Shown piece after piece: positions 1-64,000 of a DNA stretch of 64,000 bases. Where the stretch lies: NCBI GenBank assembly GCA_963691655.1, contig OY829328.1:83394400-83458399 (forward strand). The letters run 5' to 3'. The notes below the pieces were generated by a model. The model made no database searches and was not told where the DNA came from. It worked only from the letters and a program-made list of their open reading frames with translations. How positions within the stretch are numbered: the stretch's first letter is position 1; every line of letters begins with the position of its first letter. Both the position numbers and the translations under genes were made by a program. Source of the DNA: Toxonevra muliebris. Lineage: Eukaryota; Arthropoda; Insecta; Diptera; Pallopteridae.

Positions 1-2540
1 AAACAAAACTGTTGGTAATTATAAACTAATTATTGTAGAGCTTTTTTCATAAATTTGCACGTTAGCTTGATCTTCATTGACATTGGTAACGTATTACGAC
101 CAAAAAGTTATAGCTCTCTAAACCACTAAACGACTTATAGCGCTTACAGAATTTTATTTACAAGGTTTCTGTTCAGATTAGATCCTCCGAATGCACGTGT
201 ACACGGTTAGCACAAACCCGAACTACACGTGTCTTTTGAACATTGCTGTTGTTGATGTTTCATTTACATCCTCAGTATGCGTATGTGAGCTTTACAAGAC
301 CTAAGCAACTAGACTAGGCCGTTGTTGTTGTTGTTTGGCTCTGCGAATGTTTTTGGTAGTTTTCTGTTATATATCAAGAATCGTAGAGAAACACGAACTT
401 TTAACAGCAAGTGATAACTGCACGTGTAGTTATTGTAAATCGAACTAAATGTGTTTCAAATACACGGGTAGTTCAGGTTTGTGTTTTCAAAAGAAAGCTA
501 CTTACATGGAATTGGAACGTTCGTCTACACGCGTATGTTCAAACACCAACAGATCAATCATTGTAATACTAAAAAATTTGTTTTCTATTTACAAATTAAA
601 ATTGTCAAGAAAATCTTCTTCTAATATCGATCAAATGAACTAAATTTTCAACTTTATTGTGAGCACCCTCGATTGGTGTTTTCTGTGAACGCCTTCAAGT
701 GCCTGCAAGTTTTGTCCGTTTACAGAATTTTGTTCATTTTTTTCTACAGTGAACAGCGTAATTGAAATACAGGAAAGAGGAAAAATATTGAGAAATTATG
801 AAGAACAATTGAGCTTCGATTTTTGTCAAATAGAAATCAGGTGAAACTGTGCATGTGTGTGTGGGCCAACAAATATTTTAGCTATTGTGAAAAAAAATTC
901 CTTAATCTCTTGTCCCGCTTGTGAGTTCAAAAATCCACAATATCACTCGCGGATCCTACAAGAAAGCAGTGTTTTGGGATAATCTTTCTCCTTCTCCACC
1001 TTCCTCATAAATATCACTGCCATTCTGGTCGTTACCACTGGGTTAAAGCTTTTTAGAGCGGCTTAATATCTTCTTTTTACGCAGCCTCCGTGTGTGCTAG
1101 TGCTCATCGTATAGCAAATTTGATAAAAAAAAATCATTTCTTGAAAAAAAAAATCGATGTTCTGAAAAAGTCCACTAAGTCTACAGACCTCAAATCCCTT
1201 CCCAAAACCTTTTTTTTTTTAAATGAATCCAACTATTTAAGAGAGCTTCGTGAGTGCCTGTGAGTAGAGCATAGCAGAAAAAATCTGTTTTGTGATATCT
1301 AGCCTTATTTTCTAATCACATCGATGAATGAGAGCTAGACTGGAGTTCTACCTGCCTCAAATTCGATTCCCAGACGAGGAATTAATTAATCCTAAGACCG
1401 AACGACGCGTAAACATTAGGTTCAATGAAAAGCAAACGACAATGATACTAAGAATTAAGGTTATTAATAAGTAAAACGTCAAAGTCTTTCCCCCAGAATA
1501 ATATTGCCATACCCTTTTATCCTTTCTCAATCGTGACTACTTAAGCATTTTTATAAACAAACAGTTTTATGAGGTTTTCTATTTTCACATTTGGTAACAA
1601 ATTCTTTAAATAAAACTTATCTCTGTTTTAGAAGGTTGCAGGATATAATTTACATATGGCATAATATACGTAGGTACATTATCCTTTTCAAATCTGTTAT
1701 TTTTATTCATTAAAACGATTTCGAAATTTGAACAGGTATGCATATGTATGCATATAAATAAATTTACGTATTTAAAACCAATTACAACAAAGTTAATTCC
1801 TATTTTCAGAATCCATCAAATAAAATTCAATTCTATATCATTCAATTCTCATATAAGCATAACTATCATATGTATGTAAACAACAGATATCGATAGAAAG
1901 ACCACCGCCATAATGAAAATGTCTGTCTACTTGACATTTGTTCAATAAATTGTTATACAAACATATTTCCTACAGATGTCTACACAATTACACAATTCAC
2001 AGTAAAAAAATAAAAAAACTTTATTTCATTTTGAGGATTTGCTTTCGCAAATTTACATATAAAAATAAGTGTAAAAAATATTTGAGTACATATAGTACAA
2101 TGAAATTCCTACGCTTTTTCAACAAAAAAAAAAACAAAAAAAAGAAGAAACTCTGTATATTCTCGTACATAGTATAAAGATTTCCAAATTTAGGTCAAAT
2201 TTATAAGTAAATATTTTTTAAATGATCTGTTCATGTCACTTTGCATGAATATACATACATATATGCATACATACATACAATTCTAGACTTGTATGTGTAA
2301 TTTGCATATGCTTGAGTATAAATCTTAAAATAGAGCAATCTAGCATTTTAGGTTATTTATCATTCATACAAAAGGAAATGGTTTCCTTTTTTTTTACATA
2401 CCCTACACTTAGTTTATATGCCGTTTGCTGTCAAATAGTTTCTGATTTATTATAGCATTTAAAAGTTTAAAAGGCGAAAAAGGAGAGGCGACTCTGGAGG
2501 ATGCAACCCCTTCCCAAAATTATTAAAAAAAAGGCAGGAT
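1..2540. other. Gene-free AT-rich region
   Basis: I see no coding region that looks conserved, no splice-linked exons and no RNA gene here. The short open frames (for example 449-643 and 1938-2177) are low-complexity and resemble no family I know. Contents are AT-rich sequence, short A/T runs and a few CATA-type microsatellite stretches near 2250-2280. It is best read as intron or intergenic DNA. One weak tRNA-like relic is listed separately near 1.3 kb. Confidence 0.6.
1304..1390 (+). mobile_element. Degenerate tRNA-derived SINE head (relic)
   Basis: The segment contains AAATTCGATTCCC, close to the RNA polymerase III B box (GGTTCGANTCC), preceded by a tRNA-like stretch (GAGCTAGACTGG) at roughly the right distance and followed by AATTAATTAATCC. 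The layout resembles the head of the complete SINE at 50537-50853, where GGTTCGATTCC is followed by GGTTAATTTTC. There is no clear box A, tail or target duplication, so this is at most an old fragment. A chance B-box match is the alternative. Confidence 0.3.
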
Positions 2541-3770
2541 ATAATCTAAAGTTTGGTTTGACTTTTGGTCTAATTTCTTTCTAAGCTTTATTTTGATTTT
2601 AAGTCGGAATTTTTTGTCTGTATTTTGGTCTAAAATTTGTTCTAGAATAAAGTTTGATTTTTAGTCTAAATTTTATCTGAATTTTGATTTCCTTTTAGTC
2701 CGATTTTTTATGTAAGTTTTTGTCTCTTTTAGATCTAAGATTTGATTCGAATTTTGGTCTGAGATTGGATGTGAGATATTATATGAATTTTGGTCTAAAT
2801 TCTGGTTTATATTGTGGTTTGAGTTTTAAGTCTAAGACCTTCTTTTAGTCTCCTTTTGACGTAAGATTTTGCCTGAATTTTTGTATGAGTTTGATTTACT
2901 TTTTGTAATATCATTAGTCTGAGATATTGTCTGGAATTTGCACTAATTTTTTATTTAAATTTTGGTCTGAAGTTTGGTTTGAGTCTTAATCAGATTTTTG
3001 GTCTAAAGTTTAGCAAAGATGGGTCAGAATTTTGGTCTGCCTTTGATCTGATACTGCGCCTGAAATATGAACCAATTTTTGGTCTGGATTTTGGTCTAGT
3101 TTTTGGTCTGCGATTGTTTTAACTTTTGATTTACTTTTTGCCTGAGATTTGGTCTAAAGTGAGGTCTGATTTTTGGCATGAGATTTTATCTGAAGTTTAG
3201 ACTAATTTTTAGTCCGAGTTTTGGTCTAATTTTTTTTTTATAATCAATCAACATACATGGGAATAATCCTATTAACGCAAAGCATTGTGTTGACTATGAA
3301 AGAAACAAAAAGAAAAAGTAGATAAGAAACCATACCTTAGCAGGGAATCGATACTGACACCACATTGACAAAAGTTTTGGTCCGATTTCTGATTTTAGCT
3401 ATTGTCTGCCTTTGGTTCGAGTTTTGGTTTGATATTGCTTCTGAATATGGTCTGACTTTTTATCTGAATTTTGGTCTGACTTTAAGTCTAAACCTTGGCC
3501 AGATTTTTGGTTTGAATTTGGTCGGATTTTTTATTTTAATTTTGGCCTGATTTTAGTCTGCTTTTGATGAAAGTTTTGGTCTAAATTTCAAAATTATTTT
3601 TATATGAATTTTAGGCGACTTTCGGTCTACAATTTGGTCCAAATTTGATATGTTATGAGTCTGAAATTTTTAAGGAGTATTAGTCTGAATTTGATCTACT
3701 TTGGACTGAACTATGACCCGGTTTTAAACTAAGGGTTGATTTTTGGTCTAAGCTCGTTAAGAGCTTTTAT
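2541..3770 (+). repeat. 12-bp minisatellite (TTTTGGTCTGAA-type)
   Basis: Dozens of diverged copies of a unit close to TTTTGGTCTGAA run through this stretch. The period is about 12 bp with point changes and small indels. Because 12 is divisible by three, an open frame with a four-residue rhythm appears at 3365-3550; I do not treat it as a gene. The array is interrupted at 3229-3368 by an unrelated insertion, after which the same repeat resumes. Confidence 0.8.
3229..3368 (-). mobile_element. SINE-like insertion inside the minisatellite
   Basis: A non-repetitive segment splits the 12-bp minisatellite. Read on the minus strand it begins near GTCAGTATCGATTCCC, a B-box-like sequence, and ends in an A-rich stretch (about ten A on the minus strand). 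A 5' tRNA-like part with an A tail suggests a truncated tRNA-derived retroposon. I could not define a target duplication because the flanks are repetitive. A simple non-repetitive spacer is the alternative. Confidence 0.4.
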
Positions 3771-4075
3771 CCCCAGTTGTTCTTAAAGTCCTTAATTTAA
3801 AAAAAAAAAAATTATCTAGTGGGATAAGAGTTGGTTCTGACATTAAGCTATAAGACCATACACACTTCCCATCCCACCCACATTTTTGTTTTGTAGAGTA
3901 CTTAATATTTCACCTTAACCGCATCTAATTTCATACCAGTATTTTTTATTGTTTTTCGGTTGATTTTGCAACATATAAAAAACAACTGACTGAAATTTCT
4001 AAGAAATTTCATTTAATTGTAGTAAGAGAAAAGAAAAAATATTTACCATATTCTGAGAATGTATGTGTGCATGCA

Positions 4076-4090
4076 TATGATATGAGTGAG
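4076..4090 (+). repeat. Target-site duplication, left copy (15 bp)
   Basis: TATGATATGAGTGAG here is repeated exactly at 8690-8704. The pair brackets the non-LTR element at 4091-8689 and marks its insertion point beside a GT microsatellite. Confidence 0.93.
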
Positions 4091-4289
4091 TTTTTTTTTT
4101 TTTTTTTTTGTATGCGACAATGGTAGGGGAAATCTTCATAGATACTGGCAGCCCCGTGCTGTACAGCATGCACGATTCACACTCCAGTGTACCTACGTAC
4201 TAAAACCCCTCCTGACTTTCTCTATCCTGATTTGTCCCCTTGCGGCACCGCCAATTGAGGCATTCCTTCGCAAGGCAGGATTTTGTTTT

Positions 4290-7283
4290 TCAACTGCTCA
4301 CCGTTGTTGAGTCCATTCGGACTCTTGCAGCTTGCTCATCGCGTCTCACTCGTTGCATCATTTTTATCAGAATGACATTCGCTACATTCCATGCTTCTTC
4401 AGATGTTAGCATGTACCGTATAAGACCACACGGCGACATTGGTTGTGCCATGTTTTGTTCTAGTTCATGCCTAGCGTACTCGAATCTCACACATTCCATA
4501 AGTATGTGTTCCGCGTTCTCAAATTTGTTGTTGCAAAATAAACAATATGGGTCCTCCACATGCTTGTATTTACACAGGTATTGGCGGAAGCATCCATGTC
4601 CGCTTAAGAATTGCGTGAGATGATAGCTCACAATGCCGTGCTTTCTCTCTATCCACGCTGCTACATTTGGTATTAGAGTATGAGTCCACCTCCCTTTTGT
4701 GCTGGCATCCCATCTGTGCTGCCACTCTCTTAGGTATTCGGTTATAACGGGTTCCCGGTCTCTCTCGCGCAAGTTTCGCAGTGTTGCGGCCTTTTTTGCC
4801 TCTATATCGATTGGCCATCGGCCCGCTATTACGCCGGCGGCTTCAGCTGAAACGGTCCGGAACGCACAGCATACCCTAAGCGAGGTCAACCTGTGTACAG
4901 ATATGGCGTCCTTTATATATGTCTTACAGTTGGTAGCTGACGCCCATATTGGTGCAGCGTACATCAACGTAGATTTGCTAACAGTTGCTAGCATATTCCT
5001 TATCGGCTGTTTGGGGCCACCAATGTTTGGCATAAGTCTTGCTAGCCCGGCATTTACTCGCGCAGCTTTTTCACTTGCATATTTCATGTGGTCTCTAAAA
5101 TTTAACCTATGGTCCAGTAGAACGCCAAGGTATTTGATGTAAGGGCTGGTCATGATGTCGTGCCCACCGACTCTTATGCTCAGTTGCTCAACTTTTTTGC
5201 GGCTGCTCATGAGCACTGCTTCAGTTTTGTGGTCTGCGAGCTGGAGCCCAGTCTTCTGCAGGCATGTTTTGATGCTTTTTATTGCTTCATTGCTTTTTGA
5301 TGCGACTTTTTCAAGCGTTTTTCCCACTGTCACTATTGCAATATCATCCGCATAGCTGATTATCTCTACGCCTTCTTGTGTATGGACTCGCAGAATACCG
5401 TCGTACATTACATTCCACAGCAGTGGACCTAGGACCGACCCCTGGGGGACTCCTCCTGATACTTTGTATAGTTTTGGGCCTTTTTCTGTATCGTAGATCA
5501 ACGTTCTATCTTTGAAATAGTTGCATATCATCCGTAGTAGGTAGTCTGGCACTTTGAGTTCTTCGAGACCCCTTAGTACATGCTTCCATTTAGCTGTGTT
5601 AAATGCGTTTTTGACGTCTAAGGTTACTACGACGCAATATTGTTTAGTACCCCCTCTCCATCTCGTTCCAGCCATTGCATTGCGAGCCAACTCACACACG
5701 GCATCAATAGCATCGATGGTGCTTCGTTTTTTCCTGAAGCCAAATTGGCGTTTGGATAACCCTGGCGTACCTTCTGTGTGCTCTTCTAAACGTGATCGTA
5801 TAATATTTTCCAGCAGTTTACCTGCAGTGTCCAGCATGCACAGCGGCCGATATGCAGACGGGTCTTCTGGAGGCTTATCACCTTTTGGGACAAGGACAAG
5901 TCGTTGTCGCTTCCACGATATGGGAAACGATCCCTCTCTTATACACGTGGTATACAGTTTGGCGAATTCTGCTGGGTGTGCTTTAACTGCAGTTTTCAGG
6001 ACGGTGTTTGGAATGCCATCCATACCTGGTGTTTTTTGGGATTTTATCGTGGACGCTGCTCTGAGTACTTCTTCGGTGGTTACTACAGGGATTGAGTTTT
6101 CGCTTATCTGCCAAGCGCTTCTGTTTTCCAGGGCATCACTAGGCGGGAATAGACCAGCTACGATCGTAGACATGATGCGAGGACACGTCGGTACGTTTCC
6201 TGTGTTACTCTTCATCTTATTTCGCACGATTTTGTATGCGCTGCCCCATGGATTATTTTGTACATCGTCTATGAGTGCACGAAAAGCTTGGCTTTTACTC
6301 TCACAGATAGCCTTGCGCAGCTGCTTCCTCTTTGCTTTGAATTCCTCGCATAGTTGTTCAAAGCCATCTCTTCCTCTTGCTCTTTGGCGGCGCCTTCTTA
6401 GTTTATGGCACTCTGTCCGTAGGTTGGCTATATTGCCATTCCACCAATACATAGGAGCTCTTCCATTTCCCGGTCCTTTGCGCGGCATTGATGCATCACA
6501 CGCGCGGGTGAGATATTCTGTGACTCCTTTTGCTTGTTGTTCTGCGGTTCCTCTTGCAATCTCCAGGTTACTGAGCATATCTTCCAAAATTGTGATGTCT
6601 AAGGATTTTACCTTCCATCCGTTTTTCTGCGCTTTGGGTACGTGCTTATTTCTCTCGAACCGCTTATGTATCGCTGTTTCGAGTATAATGGCCCGATGAT
6701 CGCTGTGTGTGTATAATTCAGACACTTTCCACTGTGTTGTTCTTGAGAGTGTTCTGCTTCCAAATGTAAGGTCAATTATAGATCCGGCTCTTCCATTGTC
6801 AAAAGTGTTGGCGGTCCCATGGTTTAGCAGGATAAGGTCCAGGCTAGCGAAAGCTGCAAGGAGTGCGGTACCTCGTTGTGTGGTTTTTGGACACCCCCAG
6901 TCAACGGCCCAGGCATTGAAATCTCCAGCAATGATGATTGGCGTTTTCCCTCTTGCATCTACAGTCAGGCAGTCCAGCATTTGCTCGAATTCGGTGATAT
7001 GAGCATTCGGTGGGGCATAACAGCTGTAATAATGAACACCTTTTATTTTAGCGTATGCGAAACCATCTTGTTGTATGGGTGCTTTCCGCTCAAATGAGAT
7101 GTTGCCGCATATACATATGGCTGCTTTCTTCGTTCCGTCTTCCACCCACCTACCATTGTTTGTGAGGGATTTGTACGGCTCGCTGATAATCAGAACGTCT
7201 GCTTTTTGTTCTATTGCCGTTTGCGCCAAGAGATCTTGAGCTGCCTCACAGTGATTTAGGTTTATTTGGATGCACCTAACCAT
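4290..7283 (-). CDS. ORF2: endonuclease-reverse transcriptase of R1-type LINE
   Basis: Encodes the enzyme that nicks target DNA and reverse-transcribes the element RNA at the nick. I start it at the ATG at 7281-7283 because the sequence ATGGTTAG overlaps the ORF1 stop (TAG at 7276-7278), and the protein then opens directly with the endonuclease motif INLNHCEAAQDLL. The frame is open upstream to 7406, but that stretch lies opposite the gag zinc knuckles. Residue numbers here count from 7406. Visible features are IISEPY, GDFNAW near 160 and SDHRAI (APE-type endonuclease), then YRPLCMLD, DVKNAFN, GVPQGSVLGP near 652, the catalytic YADD near 685 and KYLGVLLD (RT), then a C-terminal CLFC...H...C zinc motif near 950. 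No RNase H is present, as expected for R1. About 997 aa with no internal stop. Confidence 0.93.
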   Translation of the reverse strand: MVRCIQINLNHCEAAQDLLAQTAIEQKADVLIISEPYKSLTNNGRWVEDGTKKAAICICGNISFERKAPIQQDGFAYAKIKGVHYYSCYAPPNAHITEFEQMLDCLTVDARGKTPIIIAGDFNAWAVDWGCPKTTQRGTALLAAFASLDLILLNHGTANTFDNGRAGSIIDLTFGSRTLSRTTQWKVSELYTHSDHRAIILETAIHKRFERNKHVPKAQKNGWKVKSLDITILEDMLSNLEIARGTAEQQAKGVTEYLTRACDASMPRKGPGNGRAPMYWWNGNIANLRTECHKLRRRRQRARGRDGFEQLCEEFKAKRKQLRKAICESKSQAFRALIDDVQNNPWGSAYKIVRNKMKSNTGNVPTCPRIMSTIVAGLFPPSDALENRSAWQISENSIPVVTTEEVLRAASTIKSQKTPGMDGIPNTVLKTAVKAHPAEFAKLYTTCIREGSFPISWKRQRLVLVPKGDKPPEDPSAYRPLCMLDTAGKLLENIIRSRLEEHTEGTPGLSKRQFGFRKKRSTIDAIDAVCELARNAMAGTRWRGGTKQYCVVVTLDVKNAFNTAKWKHVLRGLEELKVPDYLLRMICNYFKDRTLIYDTEKGPKLYKVSGGVPQGSVLGPLLWNVMYDGILRVHTQEGVEIISYADDIAIVTVGKTLEKVASKSNEAIKSIKTCLQKTGLQLADHKTEAVLMSSRKKVEQLSIRVGGHDIMTSPYIKYLGVLLDHRLNFRDHMKYASEKAARVNAGLARLMPNIGGPKQPIRNMLATVSKSTLMYAAPIWASATNCKTYIKDAISVHRLTSLRVCCAFRTVSAEAAGVIAGRWPIDIEAKKAATLRNLRERDREPVITEYLREWQHRWDASTKGRWTHTLIPNVAAWIERKHGIVSYHLTQFLSGHGCFRQYLCKYKHVEDPYCLFCNNKFENAEHILMECVRFEYARHELEQNMAQPMSPCGLIRYMLTSEEAWNVANVILIKMMQRVRRDEQAARVRMDSTTVSS

Positions 7284-8628
7284 TTTTTGCTTGTTTAGCT
7301 TTTTTGTAGGCTGCACATTTAAAGCTACCAGTAGGGTGCTTATTGCCGCCGCTGCATCCTGGGTCACACAGAACGCATTTTGGTTCTGCTGTGCATTTTT
7401 TCGCAATATGGCCTTTAGTTCCGCACCTAAGGCACAGTCCTGTGCGGTCTACTTCATTTTTACAATGCTTAGCGACATGTCCGAATCCCAGACATCTGAA
7501 GCATCTGGTTGGTGTAAACAATTCACGAACTCTACATCTCACCCATCCTATGCGAATGTGGCCAGCTGCAATTAATCTGCACGCATCATTATCTGTTAAG
7601 GATATTAGAGCAGTTTGAGTACCCTCAGGGGTGGTGCGCAGTGATTTGATGGCGCTTTTTTCAACATGGCTAATGCTGGGGAATTGTTCCATCATGGCGA
7701 TACAGATTTCCTCCGGTGTAGTGATTTCATCTAGATCGCGGCATACAATAGTAGTCTGATGACATAGAGACTTCACGTTTGCTGTGTTTTGAAGAGCTTG
7801 CTCCATTTCTTCTTTAAATTTGGTGGTTTTACCGTCTGATTGGCTACTAAACTGGAGAAGTAGCTCGCCTTTTGCTGTTTTCCGTATTCTTGTCACACTT
7901 GATCCAACATCTTTGAGGTCGGGGTTCGTTTTCAGGTTCTTCAGAATATCAGCGTACGATGTATCGCCTGTTTTCGTGATGACAATAGCATCTGGCCGCA
8001 TGTTCCTCTTCTTCTGTTTCTCATCTTTGTTGTTTTTGATGGGTCTCTCTTGGTTCTTCAAGTTATCTTTAGACTTCTTCTTTACCATCTCCCAGTCACT
8101 TCTAGTTACATGCTGTCCAATGATGGGCGTGTTGTCATTTAGAGGTACTTTTTTCTTTTTTGGGGTTGGTAGTTTTCCTTCTACCTCCCGCTGCCTTTTA
8201 TTTTTGCCATCATACTTGATAATTGGCATCGTTTGTACGCTTTTGTCAGTTCCGCTAGCGTCCTTCTTATTGACGAGCGGCGCACATATTGCTCGTTTGT
8301 GCAGAGCCGCGATATGGCTTACCAGGTCTCTCATTGCCTGATTAATATGGCGTTGGTTTTCCATCATTCCCACAAGTTCTCGTAATTTGTTGCCCATTTT
8401 TTGCATAATGGTGCTGTTTTCATCTACTGTCGCTGGAGGTGTTGTTGTTGCCACTAAAGGCGCCGGTATCGCTGCTGGGGACGTCGGTGTCACCGCTGGG
8501 CTCGAAACGGTCATCGCTGGTGGTGCGACTGCTGCTGTTGCGCGTAGCTGGTGCTGCTCAAATACTGCCTGGGGAGCCTGCTGTTGTTGTTTACCTCCCC
8601 CTTTAGGTGGGGTACGGCCCACCCCCAT
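7276..8628 (-). CDS. ORF1: gag-like RNA-binding protein of R1-type LINE
   Basis: A 450-aa nucleocapsid-like protein that would package the element RNA. The N-terminal third is rich in Q, A, P and T (for example QQQQAPQ and PAVTPTSPAAIP) and the middle is basic (TPKKKKVPL, KDEKQKKRN). The C terminus carries two canonical CCHC knuckles, CFRCLGFGHVAKHC and CLRCGTKGHIAKKC, plus a third extended Cys/His motif starting CVLCDPGC. Three tandem knuckles at the C terminus are typical of R1-clade gag. The ATG at 8626-8628 follows a short A-rich leader. The stop overlaps the probable ORF2 start, which suggests coupled translation of the two proteins by termination and re-initiation, as known for SART1. 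Confidence 0.92.
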   Translation of the reverse strand: MGVGRTPPKGGGKQQQQAPQAVFEQHQLRATAAVAPPAMTVSSPAVTPTSPAAIPAPLVATTTPPATVDENSTIMQKMGNKLRELVGMMENQRHINQAMRDLVSHIAALHKRAICAPLVNKKDASGTDKSVQTMPIIKYDGKNKRQREVEGKLPTPKKKKVPLNDNTPIIGQHVTRSDWEMVKKKSKDNLKNQERPIKNNKDEKQKKRNMRPDAIVITKTGDTSYADILKNLKTNPDLKDVGSSVTRIRKTAKGELLLQFSSQSDGKTTKFKEEMEQALQNTANVKSLCHQTTIVCRDLDEITTPEEICIAMMEQFPSISHVEKSAIKSLRTTPEGTQTALISLTDNDACRLIAAGHIRIGWVRCRVRELFTPTRCFRCLGFGHVAKHCKNEVDRTGLCLRCGTKGHIAKKCTAEPKCVLCDPGCSGGNKHPTGSFKCAAYKKAKQAKNG

Positions 8629-8689
8629 GGTTGTTGTTAAGAGGGGATGTTTTATTTTTTTTTTTTAATTTTATTAATATTTTAAAAAT

Positions 8690-8704
8690 TATGATATGAG
8701 TGAG
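8690..8704 (+). repeat. Target-site duplication, right copy (15 bp)
   Basis: An exact second copy of the sequence at 4076-4090. It is followed directly by a (GT)n/(GTAT)n microsatellite at 8705-8730, so the element entered at the edge of a simple repeat. Confidence 0.93.
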
Positions 8705-9916
8705 TGTGTGTGTGTGTGTGTATGTATGTGATTATGTAGCATTTGTGTGAGATTTTATAGCATTTTCTCTGTTCGATAATAAGCTTAAAGGTTAGTGCTT
8801 TCATGTTACAGTCTGTGGGATACACACAGATAGACAGACATATATGCATGCAATCTTAAGTACTTATATATATATATATATATATATGTTTGTATGTATG
8901 TGGTTACATCTGTATATGAAATGATGTGATGTGATGTGAAGTGCGCTTACTTTATGCAATGTTGACATATGAAATAAGATTTTCTAGTATTTTCTGTATT
9001 GAAATATATATGTATGTATGGTATATTTCTGTGAATAATTTATTTTTCTAGGTATGAAAATCCGTTAACCGAAAATATAGTGAAATTTTTCCGACTTTAA
9101 GGAAATATATACAAAAATCGTACGGATATGCAACAGCAGATTCTGCTACATTAAAGTTGAGGAAAGAAAGCTTTTGGTCATGTATTTTACTCAGTCTATA
9201 AATCCGTAGTACTTTTCAACTAAAGTGGATTGACTTTAAATTTGATAGTCGATATTTTGGGCTTCTGCTCCTTGGGCCAATGTATCAATCTAAACTTTAA
9301 TGTTTTAAAATATTTAAAGAAATATATAAATTTTTTAAAATAATTTTAAAAGTCAAGCATGTAAATGTAAGACAATACTACATATAACGAAGTTAGTTCA
9401 AAGAAATAAAAAGAAATAAATATCAAATAAATAAATAAGAAAAAATCATGAAAAGCAATGAAAAGGATATTTGCTCTTATTAACAGAACCCAAAACTACC
9501 TGTCTAGACAGACAGACAAACAAATATATAGAGAAATAAACACTCATATGCAACAACTAAGTAATAGTCTATCAACAGAAGCAACAGTTGATTCAACAGC
9601 AGCAGCAGCAGCAGCAGGCAACGTTGTGAAAAAGTGTTGAATTCAACAACATGTGTAAAAATAAAAGAAACATCAAAAAGGTTACGTTTAAAAAGCTATT
9701 TATTTATTTATTTAAATTGTTCATGGGTGCTTGCTCATGCCTGGGCAGGTAAAAAACAAAATAAAATATGACATTTTATTTAATATTTTTATTTAATTCT
9801 TTTTAGAGTGATTCTTTAACCCTTCATAGGAGATAATGTGCAGAGAATTTTGGGAAAGAGTGTTGAAAGAGACCCTTGGATAAAGAATGCATGGAATCAG
9901 GTACATTGCATAGCTT
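8705..9916. other. Gene-free stretch with microsatellites
   Basis: No coding sequence is supported. It holds a GT/GTAT repeat at 8705-8730, a (TA)n run near 8867-8887, a GATGT repeat near 8922-8940 and a short (CAG)n at about 9597-9617. The open frame over the CAG run (9458-9640) is low-complexity and not credible as a gene. Confidence 0.6.
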
Positions 9917-10068
9917 TTAGGTTAGGTTAGGTTAGGTTAGGTTAGGTTAGGTTAGGTTAGGTTAGGTTAGGTTAGGTTAGGTTAGGTTAGGTTAGGTTAG
10001 GTTAGGTTAGGTTAGGTTAGGTTAGGTTAGGTTAGGTTAGGTTAGGTTAGGTTAGGTTAGGTTAGGTT
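9917..10068 (+). repeat. Interstitial (TTAGG)n array, about 30 units
   Basis: An almost perfect run of the pentamer TTAGG (read here as GGTTA), about 150 bp. TTAGG is the ancestral insect telomere repeat, but dipterans have lost telomerase, and this array is embedded in ordinary sequence. It ends exactly where a 5'-truncated R1-type LINE begins, and the same pentamer resumes after that LINE's poly(A), so the LINE inserted inside the array. Confidence 0.95.
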
Positions 10069-12324
10069 TATACCATCGCAGCACTTTCCAGAGCGTGCGA
10101 TGCTGCGATGCCCCGAAGACGTGCAGTCTTGATCAGAAGACCAGTGTACTGGTGGAATGAGGAGATAGCGGCAGCCAGGAAGAAATGCCATCAAGCACGC
10201 AGGAAAGCGCAGAGAGCTCGCTCTCTTCCCGCGTGGGAAGCCCTGCAGCTCGACTATAAAGTTTGTAGAATCGAGCTCAAGAAGGCCATCAGAGACAGCA
10301 AAAACATCTGTTTTAAACAGTTACGCGACAGCGCAGAAACCGATCCATGGGGGATGACATATACAACGGTTATGAGGAAGGTCAGAGGGTTAAGGGCCCC
10401 ACAGCCCACCTGCCCCACACTGATGCGAAAAGTGGTGACCACACTCTTTCCCCCCCAGGAAGAACTTGCTCCACGACAAGATAAGTGCGTGCAAGCACTA
10501 GAAGTCACCGCCAGCGAGGTGCTGGCAACGCTACGAAAGATTGCGGATAACAAGGCCCCAGGACTGGATGGCATCCCCAACGTTGCGCTCAAGGCGGCGA
10601 TCAAAGCTACACCGGAGGTGTTCGCGAAGCTTTTCAGCGCATGCTTGACAGAAGGAGTTTTTCCAGACACATGGAAGCGACAGCGGTTAGTCCTCCTACT
10701 AAAACCAAAGAAGCCGCCGGATGAACCGGCATCCTACCGACCGTTATGCATGCTGGATACACTGGGCAAAGTTCTCGAACGCATTATAGGGGACAGGCTC
10801 CAGGAGTGGCTTGAAAAGCCAGGAGGGCTATCAGCACGACAGTTTGGATTCAGAAGAGGACGATCCACGGTCGACGTAATACAAACTGTGATGAATATTG
10901 CACGCGTGGCCACCAGCGGCAACCAATGGGGAAACGGCAAGAAGAAGTACTGCGCCGTAGTGACGTTGGACATCAAAAATGCCTTCAATTCGGCGAACTG
11001 GCCTCAGATTATGAGTGCACTGAGAGGATTCGAAGCACCGGAGTACCTGTTGCAAATAATCGCAAACTACTTCGACAACAGAATTTTAATATACGATACT
11101 GATAACGGCGTGAAGCAGTATCGTGTCAAAGGAGGCGTTCCGCAGGGCTCCGTTCTCGGCCCAACACTATGGAACGCAATGTATGACGGCATCCTCAAAT
11201 TGGATCTCCCGGAGGATACAACAATCGTAGGATATGCAGACGACATCGCGATAGTGGCAGTAGCCAAACACCTGGATTCGTTACAGGCTATATGTAACGA
11301 TGTCATCTCAAGGGTGAGAAGATGGCTGTACAACTCGAAGCTGGAATTGGAGGAGCAGAAAACGGAAGTCGTGATATTGAGTACCAGAAGAGAACGTGAA
11401 GAGCTGGTCATCACGGCTGGTGATCATAACATCACCTCGTGTCCACACATTAAGTACTTAGGAGTACTTATAGATTCTAGAATGACGTTCAAGGATCACC
11501 TGAAAGCTGCTAGTGGAAAAGCAGCACGAATAAACAGCGCGTTAACACGCATTATGCCGAATATAGGAGGCCCGCAAGAGGGCAGGCGCAGACTGCTTTC
11601 AACGGTTACCACGTCAGTAATCTTGTATGCAGCACCTATCTGAGCGGACAGCAAGAAAATACACCAGAAGGATATCCGTGCGATATATAGACTCAGTGCC
11701 CTGAGGGTTGCGTATCACACAGTATCGGACGATGCTATTTGTGTCATAGCAAGTAAGGTGCCCACAGATTTACAGGCACAAGAGATGAAGCGGTTATATG
11801 GCCGTGACACAAAATCAACCGAAGGCATAAGAAGAGAAGAAAGACAGCGTACCATCATGGAATGGCAGCGAAGATGGGAGTCATCCCAGAAGGGTCGATG
11901 GACCTACAATCTCATTACGGATATAGAAGCGTGGATATCACGCAGACATGGTGAACTGAATTACCACATTACGCAGCTGCTTAGTGGCCATGGGTGCTTC
12001 AAGCAGTACTTGCATAAAATCAACACCGGAGAAGAAGACCCGTTTTGCCCAAGATGCCCAGAGGAACGGGAGAACGCGCAGCATATACTTTTTATATGCC
12101 CACGTTTCAACAAAAACAGAGATGAGCTGGAGAAAGCCTTTGGAGAACCCCCTACAGAAAGGAATCTGACGACACAGATGTGTAACACAGCGGAAAAATG
12201 GAATGCAGCATGCAAGGTTGCTGCAGATATGATGACCACTCTGTATGATGCAGAACGTGCGCGCAAAGTCGAGCGCACGGCAAATACTACAAATATGGAG
12301 CCAGATATCGTCAACCGACGATAA
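10069..12324 (+). pseudogene. Truncated ORF2 (RT) with one premature stop
   Basis: One frame runs from 10069 to 12324, broken only by TGA at 11641-11643. Related copies have Trp (TGG) there, so one G-to-A change explains the stop. Present motifs are YRPLCMLD, QFGFRRGRST, DIKNAFNSANW, GGVPQGSVLGP, the catalytic YADDIAIV near 11234-11257, KYLGVLID, and a C-terminal CPRC...H...C zinc motif near 12046-12110 in the segment after the stop. Compared with the 28.66-kb copy, about two codons are missing around 11710. The endonuclease is gone, so the copy could not move by itself even without the stop. Decay is slight, so the insertion looks fairly recent. Confidence 0.93.
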
Positions 12325-12497
12325 AACCGAACAGAATTGGACAGAAACCAATACTGGCGATTGAGCACTAAGCTCATTACGGCCTTCCGACGTAATACCT
12401 AACGGTGGTTCCGGGAGGAATATCCGTACGGACGAGAGGTGGTTTTAGCGTGAGAATGTCACGCACTGACTGGGTGGCTTTTTATGCTTTCCTCCTC

Positions 12498-12529
<32 letters not shown>
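10069..12529 (+). mobile_element. 5'-truncated R1-type LINE inside a (TTAGG)n array
   Basis: A 2.46-kb partial LINE. It begins abruptly in the linker between endonuclease and RT, so ORF1 and the endonuclease are missing, as expected from incomplete reverse transcription. It ends with about 178 bp of 3' UTR (12325-12500) and 29 A residues (12501-12529). The left junction follows the GGTTA array; the right junction reads poly(A) then GGTTAGG. It is related to, but distinct from, the element at 4091-8689 and is closer to the copies at 28.66 and 63.1 kb. Confidence 0.93.
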
Positions 12530-12531
<2 letters not shown>

Positions 12532-12556
12532 TTAGGTTAGGTTAGGTTGGGTTAAA
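12530..12556 (+). repeat. Right remnant of the split (TTAGG)n array
   Basis: About five GGTTA units, the last ones imperfect (GGTTGGGTTA), directly follow the LINE poly(A). This is the other side of the insertion target. The junction phase, poly(A) then GGTTAGG, is identical to that at 29725/29726. Confidence 0.92.
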
Positions 12557-13843
12557 TACATTAAAGTGCATTGCTTTTCCAAAATTTCGATACTTAGGAC
12601 ATTATTATTATTAGGGAGCGGGCTATTTCACAGCTTTTGTTGGGTGAAGTATACAAACAGATTCTCAGCTCTCTTTTTCGCTCAGTGGAATGCCATTTTT
12701 TATACAATTGCTAGCAGTAGTTGTTTCGTTCAAATTTCAAATTTTCAAATATTCAATTTATACTATATATGTATGTGCAAACATATCTTTAAATTCTGAC
12801 AGACACAAAAAGTGGCAAAGTCATATATGACTACATTAAAACCAAAACAAAACAAAAAATGTACTAAAAATGCAAACAGCTGGGAATTTGTCATGTCAGC
12901 ATAAATTTTGCTGCTTATTTATTCATCAAAGCTACTTTAAATTCAATATTCGAAATAATCAATTTCATTTTACGCGATAATCGAGAGCTGTATGCAGCAA
13001 TCACATTCATCAATCACATTTTTTTTGATAAGAAGAAGAAAAAAATCGTTTACATACAATCCAAAGAATATTATCATAACTCTCGTAGGGGGAAGAGAAA
13101 ATGAACGCAGGAAGTTCTATAGCTTTACGTGAGGTAATATGAATAGCCAGTTTTATATCTGCGTAGCAATTCTTCGAGCGTTTCTTGAGTTTTTCTATGG
13201 GAAGAGGGCTGAAAAGACGTTTGAACAATTAAGTGGATGAATTCAGCAAATTAATTCTGGTTTCTCATATATAATTGAATGAAGTCTTATTTGTAATCAA
13301 AAACCTTAGAACTACGAAACCTCCCCACAGTCGAAATTAAACAAAAATCTAAACAGCGTATATTCCTTAAACTATGAATGGTACATTTTGCCCTCTCTCG
13401 TCTTTCTCTAACTCTACATCTTCCCCAACATTGGCATAATTATCATGTTGTATACAATTTATACAAAACTGTTGCATTATCATTTAAAATAACATTTCAT
13501 TAAGAATTTAACTAAACAGTGATTTGCATATACACATGGCTCATCCTATTTCCTTCTCTCCCTCTCTTTCTCTCTCTATCTTCATTTCTATGGCTGTCTC
13601 TTTATCTATTTATCTAACAACTATTGTAATGCTTAAGTAATCCCATGTGTCACAATATCGCATTGATATTTAATTTAACTATTACTATGCTAAGCTTAAT
13701 TTAGCATCACTTTAACCATGTCACAGACACAAAACAGGGAAAAATACCACAACACACACACATACGCACTTATACAATGCATTCAAAGGAAAGTAAAGGA
13801 ACGTGTGTGACACATGTTTATCATCAGTTAATATTTGTATATG
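12557..13843. other. Gene-free stretch
   Basis: AT-rich DNA with no coding sequence, RNA gene or mobile element that I can support. The open frames at 12566-12799 and 13010-13228 (minus) show no recognisable domain. A pyrimidine-rich CT stretch lies at about 13550-13585 and a short CA stretch near 13752. Confidence 0.5.
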
Positions 13844-13845
13844 TA

Positions 13846-14660
13846 GGGGAATGTCGTCTAGGTTGGAACACAGTCTATGTTGGAACACTGTATTTTTCCC
13901 CGTTTTTTTTCACACTAGCGCCATCTAAGTGTGCGCGCAAAATAGTTTGTCGCAATGACAGCAATCTTTTTATTTCACTTAGAGTTCAGAGCGCGAACAT
14001 TATACACGTGTCGTGAAACCGAGCGTTCAAGTATCGAAAGAAAACTAATTCACAAGCGCCAAAAATGCTTAAAATTGTTCTTGAGTTGTTTTTTTTTTAA
14101 TGTGGAGCTTTATTTTGTGCTCGTATCACGCGTTTGTGGTCGGTATGATATGATGCCAAATGGCGCGTGTATTCTAGGTCGGAACAACCCGAATTTTGCG
14201 GTTATAATGCGTTCTGACAACGGAAATAAATTGTTCGACGTCAAAAAGTTTCAAAACAATAATTTGAAAAAAGTGAATACAAAAAAATGTTGGTGATTTT
14301 TGATGGCTTTTCAGACCAACGTCACGAAATAAAAGGAGAAATTTAAAATTTCGAGAGACGGTTTTTTATTTCAATTTTAAGATTCCTTTCCCCCATTTTT
14401 AAGTATATTTCAGCATTTTTCTTTCGTTTGCAGGCTTATTTAATTATTTTCATACGTACCACCGTATTTTTCCATGGTGTTCCGAACTTGACCACAATAT
14501 TTTTTTCCCAAACTTCTAAACTACTAATTCAATCACTTTGCAAAAAAAAATTGTATTTTGGGAGATCTCCCCAACCATATGCAACATTGCGCCAAATTTG
14601 GCTTGCAACGAAAGTTATGGGTAAAAGTCAAAAGGCGATCCAACCAAGATAACATTTCCC
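13846..14660. mobile_element. TA-flanked TIR element (Tc1/mariner or pogo-type derivative)
   Basis: An 815-bp element with imperfect terminal inverted repeats of about 25 bp. The left end starts GGGGAATGTCGTCTAGGTTG; the right end, reverse-complemented, starts GGGAAATGTTATCTTGGTTG. Both ends abut TA (13844-13845 and 14661-14662), the target duplication of the Tc1/mariner superfamily. The interior shows no transposase frame; open frames at 13777-14016, 13955-14296 and 14428-14652 resemble nothing I know. It is probably a non-autonomous or decayed copy. Subterminal repeats of GTTGGAACAC/GGTCGGAAC occur near 13862-13890 and 14175-14185. Confidence 0.62.
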
Positions 14661-14662
14661 TA

Positions 14663-16104
14663 TGTTTTTTTTTTTTTTTTTGAAGACAATTTTTCCCCTT
14701 GAGTTCAAGTTCATTTATTTATACGTATGAGTAAGTAAAATTTTATTTTACTTTCACATCTATGAAACCATTTTCTTTGCTTTGTAAAATTTCATTAGTA
14801 AAACTGTAAATTTTGAACGTCATAATTAAATTTAATTTTAATTTTTCATTCATTCAATCATTTTTCAATGACAGCAAAATTATATAATTTTCCTATCATT
14901 TTTACTTTTCATATTTTTGTTAGGCTCGGAAAGAAATAAGTGAATTCAGGAGTTTAGCTTCATCACATCTCATTGTTTTGAAACAACTCGGAGAGAACAA
15001 ACCAGAGAACTCCTCCTAAATACAAAGGTGTTAAATTATATCTTTTCTCTTTGTCCTGAACAACGTGGAATATACAAGGCAGTGAATTGTGGAGTTCAAG
15101 CTCATCTCCTTTATTGTTTTGAGTTATATCAAAAGAGAAAGAACAAAGTGATAGACAAAGGAGCTAAGCCATATTTCGTTCATTGTTTTAAAAGAACGCA
15201 GAGAGAAAAGTACAATGAAGTATAGACTATAAATTCTTTTCATTGCATATCTCGTTTAAAACCAATTTGAACAAAACTTTAGTTTGTTGCTGCCCTTAGA
15301 AATAAACAAAAAAGTAAAGAACTAAATTTCATCTAGTATCAAATATTAACTATTTTAGTTCTCTCTCCATTTCAATTCAAATTAGTGACAATTCTATGAA
15401 TCGAAATATTATGTTATTCTTAATATTCATCTAATAAAAGTATTTTCAATTTATTTAATAATATTTCCAGCATACCAAAATAACTGCAGCATTTCATCAC
15501 ATTTCTAAACTTAGACCATTATGCTTTTGTGACAATATCCAATATATTCCTAACAAATCGCACTATTTTCATTGAATTTTTGTTATTACTTATTTTATAT
15601 CCTTATATATTTTCTATGCTTTCCATTGAAATATAATAATTTATAATACTATTATCAGTCTTACATCTTTATTCTTTTAATATTTAATGCTATTTTCAAT
15701 TCTATAATATAAATGCATATATATTATAAATAAAATTCCAATGAAATATTCATGTAAATACAAATTGTTTCATGACGAAAGCAAGTTTTATGTAATTTAA
15801 ACTATATTTATATGAATATATTTTCTTTCAACAAAATTCTGTTTCTTCTTTTTCTCCTTCTTTTTAGCTCATAAATATTTCATCGTTCAGAAAATTGAGT
15901 AAAATTCTTACTACTTAGTTATTTTTAAAAATTTTCCCTCAGACAAGAAAATGAAAGTTTTGATGTGATAAATTTCTTAAGGATACACATATATAAGCGT
16001 GCTTATTCATACACCCAGTTGAAAATATTCGCCACCTGTCAGTAAAAACATTATGATTTTGACTTGGTGTTATGGATTTTGCTTCCCATGGCACAGTATG
16101 TCCG
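14663..16104. other. Gene-free stretch
   Basis: Strongly AT-rich DNA with no supported gene or repeat. The open frame at 15028-15225 has no recognisable motif. There is a T run at about 14666-14681. Confidence 0.5.
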
Positions 16105-16105
16105 A

Positions 16106-16330
16106 TTAGGTTTGGTTAGGTTAGGTTAGGTTAGGTTAGGTTAGGTTAGGTTAGGTTAGGTTAGGTTAGGTTAGGTTAGGTTAGGTTAGGTTAAGTTAGG
16201 TTAGGTTAGGTTAGGTTAGGTTAGGTTAGGTTAGGTTAGGTTAGGTTAGGTTAGGTTAGGTTAGGTTAGGTTAGGTTAGGTTAGGTTAGGTTAGGTTAGG
16301 TTAGGTTAGGTTAGGTTAGGTTAGGTTAGG
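16106..16330 (+). repeat. Interstitial (TTAGG)n array, left half, about 45 units
   Basis: A nearly perfect GGTTA run of about 225 bp. Deviations are GGTTTGG at the left edge and a GGTTAAG unit near 16191-16197. The array ends at a T run (16331-16338), the poly(A) tail of the minus-strand LINE at 16331-21792. The array resumes at 21793 in the same register. Confidence 0.95.
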
Positions 16331-16596
16331 TTTTTTTTCCTTTGGTCTCTCCACGCTACCCGCGTCTCGAGAATTGTATTATTTTATTATAATTTGGTTA
16401 CAAGTTTGTTAACGTAAAGTATGTATAAGTACAATTGGATTTCATAATTCATTTGAATATGTAAAAAGATTTATAGGTCTTTAAAACAAAATATAGACGA
16501 TAATGGAGCTAAAATAATACAGCCTGCGAATTGATACAGGCCGGTATTTATAATATACATTATTATTAAAGTAAGAATATACAATTTGCAAAATAA

Positions 16597-19500
16597 TTAT
16601 GCGTTAAAATTTTTTAAAGTACTTATAATGTGGAATATAAATTTTTTGAATGACTTTGTAAGGTGTTGGTGTGCGGTAATTGCTCTTACATCAAAAGCTG
16701 GAACTTGATGTTCTTCACAAAGCAGCATGTGAATGCGTCGATCTATGGCGTAGCGTGGGCAATCTCGTAGAAGATGACTCAGAGTTTGACAGGTTTCCTG
16801 ATCACAAGGGCAGACGTCGTTATCTATGATTTTGAAGCGTTTTAGGTATTCCTTGTGGAAACCATGTCCGGTGAGAAGTTGGGTCATTTCGAATGAGACG
16901 CCAAAGTTTTCAATGTACATTTTCGCCTCATCTGGAGACTGGAAAAATGCCTTTGTTGCTGAACCTGTCGTAGCTTCTTGATACTCCTGTTGCCATGCTG
17001 CTGCCGTTTCTAGTCGTATTTGTCGTTTTGCGTAACTGATTGGGAATTTTTCATAAGCCAGGTTTGTTACTTGAGTTGCTGCTTCTTTTGCATGCTGATC
17101 GGCAAGCTCATTGCCCTCAAACCCTAAGTGTGCCTTAATCCAAAAGAACTCTATGTAATTTTCTTGATTAAGGCGAAAAAGCCGCTCGTGGATTGATGCT
17201 ATTAAAGGCATGTTATTACTTCGATTTTTAATGGCTTCGAGACAGGACTGGCTATCAGAGAATATCTGCAGATTTGTCGTTGTCAGGTTTTCTTCAGCCC
17301 ACGCCAAGGCAGAGTCGATGGCAAGTGTTTCTGCTTGGAATACTGTACACGCGTTATGAAGCTTATACTTGTGTTCCTCCCAGCTGCCACCATGATGACG
17401 AATAACAAACGCCGCTCCGCACTCGCCTGTATCATATTTGCTTCCATCTGTGTATATCTGGTCGGCATTAGGGTTGATAGTGTTACTTAGTTGCTCGTGC
17501 GTATTTACAGTCCCGTACTCAATAGTTTGGCGTTGAGCTGGGTGCAATTGATGACGTGGGTGTATACGTTGTTGAAGAGTAATATCTCTAGGGAGCGCTG
17601 CAAAAGCGCCGGTTGCTTTTACTTCATCTATTTTTATAGCTTCAGCTACTTTGAGGTGTAACGGTATAAAACCGGAGAGTGCCAACGCAGAAGTGACCGA
17701 AACTGTATGAAACGCCTTGATTGCGCGTATGGCAAAACATCGTTGGAATGAGCGTAGTAGTCGGCGAATGTAGTAGAATTTTATTGCTCTACCCCAAATG
17801 CCAGCAGCGTAAGTAATTGTTGGCTCGATCACTTGCCGGTATATGATGGTGACATTTTCAGCATGTACGCCCCATGTTGGCCGCACAAACCTGCACAGAT
17901 TGCTGAAAATACGCTGGACTTTTGCAATTATGTAGCGCGCGTGGCTTGTGAACTTTAATCGATCGTCGATTACGACACCAAGCAGCTTTATTTCGTTGAC
18001 AAACTTTAAAGCAATCCCATTCATTTCTATTTTTGCCAGCTTGGCTCTTTGCGTGAATGCCATGGTTTGCGTTTTGGCTTCACCAAACACTAGCTTTACA
18101 TCAACACCCCATTTATGTATTAGACGAAGTGCGTTGTTGGTGCTTCGCTCGAGTTCTTCGGTTGTTTTAGCGCTAATAGTTAGAAGAACATCATCAGCAA
18201 AAGCTTGTGTGACGCAGCCACTGGGTAGAGGCAAGGACAATAAATCATCTAGGATTATGTTCCAGAAAGTTGGACCGCAGACCGAACCTTGAACACAGCC
18301 TTTGGTCATATATTTTATCGCTGTGGCGTCAGCGTAATCAATTCTGACGACCCGTTCATCTAGGTAGCTGCGGATAAGATTATAAATATTAGATGGTGTT
18401 CGATGTCTTGCGAGTTGATTAAGAAGTACTGGCCACCAGGCGTTATCGAAAGCGGCTTTAATATCAAGCGAAACGCAAATAACTTGATATTTTTGGCGTT
18501 TTTTATTTTCTATGTGTGTTATGGCGTCTCGAAGTGCATCGACTGTTGATGTCTGTTCTCGAAAGCCATATTGCTTCAGTGACCACAGTTGATGTTTTTC
18601 AGCATGATACGTAAGACGTTTAGTGAATAATTTTTCCAGAAGCTTTCCAAATACAGGAAGGAGTCCAATGGGTCGGTATGATGCCAACTGGTTTGCCTCT
18701 TGCTTGTTTGGCTTTGGAAGGATCTTAACGTATGCTTCTTTCCATGACTTAGGAAAATGTCCAATTCTGAGGCACGCATTGTATAAAGCTGTCAAAAATG
18801 TTAAGTTAAACTTAGCGAATGCAAGACATATATCCGATGTGAAGTGATCAACTCCAGGTGCTCTATTCGGACTCATTGTAACAAGAGCCTCCATTACCTC
18901 GTCTTCAGTGAATTCTGCATCGTTTGGAGTTTCAAGGGTGCCTTTAATATGTTCGCGGAGAAAGCGATGATGAACGGTGGTATCAGCATTGTCATCAGGA
19001 TAAAAATGTTGAAGTAAAGCTTCAGCAGTTCCAAGGCTTGTTTCAGTAAAAGTTCCAGAGTTCTGGAGCGTAGTTGGCGGGCGTTGTGATGGAGCGTCTT
19101 TGATGATACGATTAGTGAGAGACCACACATCTTCTTTTCCTTGTTTATTACAAAAAGACCTGAAATGAGTTATTGATGCATCTCTGAGTGCAGTAGCGTA
19201 TTGATTCTTGGCGACAGCGTGCTCTTCTGCAGCCGCGGCAGTGGATTGGTTAGCTTTACTTAGCCTATTTAATTTATGATGAAGTTTGATGCATTTATCT
19301 TTTAAGGCTTGAAGGTCATCGTTCCACCAAGGATTATACGGTTTAGCGCTTCCACGCTTTTTCATAGACAAAGTGCAAGCGTGGGTGATGGCATCTGTTA
19401 TGAGTTCCACTGTATAATTCAAGGCATCTGGAGTAATTGAAGTGAAGTCTGTACCCAAGACTCCAGACTGCTGGAGATGTTGCCTAAGAGATTCGTTAAA

Positions 19501-20274
19501 AATGTCCCATTTTGCCGTTTTATTATTAAACAAATATGTAGACGCACGTTTTGAATTGGTTATGTTCGAAGGATTCTTAATTTTAAAAGTAATGGCGCTG
19601 TGGTCAGAGTTTTGGATAGCATCAACATTAACACGCCAATCTTTGACGCGATCAACTAAGCTTTCTGACGATAGCGTGACGTCTACAATCGAGCTTGCCA
19701 CGATCCCATGCCGCACTGCATTAAAAGTAGGAATATTGCCTCTGTTGCATACAACCATGGAGTTTGCTGCTACAATGTTAGCTATGACTCTTCCATGTCC
19801 ATTTTCAGTATTTGAACCCCATTGCGGATGCCAACCATTAAAATCGCCACCAATAATCTGCAATGATGAGGATGTTTTTGCAAGAAAGATATTGATATCG
19901 TGAAGTGTATTAAATTGATCTACTCCTGGCTCGACATATGCGCTAGCTATGAATAGTAAGCGTTGACCCATACAGAGTTTGATGACGCTAAGGTTGGGAG
20001 TAGACAGTTGCGAGATGCCAAGCACTGCTCCAATAGTTTTCTTCACTAGAATGCATGATTTAATTTTTCGCTCAGCGACTCCAAACTGAAAAATTGATAT
20101 GCCGTTGACAGGTCGGACTTTATTGGCGTTGCCAATGTACGGCTCAGATATTAGAGCAATATCCACTGCATTGGATATAAAATATTGAAGAAGCTCGTTG
20201 TGTGCCGTATAGCAGCGGTTTACGTTAATTTGGATAAAGCTTAGTGGTTTAACAACCATAATCTGTGCGCGCAT
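16597..20274 (-). CDS. ORF2: endonuclease-RT-RNase H polyprotein of LINE
   Basis: A 1225-aa enzyme for target-primed reverse transcription. Domains in order: APE-type endonuclease (IQINVNRCYTAHNELL near residue 14, ISEPYIGN, GDFNGWHPQWG near 141, SDHSAI near 225); reverse transcriptase (YRPIGLLPVFGKLLEK, QYGFREQTST, DIKAAFDNAWW, CVQGSVCGPTFWN, catalytic FADD near 690, IKLLGVVIDD); RNase H with all four acidic residues (YTDGSKYD near 942, AETLAI, FSDSQS near 1005, ELADQHA near 1055); and a C-terminal Cys/His motif (CPCDQETC...H...C near 1160). The ATG at 20274 precedes a second one at 20257-20259, where ATGGTTGTTAA overlaps the ORF1 stop; either could be used. No internal stop is present, so the enzyme may be active. 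Confidence 0.94.
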   Translation of the reverse strand: MRAQIMVVKPLSFIQINVNRCYTAHNELLQYFISNAVDIALISEPYIGNANKVRPVNGISIFQFGVAERKIKSCILVKKTIGAVLGISQLSTPNLSVIKLCMGQRLLFIASAYVEPGVDQFNTLHDINIFLAKTSSSLQIIGGDFNGWHPQWGSNTENGHGRVIANIVAANSMVVCNRGNIPTFNAVRHGIVASSIVDVTLSSESLVDRVKDWRVNVDAIQNSDHSAITFKIKNPSNITNSKRASTYLFNNKTAKWDIFNESLRQHLQQSGVLGTDFTSITPDALNYTVELITDAITHACTLSMKKRGSAKPYNPWWNDDLQALKDKCIKLHHKLNRLSKANQSTAAAAEEHAVAKNQYATALRDASITHFRSFCNKQGKEDVWSLTNRIIKDAPSQRPPTTLQNSGTFTETSLGTAEALLQHFYPDDNADTTVHHRFLREHIKGTLETPNDAEFTEDEVMEALVTMSPNRAPGVDHFTSDICLAFAKFNLTFLTALYNACLRIGHFPKSWKEAYVKILPKPNKQEANQLASYRPIGLLPVFGKLLEKLFTKRLTYHAEKHQLWSLKQYGFREQTSTVDALRDAITHIENKKRQKYQVICVSLDIKAAFDNAWWPVLLNQLARHRTPSNIYNLIRSYLDERVVRIDYADATAIKYMTKGCVQGSVCGPTFWNIILDDLLSLPLPSGCVTQAFADDVLLTISAKTTEELERSTNNALRLIHKWGVDVKLVFGEAKTQTMAFTQRAKLAKIEMNGIALKFVNEIKLLGVVIDDRLKFTSHARYIIAKVQRIFSNLCRFVRPTWGVHAENVTIIYRQVIEPTITYAAGIWGRAIKFYYIRRLLRSFQRCFAIRAIKAFHTVSVTSALALSGFIPLHLKVAEAIKIDEVKATGAFAALPRDITLQQRIHPRHQLHPAQRQTIEYGTVNTHEQLSNTINPNADQIYTDGSKYDTGECGAAFVIRHHGGSWEEHKYKLHNACTVFQAETLAIDSALAWAEENLTTTNLQIFSDSQSCLEAIKNRSNNMPLIASIHERLFRLNQENYIEFFWIKAHLGFEGNELADQHAKEAATQVTNLAYEKFPISYAKRQIRLETAAAWQQEYQEATTGSATKAFFQSPDEAKMYIENFGVSFEMTQLLTGHGFHKEYLKRFKIIDNDVCPCDQETCQTLSHLLRDCPRYAIDRRIHMLLCEEHQVPAFDVRAITAHQHLTKSFKKFIFHIISTLKNFNA

Positions 20275-21382
20275 TTATCCTCTGTTGCATTAATTTAATT
20301 TGTGGGCAGTGCTTGGCACTTGTTGCGGCATGCTCCACATCAACTTTTGAGTTTGTTTTCGTGTTTCTGTTAGCACAGTTGAAACATTTCAATTTTGCAC
20401 GATTATCCTTATCAGGGCAGCTGTCATAATTGTGCTCTTTGCTAGCGCAATGAGAGCACGGAGTCAGTGATGCATCACATTTGTTTTTGGTGTGACCAAA
20501 TTGAAGGCATTTGAAACACTGCACAAAAGCACTAAAATCTGACACGTTTGCTCGCATGTATTCAATATTAAGGCGTCCAAGACCCATCATTGCATTACGC
20601 ACATTTGGTGTAACTTCTAGTACGGCGTTGTATGAATGATCTGGATTTCTTCGATTTTTGCGCTCAAAGCGAAGTTTGATGTCTTCATTTTCTTTAACTT
20701 CTGCGTTTACATTAGTGTTTTGGATTTTTATCACTTTTATAAGTTCAGTGGCATCGATTTCTTTTGGAATGCCCTTGATTATCACCATTGGTCGCCTGTT
20801 CTTTGCATTTTCAGCTGTAAGGGTCGAGACGTTGGATAACTTCTCCATTGTGACATCACGTTGTTCGTTATTGTCGAATTCAATACGCACTTTGTTGTTC
20901 GAAACTGAAACAAATTTAGCCGGGGCGAAGTTTGTGTCTCTGAAGGAGACACCAGTGCGAAAAGCTTTTATGACATCAGCATGTTTAGCGTTAGTGCCTT
21001 CTGCTGCGCTGATAACAATGCTTGGTTTAGCAATTAGTTCTTGTGATACTCTCTTCATCTTTACGGCATTCGCATAGCTTATCTTGGGAACCACAGGGCC
21101 GACTGTTGTTCCTAGTGATTCTTTTAGAATCGCTAGCTCCTCACGTACAATTGAGCGTATACTTGTGCTAGAATCTTTTAGTGTAGTTTCAGAATTAGCG
21201 GAGTCTTTTAGGGACTCAATTAGCGGAATGAGCGCCGCCAGTTTGGCTATTTCTTCATTGATAGCGTTTTTAATCTCACGCTTAATATTTCCAGAATCTC
21301 CTAGTTGTTTCTTTATTTCCCTTGAAATGGTATTAATTGCATCGATAATAGTTTCTGGAGAACTCATGATTAATTGTATCAA
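20249..21382 (-). CDS. ORF1: gag-like zinc-knuckle protein of LINE
   Basis: A 377-aa RNA-binding protein. The N-terminal part is helical and charged (INTISREIKKQLGD, EIKNAINEEIAKLAALIPLI), plausibly a coiled coil for multimerisation. The middle (PMVIIKGIPKEIDATELIKV) resembles the RRM-like fold found in I-type gag proteins; that is inference. The C terminus holds CFKCLQFGHTKNKC, CSHCASKEHNYDSC and an extended third motif starting CFNCANRN and ending H-CAHC-type spacing, so two to three zinc knuckles. It overlaps ORF2 by 26 bp in a different frame. A second Met six codons in (MSSPETI) could be the true start. Confidence 0.9.
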   Translation of the reverse strand: MIQLIMSSPETIIDAINTISREIKKQLGDSGNIKREIKNAINEEIAKLAALIPLIESLKDSANSETTLKDSSTSIRSIVREELAILKESLGTTVGPVVPKISYANAVKMKRVSQELIAKPSIVISAAEGTNAKHADVIKAFRTGVSFRDTNFAPAKFVSVSNNKVRIEFDNNEQRDVTMEKLSNVSTLTAENAKNRRPMVIIKGIPKEIDATELIKVIKIQNTNVNAEVKENEDIKLRFERKNRRNPDHSYNAVLEVTPNVRNAMMGLGRLNIEYMRANVSDFSAFVQCFKCLQFGHTKNKCDASLTPCSHCASKEHNYDSCPDKDNRAKLKCFNCANRNTKTNSKVDVEHAATSAKHCPQIKLMQQRINARTDYGC

Positions 21383-21792
21383 ATAGTTTTGCTTTAATTG
21401 TTTATTTCGTGAGTATTAATCAATCAGCTGATTGGTTAGGCGTTGTTGTTGACAATCAAATGACAAGTTGGTGGTTTGTGTATAGAATAAACTTTGAAGT
21501 AAAAGCTTTTTCTTTATCTTTATTGAGTGAAAATTCTAATAACGGATCAGCTGTCAGCTGTCCTTAGATGTCTCACCGCGATGTAAAATAAATTAACAAT
21601 TTTTTCTTTTAACGTTACCAGAATCCCAGAAGATGATTTTGACTGCACTTCACGTTCCACAGGAGTAGGGCGACGAGTGCTCCACAGCAATGCACAATAT
21701 GTGGAGGAACTTTGGTTGAAAACACTTTTAAATGCTTATAAATCGGACACGTATTTCACTTGACGTTAGCACTTGACCAGGGTTGCCAAGTG

Positions 21793-21908
21793 TTAGGTTA
21801 GGTTAGGTTAGGTTAGGTTAGGTTAGGTTAGGTTAGGTTAGGTTAGGTTAGGTTAGGTTAGGTTAGGTTAGGTTAGGTTAGGTTAGGTTAGGTTAAGTTA
21901 AGTTAGGA
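21793..21908 (+). repeat. Interstitial (TTAGG)n array, right half
   Basis: About 22 GGTTA units, the last few degenerate (GGTTAAGTTAAGTTAGG). It is continuous in register with 16106-16330 once the LINE is removed, giving an original array of about 340 bp. Confidence 0.94.
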
Positions 21909-22815
21909 CAAGGCTTTAATTAGTTGTACTATTTTTAGTCTTGCATAGTCTGTCTCTAGTGTTTTCTTAATTTTTTCCCTACTCTTATATAGAGTCTTGT
22001 TTCTAGCGTTGCCTCCAGCCTAGTTTGTAGTATATTCTTGTTTTTAATTTTGTCTCTTGCCTTGTCTCTAATTTGGTCGTTCCTCTAGTTTTGTCTAGCC
22101 TTGGCTCTGTTCTTGTATCTAGTTTTGGATCTAAGCTAGTCTCTAATCTTGTCTCTAGTTTTGCCTTTAGTCTTGTCTTTAATCTTATCTTTAATCTCGT
22201 CTTCACACTTTCCTTTAATCTTAGCACTTTCTCTATCCTTGTTTTTAATTTTGTTTCTTGCCTTATCTCTAATTTTGTCGTGTATTTTGTTTGGTTTCTA
22301 GTCATGTCTATAGTCTTGTCTCCAGCTTTGTTTATAGTATTGCTTCTAGTTTTGCCCTTAAGTTTGTTTATAGTCTTGTCACTAGCTTTGTTTCTAGTCT
22401 TGTCTCTAGTTTTATCCTTAGACTTATCTGTAGTTTTTACTCTAGTCCATTCTTTAGTGATAATCTAGTGCCTCTAATCTTGTTTCTAATCTCGATATTA
22501 GTCTTGTCTCTAGTCATGCCTGAAGTCTTGATTCTAATCCCGTTCATAGGCCTGTCTATCTATAATTTTATCTCTCGGTGTTCTCTAGTTTTCTCTAGTC
22601 CTGTGTGTAATCATATCTCTAGCTTCGTTTCTAATCTTATCCCTAGTCTTATTTCCATCCGTGTCTCTAATCTTGTCTCTAGTTTTATGCCTAGATTTTT
22701 CTATAATTTTAACTCTATAGTCTTATCTTCAATGATAATCTAGTGTTTCTAATTTTATTTCTAATCTCGCGTCTATTCTTTTCCGTAGTTTTGTCTCTAG
22801 TCTTAGTGACTTGTT
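21909..22815 (+). repeat. 12-bp minisatellite (TCTAGTCTTGTC-type)
   Basis: A diverged tandem repeat with unit TCTAGTCTTGTC or TCTAGTTTTGTC. The 12-bp period produces long artefactual frames on both strands (for example 22073-22468 plus and 22003-22305 minus, the latter rich in K-T-R-L). These are not genes. The array directly adjoins the GGTTA array. Confidence 0.8.
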
Positions 22816-24131
22816 TAAAAACAGCATAATTGTCAACTGGGTGACTATGTGTGCCAAAGTATTTGTGGTAGTAATATCATGGAAGTGAAAATTATGCTAA
22901 ACACTTTTTTTATTTTGAAGGAGGATAGGACGGAAAGAGGAAGCGGGGAAGAAGGATTAAATAATGCCAATTATTAAAATAAAACCAAACGAAAAAGTTT
23001 ATGCTAAATTAAATTTGTAATTTTTCAGTTTAATGAGATGCCATTAGTGGCAAATAAGTGTTTCGATGACGACAACAAGAACTACAACAACAATGACGAC
23101 TTTGAAAATTTTTAGTAGCAAACTAAAAGGTTTGAAATGCTGATGTGAATTTAGTTGGTGATATTGATGTTGATTAGTTACGATAGCTTGATGATTACTT
23201 ATGGTTGACAACAACTAATATCAAATTCAGTGATGTGAAAATATCACTAAATATATTGCTCAAATTCCTTTTTACTCTCATTTTCTTTCTTACTCCCCCC
23301 TTCGTTTTTGACTCTTTCTATTCAACTTTCCCTCCGAAGTTTTTCATTTATTCATTCAGTAAAATTTAATCAATTTGTAAATGTTGTAAAGGACACAGCT
23401 GCGTTGTTGTTCGTAGGTGTGATATTTATATACACGTACATGAATGTATAATCACGCACAAATGTATATATGAATTTATGATATGTTAGTGTTATTACTA
23501 CTTGTTGAAGTTTACTAGAATGTTAATTAAAATTTAATGAATGAAATGAAATTCGTAATTAGAAAGTCATTCAACTAGTAGTTACATAATTAGAAATTAT
23601 GTGTGACAGCTTCGGTATGCATAACCATTAACATAATGAAGTTAATTAACTTTAATGTAAGCTGTATTTTTCAATTTATTGATTTGAGTTTTCATTAAAT
23701 TGTTCTAGTTTGAGGGCGGCGGGTGTAAATTATAGTCTGTGGATGTCGCCCAAAAGTAGTCAGGCTATATTATTGTCTTACGCTTCACAGTCTCAGTTTG
23801 ATACACTGCACGGGAGGAACGTATGGAGCCACATAGTAGTCCAGTAGCCATACTAATAACGAGGGAAAAAAAGAAAGTTAAACCCCGAAATTTTTTCTGA
23901 AAAATAACCCATTCATTCATTGCAGGTTTCTTTAGTGGTCGAAAAGGATTGTTTTTAGTGGGATGAGTCTAGAAATGAAAGAGCGGAATAAAACAAAATA
24001 CGTTGCACCACTAAACAAGAACTAGCTGTGCCTGAAATTGCAAGATCGCCAGTCTAAAGATAAAGTAAATGATACGAGAGCTCAGTAAGTGGTTGAAAAG
24101 ACTAGCTAAATATAGCTCAATAAGTTTTTAG
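22816..24131. other. Gene-free stretch
   Basis: AT-rich sequence with no supported coding region, RNA gene or mobile element. A short (CAA/GAC)n stretch lies near 23068-23100. Confidence 0.5.
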
Positions 24132-24828
24132 AGCTGTAAAAGAATGCATTCAATTTAATTGCAATACTTTGAAGCCACAGCTAATAAACTAAAATCCGTG
24201 ATTGCAGTTATTGAATAACATATTTGATCCAATATAAAACATGCAGTTGAAAGTCTCTTTTGGTCATCCTTATAACTTAAAAAAAAGATTGCATTCCCAT
24301 TCAAAACAAGATTGCATTCCCATCTTTTTTTGAAGTCTTAGAGATGCAAATCTTATGACCTCAATATCATTACTGCTGTGAAGTCACTTGTGGACACGTA
24401 AAGTCACTTGGAGTCACTTCAATATACTTGGAGTCACTTAAAGTCACTTGGAGTCAATAGGGGGTTTGAAGTCAATTGGAGTCACTTGAAGTCAATTACG
24501 ATTTAAAGTCAATTGGAGTCAACTTAAAGTCATTCATTATATATACATTAACACTAACTTCACATTCAAATTAACTCCAAGTGACATCAAGTGACTTGAA
24601 TTGACTCCAAATGACATCAAGTGACTTGAAAGCAATCATGATTTTGAAGTCATAAGATTTACATTCCCGTGACTTCAAAACAAATAAAAAAAAGATTGCA
24701 TTCCCCTGACTCAAAAAAAAAAATATTTTAAATGAATAACCACTCGCTTACTCCGAATTCAATAACTGCAATCACAATTTATTATTCATTTGTAACGTAT
24801 ACCCTCAATTGATTGCATTCTTTTACAG
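24132..24828. mobile_element. Foldback-like inverted-repeat element
   Basis: An approximately 700-bp near-palindrome. The outer arms share CTGTAAAAGAATGCA and TGATTGCAGTTATTGAAT (left 24134-24216; right 24757-24826, inverted). Inside them, GCAAATCTTATGACCTCAA at about 24343 pairs with its diverged complement at about 24648-24666. The innermost arms are short tandem repeats: AGTCACTTGG units at 24376-24530 against inverted CCAAGTGACATCAAGTGAC-type units at 24570-24630. Long inverted termini built of short direct repeats are the hallmark of Foldback transposons. I find no transposase and no convincing 9-bp target duplication, so a non-mobile inverted duplication is the alternative. Confidence 0.6.
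24376..24640. repeat. AGTCACTTGG tandem repeat and its inverted counterpart
   Basis: Roughly 10 to 12-bp units (AGTCACTTGG, AGTCAATTGG, GAAGTCACTT) in direct orientation up to about 24530, then inverted (CCAAGTGACA, TTGACTCCAA) from about 24570. A short AT-rich centre (about 24535-24560) separates them. They form the inner arms of the foldback-like element. Confidence 0.75.
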
Positions 24829-25129
24829 TTCGGTAAGTCTTGCATTATTTTTTTTTTTTGGTTTGATTTCGTGTATGTGAAAGCGTACAATCGACATAGC
24901 ATTCAAAATAACGAAACACAGTAGTGAGAAGTAAAACGACGGCAATGGCTGAATCAAACGAGTGCGATACAACATGTGTGCACACTTGAAATGAACAAAT
25001 GTGAGCGAATCTTTATATTCATGAGCAAATTGTGCACGCCACTGGTATTTTTGAAGATTCTTTACCTCTTGGGCGCATCCAATCTAAACAACAAAAACTT
25101 TCGTACATACAGTGAGACATGTTTGCACG

Positions 25130-25250
25130 TTCAGAGGAGAATGAAAGGAACTGAAAGAGCTGGTTTTGTCAGTACGAATCAGACATAACCATGAAACAGG
25201 AGCTCTCCGGTATTTATGAAAATCTCCACTTTCCAAAGCACGAAGAAAAA
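25130..25250 (+). mobile_element. Relic of an R1-type LINE 3' end
   Basis: About 100 bp matches, with many changes, the 3' UTR of the LINE copy ending at 29702: GGTTTTGTCAGTACGAATC, AGACATAACCATGAAAC and TCTCCGGTATTTATGAAAAT correspond to blocks at 29610-29695 in the same order, ending in GAAGAAAAATAAT in place of a clean poly(A). It carries no coding part and no GGTTA flank. It shows that this family also left copies outside pentamer arrays. Confidence 0.7.
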
Positions 25251-27585
25251 TAATGTGTGCATGTTAAAAATTTTAATATGCGCCCAATACAACTTGCATC
25301 CAACCGCACATGTTGTATCGGTTCGTGCAACTCTGTGTACCTAAATATCTACTATGGAAATGTCAATAGAATAAAGTGACACAAACAATATTTTGACGAT
25401 GTTCCAAGTAGACTATAGATCTAGAAACTCTGCCAGTATCAGTATTCAACATATTCCGATATTGAAAAGAATCTAAGAGCTCCAGTTGAGTTTAAGAAAC
25501 TCCTGCCCACTGATGATTATCAATTATGAGAAAATTTTGAAAGCATTTTAGAGAAATCTAAATCTGAGATACAAAGGAACTCTTAATGTAGAGCGGGCTG
25601 GTGAAAGTTTTTAGAAGGCAGTCAAGAAAAAAGCTCGAATTGCAAAGAGAATTAAATATTATCAAAATTAAATCTTATGCCTATGAGAAAAAATTATTTG
25701 TAAATAATTATTACATATTCGTTTTTGATTTAGAATATGAAGAAGAAAAATTCCTGATTTTAGCTTAATTTTCATTTCGATTCTTAATTTTCTATATTAC
25801 CCACAAGTTTCTATTAAGCTAAAAATATTTTCATTATTTATATTATTATTAGATGAATTTCTGTTCAATAACAAAAACGACATCATTTTCATTCAATAGG
25901 AAATGCAATTTCTTTCTTAGAATCAATATCATTATGTTGTGGGTAGGTGAAAACTCGCAAATATAAATACAGACACCATAGCAAAAGTAACCCACATACA
26001 CACATATTTCTTAATGCTCTTTTCATATTTTACTTTGCACTATAAATAGCAATAATCTAATAAAAATAATTAAATATCTCTATGCTATAAAGAAAATCCA
26101 GAAGAAGAAGACAGAATAAAAATAAAACGAGAATGTAAATATTTTCACTATAAATTGAACTTTTTTGAAGAAGCGGCGAAGGATTAAATTGCACGAATTG
26201 ACGAACTTGAAACACAAATACACACACACACACATAAACACATACATTTGTATATGTATAAAGTCTAGCAAGGAAGCGTTACTAATACATACACATATAC
26301 CATATCTAATTCCTTGCCTACTAATAATAATAATAATATTAGTGAAAATATATTAACTTATGACGCAAAATGATTGGAAAATAAGAAGAAGAGGAAGGAA
26401 GAAAGGAATGAAGCAATAACAGTAAGAAGAAAAAAGAAAAGTGCAGAGAAAAGGAAGAAAAGTTATTGTAAAAGAGGCAATCAAGCAGTAGCACCAGCAA
26501 CAGATTAATAGGGTGAATTATGTGAGTAACTAACTCGAAGGTGAAAGTGTAGAAAGTGTCGCAGCTTATGTTGCTGCTTCTAGTATGTGTGAACATTTCA
26601 ATAGTGTGTGTCTGTCTATCTGTGTGTCTTACTTAAATTGTACACGCGCGATACTCGACTATGGATACATACAAATATCTAAAGGATATAAGTTTACAAA
26701 TATGTTTATGTGTGTGTGTGTGTGTTTCACTGCCTTGATGTGCTTGTGTGTATGTGTGAATTATATCAAAAATAAATTGCATTATGTGGCAGCGGTAATT
26801 GGTTTATTATGGCAATTTAATGAAAGGCAAGCAACAGCAACAACAACAGCACTAACAATAACAAATTTAATGTGTAAATAATACAAACAAAATGAAATTA
26901 CGCGGCATTATTATACATATTTACAATATATAAATATATGTAGCATATATACATATTTATGTAATTTAACTTGAATCATTTAAGATTAATTTTAATTTAA
27001 ACGTTTTCATAATGCAATTTCAACATAATTTCGTGAGGATGAAAAATCTTTTCACTGTTTGTCATTTACATATTGTATTTAACCAATAACAAAATAAAAT
27101 CGGCATTATCTCGTTAGTGTCAGCCAGACTTCATATCTTTTGGTATGTAAACATCTTAGCTTGTAAGAAAATACATGTGATGTGATGCGCAGCTGTACGG
27201 CGACTGTACATAGTACAGGAGATAGCTCTGAGAAAGCCGACGTATCTACTTGTATTGTACGCTTATATGAAAAAGTCCGATCGTGACATCGCTTCTTTTA
27301 GTGTCTGCTTCCTTTTATATTCACAACATCTGACCACACTATAATTGGCCTGGAGTAGTCTTGTCAGACTTCAACTTGAAACATTTTTTTAATTAACGAG
27401 CAATGTTCATAATGGTTGAGATGAGCAATCATAATATTCTACATAAACCATTTTTAAAATTCATTCTGAAGGAGATAGTATTATTAAGCCCCTGCTTCGG
27501 CAAGAAAAAAATACTAGGTCCCTAGGCAACTATGATTTTGATGTTGAGTTCGAAGATTCCCCGCACCATTGTCGGCAACAAATGA
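25251..27585. other. Gene-free stretch
   Basis: AT-rich DNA with CA/GT microsatellites at about 26219-26233 and 26706-26726 and a purine-rich stretch (GAAGAAG-type) at about 26380-26460. The open frames at 26080-26356, 26339-26596 and 26585-26881 are simple-sequence artefacts. No coding region or RNA gene is supported. Confidence 0.5.
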
Positions 27586-28470
27586 GATGAAATGCAATGA
27601 AAATTATATCAAATAAAATCAAATTAGATGGAATGTAAAATCAAGTCCTATGAAATCCTGTCAATTGAAATCACGTCAGATGAAATCAAATTAATGGAAA
27701 TTAAATCATATGAAATGTAATCAATATAAATCACGTCAGTTTAAATGCAGTTAGTTGAAATCAATGAATGAATTTAAATTGGTTGAAATCATGGTAATTG
27801 TACTCAAATCAAATGTAATTAAATTTGATGAATTCAAGTTGATTAAAATCGATTCAGATGAATTCAAAGATGAATTAAACTTAAATGAAGCCAATTCAGA
27901 TAGAATCTAGTCAGTGGAAATCAAGTCAAAAAAATCAAATCAGATGGCGTCATCATCGTTCGATCAAATGAAATCTAGTCCAACAAAATCAAATCAAACG
28001 AAATCACGTCAGATGAAATCATGTCAAATAGGAATCAAATCAAATTAAATACAGCCAAATGAATTCAAGTCAGTTGAAATCTAATCATGGGTGGAAACTC
28101 GTTAGATGAAATTAAATGAAAGCACATTAAGTTAAATATGTCAGATTGAACCTAAATCAGTTGAAATCCAGTCAGATGAATTTAAGTCTCGTAAAATGAA
28201 GTCAAATGAAATAAAATCATGTTAACGAAATTGCGTCAACTCGAACTGAGTCCGATGATCATCGATCAAACTATTGGAAATCAAGTACAACTAAGTTAAG
28301 TCATACGAAATCAAATCAATTAAAATAAAGTCAAACGAAATGAAGTTAAAAGAAAAAATAAGAAAGAAATCAAAGTTACATATATAAAACGAAATAAAAT
28401 CAGATGAAGCAAATCTGATGAAATCAAAAACACAAAAAAAATAAAAAATGAAACCAAATCATATAAAATG
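27586..28470 (+). repeat. About 15-bp minisatellite (GAAATCAAGTCAGAT-type)
   Basis: Numerous diverged units close to GAAATCAAGTCAGAT, with spacing varying between about 12 and 16 bp. Copies are strongly diverged, so the array is old. There is no coding content. Confidence 0.75.
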
Positions 28471-28656
28471 AAGTCTACTAAGTAGGTACTGCTTTGGTTG
28501 AATAGTCCAGAACCAGGCTGTGCTTTGCGCACTCAAAATATTTCAGAAAAAAAAAGTTTTTTGATTTCTTTCAGTTTTTTCACCTGAACTCTCAGGAAAT
28601 GCGATTTTTCTGTTGATGTCTTAAGCAAAATTGTAGCTAATGTAGATTAGGTTAGG

Positions 28657-29476
28657 TCAGGTGGTAAAGCGGCTAGAATAAACGCGGGCGCTAACGCGCA
28701 ATATGTGGAATATCGGAGGCCCACGGGAGGGCAGGCGTCAGCTGCTTTCAATGGTGACCAGCTCCGTTATACTGTATGCAGCACCCATCTGGGCGAACGC
28801 AAAGAAGACACATCTGAAGGGCATTCGCTCGATTTGTAGGCTCAGTGCACTGAGGATTGCCAGCGCCTATCGTACGGTTTCGGACGACGCCATTTGCGTC
28901 GTAGCAAGAAAATTGCCCATTGACCTACTAGCAATAGAAATGAAGCGCCTTTATAGTATAACTGGAGAAAGGCCAACGAACGTCAGGAAAACAGAAGAGA
29001 GGAAGCGTACCATTATGGAATGGCAGCGAAACTGGGAGCACTCCAAAAAGCGTCGCTGCACCTTTAACCTAATCCCTAATATAGCAGCGTGGATGGAGCG
29101 CAAACATGGAGAAGTCGATTATTTCGTCACCCAAATGCTCAGCGGGCATGGGTGCTTTAAACAATATCTGCACAGATTTAAATTTGAAGAAGACCCGTTC
29201 TGCCCGAAATGCCCGAGCGAACCCGAGGACTCAACACACATCATTTTCCACTGCCCACGCTTCAACAGCATCAGGGAGGAACTAGAGAGAGCTTTTGGGG
29301 AACCCCTCACTGTAGCCAACTTGACAGCACAGATGTGCCAAACGATAGAGAAGTGGAATGCAGTATGCAAGATGGCGAAGAGCATTCTGACATTATTAAG
29401 GAATGCTGAATCTGAACGTAAAGCCGAGCGTGCGCAACGAAATATCGCAAATACAGAAGACGACGAGGATGGGTGA
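28657..29476 (+). pseudogene. C-terminal fragment of R1-type ORF2
   Basis: Homologous to the region after the RT catalytic core: NIGGPREGRR, SSVILYAAPIW, TVSDDAICVVARKLPIDL, RKRTIMEWQRNWE, MLSGHGCFKQYLHRF and the zinc motif CPKCPSEPEDSTHIIFHC. An extra base near 28690, relative to the 10.07-kb copy, puts the first 14 codons (KAARIN part) out of frame with the rest. From 28703 to 29476 the frame is open. With no RT core this fragment is inert. The Trp mutated to a stop in the 10.07-kb copy is intact here (APIWANAKK). Confidence 0.9.
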
Positions 29477-29725
29477 TGAACAATAAACAATTATTGACAC
29501 AACACAAATAGATCCAAACAACAGAATCAACAAACGAGTAACAGCATAAAGCTGAACCAGCCTTGCGAAGTAATACCAACTGGTAGTCCCGCGGGGAGAG
29601 TGGTAGAAGAGGAAGTAGGTGGTTTTAGTCGGTAGGAATCCGACATAACCGTACAACTGGAGTTCTGCGGTATCTATGAAGATTTCCACCTGCCAACGTA
29701 CCAAAAAAAAAAAAAAAAAAAAAAA
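28657..29725 (+). mobile_element. 5'-truncated R1-type LINE at a GGTTA site
   Basis: A 1.07-kb LINE fragment containing only the C-terminal part of ORF2, a 3' UTR of about 226 bp (29477-29702) and 23 A residues (29703-29725). It is flanked on the left by ATTAGGTTAGGTCAGG (about 28646-28656) and on the right by a GGTTA array. Its 3' UTR matches the copies at 25.13 and 63.1 kb. The 3' junction phase, poly(A) then GGTTAGG, equals that of the 10.07-kb copy. Confidence 0.9.
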
Positions 29726-29755
29726 GGTTAGGTTAGGTTACGTTAGGTTGGGTTA
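29726..29755 (+). repeat. GGTTA array after the LINE
   Basis: About six pentamers with imperfections (GGTTACGTTAGGTTGGGTTA) follow the poly(A) directly. They are followed in turn by sequence resembling the end of a reverse-oriented SINE. Confidence 0.9.
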
Positions 29756-29812
29756 GAAGTGGCGGCGACTGCCTCACATAGACCGTCTGGTCCATAGAGT
29801 TTTCACAAACTG
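29756..29812 (-). mobile_element. Probable SINE 3'-end fragment next to the GGTTA tail
   Basis: Read on the plus strand, GAAGTGGCGGCGACTGCC, CACATAGACC and GGTCCATAGAGTTTTCACA align in order and spacing with the reverse complement of the SINE end at 50790-50840 (GAGTGGCTGTCGAG, CACTTAGGCC, GGCCCATTGTGATACCACA). If correct, the GGTTA array here is the CCTAA tail of a minus-strand SINE, and the LINE inserted into that tail. Identity is modest, so this is tentative. Confidence 0.45.
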
Positions 29813-32810
29813 TTTTGAGTCAATAGGAACTACGATTTATATTTAACACTGACGACAGCAGCTACACGAACACACAACTAAGAAATTCTGTCGGTTGCAA
29901 CTGTCGCCGTGTAGTCAGCTACTAAACACAATGCAAGCGGCACCACCTGCAGCAAACACAGCCAAAACAACAAAAGCTAACTCTCTTCTCTCTCTGTCGC
30001 TTGAAAAACTAGAAATAGATTTAAAATTGGCTACAGCCACAATTGTGGTCGGTGGTCATGTCGTCGTGTCGCCGCCAAAATAATCGTCTCCATAAGAACG
30101 TGTTGTTTTTATAATTTGACAGATCTAGTCGTGTAGCTGCCGTCGTCAATGTGTATGGTGCATAAAAGTGATGTGGTAGCTTTAAAAATAATCATAGGTT
30201 ACTTTGTTGTTCAAAACAAAGCCGGTTTTAAGAAGCTCTTTTTTAATGCTTTAATCTTATGAAAATATTTAAAATGTAACCTCGCTTTTTTTAAATAAAA
30301 TATTTACTTTTAATTTTGATTAACTTCAACCTTTCTATCCGATTTTTTAATAGCCTTGTACAAACAGCCATTTCATTAACTTTAAAACACTATAAAATCA
30401 GAATGGCAAAATTGTTCATTCTGAAGCTGTCAGCTTTTATAAGAAGATGTGGCACGTAATGTTTAACGCGTAACTATTACACCAGCGCGTGCGTGAGTGC
30501 TTTTCTATCGCTTAAATGAAAGCAAATAAAGTGCAGATGTAACGAATTGAATCTAATGAAAATGAATGAAAAGAGAAACCATAATAAACAATTTTTAAAA
30601 ACTTTTAAATGAGTTTTTTAATGTATAAAGTTCTTTAGAATTTTCGAAAGTTTTGCTAACAATTTTCATTATGTGTATTTATAAAAATAAATAAAAATGT
30701 GCGCTAAATATAGTTTTACACTAACAAACAAACAGTATACATCACAGCGCAACAAATTTAACACAAAATATATTTGTATTTGCGTGTCTGGCATAAATTT
30801 TGAACAAATATTAATATTTTCATTTTGTTCTATTTAGTTTTTGTGTGTTTTTGGCTTTTCTCTATTATTTTTTTTTTTTTTTTGTTTCTGTTTTTAACAC
30901 ACACAATACAATAGTCACAGGGTCAGTTCAAAACAAAACTAGTCGCACTATTAGGACATGCAATAAATTGGCAAAACGAGTTTCGCTTTTTCTATTTTGT
31001 TTTTTTCTTTTGCTGCTACTGCTTGAGTAGCTAATTTATTGCTGAAACGTGTTGCAAATTATGACAAGTATACAAACACACACATATTTCTATACAAATA
31101 TATACATGAATACAAAAATTGTATAGGCTTTTAAGTAGTGTATGTATTTAGGCGCTTAAAATAATTTATAAAAAAAAAATTCTATTATTTGAAATTATTC
31201 TCTTCTTTTTTTTACTTTAATACTAAAAGAAGTTCGAGAAATTTCTTTTACTTTAAAGCTACTTCAACCAGTTTCTAAAACTCACATAGATTTTTTTTTT
31301 TTTTTTTTTTTTTTGCTTTTGGGTTCAAAGTAAAGAAAACACTTCAATTGTATGTGTGTGTCATTGCGAAATGACAATCGCGTTCTTGACCGCGTAATAC
31401 ACTGTGAACACACCTACTTCTTTTTACTACTACTACACACTCACACACGTATAAAAAAAAAAGTATCACACGACTGCGACAACACGCTCAACTCAACTTA
31501 ACTTTGAATTTATTACAATATGCCTAAACTTATGCTTTATTAATATGCCTTTCATCAGTTCAAGAGTGTTGAATGTTACGTGTATCAAAGTATACTTTTC
31601 AGCATGTTGTTTTGTCTAAATATAGTTGAAGTGAATGTATAAATTTTCTTAAAATAAATATGAGCTAGTAAAAATATACAAGCGTGCGTTTGAGAGTGTA
31701 TGATGAGAATAATAAAAAAAAAGGAAATGTAAGTGTTTAGTTGTGAAAATAAATGTTTTTTTTTCTTTTTTTTTTTGTCATTTGCAGGTGTTTTCACCTT
31801 TTTTACTTTTTTGTAGCATAATTTTAGGCACATTTTTATTTTTTATTTCTTCTTTTTTTATATAATTTTTCATTAGTGGTTAGTTATGAATTTCCTTTAA
31901 TAAAATTATATAAAAAGAACTTACCGCATTTGAACTGACAAACAGGCAAAGATAGGAAGATAGAGGCAGACAAAGAGCAAGAGATTAAAAAGGAAAGGAG
32001 CAAGAAGTAGGACATTAAGAAAGTCAACAATTTCTTTACTTTCTTTCTTCTTTCTCTTCACTTGCTCAATCACTCACTTTCATTCATTTATTCATACCCA
32101 CTTTCTTTTAACAATTCCATTTCATTTACTTACTCTTACTTACTTGCCAGCTGATGCAAATCTAAATTGTTCAGTTTTCGGTTAGCTTTAGTTCAGCTCT
32201 ATTCTAAAAGAGTTTTGTTGGTCATGTTGTGATGTCGTGTGGGTTGTTAATTAGTTAGTTCTCATAGGCAATTTGGGTTAAATATTAAGGCAGTTACAAA
32301 ATGACAACACACAAGAATAAAGACAAAAAGATATAGATCTTATTATCAGGGGTTTTCTTTTTTTAAGTGAAACAACAAACTTACATGAATGAATGTATAT
32401 GTGTGTGTGTTGGTTTAAGCCATTTCATTTTTGGCAAAGTAAATAGTCTAAGATTAGAGAAATCATCATATAAACAACACTAATATTATATAGTTGTTGT
32501 TGTTGTTGCATTAATTGTACGTACTATTAAGCAGATTTGTTTGGCCTAATTGTTTAAGTCTCAATTGAAAAGTTCATTTGGTGTTTACCATTTTAGGTGT
32601 TAATCCAATTAAGTTCCATTTGTTTTGTCTAGATTAAAGTGAAACTAAACGAGTATTAAATAGCTTAAATCACTGGGAGGAGCACAGGAATAACTAAAGA
32701 TAGCAGTTTTTACTTTTACAATGAAATCTCGAATGGATAATTACAGCATTAATTGATAAGAATTGGGCTCGACACAACAATTTATGATATCAACTGGGAT
32801 GAAAGTTATA
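29813..32810. other. Gene-free stretch
   Basis: AT-rich DNA with long T runs (about 30868-30882, 31291-31314, 31757-31778). The open frames at 29895-30083, 30845-31030 and 31585-31833 (minus) lack recognisable domains. No gene or mobile element is supported. Confidence 0.5.
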
Positions 32811-33381
32811 GTAATGGACCATATTTGAACACTCATGAACCGTACATCAGTTTGAAAGCTTAGCAGATATTGAAAAACTACGCATGTGAGTGTTCAAGAA
32901 CATAATGGATCGTATTTGAACACTCACGTACTAAACTTACACAAGGTTTTTTTCGCGCGTTTGTGTTTATTCAAGTCATAAGGAGTTAGTGTTTGAATAT
33001 TGAATATTTATTTATTTAAGTGTTAGAGTTCTGAACACTATTGCTTCATGCTCTTTGCTTGTATTTGAATACTCATTTACTGAATATTTTTGATATTCAC
33101 GTACTTGCACATGTTTTAAAACATCAGGGCTCGTATTTGAACACACATGTACTGTACATTTTAATATTTTTGCACACTTTCATGTTCAAAGACAACAATG
33201 TTTGTATGTGGGCTTACACTTACTATACATTTTTGATTTTTGCATAAATGCAAGTGTTCAGGGTTTGTTTTTTAGTACTGGTGTACTGAAAATTATTGCT
33301 CTTTTCGCAATTATACGTTTTTAGAAACACCAGAATTTCTATTTGAACACTCATGAACTGGGCATTTCAGAAGTTTTCTCT
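32811..33381 (+). repeat. Degenerate 70-90-bp repeat (GTATTTGAACACTCA)
   Basis: The phrase (C)GTATTTGAACACTCANGTACTG recurs at about 32822, 32908, 33059, 33131 and 33339, with intervening TTTTTGATATTTTTGCA and ATGTTCAAGAACA segments. The spacing is irregular, roughly 70 to 90 bp or multiples of it. The array stops where the long-TIR element begins. Confidence 0.6.
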
Positions 33382-33568
33382 AGTTCTATTTTTTCCTGCT
33401 CCTAGTGGATTTTCTGAAAGATTATATGAGAAAAATAAGATTTAGAAAAAAATATAAAGGTCTCTAGTGGAAAATAGCGAGTCGGTTTTGAACGAAAGGC
33501 TTAAAAATAGGCTTTGAAAAGGTAAATAGCTTTAATCGTTGATAATTTCTAAAATATTGAATTTTGAG

Positions 33569-33582
33569 TAATTGTTCCAAAA
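33569..33582 (+). repeat. Target-site duplication, left copy
   Basis: TAATTGTTCCAAAA, repeated exactly at 34634-34647. It brackets the nested LINE fragment. The first three bases may belong to the element's TAA tail. Confidence 0.88.
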
Positions 33583-34560
33583 GGTCACCTGAGCATTCTT
33601 GACGAAATCCCTAACACTCCAATATGTACTGTATCGGATTATATGGTTAGGGATCTATGTTTCGGTAGGAAATTCAACATCATTCTTCCTTTCAGGTCCG
33701 AATGGGATGGCCAATGTCCCGATTTCGGTCCCTTTGCTCTCAATTGGTATACAGTCGGCTCGAAAATGGACTGTGGTTCTGGTGCCGAAGTTGCTGGACC
33801 CAATACTAGAATCTCAATCCCTCTGGGTATTTGGCCCAGTGTCTTTCAAGCCGAAATATACGCAATTGAGACCTGCGCTAATATAAACCTGTATAAAGGT
33901 CTTAAAGGCGCAAATATTGTAATTTTCTCAGATAGCCAGGCGGCTCTCTTAGCACTCTCTTCATGGAGTTTTTCATCTAAACTGGTGAAAGAGTGCTTTG
34001 ATAGTCTCCAGCGCTTGTCTACCCGTAACACAGTTACGCTTTGTTGGGTTCCCGGCCACCGTGACATTGCTGGTAATGAAGTCGCCGATGAACTGGCTAG
34101 GCAAGGTTCATCTACCAAGCACTTCGGCCCCGATCCGTTTTGCGGAACCGGCTGGGCCTCTACGAAATCTATCGTTGTGGAGTGGTCTAAGGCAAAATGG
34201 CTAGAGTATTGGAACTCTGTCCCGGGTTTAAGACAGACAAAAGCTCTCACCATTCCGCTTGCCCAAAATCAGCCCATCTCTTATTCCAAACCTGACCTTA
34301 GGCTATTGGTGGGCTACATGTCTGGACACCATGGGCTCAGATACCACCGAAGCAAAATAGGTCTGTCCAATGAGACAGAATGTCGTCTATGTATGGAAGA
34401 TGACGAGACGACACTTCACATTCTGTGTGAGTGTCCGGCCTTGGCTCGGCTCAGAGGAAGAATCTTTGATTATTCGTTTTTGACGGCTGATCACATGAAA
34501 TCTTCTTCAACGAAAGATGTCTTGACTTTTATTAGGTCAGCCGAACGTCTTTTGTCATAA
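33583..34560 (+). pseudogene. RNase H and C-terminal zinc domain of I-type LINE
   Basis: The frame is open from the insertion boundary (first residues GHLSILDEIPNTP) to the stop at 34558-34560. RNase H motifs: WYTVGSK, where the first catalytic Asp (normally TDGSK) is Val, consistent with a single A-to-T change; FQAEIYAIE; FSDSQAALLAL; and VPGHRDIAGNEVADELAR. A C-terminal Cys/His motif (CRLCMEDDETTLHILCEC) follows. RT and endonuclease are lost to 5' truncation, so the product cannot mobilise anything. It is one of the best-preserved coding stretches in the window but has no independent function I can name. Confidence 0.88.
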
Positions 34561-34633
34561 AATGGAGAATGGCACAAAAGATCTGTTAGGTCGCAGTGCC
34601 TGCCTGGTTGGGCTCCTCTAATACTAATAATAA
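33583..34633 (+). mobile_element. 5'-truncated I-type LINE with (TAA)n tail, nested
   Basis: A 1.05-kb insertion that begins in the middle of the RNase H-region ORF and ends with (TAA)4 rather than poly(A). It is bounded by a 14-bp target duplication. A TAA tail plus RNase H fits the I clade. It lies inside the long-TIR transposon, whose sequence continues from one duplication copy to the other, so it is the younger event. Confidence 0.88.
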
Positions 34634-34647
34634 TAATTGTTCCAAAA
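34634..34647 (+). repeat. Target-site duplication, right copy
   Basis: An exact copy of 33569-33582, directly after the (TAA)n tail of the nested LINE. Confidence 0.88.
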
Positions 34648-35084
34648 ACAATTTTTAGGATAACTAGGCCAATATTTTGTTCTTAGAAAGTTTTGACCTA
34701 CGAGTGAAATTTAACCATGTTTTGATCGAAAAACTGTCAATTTTGTACAAAATTTCCATGGGAAAAATTCCTTAAACGAATTTTTTCCATTTTTTAGAGG
34801 TGGTATTTTCTGTTTAAAACTTTAATATTACAGAGAATTAAATGTGAATGGATTTAAAAATGCTTGAAAATGTTTATTTTTAAGCAAAAGTTTAAAAAAA
34901 TCGTTTTTTTAAATTTTTTTTTAATTTTGAATTTATTTATAAGTAGGGGAATCTTTATACAGTAGAATCGCTATAATTTTTACCCCTTTAGTTCGGATAT
35001 CTCAATAATTTGCCACTTTTCAGTATAAGGTCTGTTTAACCTCTTATAAATCGTAATTGATTACACAGTGCAACAAAAATCTTA

Positions 35085-35515
35085 TGCGCAAGATTTTCGA
35101 ACGGTTTCATCGTAATTTAGGGTCGCTGATTTCGACTGGGTACTCAGTTTTTCTCCTTTATATCTAGTTCTCCGACAATATGGACCTGAAGTCGGAAAAA
35201 TGGGGTCTTCAGGGGCTATTAAGAAATTCCTTTATTTCAACAGATACGAATTTGATGACTGAAGCAAAGTTGCTAAGCATAAAAAGATAAACAATTTTTG
35301 CGTACACACTTTTCCTCCATCTTCTACCCTTCCTCTTGAAAATCGGGTTTTATACCCCCTTTTTCGATAAATGGCCGATAAATTAAAAACCGTTGAGAAA
35401 ACTACTATATTATTTGTAAAGAAAATGTTTCTTGTTAAAAATTATAGGGGGTCTCAGAACATCAGAATAATGAACGAGGTACATTTTTTCCAGAATAATG
35501 CAAAAACCGATTTTT
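35085..35515 (+). repeat. Dispersed repeat, copy A
   Basis: About 430 bp that matches 57580-57998 with moderate divergence. Shared blocks include AAAAATGGGGTCTTCAGGG, CTATTAAGAAATT, TTATTTCAACAGATACGAAT, AAAACCGTTGAGAAAACTA, TTTCTTGTTAAAAATTAT and CCAGAATAATGCAAAAACCG, in the same order. It is non-coding and lies inside the long-TIR transposon, so it is probably that family's internal sequence. Confidence 0.85.
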
Positions 35516-35762
35516 TTTTGCATTAGAAAAAAATGTAATCACTTGTTGTTGTAATTATATTAGGCATGTGGAGCCAACAAAATTGAAAAAAAAAAATTAT
35601 TTAATTGATTAGAGCTATTTACCTTTTCAAAGCCTATTTTTAAGCCTTTCGTTCAAAACCGACTCGCTATTTTCCACTAGAGACCTCTATATTTTTTTCT
35701 AAATTTTATTTTTCTCATATAATCTTTCAGAAAATTCACTAGGAGCAGGAAAAAATAGAACT

Positions 35763-37092
35763 TTGCACAGATGGGCAATCTAATAAACATATATTGCTAA
35801 ATTCTATTAGTTACAATGTAAGTTAGAACCTGAAATTAGAACCTTGACTCATGTTTTCAGCGTTATTTTTTTCATGCTCAATTTCTATTTTTGAGAACAC
35901 ATGAACATGTCAAATTATCTTCACTTCAATTCTCTCAATGCTTTTCCCCACTATTTGAGTAAATTCTATGCTGTGATAAACCTTTACTGATTAACAGAAT
36001 GATGTCATTTAATATTTGATTCCCTCACATTCCCTCAGAGCATGCAGCTAAATTTTGTTGCTGCATTGTACTGCGCTTCGCTGCCTCCAAGCAGGCATTC
36101 ATTCAATTTTCTTAATATTAATGCATGCATTGCATCTTCTCCTTAGCAATGACATCATTTTACACGCACGATTTGTGTTGAAGCGCCAGCAATTGACGCC
36201 ATAATTTTATTGAAATTTTTGTGCATGTAGAGGAGAGGCAAAGAAAACGAAAAAGAACAAAAAAAAAAACAACAAAACATAGGAGACAGCTGCCGGTCAC
36301 AATAAAGAAACAGAAAGAAAAACAAAATGCGCTGACCAGCGTCATTCAAATGATTGTGAAGTTTTGAACTTTACCGAAAATTGGAGTTTATGTGTACAGC
36401 TATCTGCATATGTAGGTATATATGCGTATTGTACGTGTGTGGGTTTACTGTAAGCAACGCGTAACAAATTCACACACACACACACACACATGTACAGCAG
36501 CAAAATACTGTCAACGTCTTAAATATCTTGAAATACGCTGTTCGCGTTTTTTTTTCTTCTCTTTCACTGGTTAGATTGCCTTTACTTTACATATGTATAT
36601 GTATGTATATACATTGAAATGTCCGTAGGTTGGTTTCACTTTTGGCAATTTTTCAACAAACATTAAAAATTTTCCCAAACGATTCACGGAAGCCATTCAA
36701 AAAGGAAGTGCACATACATGTATGGTAAGCGAGCGCGCAATTGTATGTATGTGTGTGTGTGTGTGATACACACATACATTTACATGTATGTAAAGACGCG
36801 CGGTGGCGGCAGCGCGGCATACCCCCCGCAAAACAGTTTGATACATTTTTTGCAATCAGCTTCACTTGGTAACAAACAAGCAAGCAAGCAAGCAGCCAGG
36901 CAAGCAACCAACCAAGCGACCGCATACATACATAAGTCAGTCAAGTCGTCTTCTTTTAAGTATGTGTATGTGTGTGTGTGTAAGTGTGGCTAGTAGCAAA
37001 TCGTTGGCCAAAATCCAATCCATGTAAAGAAATTATTTCGGTTTTGGTAATGTGCAATAGCAAAGGATTTTCATTTTTGTCTCTCTCTCTCA

Positions 37093-37125
<33 letters not shown>

Positions 37126-37663
37126 GCTGTATTTCTTTTCTTTTGGTTTCTTTGCTTTCTATGTTTTTGTTGTTGGTCTGTTTTTATTTTGCCTGCTTGT
37201 GGCAGTGAAGGTGGGTGCTGTATACGGAAATGACTAAACTAAACTAAGAAGTGTCCATACAAAAAAAAAGAAAAGAAAAACGACAGCAACAATTTTAAAT
37301 GTCAAACACAGTAACAACAACAGCAAACGTCGATGAAGACTTTGTCGACGGCACTGTCAACAACAACAACAACATGGATCTAGAAGCAGCAGAAGAACTG
37401 ACGCCGTTGACCTAAAACAGCGTGTAACAGACAGGCAGCGTTTTCCATTCAGGGTTGAAGTTCAAAAGGTGCATAGAGCATAAGAAACTTTGGGTGGAAC
37501 TCTTTGCAAAACCAAAACAAGAAAATACAATTTTTTACATATCTTTTGATCGATTTTACGCCGAGGCTATTGCCATCATCTCAATATATGTGTAAAAATC
37601 CAATTACTTACAATTATAATTCCATGAAATTTTTTATTTATAATAAATAATAAGCATTCGATT
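35763..37663. other. Gene-free stretch with microsatellites
   Basis: No coding sequence is supported. It contains CA repeats at about 36472-36490, GT at about 36750-36764, an AAGC repeat near 36878-36915 and a CT/TCTC tract at 37081-37126. The open frames at 36155-36349 (minus), 36653-36993 and 36984-37208 are simple-sequence artefacts. Confidence 0.5.
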
Positions 37664-39025
37664 AGGTGAAACCGACGAGTAGAGGCACGGGATAAGTTGA
37701 AGCTGAGGAGTAGGAGCATACAACTAGTTGAAGCAAACTTTTAGTAATATTTACTAGTGACAGCCGAAGAGTAGAAGCATTCGGCAAAGTTAAAACTGAC
37801 GAGTAGAAACTTATGACTAGATGAAACTGACGAGTAGGATCATATGACTAGTTAAAACTGAGGAGTAGGACCATTTGACAAGTGGAAATTGAAGAATAAG
37901 TTATGCGACTAATACAACTAATAAAATCATACATTTAAAGCGGACGAATGGGAGCATATGATAAGCTGAAACCGACGAGTAGAAGTATATGCCTAGTTGA
38001 AGCCTATGGGTAGTAATATATGACTAATTACAGCCGAAGAGTATAAGCATTTGGCAAGTTAAAATTGACGAGTAGGACTAGTTAAAACTCACAACTAAGA
38101 GCTTATAACTAGTTCAAACCAACGAGTAGTAGCAAGTGAGTTGGTATAGCTGAAAAAGTCATATACTTCTGCGATTAGTTAAAACTGACGAGTAAAACCA
38201 TATGACTAATTGAAATTGAAAAATAAGCCATACGATTAATATGACTAATAAAATCATAAAGTTAAAGCCAACGAGTAGGAGCATATGACATGTTGAAGTC
38301 GACAAGTAGAAGCATTCGACTAGCTAAAGCTGGGGAGTATAAAATTTATAACTAATTAAATCTGACGAATGGGAACTTAGGACTAGTTTAAAACAACGAG
38401 TAGTGGCATGTGACTTGTTAGTTAGTCAAAACTGACGAGTAGGACCATATGACTAGTTTAAACTGAAGCATAAGTCATATGACTAATAAGATCACACAGG
38501 TTAAAGCTAACGTATAGGAGCATAGGACTAGTTGAAGTTGACGAATACAGCCACAGGATAGGTTAAAGCTGGCGAGTAGGAGCAGTTAGCCAGTTGAAGC
38601 CTACGAGTAGCAATATTTGATTTGTTACAGCCGAAGAACAGAAGCACTCGACTAGTTAAAACTGACGAGTGGATACTTATGACTAGTTTAAAGCAACGAG
38701 TAGTAGCGTGTGATTTGGTACAGCTAAAAAAGTCGAATGCTTCTATGACTAGTTAAAACTGACGACTAGGGCCATATGACTAGTTCAAGTTGAAGAATAA
38801 TGCTTGGTTTTCACTATGTCACATTTGCCGTCAAAGAGAGAAAACGAGAGAATTTCACATATAAAATTTGCCAACATGCTGGCAAATTTGATTGAATTTG
38901 ACATAGTGAAAACCAGTCATAAGTCATATGGCAAGTTGAAGTCGACGAGTATGGGCATACGGCTAGTTGCAGCCGACGAGTAAAGGCAAACAACTAGTTA
39001 AAACCAGCTGGTGGGAGCATCTGTT
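37664..39025 (+). repeat. 31-bp minisatellite (GACTAGTTGAAACTGACGAG...)
   Basis: About 40 diverged units of 31 bp built on GACTAGTTGAAACTGACGAG followed by TAGGAGCATAT. Variant unit types (for example GAAATTGAAGAATAAG...) alternate with the main type, which hints at a higher-order arrangement. A 119-bp MITE interrupts one unit at 38801-38919. No coding content. Confidence 0.85.
38801..38919. mobile_element. 119-bp MITE with TAA duplication
   Basis: The left end TGCTTGGTTTTCACTATGTC matches the reverse complement of the right end (TGACTGGTTTTCACTATGTC) with two mismatches. TAA flanks both ends (38798-38800 and 38920-38922), and the neighbouring 31-bp unit reads continuously (GAAGAATAA-GTCATATG) once the element and one TAA are removed. 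A 3-bp TWA duplication fits the PIF/Harbinger superfamily; the family assignment is inference. The interior also has a short hairpin (AATTTGCCAACATGCTGGCA). Confidence 0.82.
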
Positions 39026-39229
39026 AGGGCCAACGTTGATGAGCGATGCACAATGAATATGCATAGATTATTTGCAGGTATACGAAAAGTGTGATGTGGC
39101 TGAGCCTAGACCAAACAGGCGGGCCTAAATATAAATAAAAATGTGAAGCAATCTGGCAAATAGTTCAGTTTCTTTTAATTTGATTCTAGCTTACCTTTAA
39201 TTAAGTTATGAACTCAGGTAGAAAAGTAT

Positions 39230-40350
39230 CAAATAATTTAATCAAAGACTTTAAAAAAGATAACCAAATTTGGCTGCAGTAGCTAGAGATTTCAATATTT
39301 CTTCTAATAACGTACTCAAACGAGTGCTGGAAAATGAAACTTGGCTTCAGTGCTCAGAGTTTGGTGAACTTTCAGAGAAGTAAATAATATGAAAACTCAT
39401 TAGGAATAAGATGAACTTTTCCATAGCATGCTGCATATATCAATTAGTTTCTTTCTTCATAAACCAAAGAAATATGCCATTAACCACTCCATCCATCCAT
39501 CGATTACGTCAGGAATCTAAAGAAATTTTAGCTGTTTCTTTAAATAAATTAATTAAATATTTTTTTGTTAGTTAGCTTTGTGTTTAAATTATCATCATTT
39601 ATAGTTAAATAAAGATGAATCAGTGATCGCTTATTTTGACGGGACGTTAATACAAAATATAGCCGGACGCAACAAAGTTGAACGGTTTGCAGTTCTGGTT
39701 ACAACCAAACCCTCGGAGCAGCTAATCCATCGAACATATCGGCACCATATATATGAGATTGTGATGCGCGTTTTCCTTGTTTTCCTTGAAGCGAAGCATT
39801 TCTCAACCTCTGCACTATAAGTGTTAGTTTTTGAACGATTCTCGATATCTTGGCCAGACTTAAATCAAGAATCATTTACAAGTGGAACTGATGATGAAAC
39901 TGTGTTCAACTGAAATTGTGTTCAACTGAAATTGTGTTCAACCAACTTGATCAAATCGCATAGACGGGAGGACTATACAGAAATGATTTAGCTTGCATTG
40001 ATTTTCTTGCTGAAGAGCATTTTAGTTTTGAGATACTCGGCACAACCCGCCATGCTGAAGGTACTCAAAAGCCATCTATGTATTGTTTCAAAATTTTACT
40101 TTACAGAAGTACAAATGCAATACCACTTCTCTTCAAGACCTAAATTTTGTTAAAGATACTATAGGTACAGTATTCGGGAACGGGCTTTGCAATCTCAGCA
40201 GTAAACATTCAAAAAAATATCTAATCATTAATGGTGCATCTCTAATGAAACAGTCGCTCTGGCCTTCTTTGACTCGAAAGTTTGGTTTTTCGAAGAAAGG
40301 CGTTAAACTGTTAAGAAACTACATTCCGAAGGAACCAGATGTATAGTAGA
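39230..40350 (+). pseudogene. Decayed transposon-derived ORF (insect repetitive family)
   Basis: Fragments in different frames resemble a protein family repeated in many insect genomes, probably transposon-derived: YFDGTLIQNIAGRNKVERF at about 39632-39688, then RHHIYEIVMR after an apparent internal deletion near 39728, then in another frame REDYTEMI, a stop and LALIFLAEEHF near 39968-40026, then MYCFKILLYRS near 40078. Frames are broken by stops and deletions. I recognise the family by pattern only and cannot name a superfamily. A TATA-like AATATAAATA near 39128 and TTCAGTTTC near 39165 might be its old promoter. Confidence 0.45.
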
Positions 40351-40399
40351 AAAATGGAAGAAATCATTCGAATTAATTGGATTTCCAAAATGGCACTAA

Positions 40400-43300
40400 A
40401 CTTCCTAGTTTTTAGTTTAAGGAATAAAAATCAAGCCTGCGCTTTTTAATAAACCGATATGTAAAAATATGAACTCCTCTAGTGAACATTACTTATATAC
40501 GAGTATGCAAACGTTAATTGGGTAAGTTTTTTTTTATACATATAAAAGTATTTAATACAACAATTTATTTTGACATTTTCGAAATAAAAAGTATATAAAA
40601 TTTGTATTGCATTAAATATTAACTCATTGCATATCGATGCATATCAATGTGGATGTATATTTTTGTGTGCAGTTAATTTGCATTACAAGAGACCCATGCC
40701 TCGCATGCAACCAATGTTATTTTGAAACACAATAATTTATGATTTTTGGTATAGTACATGTTATACTAGTAGTAGCAAGCAGCATGCAGCAAGTAAGAAC
40801 CTCTGTGTAACCTCAAATGTTGCGAACATTTGAAAGTATAAAATATTATAGTGGTTATATAGTGGTGGCCATCGTTATGGCGTAACTCTGTTGTCATTAC
40901 CATGAAACTAATATTTTATATGAACAACGCCATCGCTATCGCTCGCCACAACTAGCCACCTACTGCATGAATATAGCTACAGCCACCTACTACCGCCAAC
41001 AACTAGCAAAACAAAAAAAAAGTAATGTATGTTGTATGATGCAATTTATTCTTTGCAATCAATTGAATTGCATTTATTACTTTATTTTATTGCTTTGTTG
41101 TTTATCCCTTGCGACAAAAATTCCACACACGCACACAAATGACGACAAGTATATGTCATTATAATGAGACAGACAGACAATCCTATATTCATATGAAAAA
41201 TAACCATCCACCAACACACAAGCACATGTGATTTGAATTTAATATGCAATTTCGTTTTAGTTTTATTGAGTATGTGTGAATATATGTGTGTATGTAGGTG
41301 TGTATGCATTGTGACTGTGTGTGGCAGTCACTATGCATAGAGCTCGCATTTTAAAGTTTTACGTTATCAAGTTCATAAGTATTTGGAGTAATGAATATTG
41401 TAATAGATAACGTTGTTCCAGATAAGTGCAACTGATTGCTTATATTTATTGTTGCATAGTTTTAGGCTTATTCTTAATCTAAGAGGATGCAACTTTCCCA
41501 AAATTTTTCTTCTGAATATTTAGATAAAAGAGCATATGTGGTCAGTCTTCATACAAAGTTTTTCGCACTCCTAAATTGAGAGCATAAAAACTTTATTCGG
41601 TCGGTGAATCTACCTAAATCAATTTGGCTCACTATAACCGAGTTTCTACTCAGAGAGAACGAATCTCTAAGCTAAGAATAAAATTTCATAACTTGTAGCT
41701 ATTTAATTTTAAACAGACTCTCCTTTATTCACTTCATATATGGAATTCATGACGCACCACAAAAAAAAAAGAAAATGTGCCGAGGAAATTAAAAGCTTCA
41801 AATATAACTTTGAAAACAAGTTAAATACAATTGGCCTACACTGCCTGCGATAAATTCGTAAAACAATTAATTAACTTGATAATTATGTTCATGCTATTTT
41901 TAAATACATAGTAATTGAATTGAAATTAATTTTACTGACTTTACTTAAACAAATTTAATGACTACCAAAAAAAAAAAAACAAAAAAAGTTGATTTATTTC
42001 TATTTGCTAAGCGTTTCAATAGCTCGTCGATCATTCACAAAGTAAAAGAACGAAACACAAATTTTCATATCCATATGCTAAAGTATATTTCATAATATAA
42101 TTTGGATAAAAACCATTTCATACCAATTTTTTTTTTAAAGGGAGAGGGTGTTCGCGGGAAGTTGTATTGTGAGATAATAATTTTGACCTTTCACTTGCAC
42201 GCTGTATTTATTCTGAACTGTCAACCTAAACCCTAAAAAAAAAGGAATAGTAGTAAGTGAAATTTAATTTGTCTGGCGCCATTAAAATAAGTTTCTGCTG
42301 CGTGCTGCTTTCACAAAATACATGTATTTCTATAGCTTTCTTGCTCTTCATTCCCTTTCTCCTCCTACAATTCTCCACTTCTCTATTCATAGTTCAATTT
42401 GCAATTATTTGTTATTATTTGTGGTAGCTCATTGTATTTGCTTATTGTCATTTGAATTTTGTATTCAATTCAATTCATTCTTTATGCATTTATTTCTATT
42501 TGAGAGAAAGAACAAAGAGAAAGAGAGCAAAGAGGAAACTAACGGACAATTGTCATATTGCAAACCAGAGACAATTTCAGCAGTTATCTATAGAGTAAGT
42601 ATGTGTGTAAGAGAGAATGAGAGAGAGAGAGAGAGAGTGGTAGTGAGTCGCATTGTATAGTTTTTGTAACTCCCGCGCAATTTTCGATTATGTTGTTGTT
42701 ATTGTAAATAAGTTTTTTTGAAAGCAAACGAATTTACACAAATACAATTAAATTGATAAATGAGACGTCAATGTGACTGAGAGCGGCGAGCATATATATA
42801 TATATATGTGTGTGCGTGTGTGTGTGTGAATGAATGAGTGAGTAAATTTGGCTTACTTCTAGTACATAGTACATTCCCTCTAAGCAATTCGGTAGTCGAC
42901 TACGAAAATAACACACTTCTAGTTAACTTTTATGTAATGCAGAACTTCCCAAAAATCAAACTATGCAGTGAATTTATTGTTTTTGTCATATTTGCTCATC
43001 TCTGTTTAAAGAGCATTTAACTGTTGTTTGATTTTTTTCCTTTTGTGCATTGTGAAATTAAAATCAGTGCTCAATTTCGTGTGTGCAGTTAAGTGAGGTT
43101 AAGGTGTGCAACTAAATTAAAAAAGATTGAATATTAATATTAATGTGAGAGGTGCAAGCAAAATAAGCTACTTTCATATAATGTAATGTTTTTTATTGAA
43201 TTTCAAAAATTTTAAGATGTATTTATTATAAATCAGAATTAATGAAGCGTACTATAAGCTAATTAATTTGTAGCTACACTTAATAAGTATATAGCTAACT

Positions 43301-43855
43301 ATAAATTAGATAACTTTTAGCTAACTTCTAAGAAACTAACTTTAAGTTAGTTGAAAAGTCATGCAGAGTCGGACAATTGACTACTGCCTAGGACATCGCA
43401 ATGTTAGAATAGTCAGTTGTCTCCATTAAAAATAATCCAAGTATCAACCACCTCTAGTTGCGAAATAGTTAGATTAAAGTGTATCAGAAGTTAGCTGAGT
43501 TGCCGGCAGGGTTATTTTTGATTGTACTGATTCTACAATCTGAGAAACTTGTTCCCACTCAGAGTCTCTTTTCTAGTTGTTGGTTTATGAAAATGGAAAA
43601 TACAAACCAATTACTACATGTAGCACATCGTTGGAAAATCTTATCCTTCAACTTTTTTTCCTTCAACTTATTTCGACCTGAAAAATAAAAATAATTGGTA
43701 AAAAGTCGGATTTTCGCATTCTCCACCTTCTTACTATAACCATTCACTTTTTCCATAAACAAAGACCAAAACTCATAAATATTTAGAATTTTTTAATAAT
43801 TTTGCACCTGTATTGAAATTAAGAATCGCATGTTAAATTTATGTGCACCTACTCG
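40400..43855. other. Gene-free stretch
   Basis: AT-rich DNA with a TA run at about 42791-42806 followed by GT at about 42807-42827, and GA at about 42615-42637. The open frames at 40967-41164, 41082-41309 (minus), 42322-42660 and 43479-43762 have no recognisable domains. No mobile element stood out. Confidence 0.5.
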
Positions 43856-45300
43856 TTACCGTCATCGATTTACTGTAGGAGATCTGAGTTGGAACACAGT
43901 GTTCGAAATAAAACACAATTGTAGCCGAAGCAAACGTTTGAATCGGATTCTGTTGGAGTTGAAATGCGTAGTCAATGCTGGAATACGATCAGACATTAAA
44001 CACATTCTGAGTTAGAGCACAGTTGGAGTCATGATCCAGTCGAATTGGAACAAAATCGCAATTGGAACACTGTCAGAGTTAGAACTAACATTAAGTGGGA
44101 ACTTAGTCTAAGTTGGAACAAGATCGGAGATGGAGCAGTTTCAAACTTAAAGCAGGGTTGGAACTAGAACACGCTCTAATTTGGAGCACGGTCTGAGTTG
44201 CGTACAGTTGGAGTAGGAACCCAGTCTGAGTTGAGCACAGTCTGAGTGGGAACTTAGTGTGAGTTGGAACAAGGTCGGAGATGGAGCAGGGTCAAATTTA
44301 AAGCACGGTTGGAACCTAAACACGGTCTGATTTGGAGTACGGTTTGAGATGGGTACAGTTGGAGTTGGAACCGAGTCTGAGTTGGGCACAGTCTGAGTGG
44401 AAACTTAGCCTGAGTTGGAACAAGGACGGAGATGAAGAATTGTCAAATTTGAAGCACGGTTGGAACTAGAACACGATCTGATTTGGAACCCAGTCTGTGT
44501 TGGGCACTTAGTTTGAGTGGGAACTTAGTCTGATTTGGAACATGGTTGGAGCAGTGTCGGAGATAAAATATGGTCGGAGTTCGAACATGGTGGAAATTGG
44601 AGCTCGTTCTGCGCTGAGCACAGTTGAAGTTAGAGCCCACTCGAAGTTGGAACACAGTTTGAGTTGGAACTTAGTCTGACTTAAAACACAGTCAGAGTTG
44701 AGGCAGTGACAAATTTGACAATCGTTTCGAATTGAAAACAATTAAAGTTCAACTCCACAGTGTGAGCTGAAACACGGTCTGAATTGGAGCATAGTCTAAA
44801 TTGGGTACAGTCGGAGTTAATACATAGTGAGTTGGGCACAGTCGGTGTGGGAACTTAGTCTGAATTGGAACAAGGTGGGAGATGGAGCAGTGTCAAGCTT
44901 AAAGCACGGTTGGAACTAGAACACGGTCTGATTTGGAACACGGTCTGAGTTGGGCACAGTCTGAGTGGGAATTTAGTCTGAGTTGGAACATGGTTGGAGT
45001 TTGAGCAGAGCCGGAGATAAAAGAAGGTTGGAGTTTGAACATGGTGGAAATTGGGACTCGTTCTGTACTGGGCACAGTCGAAGTTGAAACCCACTCGAAT
45101 ATGAAACACTGTTTGAGTTGGAATTTAGTCTGACTTGAAACTCAGTCGGAGTAAAGGCAGTATCAAATTTGACAAACGTTCTGCATTGAACACAGTCGGA
45201 GTTCAACTCTACAGTCTGAGTTGAAAACGGTCCGAATTGAAGCATAGTCTAAGTTGTGCACACTTGGAGTTGGAATACGGTTTGAGTTAGAAAACCGTAA
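43856..45300 (+). repeat. GTCTGAGTTGGAACA minisatellite with 455-bp higher-order unit
   Basis: The base unit is about 16-17 bp (GTCTGAGTTGGAACACG and variants ending in GGGCACA or GGGAACTTA). At a larger scale, TTGGAACAAGGTCGGAGATG recurs at about 44115, 44265 and 44416, a period of about 150 bp. The block from about 44410 to 44860 is repeated at about 44866-45290 with the same order of unit variants, a period of about 455 bp. The minus-strand open frames (44147-45245) are artefacts of the repeat. Confidence 0.85.
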
Positions 45301-45329
45301 GTTGAAATACACACGGTCCAAATGTAGGT

Positions 45330-45412
45330 CCAACTATATGGTATCACAATGGGCCGTTCAGAGCTAAGTGTGTCACCTGACAGCCACTCTAATTTAACCT
45401 ATACTATCCGAA
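45330..45412 (+). mobile_element. SINE 3'-end fragment
   Basis: GGTCCAACTATATGGTATCA, CAATGGGCCGTTCAG, CTAAGTGTGTC and ACAGCCACTCTAA match the 3' part of the complete SINE at 50537-50853 (positions about 50771-50838) nearly base for base. The tail is degenerate (TTTAACCTATACTATCC instead of CCTAA repeats). The tRNA-like head is absent. Confidence 0.85.
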
Positions 45413-46548
45413 GTGAAAGACTTTTCATGTTCATTAATTGTAAAAAAATTAAATAATATTTTTTGGAATAATTTTAACGTGACATTTTATTCTTTTTCAA
45501 CTTTTTTGACTACATAAAAGATTATGAATTTTTCACTTTTCCATTTTCTCTTTACTCATCTGTTACTCTGCCTCTGTATAATTTTTGGTAAAATTCCTTA
45601 ATATCCTTTTTACCAATTTAATAGCTATCTGGAGACCAATTATTTTTCATTGTGTGAATTTCATTTTGTTTTTCTACGTCGGTAAAAACTAACCTACGCA
45701 TTGTATTTGTAACGTTAGTGTTGTTTTCCTATTTTCCCAATAACAAATTATGACGTTTTTATAATGTTTTGTTTCTATCAATGAGTTAGAAATTTCATTC
45801 AAAACAAAATTTTCCATTTGACTATGTAGTATAAGAAATTATAATAAAAACTATGACGGCATTTCTATCTATACGAAAATACCACACACAAAATGGTAGC
45901 GCATGTGACACATGAGCTGTCACAATAAACAAATAACCATACACACACACACACACACACACACAAAGACTCAAACACTGAACTAAAACACTTACACAGT
46001 AGTTGAGTAGGAAGGAAGGAAAGAGAGAGAGAGAGAGCGAGCGAGTTGGAGCTAGTATGAGAGTCAGCAAATGTAACAAAAGAACAAAACTATCTAAGCT
46101 AAGCAAATTGTGAATCGCTTAAAATTTCAAAACGCCTACGTATTCGTATGAATTTTTAAAATGCCAGCCAGACTATTTGGGAACTTGACTCGATATTTTG
46201 CAATAGCCACACACTTAAACAATTGCATACATACATATACACATACATACTTAAAATATCACACCACGCTATAGCAGCAGCATCCGGTGGCATCTAATGG
46301 CGATGGCGTTGGTGTTGTTACTTATATTGTAAAACCCAGTGGGAAGGAATGGAAACTGATTTCAAATGAATTAACTAAATAAATCAAATGTATAAACTTT
46401 TGATTTTTTTTTTTTTTGTCAAGCAAGTGGCCGAGCGAAATAGTTGAAATGAGCATTATAGAAAACTAGAAGTACAAAAAATTAAAAAAACGCTCCTCAT
46501 ACAGCTACTAGCACTAAACTGTGATTGGTTAAGCGTTTGATTTTTAAT
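45413..46548. other. Gene-free stretch
   Basis: No gene is supported. It has a CA repeat at about 45939-45965 and a GA repeat at about 46022-46044. The minus-strand frame at 45822-46106 runs through these and is not credible. Confidence 0.5.
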
Positions 46549-46552
46549 TTAA

Positions 46553-47224
46553 CCCTTTCGGAACCATTGGTCACCGGTGACCCCAAATTCGTTTTTTTTT
46601 CAGTTTTTTCAAAAATCATTCCACCAATTTTAATAAATTTATATTGTTATTAAAAAAGGTTTGAAATTGTTATCTAATTAATGGCATCAGAGTGACCTAA
46701 ATTCTTAAAAATATTCTTTTTTTTTAGTTAAATTTTTTTCTCAACCGCTCAATATTTTTACAATATTTTTCCAAATACGCCAAATTTTTAATATGTTGTG
46801 AGAAAAAACTATTTACTCACACATAACTTTCCATATTTTTTAAAATTCGTCTACTTTCTTTGAAATACTATTTTTTAGCTAAGATTTTCAATGCAAACTT
46901 TTTAAGAACCTTTTTACAATAAAATGCAGTTCTAGTCTCAAATTTGCTCTATGAGTTTTAGTTTTCATGGGGTCAAAAAAGAGTTAAGTGAAGAATTAAT
47001 ACTAAGAAACTTTTCTTATCTATAAAAAAAAAATATCAGAACAAAAAGAAGAAAATGTACAGAACAATTTCGTAAAAAAAATCCCATTGAGGGCCACAGG
47101 GTCACCGGTGTCCCATAAAAATTCAGACCTTCAGAAGCACAAAATGCTTGTTTTGGTATTTGATAAAAAATTGCAACAAGGAATGGATTCGGTTTTGCAG
47201 TATCTTCTTAAGGTCCCGAAAGGG
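46553..47224. mobile_element. piggyBac-type MITE (TTAA target)
   Basis: A 672-bp element that begins CCCTTTCGGAACC and ends GGTCCCGAAAGGG: 13-bp inverted ends with one mismatch, flanked on both sides by TTAA (46549-46552 and 47225-47228). TTAA target choice and CCC-starting ends define the piggyBac superfamily. Just inside each end is a copy of GGTCACCGG; the left one forms the perfect palindrome GGTCACCGGTGACC. No transposase frame is present, so it is non-autonomous. Confidence 0.85.
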
Positions 47225-47264
47225 TTAAAAAAAAACACACACAAAAAGTACAAAAGTGTATGAA

Positions 47265-47580
47265 ATTTTTATTTGGGTCGGTAAATCAATGCTTGCCTTT
47301 TCCGTTTCAAAGATTATTTCATGTAAATTTTAACCACAACTAGGTTGTAAGTGATCCATGCTAGAACTCCATTTCTGAACCACTTTTTTGAGCATAGCGG
47401 CTGGTATCTCGCTAATATCACGTATAATTTTGTTTTCCAAAGCTACAATTGGCGGTGGTTTATCGGCATAAACGAGTGATTTCCCGTTATCCCACAAAAA
47501 AATAGTTTAATTGAGAGTCAAATCACGCGATCTAAGAGGCCAACTCACTGGTCCGAAACGTGAGATAAATTCCTTATCGA
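47265..47580 (-). pseudogene. C-terminal fragment of a Tc1/mariner-type (DDE) transposase
   Basis: On the minus strand, from about 47580 downward, the sequence reads FGPVSWPLRSRDLT, a stop, then FLWDNGKSLVYADKPPP, IVALENKIIRDISEIPAAML, KKVVQKWSSSMDHLQPSCG and a second stop. The block WPxRSxDLTxxxxFLWGxxK, with the third catalytic Asp, is characteristic of the IS630/Tc1/mariner superfamily, and the ISEIPAAMLKKVV...R/HMDHL tail is typical of its C terminus. Two stops and loss of the upstream DD region make it a relic. It lies just outside the TTAA element and is unrelated to it. Confidence 0.72.
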
Positions 47581-47589
47581 ACTCAATTG

Positions 47590-48900
47590 ATACCTGGAAA
47601 GCCAAAGAGGGCCTTAAGAAGGTCTGGCCTCAAAACATGAAAAAGTACCGTCTCATACATTTTACCCATTGTTAAAGAAGCTTCACACCTTAACCACTGG
47701 GTAGACGGGCGCTATCATGTCTCACAAAGTGAATAACAATAATAACAACAGCAATACAAATACAATGCCTCTATTCGCATGGCACATGAATATATTTGTG
47801 AGTGTAAGCCTCATGCTTATAACCACACTCCGCCCCCCCCCCCCCCTCCCTCTCTTTGCTCTACTCCTTCACACTTTTGTTTGTGGATTTGTTATATCGT
47901 ACTCGTATTATATTGTAGTAGTAACATTATAGTAGCACAGAAACAACAACAATAAAGGCAACTATGAAGGAGCAGAAAAGTCATTCATTGAAACTGATTC
48001 ATACGCTTTGTGGCGGTGGCCACACAAGCAAAATGCTTTTTTGCCTTGCTGTGTGGGTGTTCAAAGAAAAAAAAAAATAGTAAATGCGAAATATGTACGA
48101 GAAAAATTTGTAATATCTGTGGAAGAAAGAGCAGAATAAAAAAAAAAAAAGAAAACAAACTACAAGTAAAAGGACAGCGAAAAAAAAAGACACTACGATC
48201 ATAAAAAATGTTTTATGGTAGCGTAGAAAAATAGTTGCTTGCCTCGCTGACTCGTTGGAATCGTTAACTGCATACATACATACGTACATACACCCATACA
48301 TATAAACATATATAGAGCAAATGTGTGGGTTTCATTTTCATTTTGTGCAGTTTTTCTTTCTTTACTATTTTATATTTTTTTTTTATTTTGTTGATTTTCT
48401 TAATGGAATTTACGCGAGTGTAAAATTTATTATACAATGAATTATTTTTTTTTCTTTGCCACTGTATCATAGATTTGTGAATTTCCTGTCTATGTGTATG
48501 TGTGTGTGTGTGTGTGAGTATGGTATACAAAATGATTAAATGAGTGTATGAATGAAGTTCTTGGAAATGTCTCACAAATATAATATAAAAACGCTCGTTT
48601 GTGTGTGTGTGTGAATGCGTGAAAAATAATATGCAGAAATGTTTATTACATTTTAGTGAGATATTTTTATATTAATAGATTGAAACACTGCAACTATCAT
48701 TTGGAGTTGTTCTTTCACAGCATAATAAAGTAAATGACCAGCATCAAATAATATGAGAATGCGTATGAATAAAACTTTTTGTATAGTGAGTCATAAAATT
48801 ACGATCCACAAGGGGCAGGTTTGTATTTTTTGGCCTCTCACTATTGTAATCGCTGGTTTTTGCATTTACCTTCTCGTACTATCACTCTGGTGCACAGATT
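47590..48900. other. Gene-free stretch
   Basis: Contains a C run (about 47833-47846), ACATAC microsatellites near 48272-48292 and GT near 48494-48515. The open frames at 47717-47932, 47999-48301 (minus) and 48264-48575 (minus) are low-complexity. No gene is supported. Confidence 0.5.
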
Positions 48901-48904
48901 TTTA

Positions 48905-50480
48905 ATTGAAACAACATTGAATGTAAATGAAACGAAAATGAATGGAAATGAAACCACATTGAATGGAAATGAAACTACATTGAATGGAAATGAAACAATT
49001 TTGAATGGAAATGGAACCATTTTGAATGGAGTGGAAATGAAACTGCGTAGAATTAAAGTAAAAGAATATTGAGATGGGAATGAAAAAACACTGATTAGAA
49101 TGGGAATGAATCAGCATTGGATGGAAAAGAAACAGCAGAGAATGGAAATGGGAAAACGTTGAATGGAAATGGAACCACATTGAATGGAAATGAAACTGTA
49201 TAGAATGGAAGTAAAAGAATATTGAGTTGGGAATGAAACAACATTGAATAGAATGGAAATGAATCAACATTGGATGGGAAATGAATCAGCACTGAATGGA
49301 AAAGAAACAGGATAAAATGGAAATGGGAGAACATTGAATGGAAATGGAACCATATTGAATGGAAATGAAACCATTTTGAATGGAGTGGAAATAAAACTGC
49401 ATGGAATGAAAGTAAAAAATATTGAGATGGGATTGAAACAACATTGAATAGAATGGAAATGAATCAGCATTGGATGGAAAATGAAACACCACTGAATGGA
49501 AACAGTATAGAATGGAAATTGGAGAACATTGAATGGAAATAAAACCATTTTGAATGGAGTGGAAATGAAACTGCATAGAATGGAAGTAAAAGAATACTGA
49601 GTTGGGAATGAAACAACATTGAATAAAATGGAACCACATTGAATAAAATAGAAATGAAACGGCAAGGAACGAAACAGAAAGTATATTGAGCCGGATATGA
49701 AATAATATTAAATAGAATGAAAATTAAATAGCATTGTACTGGAAATGATACAGCATTGAATGGAAGTGAAACAAAAGTTAAGGAAATTAAATCAACATTG
49801 AATGGAAAAGAAACAGCATTGAATTGAAAGAAACAACATAGAAAGAAAATTGGACAACACTAAATGAAAATAAAACAGCAATGAATGAAATGAACACGAA
49901 ACTTAATAGCAATGAATGGAAATACAACAACATTGAATTGGAACGAAACATAACTGAACACAATTGTAGCAGCATTAAATATAAATGAAACAGCATTGAA
50001 TAAAACTGAAATAGCATAGAATGGAACTTAAACAAATCTGAAAGGAAATAAGACAGTACTGAACCGAAACCAAGCTATGAAAATGGAACCAATTTAAATG
50101 GAAATGAAACAGTATTGAGCGAAAATGATACAATATGAAATGAAAATGGGGCAGCATCGAATGAAAATGGAACTGCAATGCATCGAAACAAACCAAATAA
50201 AATGAACATGAAACAGAATTGGATGGAACAGCAAAACAAAGTTAGAGAAATGAAATAGCATTGAACACAAATTATTTAACATCGAATAGAAATAGAAAAA
50301 AGTTTTAAATGGAAACGAAACAACCTTGAATGAAAATTAAACACCAATAAACAAAAATAAGACAACATTGAATAAAAATAGAACAGTGTTGAATGAAAAT
50401 GAAACAGTATTGCATGGAAATGAAAAGGCATTGAATCAAAAATGAAACACTACGTCAGAAAATGAATGCAAAGCAAAAAC
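48905..50480 (+). repeat. 21-bp minisatellite (ACATTGAATGGAAATGAAAC)
   Basis: About 75 units of a 21-bp repeat based on ACATTGAATGGAAATGAAAC. The first units are near-identical; divergence rises to the right. Because 21 bp is seven codons, long frames appear on both strands (for example a seven-residue NETTLNG repeat on the plus strand and FHSIQ-rich frames on the minus strand). Blocks such as GAGTTGGGAATGAAACAACA recur every few hundred bases, which suggests higher-order copying. I do not regard these as genes. Confidence 0.88.
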
Positions 50481-50523
50481 ACTTGAATAAACAATAAAAA
50501 AACCAACAATATCTCTTACTAGT

Positions 50524-50536
50524 TAGTGACAAGAAG
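50524..50536 (+). repeat. Target-site duplication of SINE, left copy
   Basis: TAGTGACAAGAAG, repeated exactly at 50854-50866. Confidence 0.92.
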
Positions 50537-50547
50537 GACGACCTCGA

Positions 50548-50558
50548 TAGCCTAGTGG
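50548..50558 (+). promoter_or_regulatory. Pol III box A of the SINE
   Basis: TAGCCTAGTGG fits the box A consensus TRGYNNARNNG at every defined position, 11 bp from the element start. Confidence 0.85.
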
Positions 50559-50590
50559 ATAGTGCACTAGACTTTCATCTGGGAGGTTCG

Positions 50591-50601
50591 GGTTCGATTC
50601 C
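50591..50601 (+). promoter_or_regulatory. Pol III box B of the SINE
   Basis: GGTTCGATTCC fits the box B consensus GGTTCGANTCC exactly, 32 bp after box A, the spacing of a tRNA without an intron. Confidence 0.88.
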
Positions 50602-50853
50602 CGTCTTCGTCTGGTGGTTAATTTTCATTACTTTCTTATATTCACTATCAATATGAAGTGTATGAGAATTATAAGATAGTGTACAAGTACACACATTGGT
50701 TGGTAATGGCAAAACCACCAAGCCGATAAAAAATTGCCACACCGCCGTTCGGAATCGGCGTTAAACTGTAGGTCCAACTATGTGGTATCACAATGGGCCG
50801 TTCAGGCCTAAGTGTGTCTCTCGACAGCCACTCCAACCTAACCTAACCTAACC

Positions 50854-50866
50854 TAGTGACAAGAAG
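50854..50866 (+). repeat. Target-site duplication of SINE, right copy
   Basis: TAGTGACAAGAAG, identical to 50524-50536 and directly after the CCTAA tail. Confidence 0.92.
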
Positions 50867-52914
50867 CAGAAATGTACCGAAACACAATCGCCGGAAAGTA
50901 TGCTGCCAATACAAGCAACCGTCCCTTTTTTTTTGATCTTCATGACCCCTGAAGACAAGAGCGATGTAAGCAACCTAGTGGGGTGCCCTCTTTGGAAATT
51001 AAAGTTAAATTCAGCAGCAGGGAAAGGTTCACTGAGACTACTCTGACATTTTTGGTTTTACAGCTAAAGAAAGTAAACTGCATGGGAACTCTATGCAAAG
51101 GAGGATGTAATTAAGCTAAAAGGCATCAAGAAAAAGAGAGAGAACAATAAGAAAGAGAGAGTGAGAGTGAAAGAAGAAAGAGAGCGATACCGAAAAATAG
51201 GAAAGTGAAGCAATTGAACATTAAGAGCAATGCGTTCTCATAGTCTTTGAAAGAAAGAAAAGTGTTATTCACAAAAACCCTCTCCCTCATTACATGGACG
51301 GATTCTTATTGCCCATTTTTCTCATTTGCGATTCCCACAGTTTTTCAGCCAGTAGTTTTCTGATATTTTAAAATTATTTAACAGTTATCTGTAGAAGAAA
51401 TGCCTCGGCTTAATAATAAACATTTTGTTTCTCTAAAAGTTTCAGATACTCTCTATAAAATCTTCTATAAGTCTCTTTAAACAAAAATAAATTTACACTT
51501 GAATTCAGATTAAGAATACGAATTAAGCTCTTCAAATATTTGCTATTACATGTAATCCCATACTATTGGAAAACTTTTGACCTCTTTCTGTTTTCATCAT
51601 CATGTTTTCAATATATAAACGAATAACGCTCTGCTTTCAAAAAGTTTTCCATTTTTGGTACGAAAACTTTTCTTTTTTTTTTTGCATTCGCCACACATTT
51701 TTCATTGGTTTGTTGTCTTTCTTTCTTAAAGTTTACTCACTCTTTCTCTGTATATTTTGTTTTCTTCTTCGTCGTCATTTTTGGGTTAAGACAAGCGTAC
51801 TTTATTCACTTGACCAAGTTTATGTTGTCGTAGAGTTTACGTGCATAGTTTTTGACATTTAGGTTTTACACTAAGAAAAATTACAATCACTGCCAATAAT
51901 CAGAGATTTATGTTCAATAGAAATTAATTTCAGAACTGAGAACTGCCTGAAGTCTTCAAGAGAAGAGAACTTTGAAATATTTCTTAACACTTTTGAACAG
52001 GTTAGTTGGGAAAGCAGCTGACATTTTTCTTATAATAACTCAATCTTTTCTTTCAGTGTATATTTCTTATTTTATTATTATTACTTTTTTTTTTTTTTTG
52101 AGGGGAAAAAACTTTAACTTTTGACAATTTAACGATATTTACGCTTTCGACACATTTCAGCATGTAATGAATATTACGTATTTTGGATTTTAATACTTTT
52201 ACTACTTGTTTTTAGCAAAAAAGTTGCACCCATATCCTTTTTCTGCTTTTTTGTTTTTGTTTCCTTTCTTGGGATAGAAGTAAAAGTAGAAGTTTGGCAT
52301 ATATATATATGTGCATTTAAAACTTGTTTGTTTAAAGATGAAATGTATATTTAACAAACAAAAAGGATAGCGAAAAAAAGAGGATAACACAGTGTTATTC
52401 TTTCTTTTTTATAAATATTTTTTTAAGAAATCTGCGCATTTTCTTTTCTTTTTTTTAAAAAAAGGAAGCATTTCATATAAAAGAATTAATTAAGCTAATT
52501 ATCATTGATGAGGAAAAAGGTATAATTTAATAAACGCAAAGGAGCAAAAAAAATTATCTAAAAGGAAAATGAACAACTAAAAAGGAAACCAGAAAAAAAA
52601 TTGTATATTAAATCAAATTGAAATTTAAATCAAATATCCTTATGGCTAAACACGCTTAATTTATGTCTAGACATGTCCTTAGAACTTTGTATGCATATAC
52701 GAATGCAATGAAATTATTGAATATTTTAATAATTGCTCACGATCTTGAATTTTCTATAAGTTTATGTAATTCAAAGTCTTTCTCCGAAACAATGGCAGCT
52801 GCGATTGTTGTTCAAGCCGCTAAGCTGTTTGCTTAGAAAACTTTCTACAGAACTCCAGTGGTTTTATAGTTCCCAAAAGAATCAATGAAATATTTTAAGT
52901 AAACCAAAAAGTGT
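50867..52914. other. Gene-free stretch
   Basis: AT-rich DNA with a purine-rich stretch at about 51128-51200. The open frames at 51602-51862 and 52202-52390 (minus) are not recognisable. No gene or mobile element is supported. Confidence 0.5.
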
Positions 52915-55003
52915 TGTAAGGACCCAGGCACTCCAGAGAGCTTTCGCGCACAATTTGTTCCCAAAAACTCTAAAAATGTTTAAAGAATTTAAACACTAAG
53001 GATTTTCAGAGCTTAATATTATTAAGAGATATCTGGAGAGCTCGCCATATGTTTTTGAAATTCAAGAAGTACCGAAGGTTTCCAGAGTTAATATAACTCT
53101 GAACTAACTCCAACTACAACGCATAATTTGTTTGTAGAGAAGAAGAGCTCGTGAAATAATCAACGCATAATTTGTTTGTAGAGAACTCTGAAGAGCTCGT
53201 GAAATATTTATAGAACCCAAGCACTACCGAAATCCTTAAAAAAAAATAGTGAAATGGGCATAGTATACAGATACTACTGAAAACCTCCAGGGTTTTCTAT
53301 TTTTTTCAGAGCACTTTAAAGAGCTCGTGAAATGATCCTGGAATTCAAACGCTACCGAAGATCTCTGTGGATATTTCCAGGTCATAATCTGTTTGCAGAG
53401 AACTCTAAAGAGCTCGTGAAATATTTCTAGAATTCAAACGCTACCGAAGATCTCTGGGGATTTCCAGGTCGTAATTTGTTTACAGAGAACTCTAAAGAGC
53501 TCGTGAAATGATCCTGGAATTCAAACGCTACCGAAGATCTCTGTGGATATTTCCAGGTCATAATTTGTTTGCAGAGAACTCTAAAGAGCTCGTGAAATAT
53601 TTGTAGAATTCAAACGCTACCAAAGATCTCTGGGGATTTCCAGGTCGTAATTTGTTTGCAGAGAACTCTAAAGAGCTTGAAAAACGTCCTTGAAATTCAA
53701 ACACTGTCAGTGAACTCCAAATATATCTTATGTTTTAGAGCAATTCGAAGAGCTCGTGAAGTGTTCTTAGAATTCAAACATTACCAAAGATCCCCAGAAA
53801 TTTCCAAGAAATTGTTTATATCAGAAAACTCTGGAGAACTCATGAAATGTTCCAGAAATTCGCAGGTATTCTAGGGGTATCCAAAAATTATATATTTCAG
53901 AGAACTTTGGAGAACTCGTGAAATGTTCCTCGAGATCTCCGGATCAAACAGTACCGAACTCAAACAGTACCGAAGGCTTTCATAGTTTTCCAAGGCATAA
54001 TTTGTTTCAGAGAACTCATGAAATATTTATAGAATTCAAAAACCACCAAAATCCTTCAGTGATTTCCAGCTCAAAATTTATTTAGAGAACTTTGAAAAAC
54101 TCGTAAAATGTTTTTAGTATACAAACACTACTGAAGACCTTCAGGAATTTCCAGGTCATTATTTTTTTCAGAGCGCTTTAAAGGGCTCATGAAATGTTCC
54201 TAGAATTCAAAGGCTACCGAAGATCTCTGGGGATTTCCAGGTCATAATTTGTTTGCAGAGAACTCTAAAGAGATTGAAAAATGTTTTTGAAATTCAAACA
54301 CTACCAGTGAATTCCAGATAGAACAATCCAGATAGAACCACAAGTGTTCTTAGAATTCAAACACTATCAAAGATCCCCAGGAATTTCCAGGAAATTATTT
54401 ATATCTGAGAACTCATGAAATGTTCCTTGAATTCCCAGGCTTTCTAGGGATATCCAGAAATTATTTATTTCAGAGAACTTTAGAAAACTTTGGAGAGCTC
54501 CTGAAATGTTCATCGAGATCTCCGGAGAGCTCACCATATGATTTTGGAATTCAAACAGTGCCGAAGACTTCCAGAGTTTTTCAAGGCATAATTTGTTTGC
54601 AGAGAACTCGTCAAATGTTTATAGAATTCAAACACTACCGAAAACTTTCAGTGATTTCCAGCTCAAAATTTATTTCAGAGAACTTTGAAAAACTCGTAAA
54701 AGCTTATAGTATACAAACACTGCTGAAGACCTGACCTCCAGGGATTTCCAGATCATAATTTATTATTTATCCAGAAAACTCTTGAAATATTCCCAGAAAT
54801 CGCAGGTCTTCTAAGGAATTAAAGAAAATCAATTTTATTTTATTTATTTCAGAGAACTCGTAAAATGTTTCCAAAATTCAAACATTATTGCATTCCTCCA
54901 GGAATTTCCAAGCAGTAAATTGTGTCAGAGAGCTCTGAAGAGCTCGCAAAAACATCTTAAAATTCAAACGCTACTAAACTGGTTTCCGAAACTCTACAGG
55001 GCA
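52915..55003 (+). repeat. 87-89-bp satellite array
   Basis: A tandem repeat whose units read approximately GCAGAGAACTCTAAAGAGCT, CGTGAAATATTTCTAGAATT, CAAACGCTACCGAAGATCTC, then TGGGGATTTCCAGGTCGTAA and TTTGTTT. Unit starts at 53395, 53482, 53571 and 53658 give spacings of 87, 89 and 87 bp. The central units are highly similar; those at the edges are strongly diverged, the usual pattern for a decaying satellite. Open frames at 53656-53874 and 54420-54734 are artefacts. The array resumes at about 56712, after the inserted LINE. Confidence 0.88.
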
Positions 55004-55013
55004 CGTGAAATGT
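55004..55013 (+). repeat. Target-site duplication of LINE, left copy
   Basis: CGTGAAATGT, matched at 56702-56711 by CGTGAAACGT (one difference). It brackets the minus-strand LINE inserted in the satellite. Confidence 0.65.
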
Positions 55014-55049
55014 GATTGATTGATTTAGAAATGGTGTAACGTTCTTAGA

Positions 55050-55645
55050 CCTAAAGAGATCTATTATACCCCCGATAGTAACCTGTTTTAAGGTTGTCAG
55101 GCAAACCAAGCATGCTGAGGAAGCTTAGTAACTGATGTGACTTTGAGGCTATGTAATCCCCACTTCTTGGGTGGTAGTGCCCGTATTATCTCTTCCTTCT
55201 GCGAGTGAGTACTTCGGATGTGTTCGGATGTTTCCTTGTCATCTTTACAGAATCTTCAAGTGCTGTCGCTGACTTAAACTTAGGTTTCTTATATGGTCCC
55301 CCAGTTGGCAGGGCCCTGAATGGAAGCCCTTTATTAACCTCAGTAGACTTTTATTTAGCTTAAGACAGAGAGCTTCTCTGTTGGAGTTGAACTTCCCAAT
55401 TAGTAGCCTTGACTGTCTTAGCTTAGGGAGGAGTGCTCAGTAGGTTGATCTGGTGTTTTGTTTCTTTTCACACTTTAAGGGCCTTTTAAGGTTTGAATTC
55501 CTATACCCAAAAAGGGTTCTGGACCAATAAAGGTTTTGGCTGCTGCGTTCCTTGCTAGATAATCGACTATTTCATTATCATAAATACATATGTAAATTCC
55601 TGACAGAATAGGGTTATCTTATTAGTCTTGCTTAATGGGTTTAGG
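55050..55645 (-). pseudogene. LINE RNase H C-terminal part and zinc domain, decayed
   Basis: Minus-strand reading gives NEIVDYLARNAAAK near 55600-55555, the last RNase H motif with its Asp, followed by a decayed C-terminal region with several stops and a relic of the zinc motif (CKDDKETSEHI near 55255-55220). The sequence GTTACACCATTTCTAAATC near the end belongs to the 3' UTR. It is the downstream half of the gene whose upstream half is at 56461-56701. Confidence 0.7.
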
Positions 55646-55649
55646 AGCT
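55646..55649 (+). repeat. AGCT target duplication of solo LTR, left copy
   Basis: AGCT, repeated at 56457-56460 immediately outside the TGT...ACA ends of the LTR. Confidence 0.72.
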
Positions 55650-55942
55650 TGTGACAGCACAATTTTGGGCCGAAGAATAGGTCACGTACACCAAAAGGGA
55701 CCAACAACACTGCCATGGAATATCACTGCATACCTAAACCAACAACAAAAATTATGGTTTATGCTGCTGGCAGTGCACACAAAAATAACGGAATCATCGC
55801 ATGATGCAGGCGGCCTACTGCGATGATACTTCAAAATTTGAATTCTGAATAAACACGCGATCTAGCCAGCCAATGAAAACATGACAGCGAGACAAATTCT
55901 AGTAGCGGCAACTGGAATTTGGGGAAGAAGAAGCAGACGGTG

Positions 55943-55950
55943 TATAAAAA
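55943..55950 (+). promoter_or_regulatory. TATA box of the solo LTR
   Basis: TATAAAAA lies about 290 bp from the LTR start, a position that fits the U3/R boundary of an LTR promoter. Confidence 0.5.
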
Positions 55951-56044
55951 GAGCTGAACAAGGCAAATCGAGATCAGATTTTGCAGACCGGCAAGGCGAC
56001 TGCATCGCGGGAGCGCCGCCAGTAATCGGGATTTTCATTTTCTC

Positions 56045-56222
56045 CGTACATTCTGCTCGCTCGCCTTATCAGGCACATCATACACATCTGTACACTCTGC
56101 TCACTCGCCCTATCAGGCGAATCACACGCATCAAAGACAACGCTACGTATACACCGCTCGCTCGCCCTATCAGGCGCATCCTACGCATCGAACGCTCCGT
56201 ATACTCTGCTCGCTCACTCTAT
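56045..56222 (+). repeat. Tandem about-50-bp repeats inside the LTR U3/R region
   Basis: The core GCTCGCTCGCCCTATCAGGC occurs at about 56047, 56097, 56156 and, more diverged, 56206, each followed by a GCATC/ACGCATC segment. Such internal repeats are common in LTRs and may be enhancer-like; that role is inference. Confidence 0.7.
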
Positions 56223-56456
56223 CTAGAGGAACCGCAGAACGACTGAGAAAAGTGCCATTAGTTTTGTGTATGTGATATTATTGTTAGTGAAATTATAAAC
56301 CCTATTGATAGACCAAAATTGAATTAAAGATTACTGAATTTTTAAAAACGAATGTGTCTCAATAATATACAGTGAGGGTCCCCTGCAATCAAAAATTCTG
56401 TAGCCAACGAACCATACTGAGCTCTACCCCGGACTGTGGAAGAACGTTGCGTTACA

Positions 56457-56460
56457 AGCT
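56457..56460 (+). repeat. AGCT target duplication of solo LTR, right copy
   Basis: The second AGCT, following the ACA end of the LTR. Confidence 0.72.
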
Positions 56461-56701
56461 CTTAGCATTCTCATTCTAGTTTTGAGGAGATCTCAACGGA
56501 ATCTAATGCTCTCATAGCAGCTAGACTGTCAGAGTATATTACTATGTTTTGCTTTTTGTACCCACGTTCAAGGTTGAGCTGTGCACAAAGCCGTATGGCA
56601 ATAATATCCGCTTGGAAGACACTCGAAGTTCTTCCCATTGTCTCAGAGTGTTTGGTTTGGACCATACACCTCTCTACCCGTTCCTTCGTTCGTTCTCGAT
56701 C
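56461..56701 (-). pseudogene. LINE RNase H N-terminal part, interrupted by the LTR
   Basis: Minus-strand frame (open at 56665-56471) with SSVFQADIIAIRLCAQL, where the usual catalytic Glu of FQAE is Asp, and NIVIYSDSLAAMRALD with the second Asp. The frame then hits stops within the next 20 bases and the LTR. The gene continues at 55645. The first RNase H Asp motif would lie upstream of the truncation point or is lost. Confidence 0.75.
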
Positions 56702-56930
56702 CGTGAAACGTACTTAGAACACAATCCTAAGATCAAAAAACATCTAAAGGACTCCTCAGAACTTCAAAAACCTTAATCCGGAAAACCTCTGAGTAACATT
56801 TGCCACAGATAACTTCAAAAGTAATCCGCAGTTTAGAGAACTCTGAAGACGTTGTGTTCAGAGCTCTCCGCATTCCAGATTCTTTTTAGAGCTTAATAGA
56901 ATCTTCTAAGATTACTAAAGAGCTCATTAA
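56702..56930 (+). repeat. Satellite resumption after the nested LINE
   Basis: The first 10 bp are the right target duplication (CGTGAAACGT). Then TTAGAACACAATCC, GGACTCCTCAGAACTTCAAA, TTTAGAGAACTCTGAAGA and similar blocks are diverged 88-bp satellite units. Confidence 0.6.
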
Positions 56931-57429
56931 CTGTTCGTACATATTTTATATTTCTTTAACTAACTACTGCCAAAATTTAGACTGAAAACCGGCTCACTAA
57001 ATCAATAGAAACTACTAGAAATCCTTTTAAAAATTTTTACCAACAGAATTTAGTATTTTAAACTTAACTTTTTAAAGCAAAATAAAGGATGAAGTAACAT
57101 TTATAAATAATCATAAATCTCATTACCAGCTACAGTAAACTCAGTTTAATACTTCCTACTGCTGCTGTGGCTTTGCTTTTTCATTCTTTCGTTTACTTTT
57201 TCTTTTTTTGACAAGCAATATTTTCAACGTAGTATTGAAAAATTATAAAATAAATTTCAAATAAATTGCCATTTGACATTTTACTTTCGGTGTGCAGTAG
57301 CAGTGACAGCAGCAAGTGAATATGTATAAATTACATGGGCGTGTCAAAATGGGGAAAGATTTTATGAGCGATTTCATTTTAAACTTTCTTGTTAATTCAA
57401 TTATTTTAATTATTTAGGCATAAGAAGAG
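56931..57429. other. Gene-free stretch
   Basis: AT-rich DNA, no feature recognised. Confidence 0.5.
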
Positions 57430-58340
57430 TTCAATGAACGTCTGAGAATTGTGTAAGCTTAAAAGAATTTCCAATCCTTTCGGTGGTTTTTGAACATGCC
57501 CATAGGCTTTTGAAAACTTCTGTGCAATATTTCTAAAAACTCATGGGAACTTCTAAAAATTTTCGAAAATACCTTAGAAAAAATTTTATGCGTTATAGTA
57601 ATTTGAGATTGCTGATCACGACTGCGTGCTCCGATTTTCTCCATCACATCCAGTTCTCCCACAATATGGGCCTGAAGTAGGAAAAATGGGGTCTTCAGGG
57701 ACTATTAAGAAATTTCTTTATTTCAACAGATACGAATTGATGTCTGAATCAAAGTTGTTAATCATAAAGAGATAAACAATTTTTTTCTAAATACTTTTCC
57801 TCCAGCTCTTAACTTTCCTCTTGAAAATGGGGGCTTAAATCCCTTTTTCGATAAATAGCCGATAAAACAAAAACCGTTGAGAAAACTATTATACTGTTTT
57901 CAGAGAAAGTGTTTCTTGTTAAAAATTATGTTAAGTCCTAGAACAATGGAATGGCCTACGAGGTACACTTTTTCCAGAATAATGCAAAAACCGAATTTTT
58001 AACTTTTCCTTTAATATATTTTTAGCATCAGAATTTCCGAGAAGTTTCTACGTCATTTAGAAAAATTCTATAAGCCCTTAAGAATTTCTTAATTTTTCTG
58101 TGAGCTTATGAATCTGCCCACAAGTTCTTGAATAGTTCTTTTAAAAATTCATGAGACCTCAACAAAATCTTACAAGAAAATAACAGAGAATTCGTGGTAA
58201 AATTTTTTGATAATTTTTGGGAGACTTTCAGAAAACTCCTGATCATCATTAAAAAAGATGTGGAGATTAACTGAAAATTTTTGATATTTAGAAAAATCAC
58301 TGAAAAAAGAAGAAGAAGAATCATATATTTTTTCATCGGT
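57430..58340. repeat. Degenerate minisatellite interrupted by a dispersed repeat
   Basis: Both flanks (57430-57575 and 58005-58340) are made of variants of TTCTAAAAATTCATGAGA and CTTTTGAAAACTTCTG-like units with a period of roughly 28-30 bp. Between them lies the dispersed repeat copy at 57580-57998. Units are strongly diverged and the period is only approximate. Confidence 0.5.
57580..57998 (+). repeat. Dispersed repeat, copy B
   Basis: The second copy of the block at 35085-35515, with the same order of conserved segments (TTATTTCAACAGATACGAAT, AAAACCGTTGAGAAAACTA, CCAGAATAATGCAAAAACCG). Here it lacks the roughly 160-bp inverted arms seen around 35 kb and sits inside a minisatellite, so it is a fragment or a shorter relative. 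Confidence 0.85.
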
Positions 58341-59755
58341 TTTAGGATATATTTTTAAAATCATCTGGCCTAAGGTAAATATATATAAATATAATTTAAT
58401 AGATTTTCTGCTTGGAGGACTAAGAATTTGTGGTTGTAGCTTGTAACGTTTGTGTATTTTGAGCTATTGATTTCTGAACTTTATTGTCGAAGGCTTGAAA
58501 ACTGAGAATTTTATTTGTGGGCTGCCGAATTAAATTGAAGAAGAACAGAATACATAGAGGGCTAAGAACTTTCAACTCCTCTTTGTTGCCATTTGAAAAG
58601 TTTTACGTTACGCTCTTGTGTTAAACGGAATATGTATGTATATACATGCATAATAATGTCCCCTTAAGAATTACGTATGAAAAATTTTGAACTTTTCAAT
58701 ATTCAAAATACATATATAGTAATAAATGTGAAAAATATTTGCTATATTTTTTCCCATTTCTTTTTTCTTCCACTTTTGCGATTTTCTTCCCTCACTTATT
58801 GTTGCTGCTTATTATTATTGTTAGATACTTTCATAACATAAATGGGCAGATGATTGTCCTTAAGGACCAATTTCCGCTAACGGTAAGTGCTATAGCTGCT
58901 ACTATTGCCACGACTGAGACAAGCGTGTGCTATGCGTGCGCGGTTAGCAGAAAGTTATTAGAGCATGAGTTTCACTCAAATATTGTGAAATATTGAAATA
59001 TTTTACAATAGAATAGAGGAGATAACAAAAAAAAACAAAAAAAAATATTGTTGAATGCGAGGAAGTTACTTGGGAAAGTTAAAGTGAAAATGTTTAGAGA
59101 AATAAACGAGATAAGCAAAAAATAAAACATAAAATTCAAATTCAATTTGATTAAAGTTGCAAATTGAGAAAATATTGCAGGAGCAGCAGCACCAGCAGAT
59201 AGAAAATAAAAAATGTTAATATTTTTCGTTTTGTCTGCTTCGATTGGATGTCTCACACATACATTTGCACACATATGAAAATTGCAGATTGGTAGAAGGA
59301 TTCATACTCACACCACGTACAAAATAAATACATGCATAAATATAAGCATTACAGACACTTTTTCACCTATCACTTGTCAGCTATTCGACATTTCTTATAC
59401 AATATGCATACACACATTAAAACATTATGTATGTATGCATGTATGTGTCTAGAAAAATATATAAAAGATTGTTAAAAAAGAAACAATTCAAAAAACGTGT
59501 AGTAGAAAACTTTGAAATGTATTTTTGCATTTTTAAAATTAGCTTTCTTCCCTTCGTTGCTGCTTGTTGTTGTTGTCGGTTTTTGTTGCCTATATTTAGG
59601 CGTACGCACCTTTTTTCTTATTCATATTTCTGTGCTGTCAACTGGTTTGGCTTGTGAAATACACTGTAGAAAAATCTTTGAATGAAAAGCGGTTTCGGTT
59701 TTTTCTTCTTATCAAAAAATTATTTCTATGGTAATTTGATCAATTAAACTTTGGT
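58341..59755. other. Gene-free stretch
   Basis: AT-rich DNA with TATG microsatellites near 58631-58645 and 59427-59445. The open frames at 58739-58996, 58972-59274 (minus) and 59427-59657 show no recognisable domain. Confidence 0.5.
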
Positions 59756-61025
59756 TTTTTTCTCACCTTTTTTCACGCTTCCTTTGATTTTTATCACCTT
59801 TCTTAACGATTTCTTCTTTGCATTTTCTTCAGTTTCTCCCGTTTTCTTTTTATTTGCTCTTCCATTTCTTTTTCTTTCTCTTCTCTCTTTTATTCACATA
59901 CTTCCGTTTTCCCATTACAAAAAAACTCACACAATGCTGGTCACTTACGTGAGAGGCATAAGAAAGAACCAAACTTTTACTGAATCTACTGACTTTATAA
60001 TATAAAAGATTCTCCTAAATGAATTGTCTGCTTCATTCACCATAATTTTCCGTCCTCCATATCATTTTCCCACTTCCTTAATCTTCTCCCTCATACTTTT
60101 TCCGCTCTATTCTTTTCCTTTTCGTTCTTCAATTTTCTTTTTTTTTCATTCCTTAACTTTTTCTTTCTCTTTTCATTTCCATTTTCTTTTCTTCTTCCTT
60201 TCGTTTTTTTCAGTCTTTTTTCTTTCATTTTTTCTTCCTTTTTCTTTTGGTTTCCCTCTCTTTTTCCTTTATTTTTTTCTTTCTCCTTTTTTTCTTTTCT
60301 TCTTCCTTTTTTCAGTTCTTTTTTCTTTTCTTTTTCCTTTCCATTCTGCTTTTATTTTTTTCTTTCTGTTTTTTTTTCAATTCTTATCTTCTGTTTCCTT
60401 TTCCTTTTTCTCTTTTCCTTTATTCTTAAATTTTCAGTTTTTTTTTCTTTCCTCTTTTTTCCATTCTCCTTTTATTTTTCTTTTCCATTCTGCTTTTTTT
60501 TTCTTTCTGTTTTTTTTTTTTTAATTTTTATCTTCTGTTTCCTTTCCCTCTTTTTCTTTTCCTTTATTCCTAAAATTTTCAGTTCTTTTTCCTTTTCTCT
60601 TTTCTTTCCATTCTCCTTTTATTTTTACTTTTTCCTTTCCTTTAATTTTTTCTTCTTTTTCTTTTACTTTTCCTTTTTTTCTTTAATTTCTCAGTTCTCT
60701 TTCTTTTTCTTTCTCCTTTTCATTATCCTTTTATTTTTACTTTCCTTTATACTTTAATTTTTTGGCTCATTTTCTTTTCCTTTCCCTTTCCTTTTTGTTT
60801 TTTTTTTTTATTCCGTCTTTCAGTTCTCTTTCCTTTTCCTTTCCCTTCTTCATTTATTTTGTACTTTTTACTTTTTCCCTTGCTTTTTCTTCCGTTCTAT
60901 TTCCTTTTCATTTGCTTTTCTCTTTCATTCCCCTCTACCTTTCTCTCTTTCCTTACCTTTTCCTACTCCGCTTCCTTATCTTAATTTTTCTTCTCATTTT
61001 TAACTCACTCTTTCTTTGTTTTAAC
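59756..61025 (+). repeat. 1.2-kb polypyrimidine tract
   Basis: Almost pure T/C sequence with TTTTCTTTTCC and TTTTCCTTTCC phrases; purines are rare, especially at 60120-60760. A blurred period of roughly 90-110 bp is visible through recurrence of CAGTTCTTTTT or TTTCAGTTC phrases at about 60313, 60435, 60578, 60690 and 60820. The long F/S/L-rich open frames here are compositional artefacts. Confidence 0.85.
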
Positions 61026-62227
61026 TCATGATCGACGGTAAATTGTTTGCCCTCAAGCACCTAAAAATAGACTTTCTTTTTTTTTTTGTTTTTGCTAAGT
61101 GTACCCAAGAACCTTATAAATATATAATATTTTCTAGATATTTTATTTTTACATGCAAGTATCTATATTTTATTTTTTAATATAAGAACTTTGACGTTTG
61201 TTAGAGTGTAACTTTCAACACATTCTTCACCTGATGCCTGAGGTTTTTTTGGTTGCTTTGCATGGTTTGGTTTTGTATGGTGTCGATTTACCTTATAGCT
61301 CTATCAACAACAACAAAAACAACAATATAATATTGAATGTAGATGTATTTGCATGCATATATGAATGTGTTTGCATGAGTGTGTGTTTGTAAAGAAAGGT
61401 AAAGAAAAAGTTAAATTTACAAAATTGAAGATTATTTATGGTTTGTCATAGTGGCACTTGATAGGTTCGTACATACTTACGTAGGTAGGAAAGTAGGTAG
61501 GTGTACGTATTTAGGTGAGAGCATGTTTACAGCTAGAAATACACACACACACACAGACACGTATAAGTAAGTGATGGTATTTGTATGTGTTTGTAATAGC
61601 TGCCACTATATTAGATTTTCTTCTTGAATTTGCATTATGAAAAGGTTTTTGTTTTTATTTTTTATTATTTTTTTTTTGTTTTTATTTTTTTTTTGTTTGT
61701 TCTAATTTTTTTCTTCTTATTTTCGCTTCTGTAGTTGTTACTTTATATGAAATATAGTATTTTTCTTCTGACTTATGTATTTAGATTCAATAAAATTTAG
61801 GTGTGTTTAGTTCAATTTGTATACAAATAGCACTGTGTGACAGTGATCTTGCACTTTTATGGAGACCTAGCACAAATTGTAGGTCTTGTTATGCTAAGAA
61901 AAATGGTATGGCGAAAATTTCCCATACACCCCCAAAATCTCGTTTTATGGTCAAAAAAACATTTTTGGGTAGGTTGGTGTAAACAATCGCTCATAACTTT
62001 TCTAATTTTTATCCGATTTACAATTTTTGTACTTAGTTTGAAAGTTCTTTCCGACCATGTATTGTTTATTTTCATAAATTGAAAACTGACGAGACTGCAG
62101 TTGAAAGTAGTTGCGATTTTTCGATTTTTTAATCATTTTTTCGCGACAAAACACTTTCAAAGTAAATTTAATACCGTATCGAATGAAATTGGGTTAAAAT
62201 TGACGGAGTTGTGTGAATTTTAAGAAC
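61026..62227. other. Gene-free stretch
   Basis: AT-rich DNA with CA at about 61542-61554 and T runs near 61660-61700. The open frames at 61198-61392 and 61837-62082 have no recognisable domain. No gene is supported. Confidence 0.5.
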
Positions 62228-62875
62228 ATTTTATTATTTATAATCATTCAGTATAGTGCAAAGTGCTCTCTGGTTCAAAAACGTTTGCCTCTTTCATTTC
62301 AACGACTAGCAGTAATCAGCAAGCATGTTGATGGAGCTCTTGTCTTGGAAACGTTTTTCAATGATTTCTATTTTCTGGCGGAGTAATTCACCTTATGGCG
62401 GTGTTCTTACTGAACCTTTACTAACAAAAGAAAGTTGTTTCTCGACCCGCTTCATTATACAAAGTTTCAGTGCTCAGTTTAAAATTGTGATATGTTATTA
62501 TTTACCAGAATATGTAATTTCATCACTATATATACAATGGGTCCAAGATATGGAGTTTTAAAAATTTCTCATATATGATAGGTGGGCGTGGTAATAATCC
62601 AATCTATCCCATTTTTGCAATAATATATGGTAATAATAATGTTTATAAGTACACCAAATTTCATGATCATATCTATTATGTCTACCAAATTATACCCTTT
62701 TAGCGGTTTTCTTTGTATGGGAGGTAGGCGTGGTAATAGTCCGATCGTTATAATTTTTCACACAGTGATTGTTAATAACCTCATGAGCCAACAAACCAAA
62801 TTTCAGAATTTCGGACGGCTAAAAACGGATTTGACCCCATAGTGCACTGTACTGAATGATAATATATAATAAAAT
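62228..62875. mobile_element. TIR element (about 650 bp), unclassified
   Basis: ATTTTATTATTTATAATCAT at 62228, continuing to CAGTATAGTGCA at 62260, matches the reverse complement of 62843-62875 with three differences in 33 bp. The inner CAGTAYAGTGCA part resembles hAT-type ends, but no 8-bp duplication is evident. Inside, the phrase AGGTGGGCGTGGTAATAATC near 62580 is echoed by AGGTAGGCGTGGTAATAGTC near 62722, each followed by a CCAAATT segment, so the interior carries a roughly 140-bp internal duplication. There is no coding sequence. Confidence 0.6.
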
Positions 62876-63077
62876 CGTAAAATTCATACAAATCAAACTA
62901 ATGAAAGAAGTCTACTTTCACTTTTTCTCTAAAGCCGTAGGCTAAAGCTCAGTCATAACTTAGTATAGTATCATATTCTTGATAGAACGAAAAACAAAGA
63001 TCTGAAATCCATGCAAAGAAGCAGGTATAAATCTTCGACGCCTGAGTCGCTAATAGCTTTATACCTAGATCGTTTGC
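62876..63077. other. Short gene-free spacer
   Basis: No recognised feature between the TIR element and the LINE poly(A). Confidence 0.5.
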
Positions 63078-64000
63078 TTTTTTTTCGTACGTTGGCAGGT
63101 GGAAATCTTGGATAAATACCGTAGAAATCTTGGATAAATATCGTAGAACGATTATGTCGGATTCCTACCTACTAAAATCTATTTCTCTCCCACTCTCCCT
63201 GCGGGACTATCTCTAGGTATTACTTCGCGGGGGAGGATTAGCATTAAGCTGCATATTTCATTACAGTAGTGCTCTACTGTCGCTTTCTGCCTTTGCGGTG
63301 ATTCTTATTATGCGATTGGCTTTACGCGCGCGTTCTTATTTCCTCAGTTCACTGATTATGTTAGCAGAAACCATGGTTGCTGTTCTCCACTTCTCTATGG
63401 AGTCGCACATCTGTGACTTTAGGTTAGTCACCGTTGTGGGTTCTTCAAATACTTTCTCCAGATTCTCTCTTTCACTTTTGAAAAACTTTGAGCTTTTGAG
63501 CTCGTCAGGGCTGCTCGTACAATAAGGGTCTACCTCAAGTTTGAAGCGGTCTAGTTAGTGCTTGAAGCATTCATGCTCGGTGAGCAACTGCGTAATGTCA
63601 AAGTCTACTTCCCCATGACTGCGCTCGGACCACTTTGCTATGTCCGGGATTAGGTCAAAAGTACAACGCCCCTTTTCAGATTGCTCCAATTTTCTTCGCC
63701 ACTCTATTATATTGCGATGCCTTTTTTACCTTTTTTGCCCATTGGCTGGTCTTTCGTCCGTAGGGCTGTAAAGAGTCTTCATTTCTCATGCCAGCTGGTC
63801 AATTGGTACTTTGCTGGCAATGACGCATATGGCATCGTCTGAAACAATACGATAACGCGCTAGCTACTCTTATGTCACTGTACGTTGCTTGAATGCATTT
63901 TAGGTGCGTCTTCTTCGCGTCCGACCATATGGGTACTGCATATAGCATCACCGAACTGGTTACTCTTGGCAGTAGTTGCCGCCTGCCTTCCCGTGGGCCA
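63078..64000 (-). mobile_element. Decayed R1-type LINE, 3' part, runs off the window
   Basis: On the minus strand the copy enters at the right edge (CCCACGGGAAGGCAGGCGG) and ends at a short A tail (T run 63078-63085). Its 3' UTR closely matches the 28.66-kb copy (GGTAGGAATCCGACATAA, AAGATTTCCACCTGCCAACG), with a 22-bp tandem duplication at 63103-63146. There is no GGTTA at its 3' junction. Confidence 0.88.
63300..64000 (-). pseudogene. ORF2 C-terminal region, frameshifted
   Basis: Homologous to the C-terminal third of the ORF2 at 28.66 kb, but with several stops and shifts. Recognisable pieces are EEPTTVTNLKSQMCDSIEKW near 63456-63397 and, near 63850-63830, sequence matching SDDAICVIA. The rest of the gene lies beyond the window. 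It is clearly older than the 10.07- and 28.66-kb copies. Confidence 0.85.

What the first reader, a model, noticed from the sequence alone, without database searches (positions are those of the whole stretch)
9917..29755. Three independent non-LTR insertions in interstitial (TTAGG)n arrays of a probable dipteran
Seen: LINE copies at 10069-12529, 16331-21792 and 28657-29725 are all flanked on both sides by GGTTA/TTAGG pentamers. Known: TTAGG is the ancestral insect telomere repeat, dipterans have lost telomerase, and the moth LINEs TRAS and SART insert specifically in telomeric TTAGG. Inference: in this genome dispersed pentamer arrays serve as safe-harbour sites for LINEs, a non-telomeric analogue of the TRAS/SART system.
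Basis: partly seen in the sequence, partly recalled or inferred. Interest (0 to 1): 0.9.

Follow-up and report, generated by a model that had tools for sequence, protein, structure and literature searches.

The report
Jumping genes that target telomere-like repeats
In an insect-like genome whose sampled chromosome ends carry no classic insect telomere repeat, jumping genes of at least two different lineages insert at one spot within scattered copies of that repeat, and some of those copies are the tails of another, smaller jumping gene.

Summary
Three LINE copies (el1, el2, el3) sit inside (TTAGG)n arrays. The window lies 9.3 Mb from the right end of a 92.8 Mb contig, so the arrays are interstitial.

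In the source assembly 31 el2 matches reach the 3' end; 30 run from an A-tract into CCTAA pentamers on the same strand (the window's own copy is one). The other sits in a different short repeat. Full-length el2 copies also have pentamers on the 5' side. Copies of el1 and el3, mostly 95-100% identical, lie in such arrays; 10 of 15 three-prime ends seen, window included, read A(n)|GGTTAGG. Those loci were chosen for arrays or el2; an unbiased el1/el3 census did not complete.

The junctions resemble published TRAS1 (el2) and SART1 (el1, el3) junctions at TT^AGG. Of ten contig ends (8 kb each), six carry a 56-bp satellite, four neither, none TTAGG pairs. Some arrays are the (CCTAA)n tail of a SINE with target duplications in ordinary DNA; one el2 copy lies in a 250-bp tail of this kind.

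Verdict: a telomere-repeat-specific LINE system living on dispersed, partly SINE-supplied arrays. 'Safe harbour' is untested; species unnamed.

The parts
9917..10068 (+). (TTAGG)30 array, 5' flank of el1; ends ...TTAGGTT at the LINE junction
10069..12529 (+). el1: 5'-truncated R1-like LINE (RT and C-terminal part, one in-frame stop at 11641-11643), poly(A)29 at 12501-12529
   Evidence: close copies elsewhere in the genome
12530..12554 (+). 3' flank of el1: A(29)|GGTTAGGTTAGG, like the published SART1 3' junction
16106..16331 (+). pentamer array (45 copies), 3' flank of el2, which reads on the other strand: A(8)|CCTAACC
16332..21791 (-). el2: complete LINE, ORF1 20252-21415 (CCHC motifs seen by eye) and ORF2 16600-20274 (EN, RT, RNase H), A(8) tail
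   Evidence: 5' end shared with genome copies
21792..21907 (+). pentamer array, 5' flank of el2
28646..28657 (+). short pentamer run ATTAGGTTAGGT, 5' flank of el3 (close to the 12-bp upstream target reported for SART1)
28661..29725 (+). el3: 5'-truncated R1-like LINE (C-terminal part), poly(A)23; a different family from el1 (71% nt)
29726..29757 (+). 3' flank of el3: A(23)|GGTTAGGTTAGG
50537..50855 (+). SINE with tRNA-like head (by eye) and its own 3' (CCTAA)4 tail, flanked by a 13-bp target duplication TAGTGACAAGAAG (overlapping the tail by 2 bases): a source of new pentamer arrays
4091..8667 (-). el4: related R1-like LINE outside arrays, 15-bp target duplication next to (AC)n
63077..64000 (-). 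decayed el3-related LINE whose 3' flank is not pentameric (runs off the window)

Best explanation
These are target-site-specific LINEs. They use target-primed reverse transcription at TT^AGG inside (TTAGG)n, in both orientations. el2 works like TRAS: its endonuclease is inferred to nick the TTAGG strand after TT, and the exposed GGTT-3' end primes on the poly(A) tail, giving A(n)|CCTAACC. el1 and el3 work like SART: the nick is on the CCTAA strand and the result is A(n)|(A)GGTTAGG. In this genome the target is not at the sampled contig ends. It is a set of dispersed interstitial arrays, at least some of which are the (CCTAA)n 3' tail of a SINE that is probably abundant. Shown: junctions, orientation, recurrence, array position, SINE tails with target duplications, an el2 copy in such a tail. 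Inferred: endonuclease specificity as the cause, and slippage growth of SINE tails into long arrays.
For: 30 of 31 el2 matches that reach the 3' end are followed by CCTAA pentamers on the same strand, 27 of these 30 with a plain A-run|CC join by eye. Five of eight fetched upstream regions held an el2 5' end; all five have pentamers up to or within four bases of it, two with exactly CC|ACTTGG. The first four array places on C1 in an unselected pattern list: three hold el1 copies, one of them also an el2 copy, and the fourth is a SINE tail. el3 relatives at 95-98% end in arrays at four places. In L084 a SINE 3' end (88% over 81 bases) runs through about 250 bases of CCTAA pentamers into an el2 5' end. 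Published SART1 and TRAS junctions agree (passages). None of 10 contig ends (8 kb each) has a TTAGG pair.
Against: el1 and el3 were not surveyed genome-wide without bias, and the el4 control census did not complete. One el1 copy (L062) and one el3 copy (L045) lie in arrays in the opposite orientation; three further 3' ends lack one G (L034 second copy, L050, L076). One el2 match (L078) is in a different short repeat, and the 5' end of the truncated el2 in L064 abuts SINE body, not pentamers. An el3-related decayed copy at 63077-64000 and the related el4 are outside arrays. Some el2 5' junctions carry extra bases. No endonuclease was assayed.
Confidence: 0.9

Rival explanations
1. Chance or weak preference: LINEs land anywhere and three happened to hit microsatellites.
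For: Three of six LINE copies in the window are not at pentamers.
Against: 30 of 31 el2 3' ends are at pentamers in one orientation; binomial P 3.4e-5 for the window alone, after the fact.
Confidence: 0.01
2. The LINEs carry or create the pentamers: arrays grow after insertion from a pentamer-like tail or a slipping target duplication.
For: Arrays flank the LINEs on both sides; the SINE shows that retroposon tails in this genome can be pentameric.
Against: el2 and el1 tails are poly(A), followed by pentamers; arrays exist without LINEs (window 50835-50855, L043); several different insertions lie in one array complex (L034, L051, L064, L070).
Confidence: 0.05
3. Relic telomeres: the arrays are old interstitial telomeres, for example from chromosome fusions, that arrived already loaded with TRAS/SART elements.
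For: Interstitial telomeres with TRAS/SART are described for a butterfly (PMC12036569, passages).
Against: Four el2 copies on C1, C2 (two) and C3 are 100% identical over the 560 bases searched, so insertion is recent; the two SINE-tail arrays checked have target duplications in ordinary sequence; the contig ends sampled lack TTAGG pairs.
Confidence: 0.06
4. The host keeps TTAGG telomeres that the assembly misses, and the interstitial copies are spill-over of an ordinary telomeric TRAS/SART system.
For: The ends of C3 and C5 are neither satellite nor pentamer, so not all true ends were seen.
Against: Six of ten contig ends (both ends of C1, C2, C4) carry long runs of a 56-bp satellite and no TTAGG pair in 8 kb.
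Confidence: 0.05

Closest known systems
SART1 of Bombyx mori (telomere-specific LINE)
   Same: A(n) tail joined to (A)GG of TTAGG on the TTAGG strand; insertion at TT^AGG; needs about TTAGGTTAGGTT upstream (PMC7265360, passages): the same layout is seen for most el1 and el3 ends examined.
   Different: Targets here are interstitial in a genome with no TTAGG pair at the contig ends sampled; kinship of el1/el3 to SART itself could not be tested (no reference sequence in reach).
TRAS1 of Bombyx mori (telomere-specific LINE)
   Same: Opposite orientation to SART; insertion between C and T of the CCTAA strand, nick at TT^AGG (PMC2868851 and PMC7265360, passages): fits el2 3' ends and the two clean el2 5' ends. 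Among PDB chains TRAS1 is the best match of el2 (88 bits; 24 for R1Bm); R1-like proteins of this study score 40-50 bits against it.
   Different: el2 carries RNase H; a figure legend for Bombyx TRAS3 names only EN, RT and zinc finger (PMC4686597). el2 relatives P0001 and P0032, of unknown target, score as well against the TRAS1 endonuclease (94 and 100 bits), so the score does not place el2 in the family.
Interstitial telomeres with TRAS/SART in Lysandra bellargus
   Same: TTAGG arrays inside chromosomes interrupted by specific LINEs (PMC12036569, passages).
   Different: There the chromosome ends have the same repeat; here the sampled ends have a 56-bp satellite or neither.
Waldo and other microsatellite-targeting R1-clade LINEs (recalled)
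   Same: An R1-like LINE with a short repeat as target; el4 of this window sits next to (AC)n.
   Different: Pentamer TTAGG rather than AC-type repeats.

Membership tests
SART-like telomere-repeat LINE (el1, el3) | poly(A) joined to (A)GG of TTAGG, same strand | tested here: met
   10 of 15 three-prime ends examined, window's two included (el1 7 of 10, el3 3 of 5); L034 second copy, L050 and L076 have one G fewer, L062 and L045 lie on the opposite strand; loci not an unbiased sample
SART-like telomere-repeat LINE (el1, el3) | R1-clade RT | tested here: met
   el1 groups with R1-like proteins incl. Bactrocera P0154 (91/98) in a tree of 31 rows; el3 only by similarity to el1; the clade name is recalled, with source names 'R1DM' in support
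SART-like telomere-repeat LINE (el1, el3) | sister to SART in RT phylogeny | not testable with these tools
   no SART reference sequence was reachable
SART-like telomere-repeat LINE (el1, el3) | target at chromosome ends | tested here: not met
   window 9.3 Mb inside C3; 0 of 10 contig ends with a TTAGG pair in 8 kb
TRAS-like telomere-repeat LINE (el2) | insertion on the CCTAA strand with A(n)|(AA)CCTAACC and 5' CCTAACC | tested here: met
   30 of 31 3' ends; six 5' ends in pentamers, window included, two with the exact CC| join and four with extra bases
TRAS-like telomere-repeat LINE (el2) | ORF2 domain set EN, RT, zinc finger without RNase H | tested here: not met
   RNase H at residues 939-1066 of ORF2, E 2.3e-14; reference layout only from a figure legend
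TRAS-like telomere-repeat LINE (el2) | groups with TRAS in RT phylogeny | not testable with these tools
   no TRAS RT reference reachable; el2 lies in a deep separate branch from el1/el4 (100/100)
tRNA-derived SINE (50537-50855) | tRNA-like head with A and B boxes, no coding, target duplications | tested here: inconclusive
   head and B-box-like GGTTCGATTCC by eye; 13-base target duplications in both copies examined; ARAGORN calls no tRNA

The most novel reading that the evidence does not exclude
A target-supply cycle: a SINE that ends in (CCTAA)n keeps sowing telomere-like arrays through the chromosomes, and TRAS- and SART-like LINEs, stripped of a telomeric target when the lineage lost TTAGG telomeres, live on by inserting into those arrays. 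The LINEs would then be commensals of a SINE rather than of the telomere, and perhaps one of them mobilises that SINE.
Probability: 0.4. Interest if true: 0.85.

Novelty: new variant of a known kind. Interest (0 to 1): 0.72.

Why it matters
Telomere-repeat LINEs are thought of as part of telomere upkeep. A genome whose sampled chromosome ends lack the repeat, but in which one LINE family still hits it nearly without fail, separates site-specificity from the telomere. It suggests how such elements outlive the loss of TTAGG telomeres, and shows that a SINE tail can be the landing site of a site-specific LINE. It makes testable whether sequence alone, without telomere chromatin, is enough for targeting, a point that the SART1 authors raise and leave open (PMC7265360, passages).

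Tried and rejected
Viral-contig scans for relatives of el1 and el2 gave no relative; exact pattern scans of the same collection for a poly(A)-TTAGG junction and for the SINE core gave nothing. A (TTAGG)6 scan gave 4 viral contigs that I did not study. The scan of bacterial and archaeal genomes gave 19 LINE-like loci (21-61% identity in the best segment) of no use here. RNAalifold on four 3' UTRs gave a weak structure, not used. My first idea that the right flank of el3 is a SINE body rests on a weak alignment (5 of 1000 shuffles as good) and is not claimed. Register odds from the three window junctions alone are weak (my estimate about 0.01, by hand); the genome copies carry the claim. The SINE dna query found nothing, not even itself, which the tool explains by skipping very common words, so its copy number is unknown and 'abundant' is an inference. 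Endonuclease comparison with the PDB does not decide membership. No structure was predicted.
Full report
What was claimed. The finding says that three LINE copies lie in interstitial (TTAGG)n arrays of a probable dipteran and that the arrays act as landing sites, as in the TRAS/SART system of moths.

The arrays and junctions are real. TTAGG trimers with up to one mismatch match 97 times in the window against a mean of 0 in 100 shuffles. The arrays flank el1 (10069-12529), el2 (16332-21791, minus strand) and el3 (28661-29725) on both sides, all with TTAGG on the plus strand. The el3 left flank is short (28646-28657). Junctions: el1 ...TTAGGTT|LINE...A29|GGTTAGG; el3 ...TTAGGTTAGGT|...A23|GGTTAGG; el2, read on its own strand...CCTAACCTAAC|ACTTGGC...A8|CCTAACC. 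Six LINE copies were found in the window by tblastn with the 224 proteins held; three are in arrays.

What the LINEs are. el1, el3 and el4 are R1-like: el1 and el4 share 50% over 522 residues, el1 and el3 60% over 225, and named relatives include Ceratitis, Bactrocera, Trichogramma and Neodiprion proteins. el2 is complete, with ORF1 and an ORF2 of endonuclease, RT and RNase H, and lies in a deep separate branch of a 31-row tree (support 100/100). In that tree el4 groups with Ceratitis P0061 (100/100) and el1 with Bactrocera P0154 (91/98), which fits a fly but does not prove it; the window LINEs and the four tephritid rows do not form single clades. TRAS1 is the best PDB match of el2 (88 bits); R1-like proteins reach 40-50 bits against it, but el2 relatives of unknown target reach 94 and 100, so this does not settle family.

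Genome test. The window is C3:83394400-83458399 of a 491.4 Mb assembly in 96 contigs. (TTAGG)4 has 2562 forward and 2552 reverse overlapping hits, against 412 and 60 for the reversed word; only the first 100 or so places are listed, all on C1. These fall at four places, all fetched: three (L032, L033, L034) hold el1 copies at 95-99%, one of them (L033) also an el2 3' piece at 99%. The el1 copy in L033 lacks its 3' part. L034 has a full-length el1 relative with open frames of 554 and 1033 codons, stop to stop. The fourth place (L043) is a SINE tail.

el2 census. A search with 560 bases at the 3' end of el2 gave 43 matches from 39 scored candidates, a lower bound by the tool's own note. Of these, 31 reach query base 545 or beyond. 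In 30 of the 31 the A-tract is followed by CCTAA pentamers on the same strand; 27 of the 30 have the plain A-run|CC join by eye and three carry small extras (L049, L053, L065). The window's own copy is one of the 30, and L076 and L077 look like one duplicated stretch, so at most 28 are independent further cases. The exception, L078, is a 50-base match in a different short repeat. The other 12 matches do not reach the 3' end; two of them (L059, L068) are cut short but also run into CCTAACC. Eleven 5'-truncated copies have pentamers on the 5' side too (L060, L061, L062, L066, L067, L069, L070, L074-L077); the one in L064 instead abuts SINE body. For eight copies I fetched the place where a full-length 5' end should be: five had it, three did not. 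The five junctions are CCTAACC|ACTTGG (L088), CCAACC|ACTTGG after a decayed pentamer (L090), CCTAACCGAAC|ACTTGG (L084, L085) and CCTAACCTC|ACTTGG (L086).

el1 and el3 elsewhere. In loci fetched for arrays or el2, el1 3' ends read A(n)|GGTTAGG in L032 (the same place as L024), L034 (full-length copy), L051, L064, L068 and L070; A(n)|GTTAGG in L034 (second copy) and L050; and A(n)|CCTAACC in L062, the opposite orientation. el3 relatives at 95-98% read A(n)|GGTTAGG in L051 and L052, A(n)|GTTAAG in L076 and A(n)|CCTAACC in L045. With the window's el1 and el3 that is 10 of 15 with GG. Two further el3-like pieces (L074 93%, L085 79%) do not show a 3' end. This sample is biased towards arrays. Repeated attempts at an unbiased search did not complete.

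Insertions share arrays. In L064 and L070 an el1 and an el2 copy face each other 3' end to 3' end across two or three pentamers; L034 has two el1 copies in one array complex; L051 has el1, el2 and el3 copies within 3.6 kb.

Where the arrays come from. The (CCTAA)4 at 50835-50855 is the end of a 319-bp repeat with a tRNA-like head. A second copy in L043 is 98% identical over 319 bases. Each whole unit, tail included, is bounded by a target duplication in ordinary sequence: TAGTGACAAGAAG and TAGCAGCCAACGT. So in these two copies the pentamers are the SINE's own tail. In L084 the last 79 bases of a SINE body (88% over 81 aligned bases) run without a break through about 250 bases of CCTAA pentamers into an el2 5' end; the 3' end of that same el2 copy (L046) lies in pentamers as well. 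SINE pieces also adjoin arrays in L061 and L069. What share of all arrays is SINE-derived is not known.

Chromosome ends. I looked at 8 kb at both ends of C1-C5. Both ends of C1, C2 and C4 carry long runs of a 56-bp satellite; both ends of C3 and C5 are neither satellite nor pentamer. TTAGGTTAGG or CCTAACCTAA occurs at 0 of these 10 ends, nor at the starts of the small contigs C6 and C7. Published work says that the 16 dipterans examined lack a simple telomeric repeat (PMC8977481, passages) and lists long repeats of 173-381 bp for Diptera (PMC12036569, passages).

Mechanism. SART1 retrotransposition joins poly(A) to AGG after a nick between TT and AGG, and needs about TTAGGTTAGGTT upstream; TRAS inserts between C and T of the CCTAA strand, and the TRAS1 endonuclease nicks TT^AGG (PMC7265360 and PMC2868851, passages). 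The 3' junctions here fit both. el3 has TTAGGTTAGGT before its junction, close to the SART1 minimum. I infer target-primed reverse transcription directed by the endonuclease. That el2 (deep separate branch, RNase H) and el1/el3 (R1-like) use opposite strands of the same repeat parallels TRAS and SART; whether by descent or convergence cannot be told without reference sequences.

Novelty. TRAS/SART insertion in TTAGG is known, and interstitial telomeres that contain them are described in a butterfly (PMC12036569). In the listings of my paper searches and in passages of eight papers I saw no report of such elements on interstitial arrays in a genome without TTAGG ends, nor of a SINE tail as their target; the library is partial and I read no paper in full. 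Generation of microsatellite families by retrotransposons has a listed precedent in Lepidoptera (PMC2887409, search listing only).

Limits. One assembly, unnamed; no unbiased el1/el3 census; no el4 control census; no biochemical test; SINE copy number unknown.

Noticed in passing
L035, L036, L037, L039, L079, L081 (both ends of C1, C2, C4): Contig ends are long arrays of a 56-bp satellite (CCGCACCCTAAAATCCTATCCAAAAAAAATCACGCTCCTGAATCCCGCTCCTGAAT), with the C-rich strand at left ends and the G-rich strand at right ends: probable telomeric satellite, shorter than the 173-381 bp given for Diptera in one paper.
   Followed up: partly
window 4116-4312 (-) and 29617-29691 (+): The 3' UTRs of el4 (56 bits, full model) and el3 (33 bits, partial, below the gathering score of 38) match Rfam RF00524, the R2 retrotransposon RNA element, although these LINEs are R1-like and el4 encodes an AP-type endonuclease; the el1 3' UTR does not match.
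   Followed up: partly
window 4091-8667: el4 lies between two 15-bp copies of CTCACTCATATCATA right after an (AC)n run: another short-repeat-associated target in the same group of LINEs.
   Followed up: no
window 33382-33537 and 35607-35762: 156-bp inverted repeats, 97% identical, enclose about 2.1 kb with an RNase H LINE fragment: possible terminal inverted repeat element.
   Followed up: no
L034 about 2360-2610: A long run of the variant TTAGA pentamer between two TTAGG blocks, just downstream of an el1 3' end: a point variant that has spread within the array.
   Followed up: no
L062, L045: el1 and el3 copies in arrays in the orientation opposite to the usual one; possible inversions or relaxed strand choice.
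   Followed up: no
window 44094-45084, 48907-50449, 53299-53677: Several large minisatellites (units about 151, 21 and 89/176 bp) in the same window.
   Followed up: no
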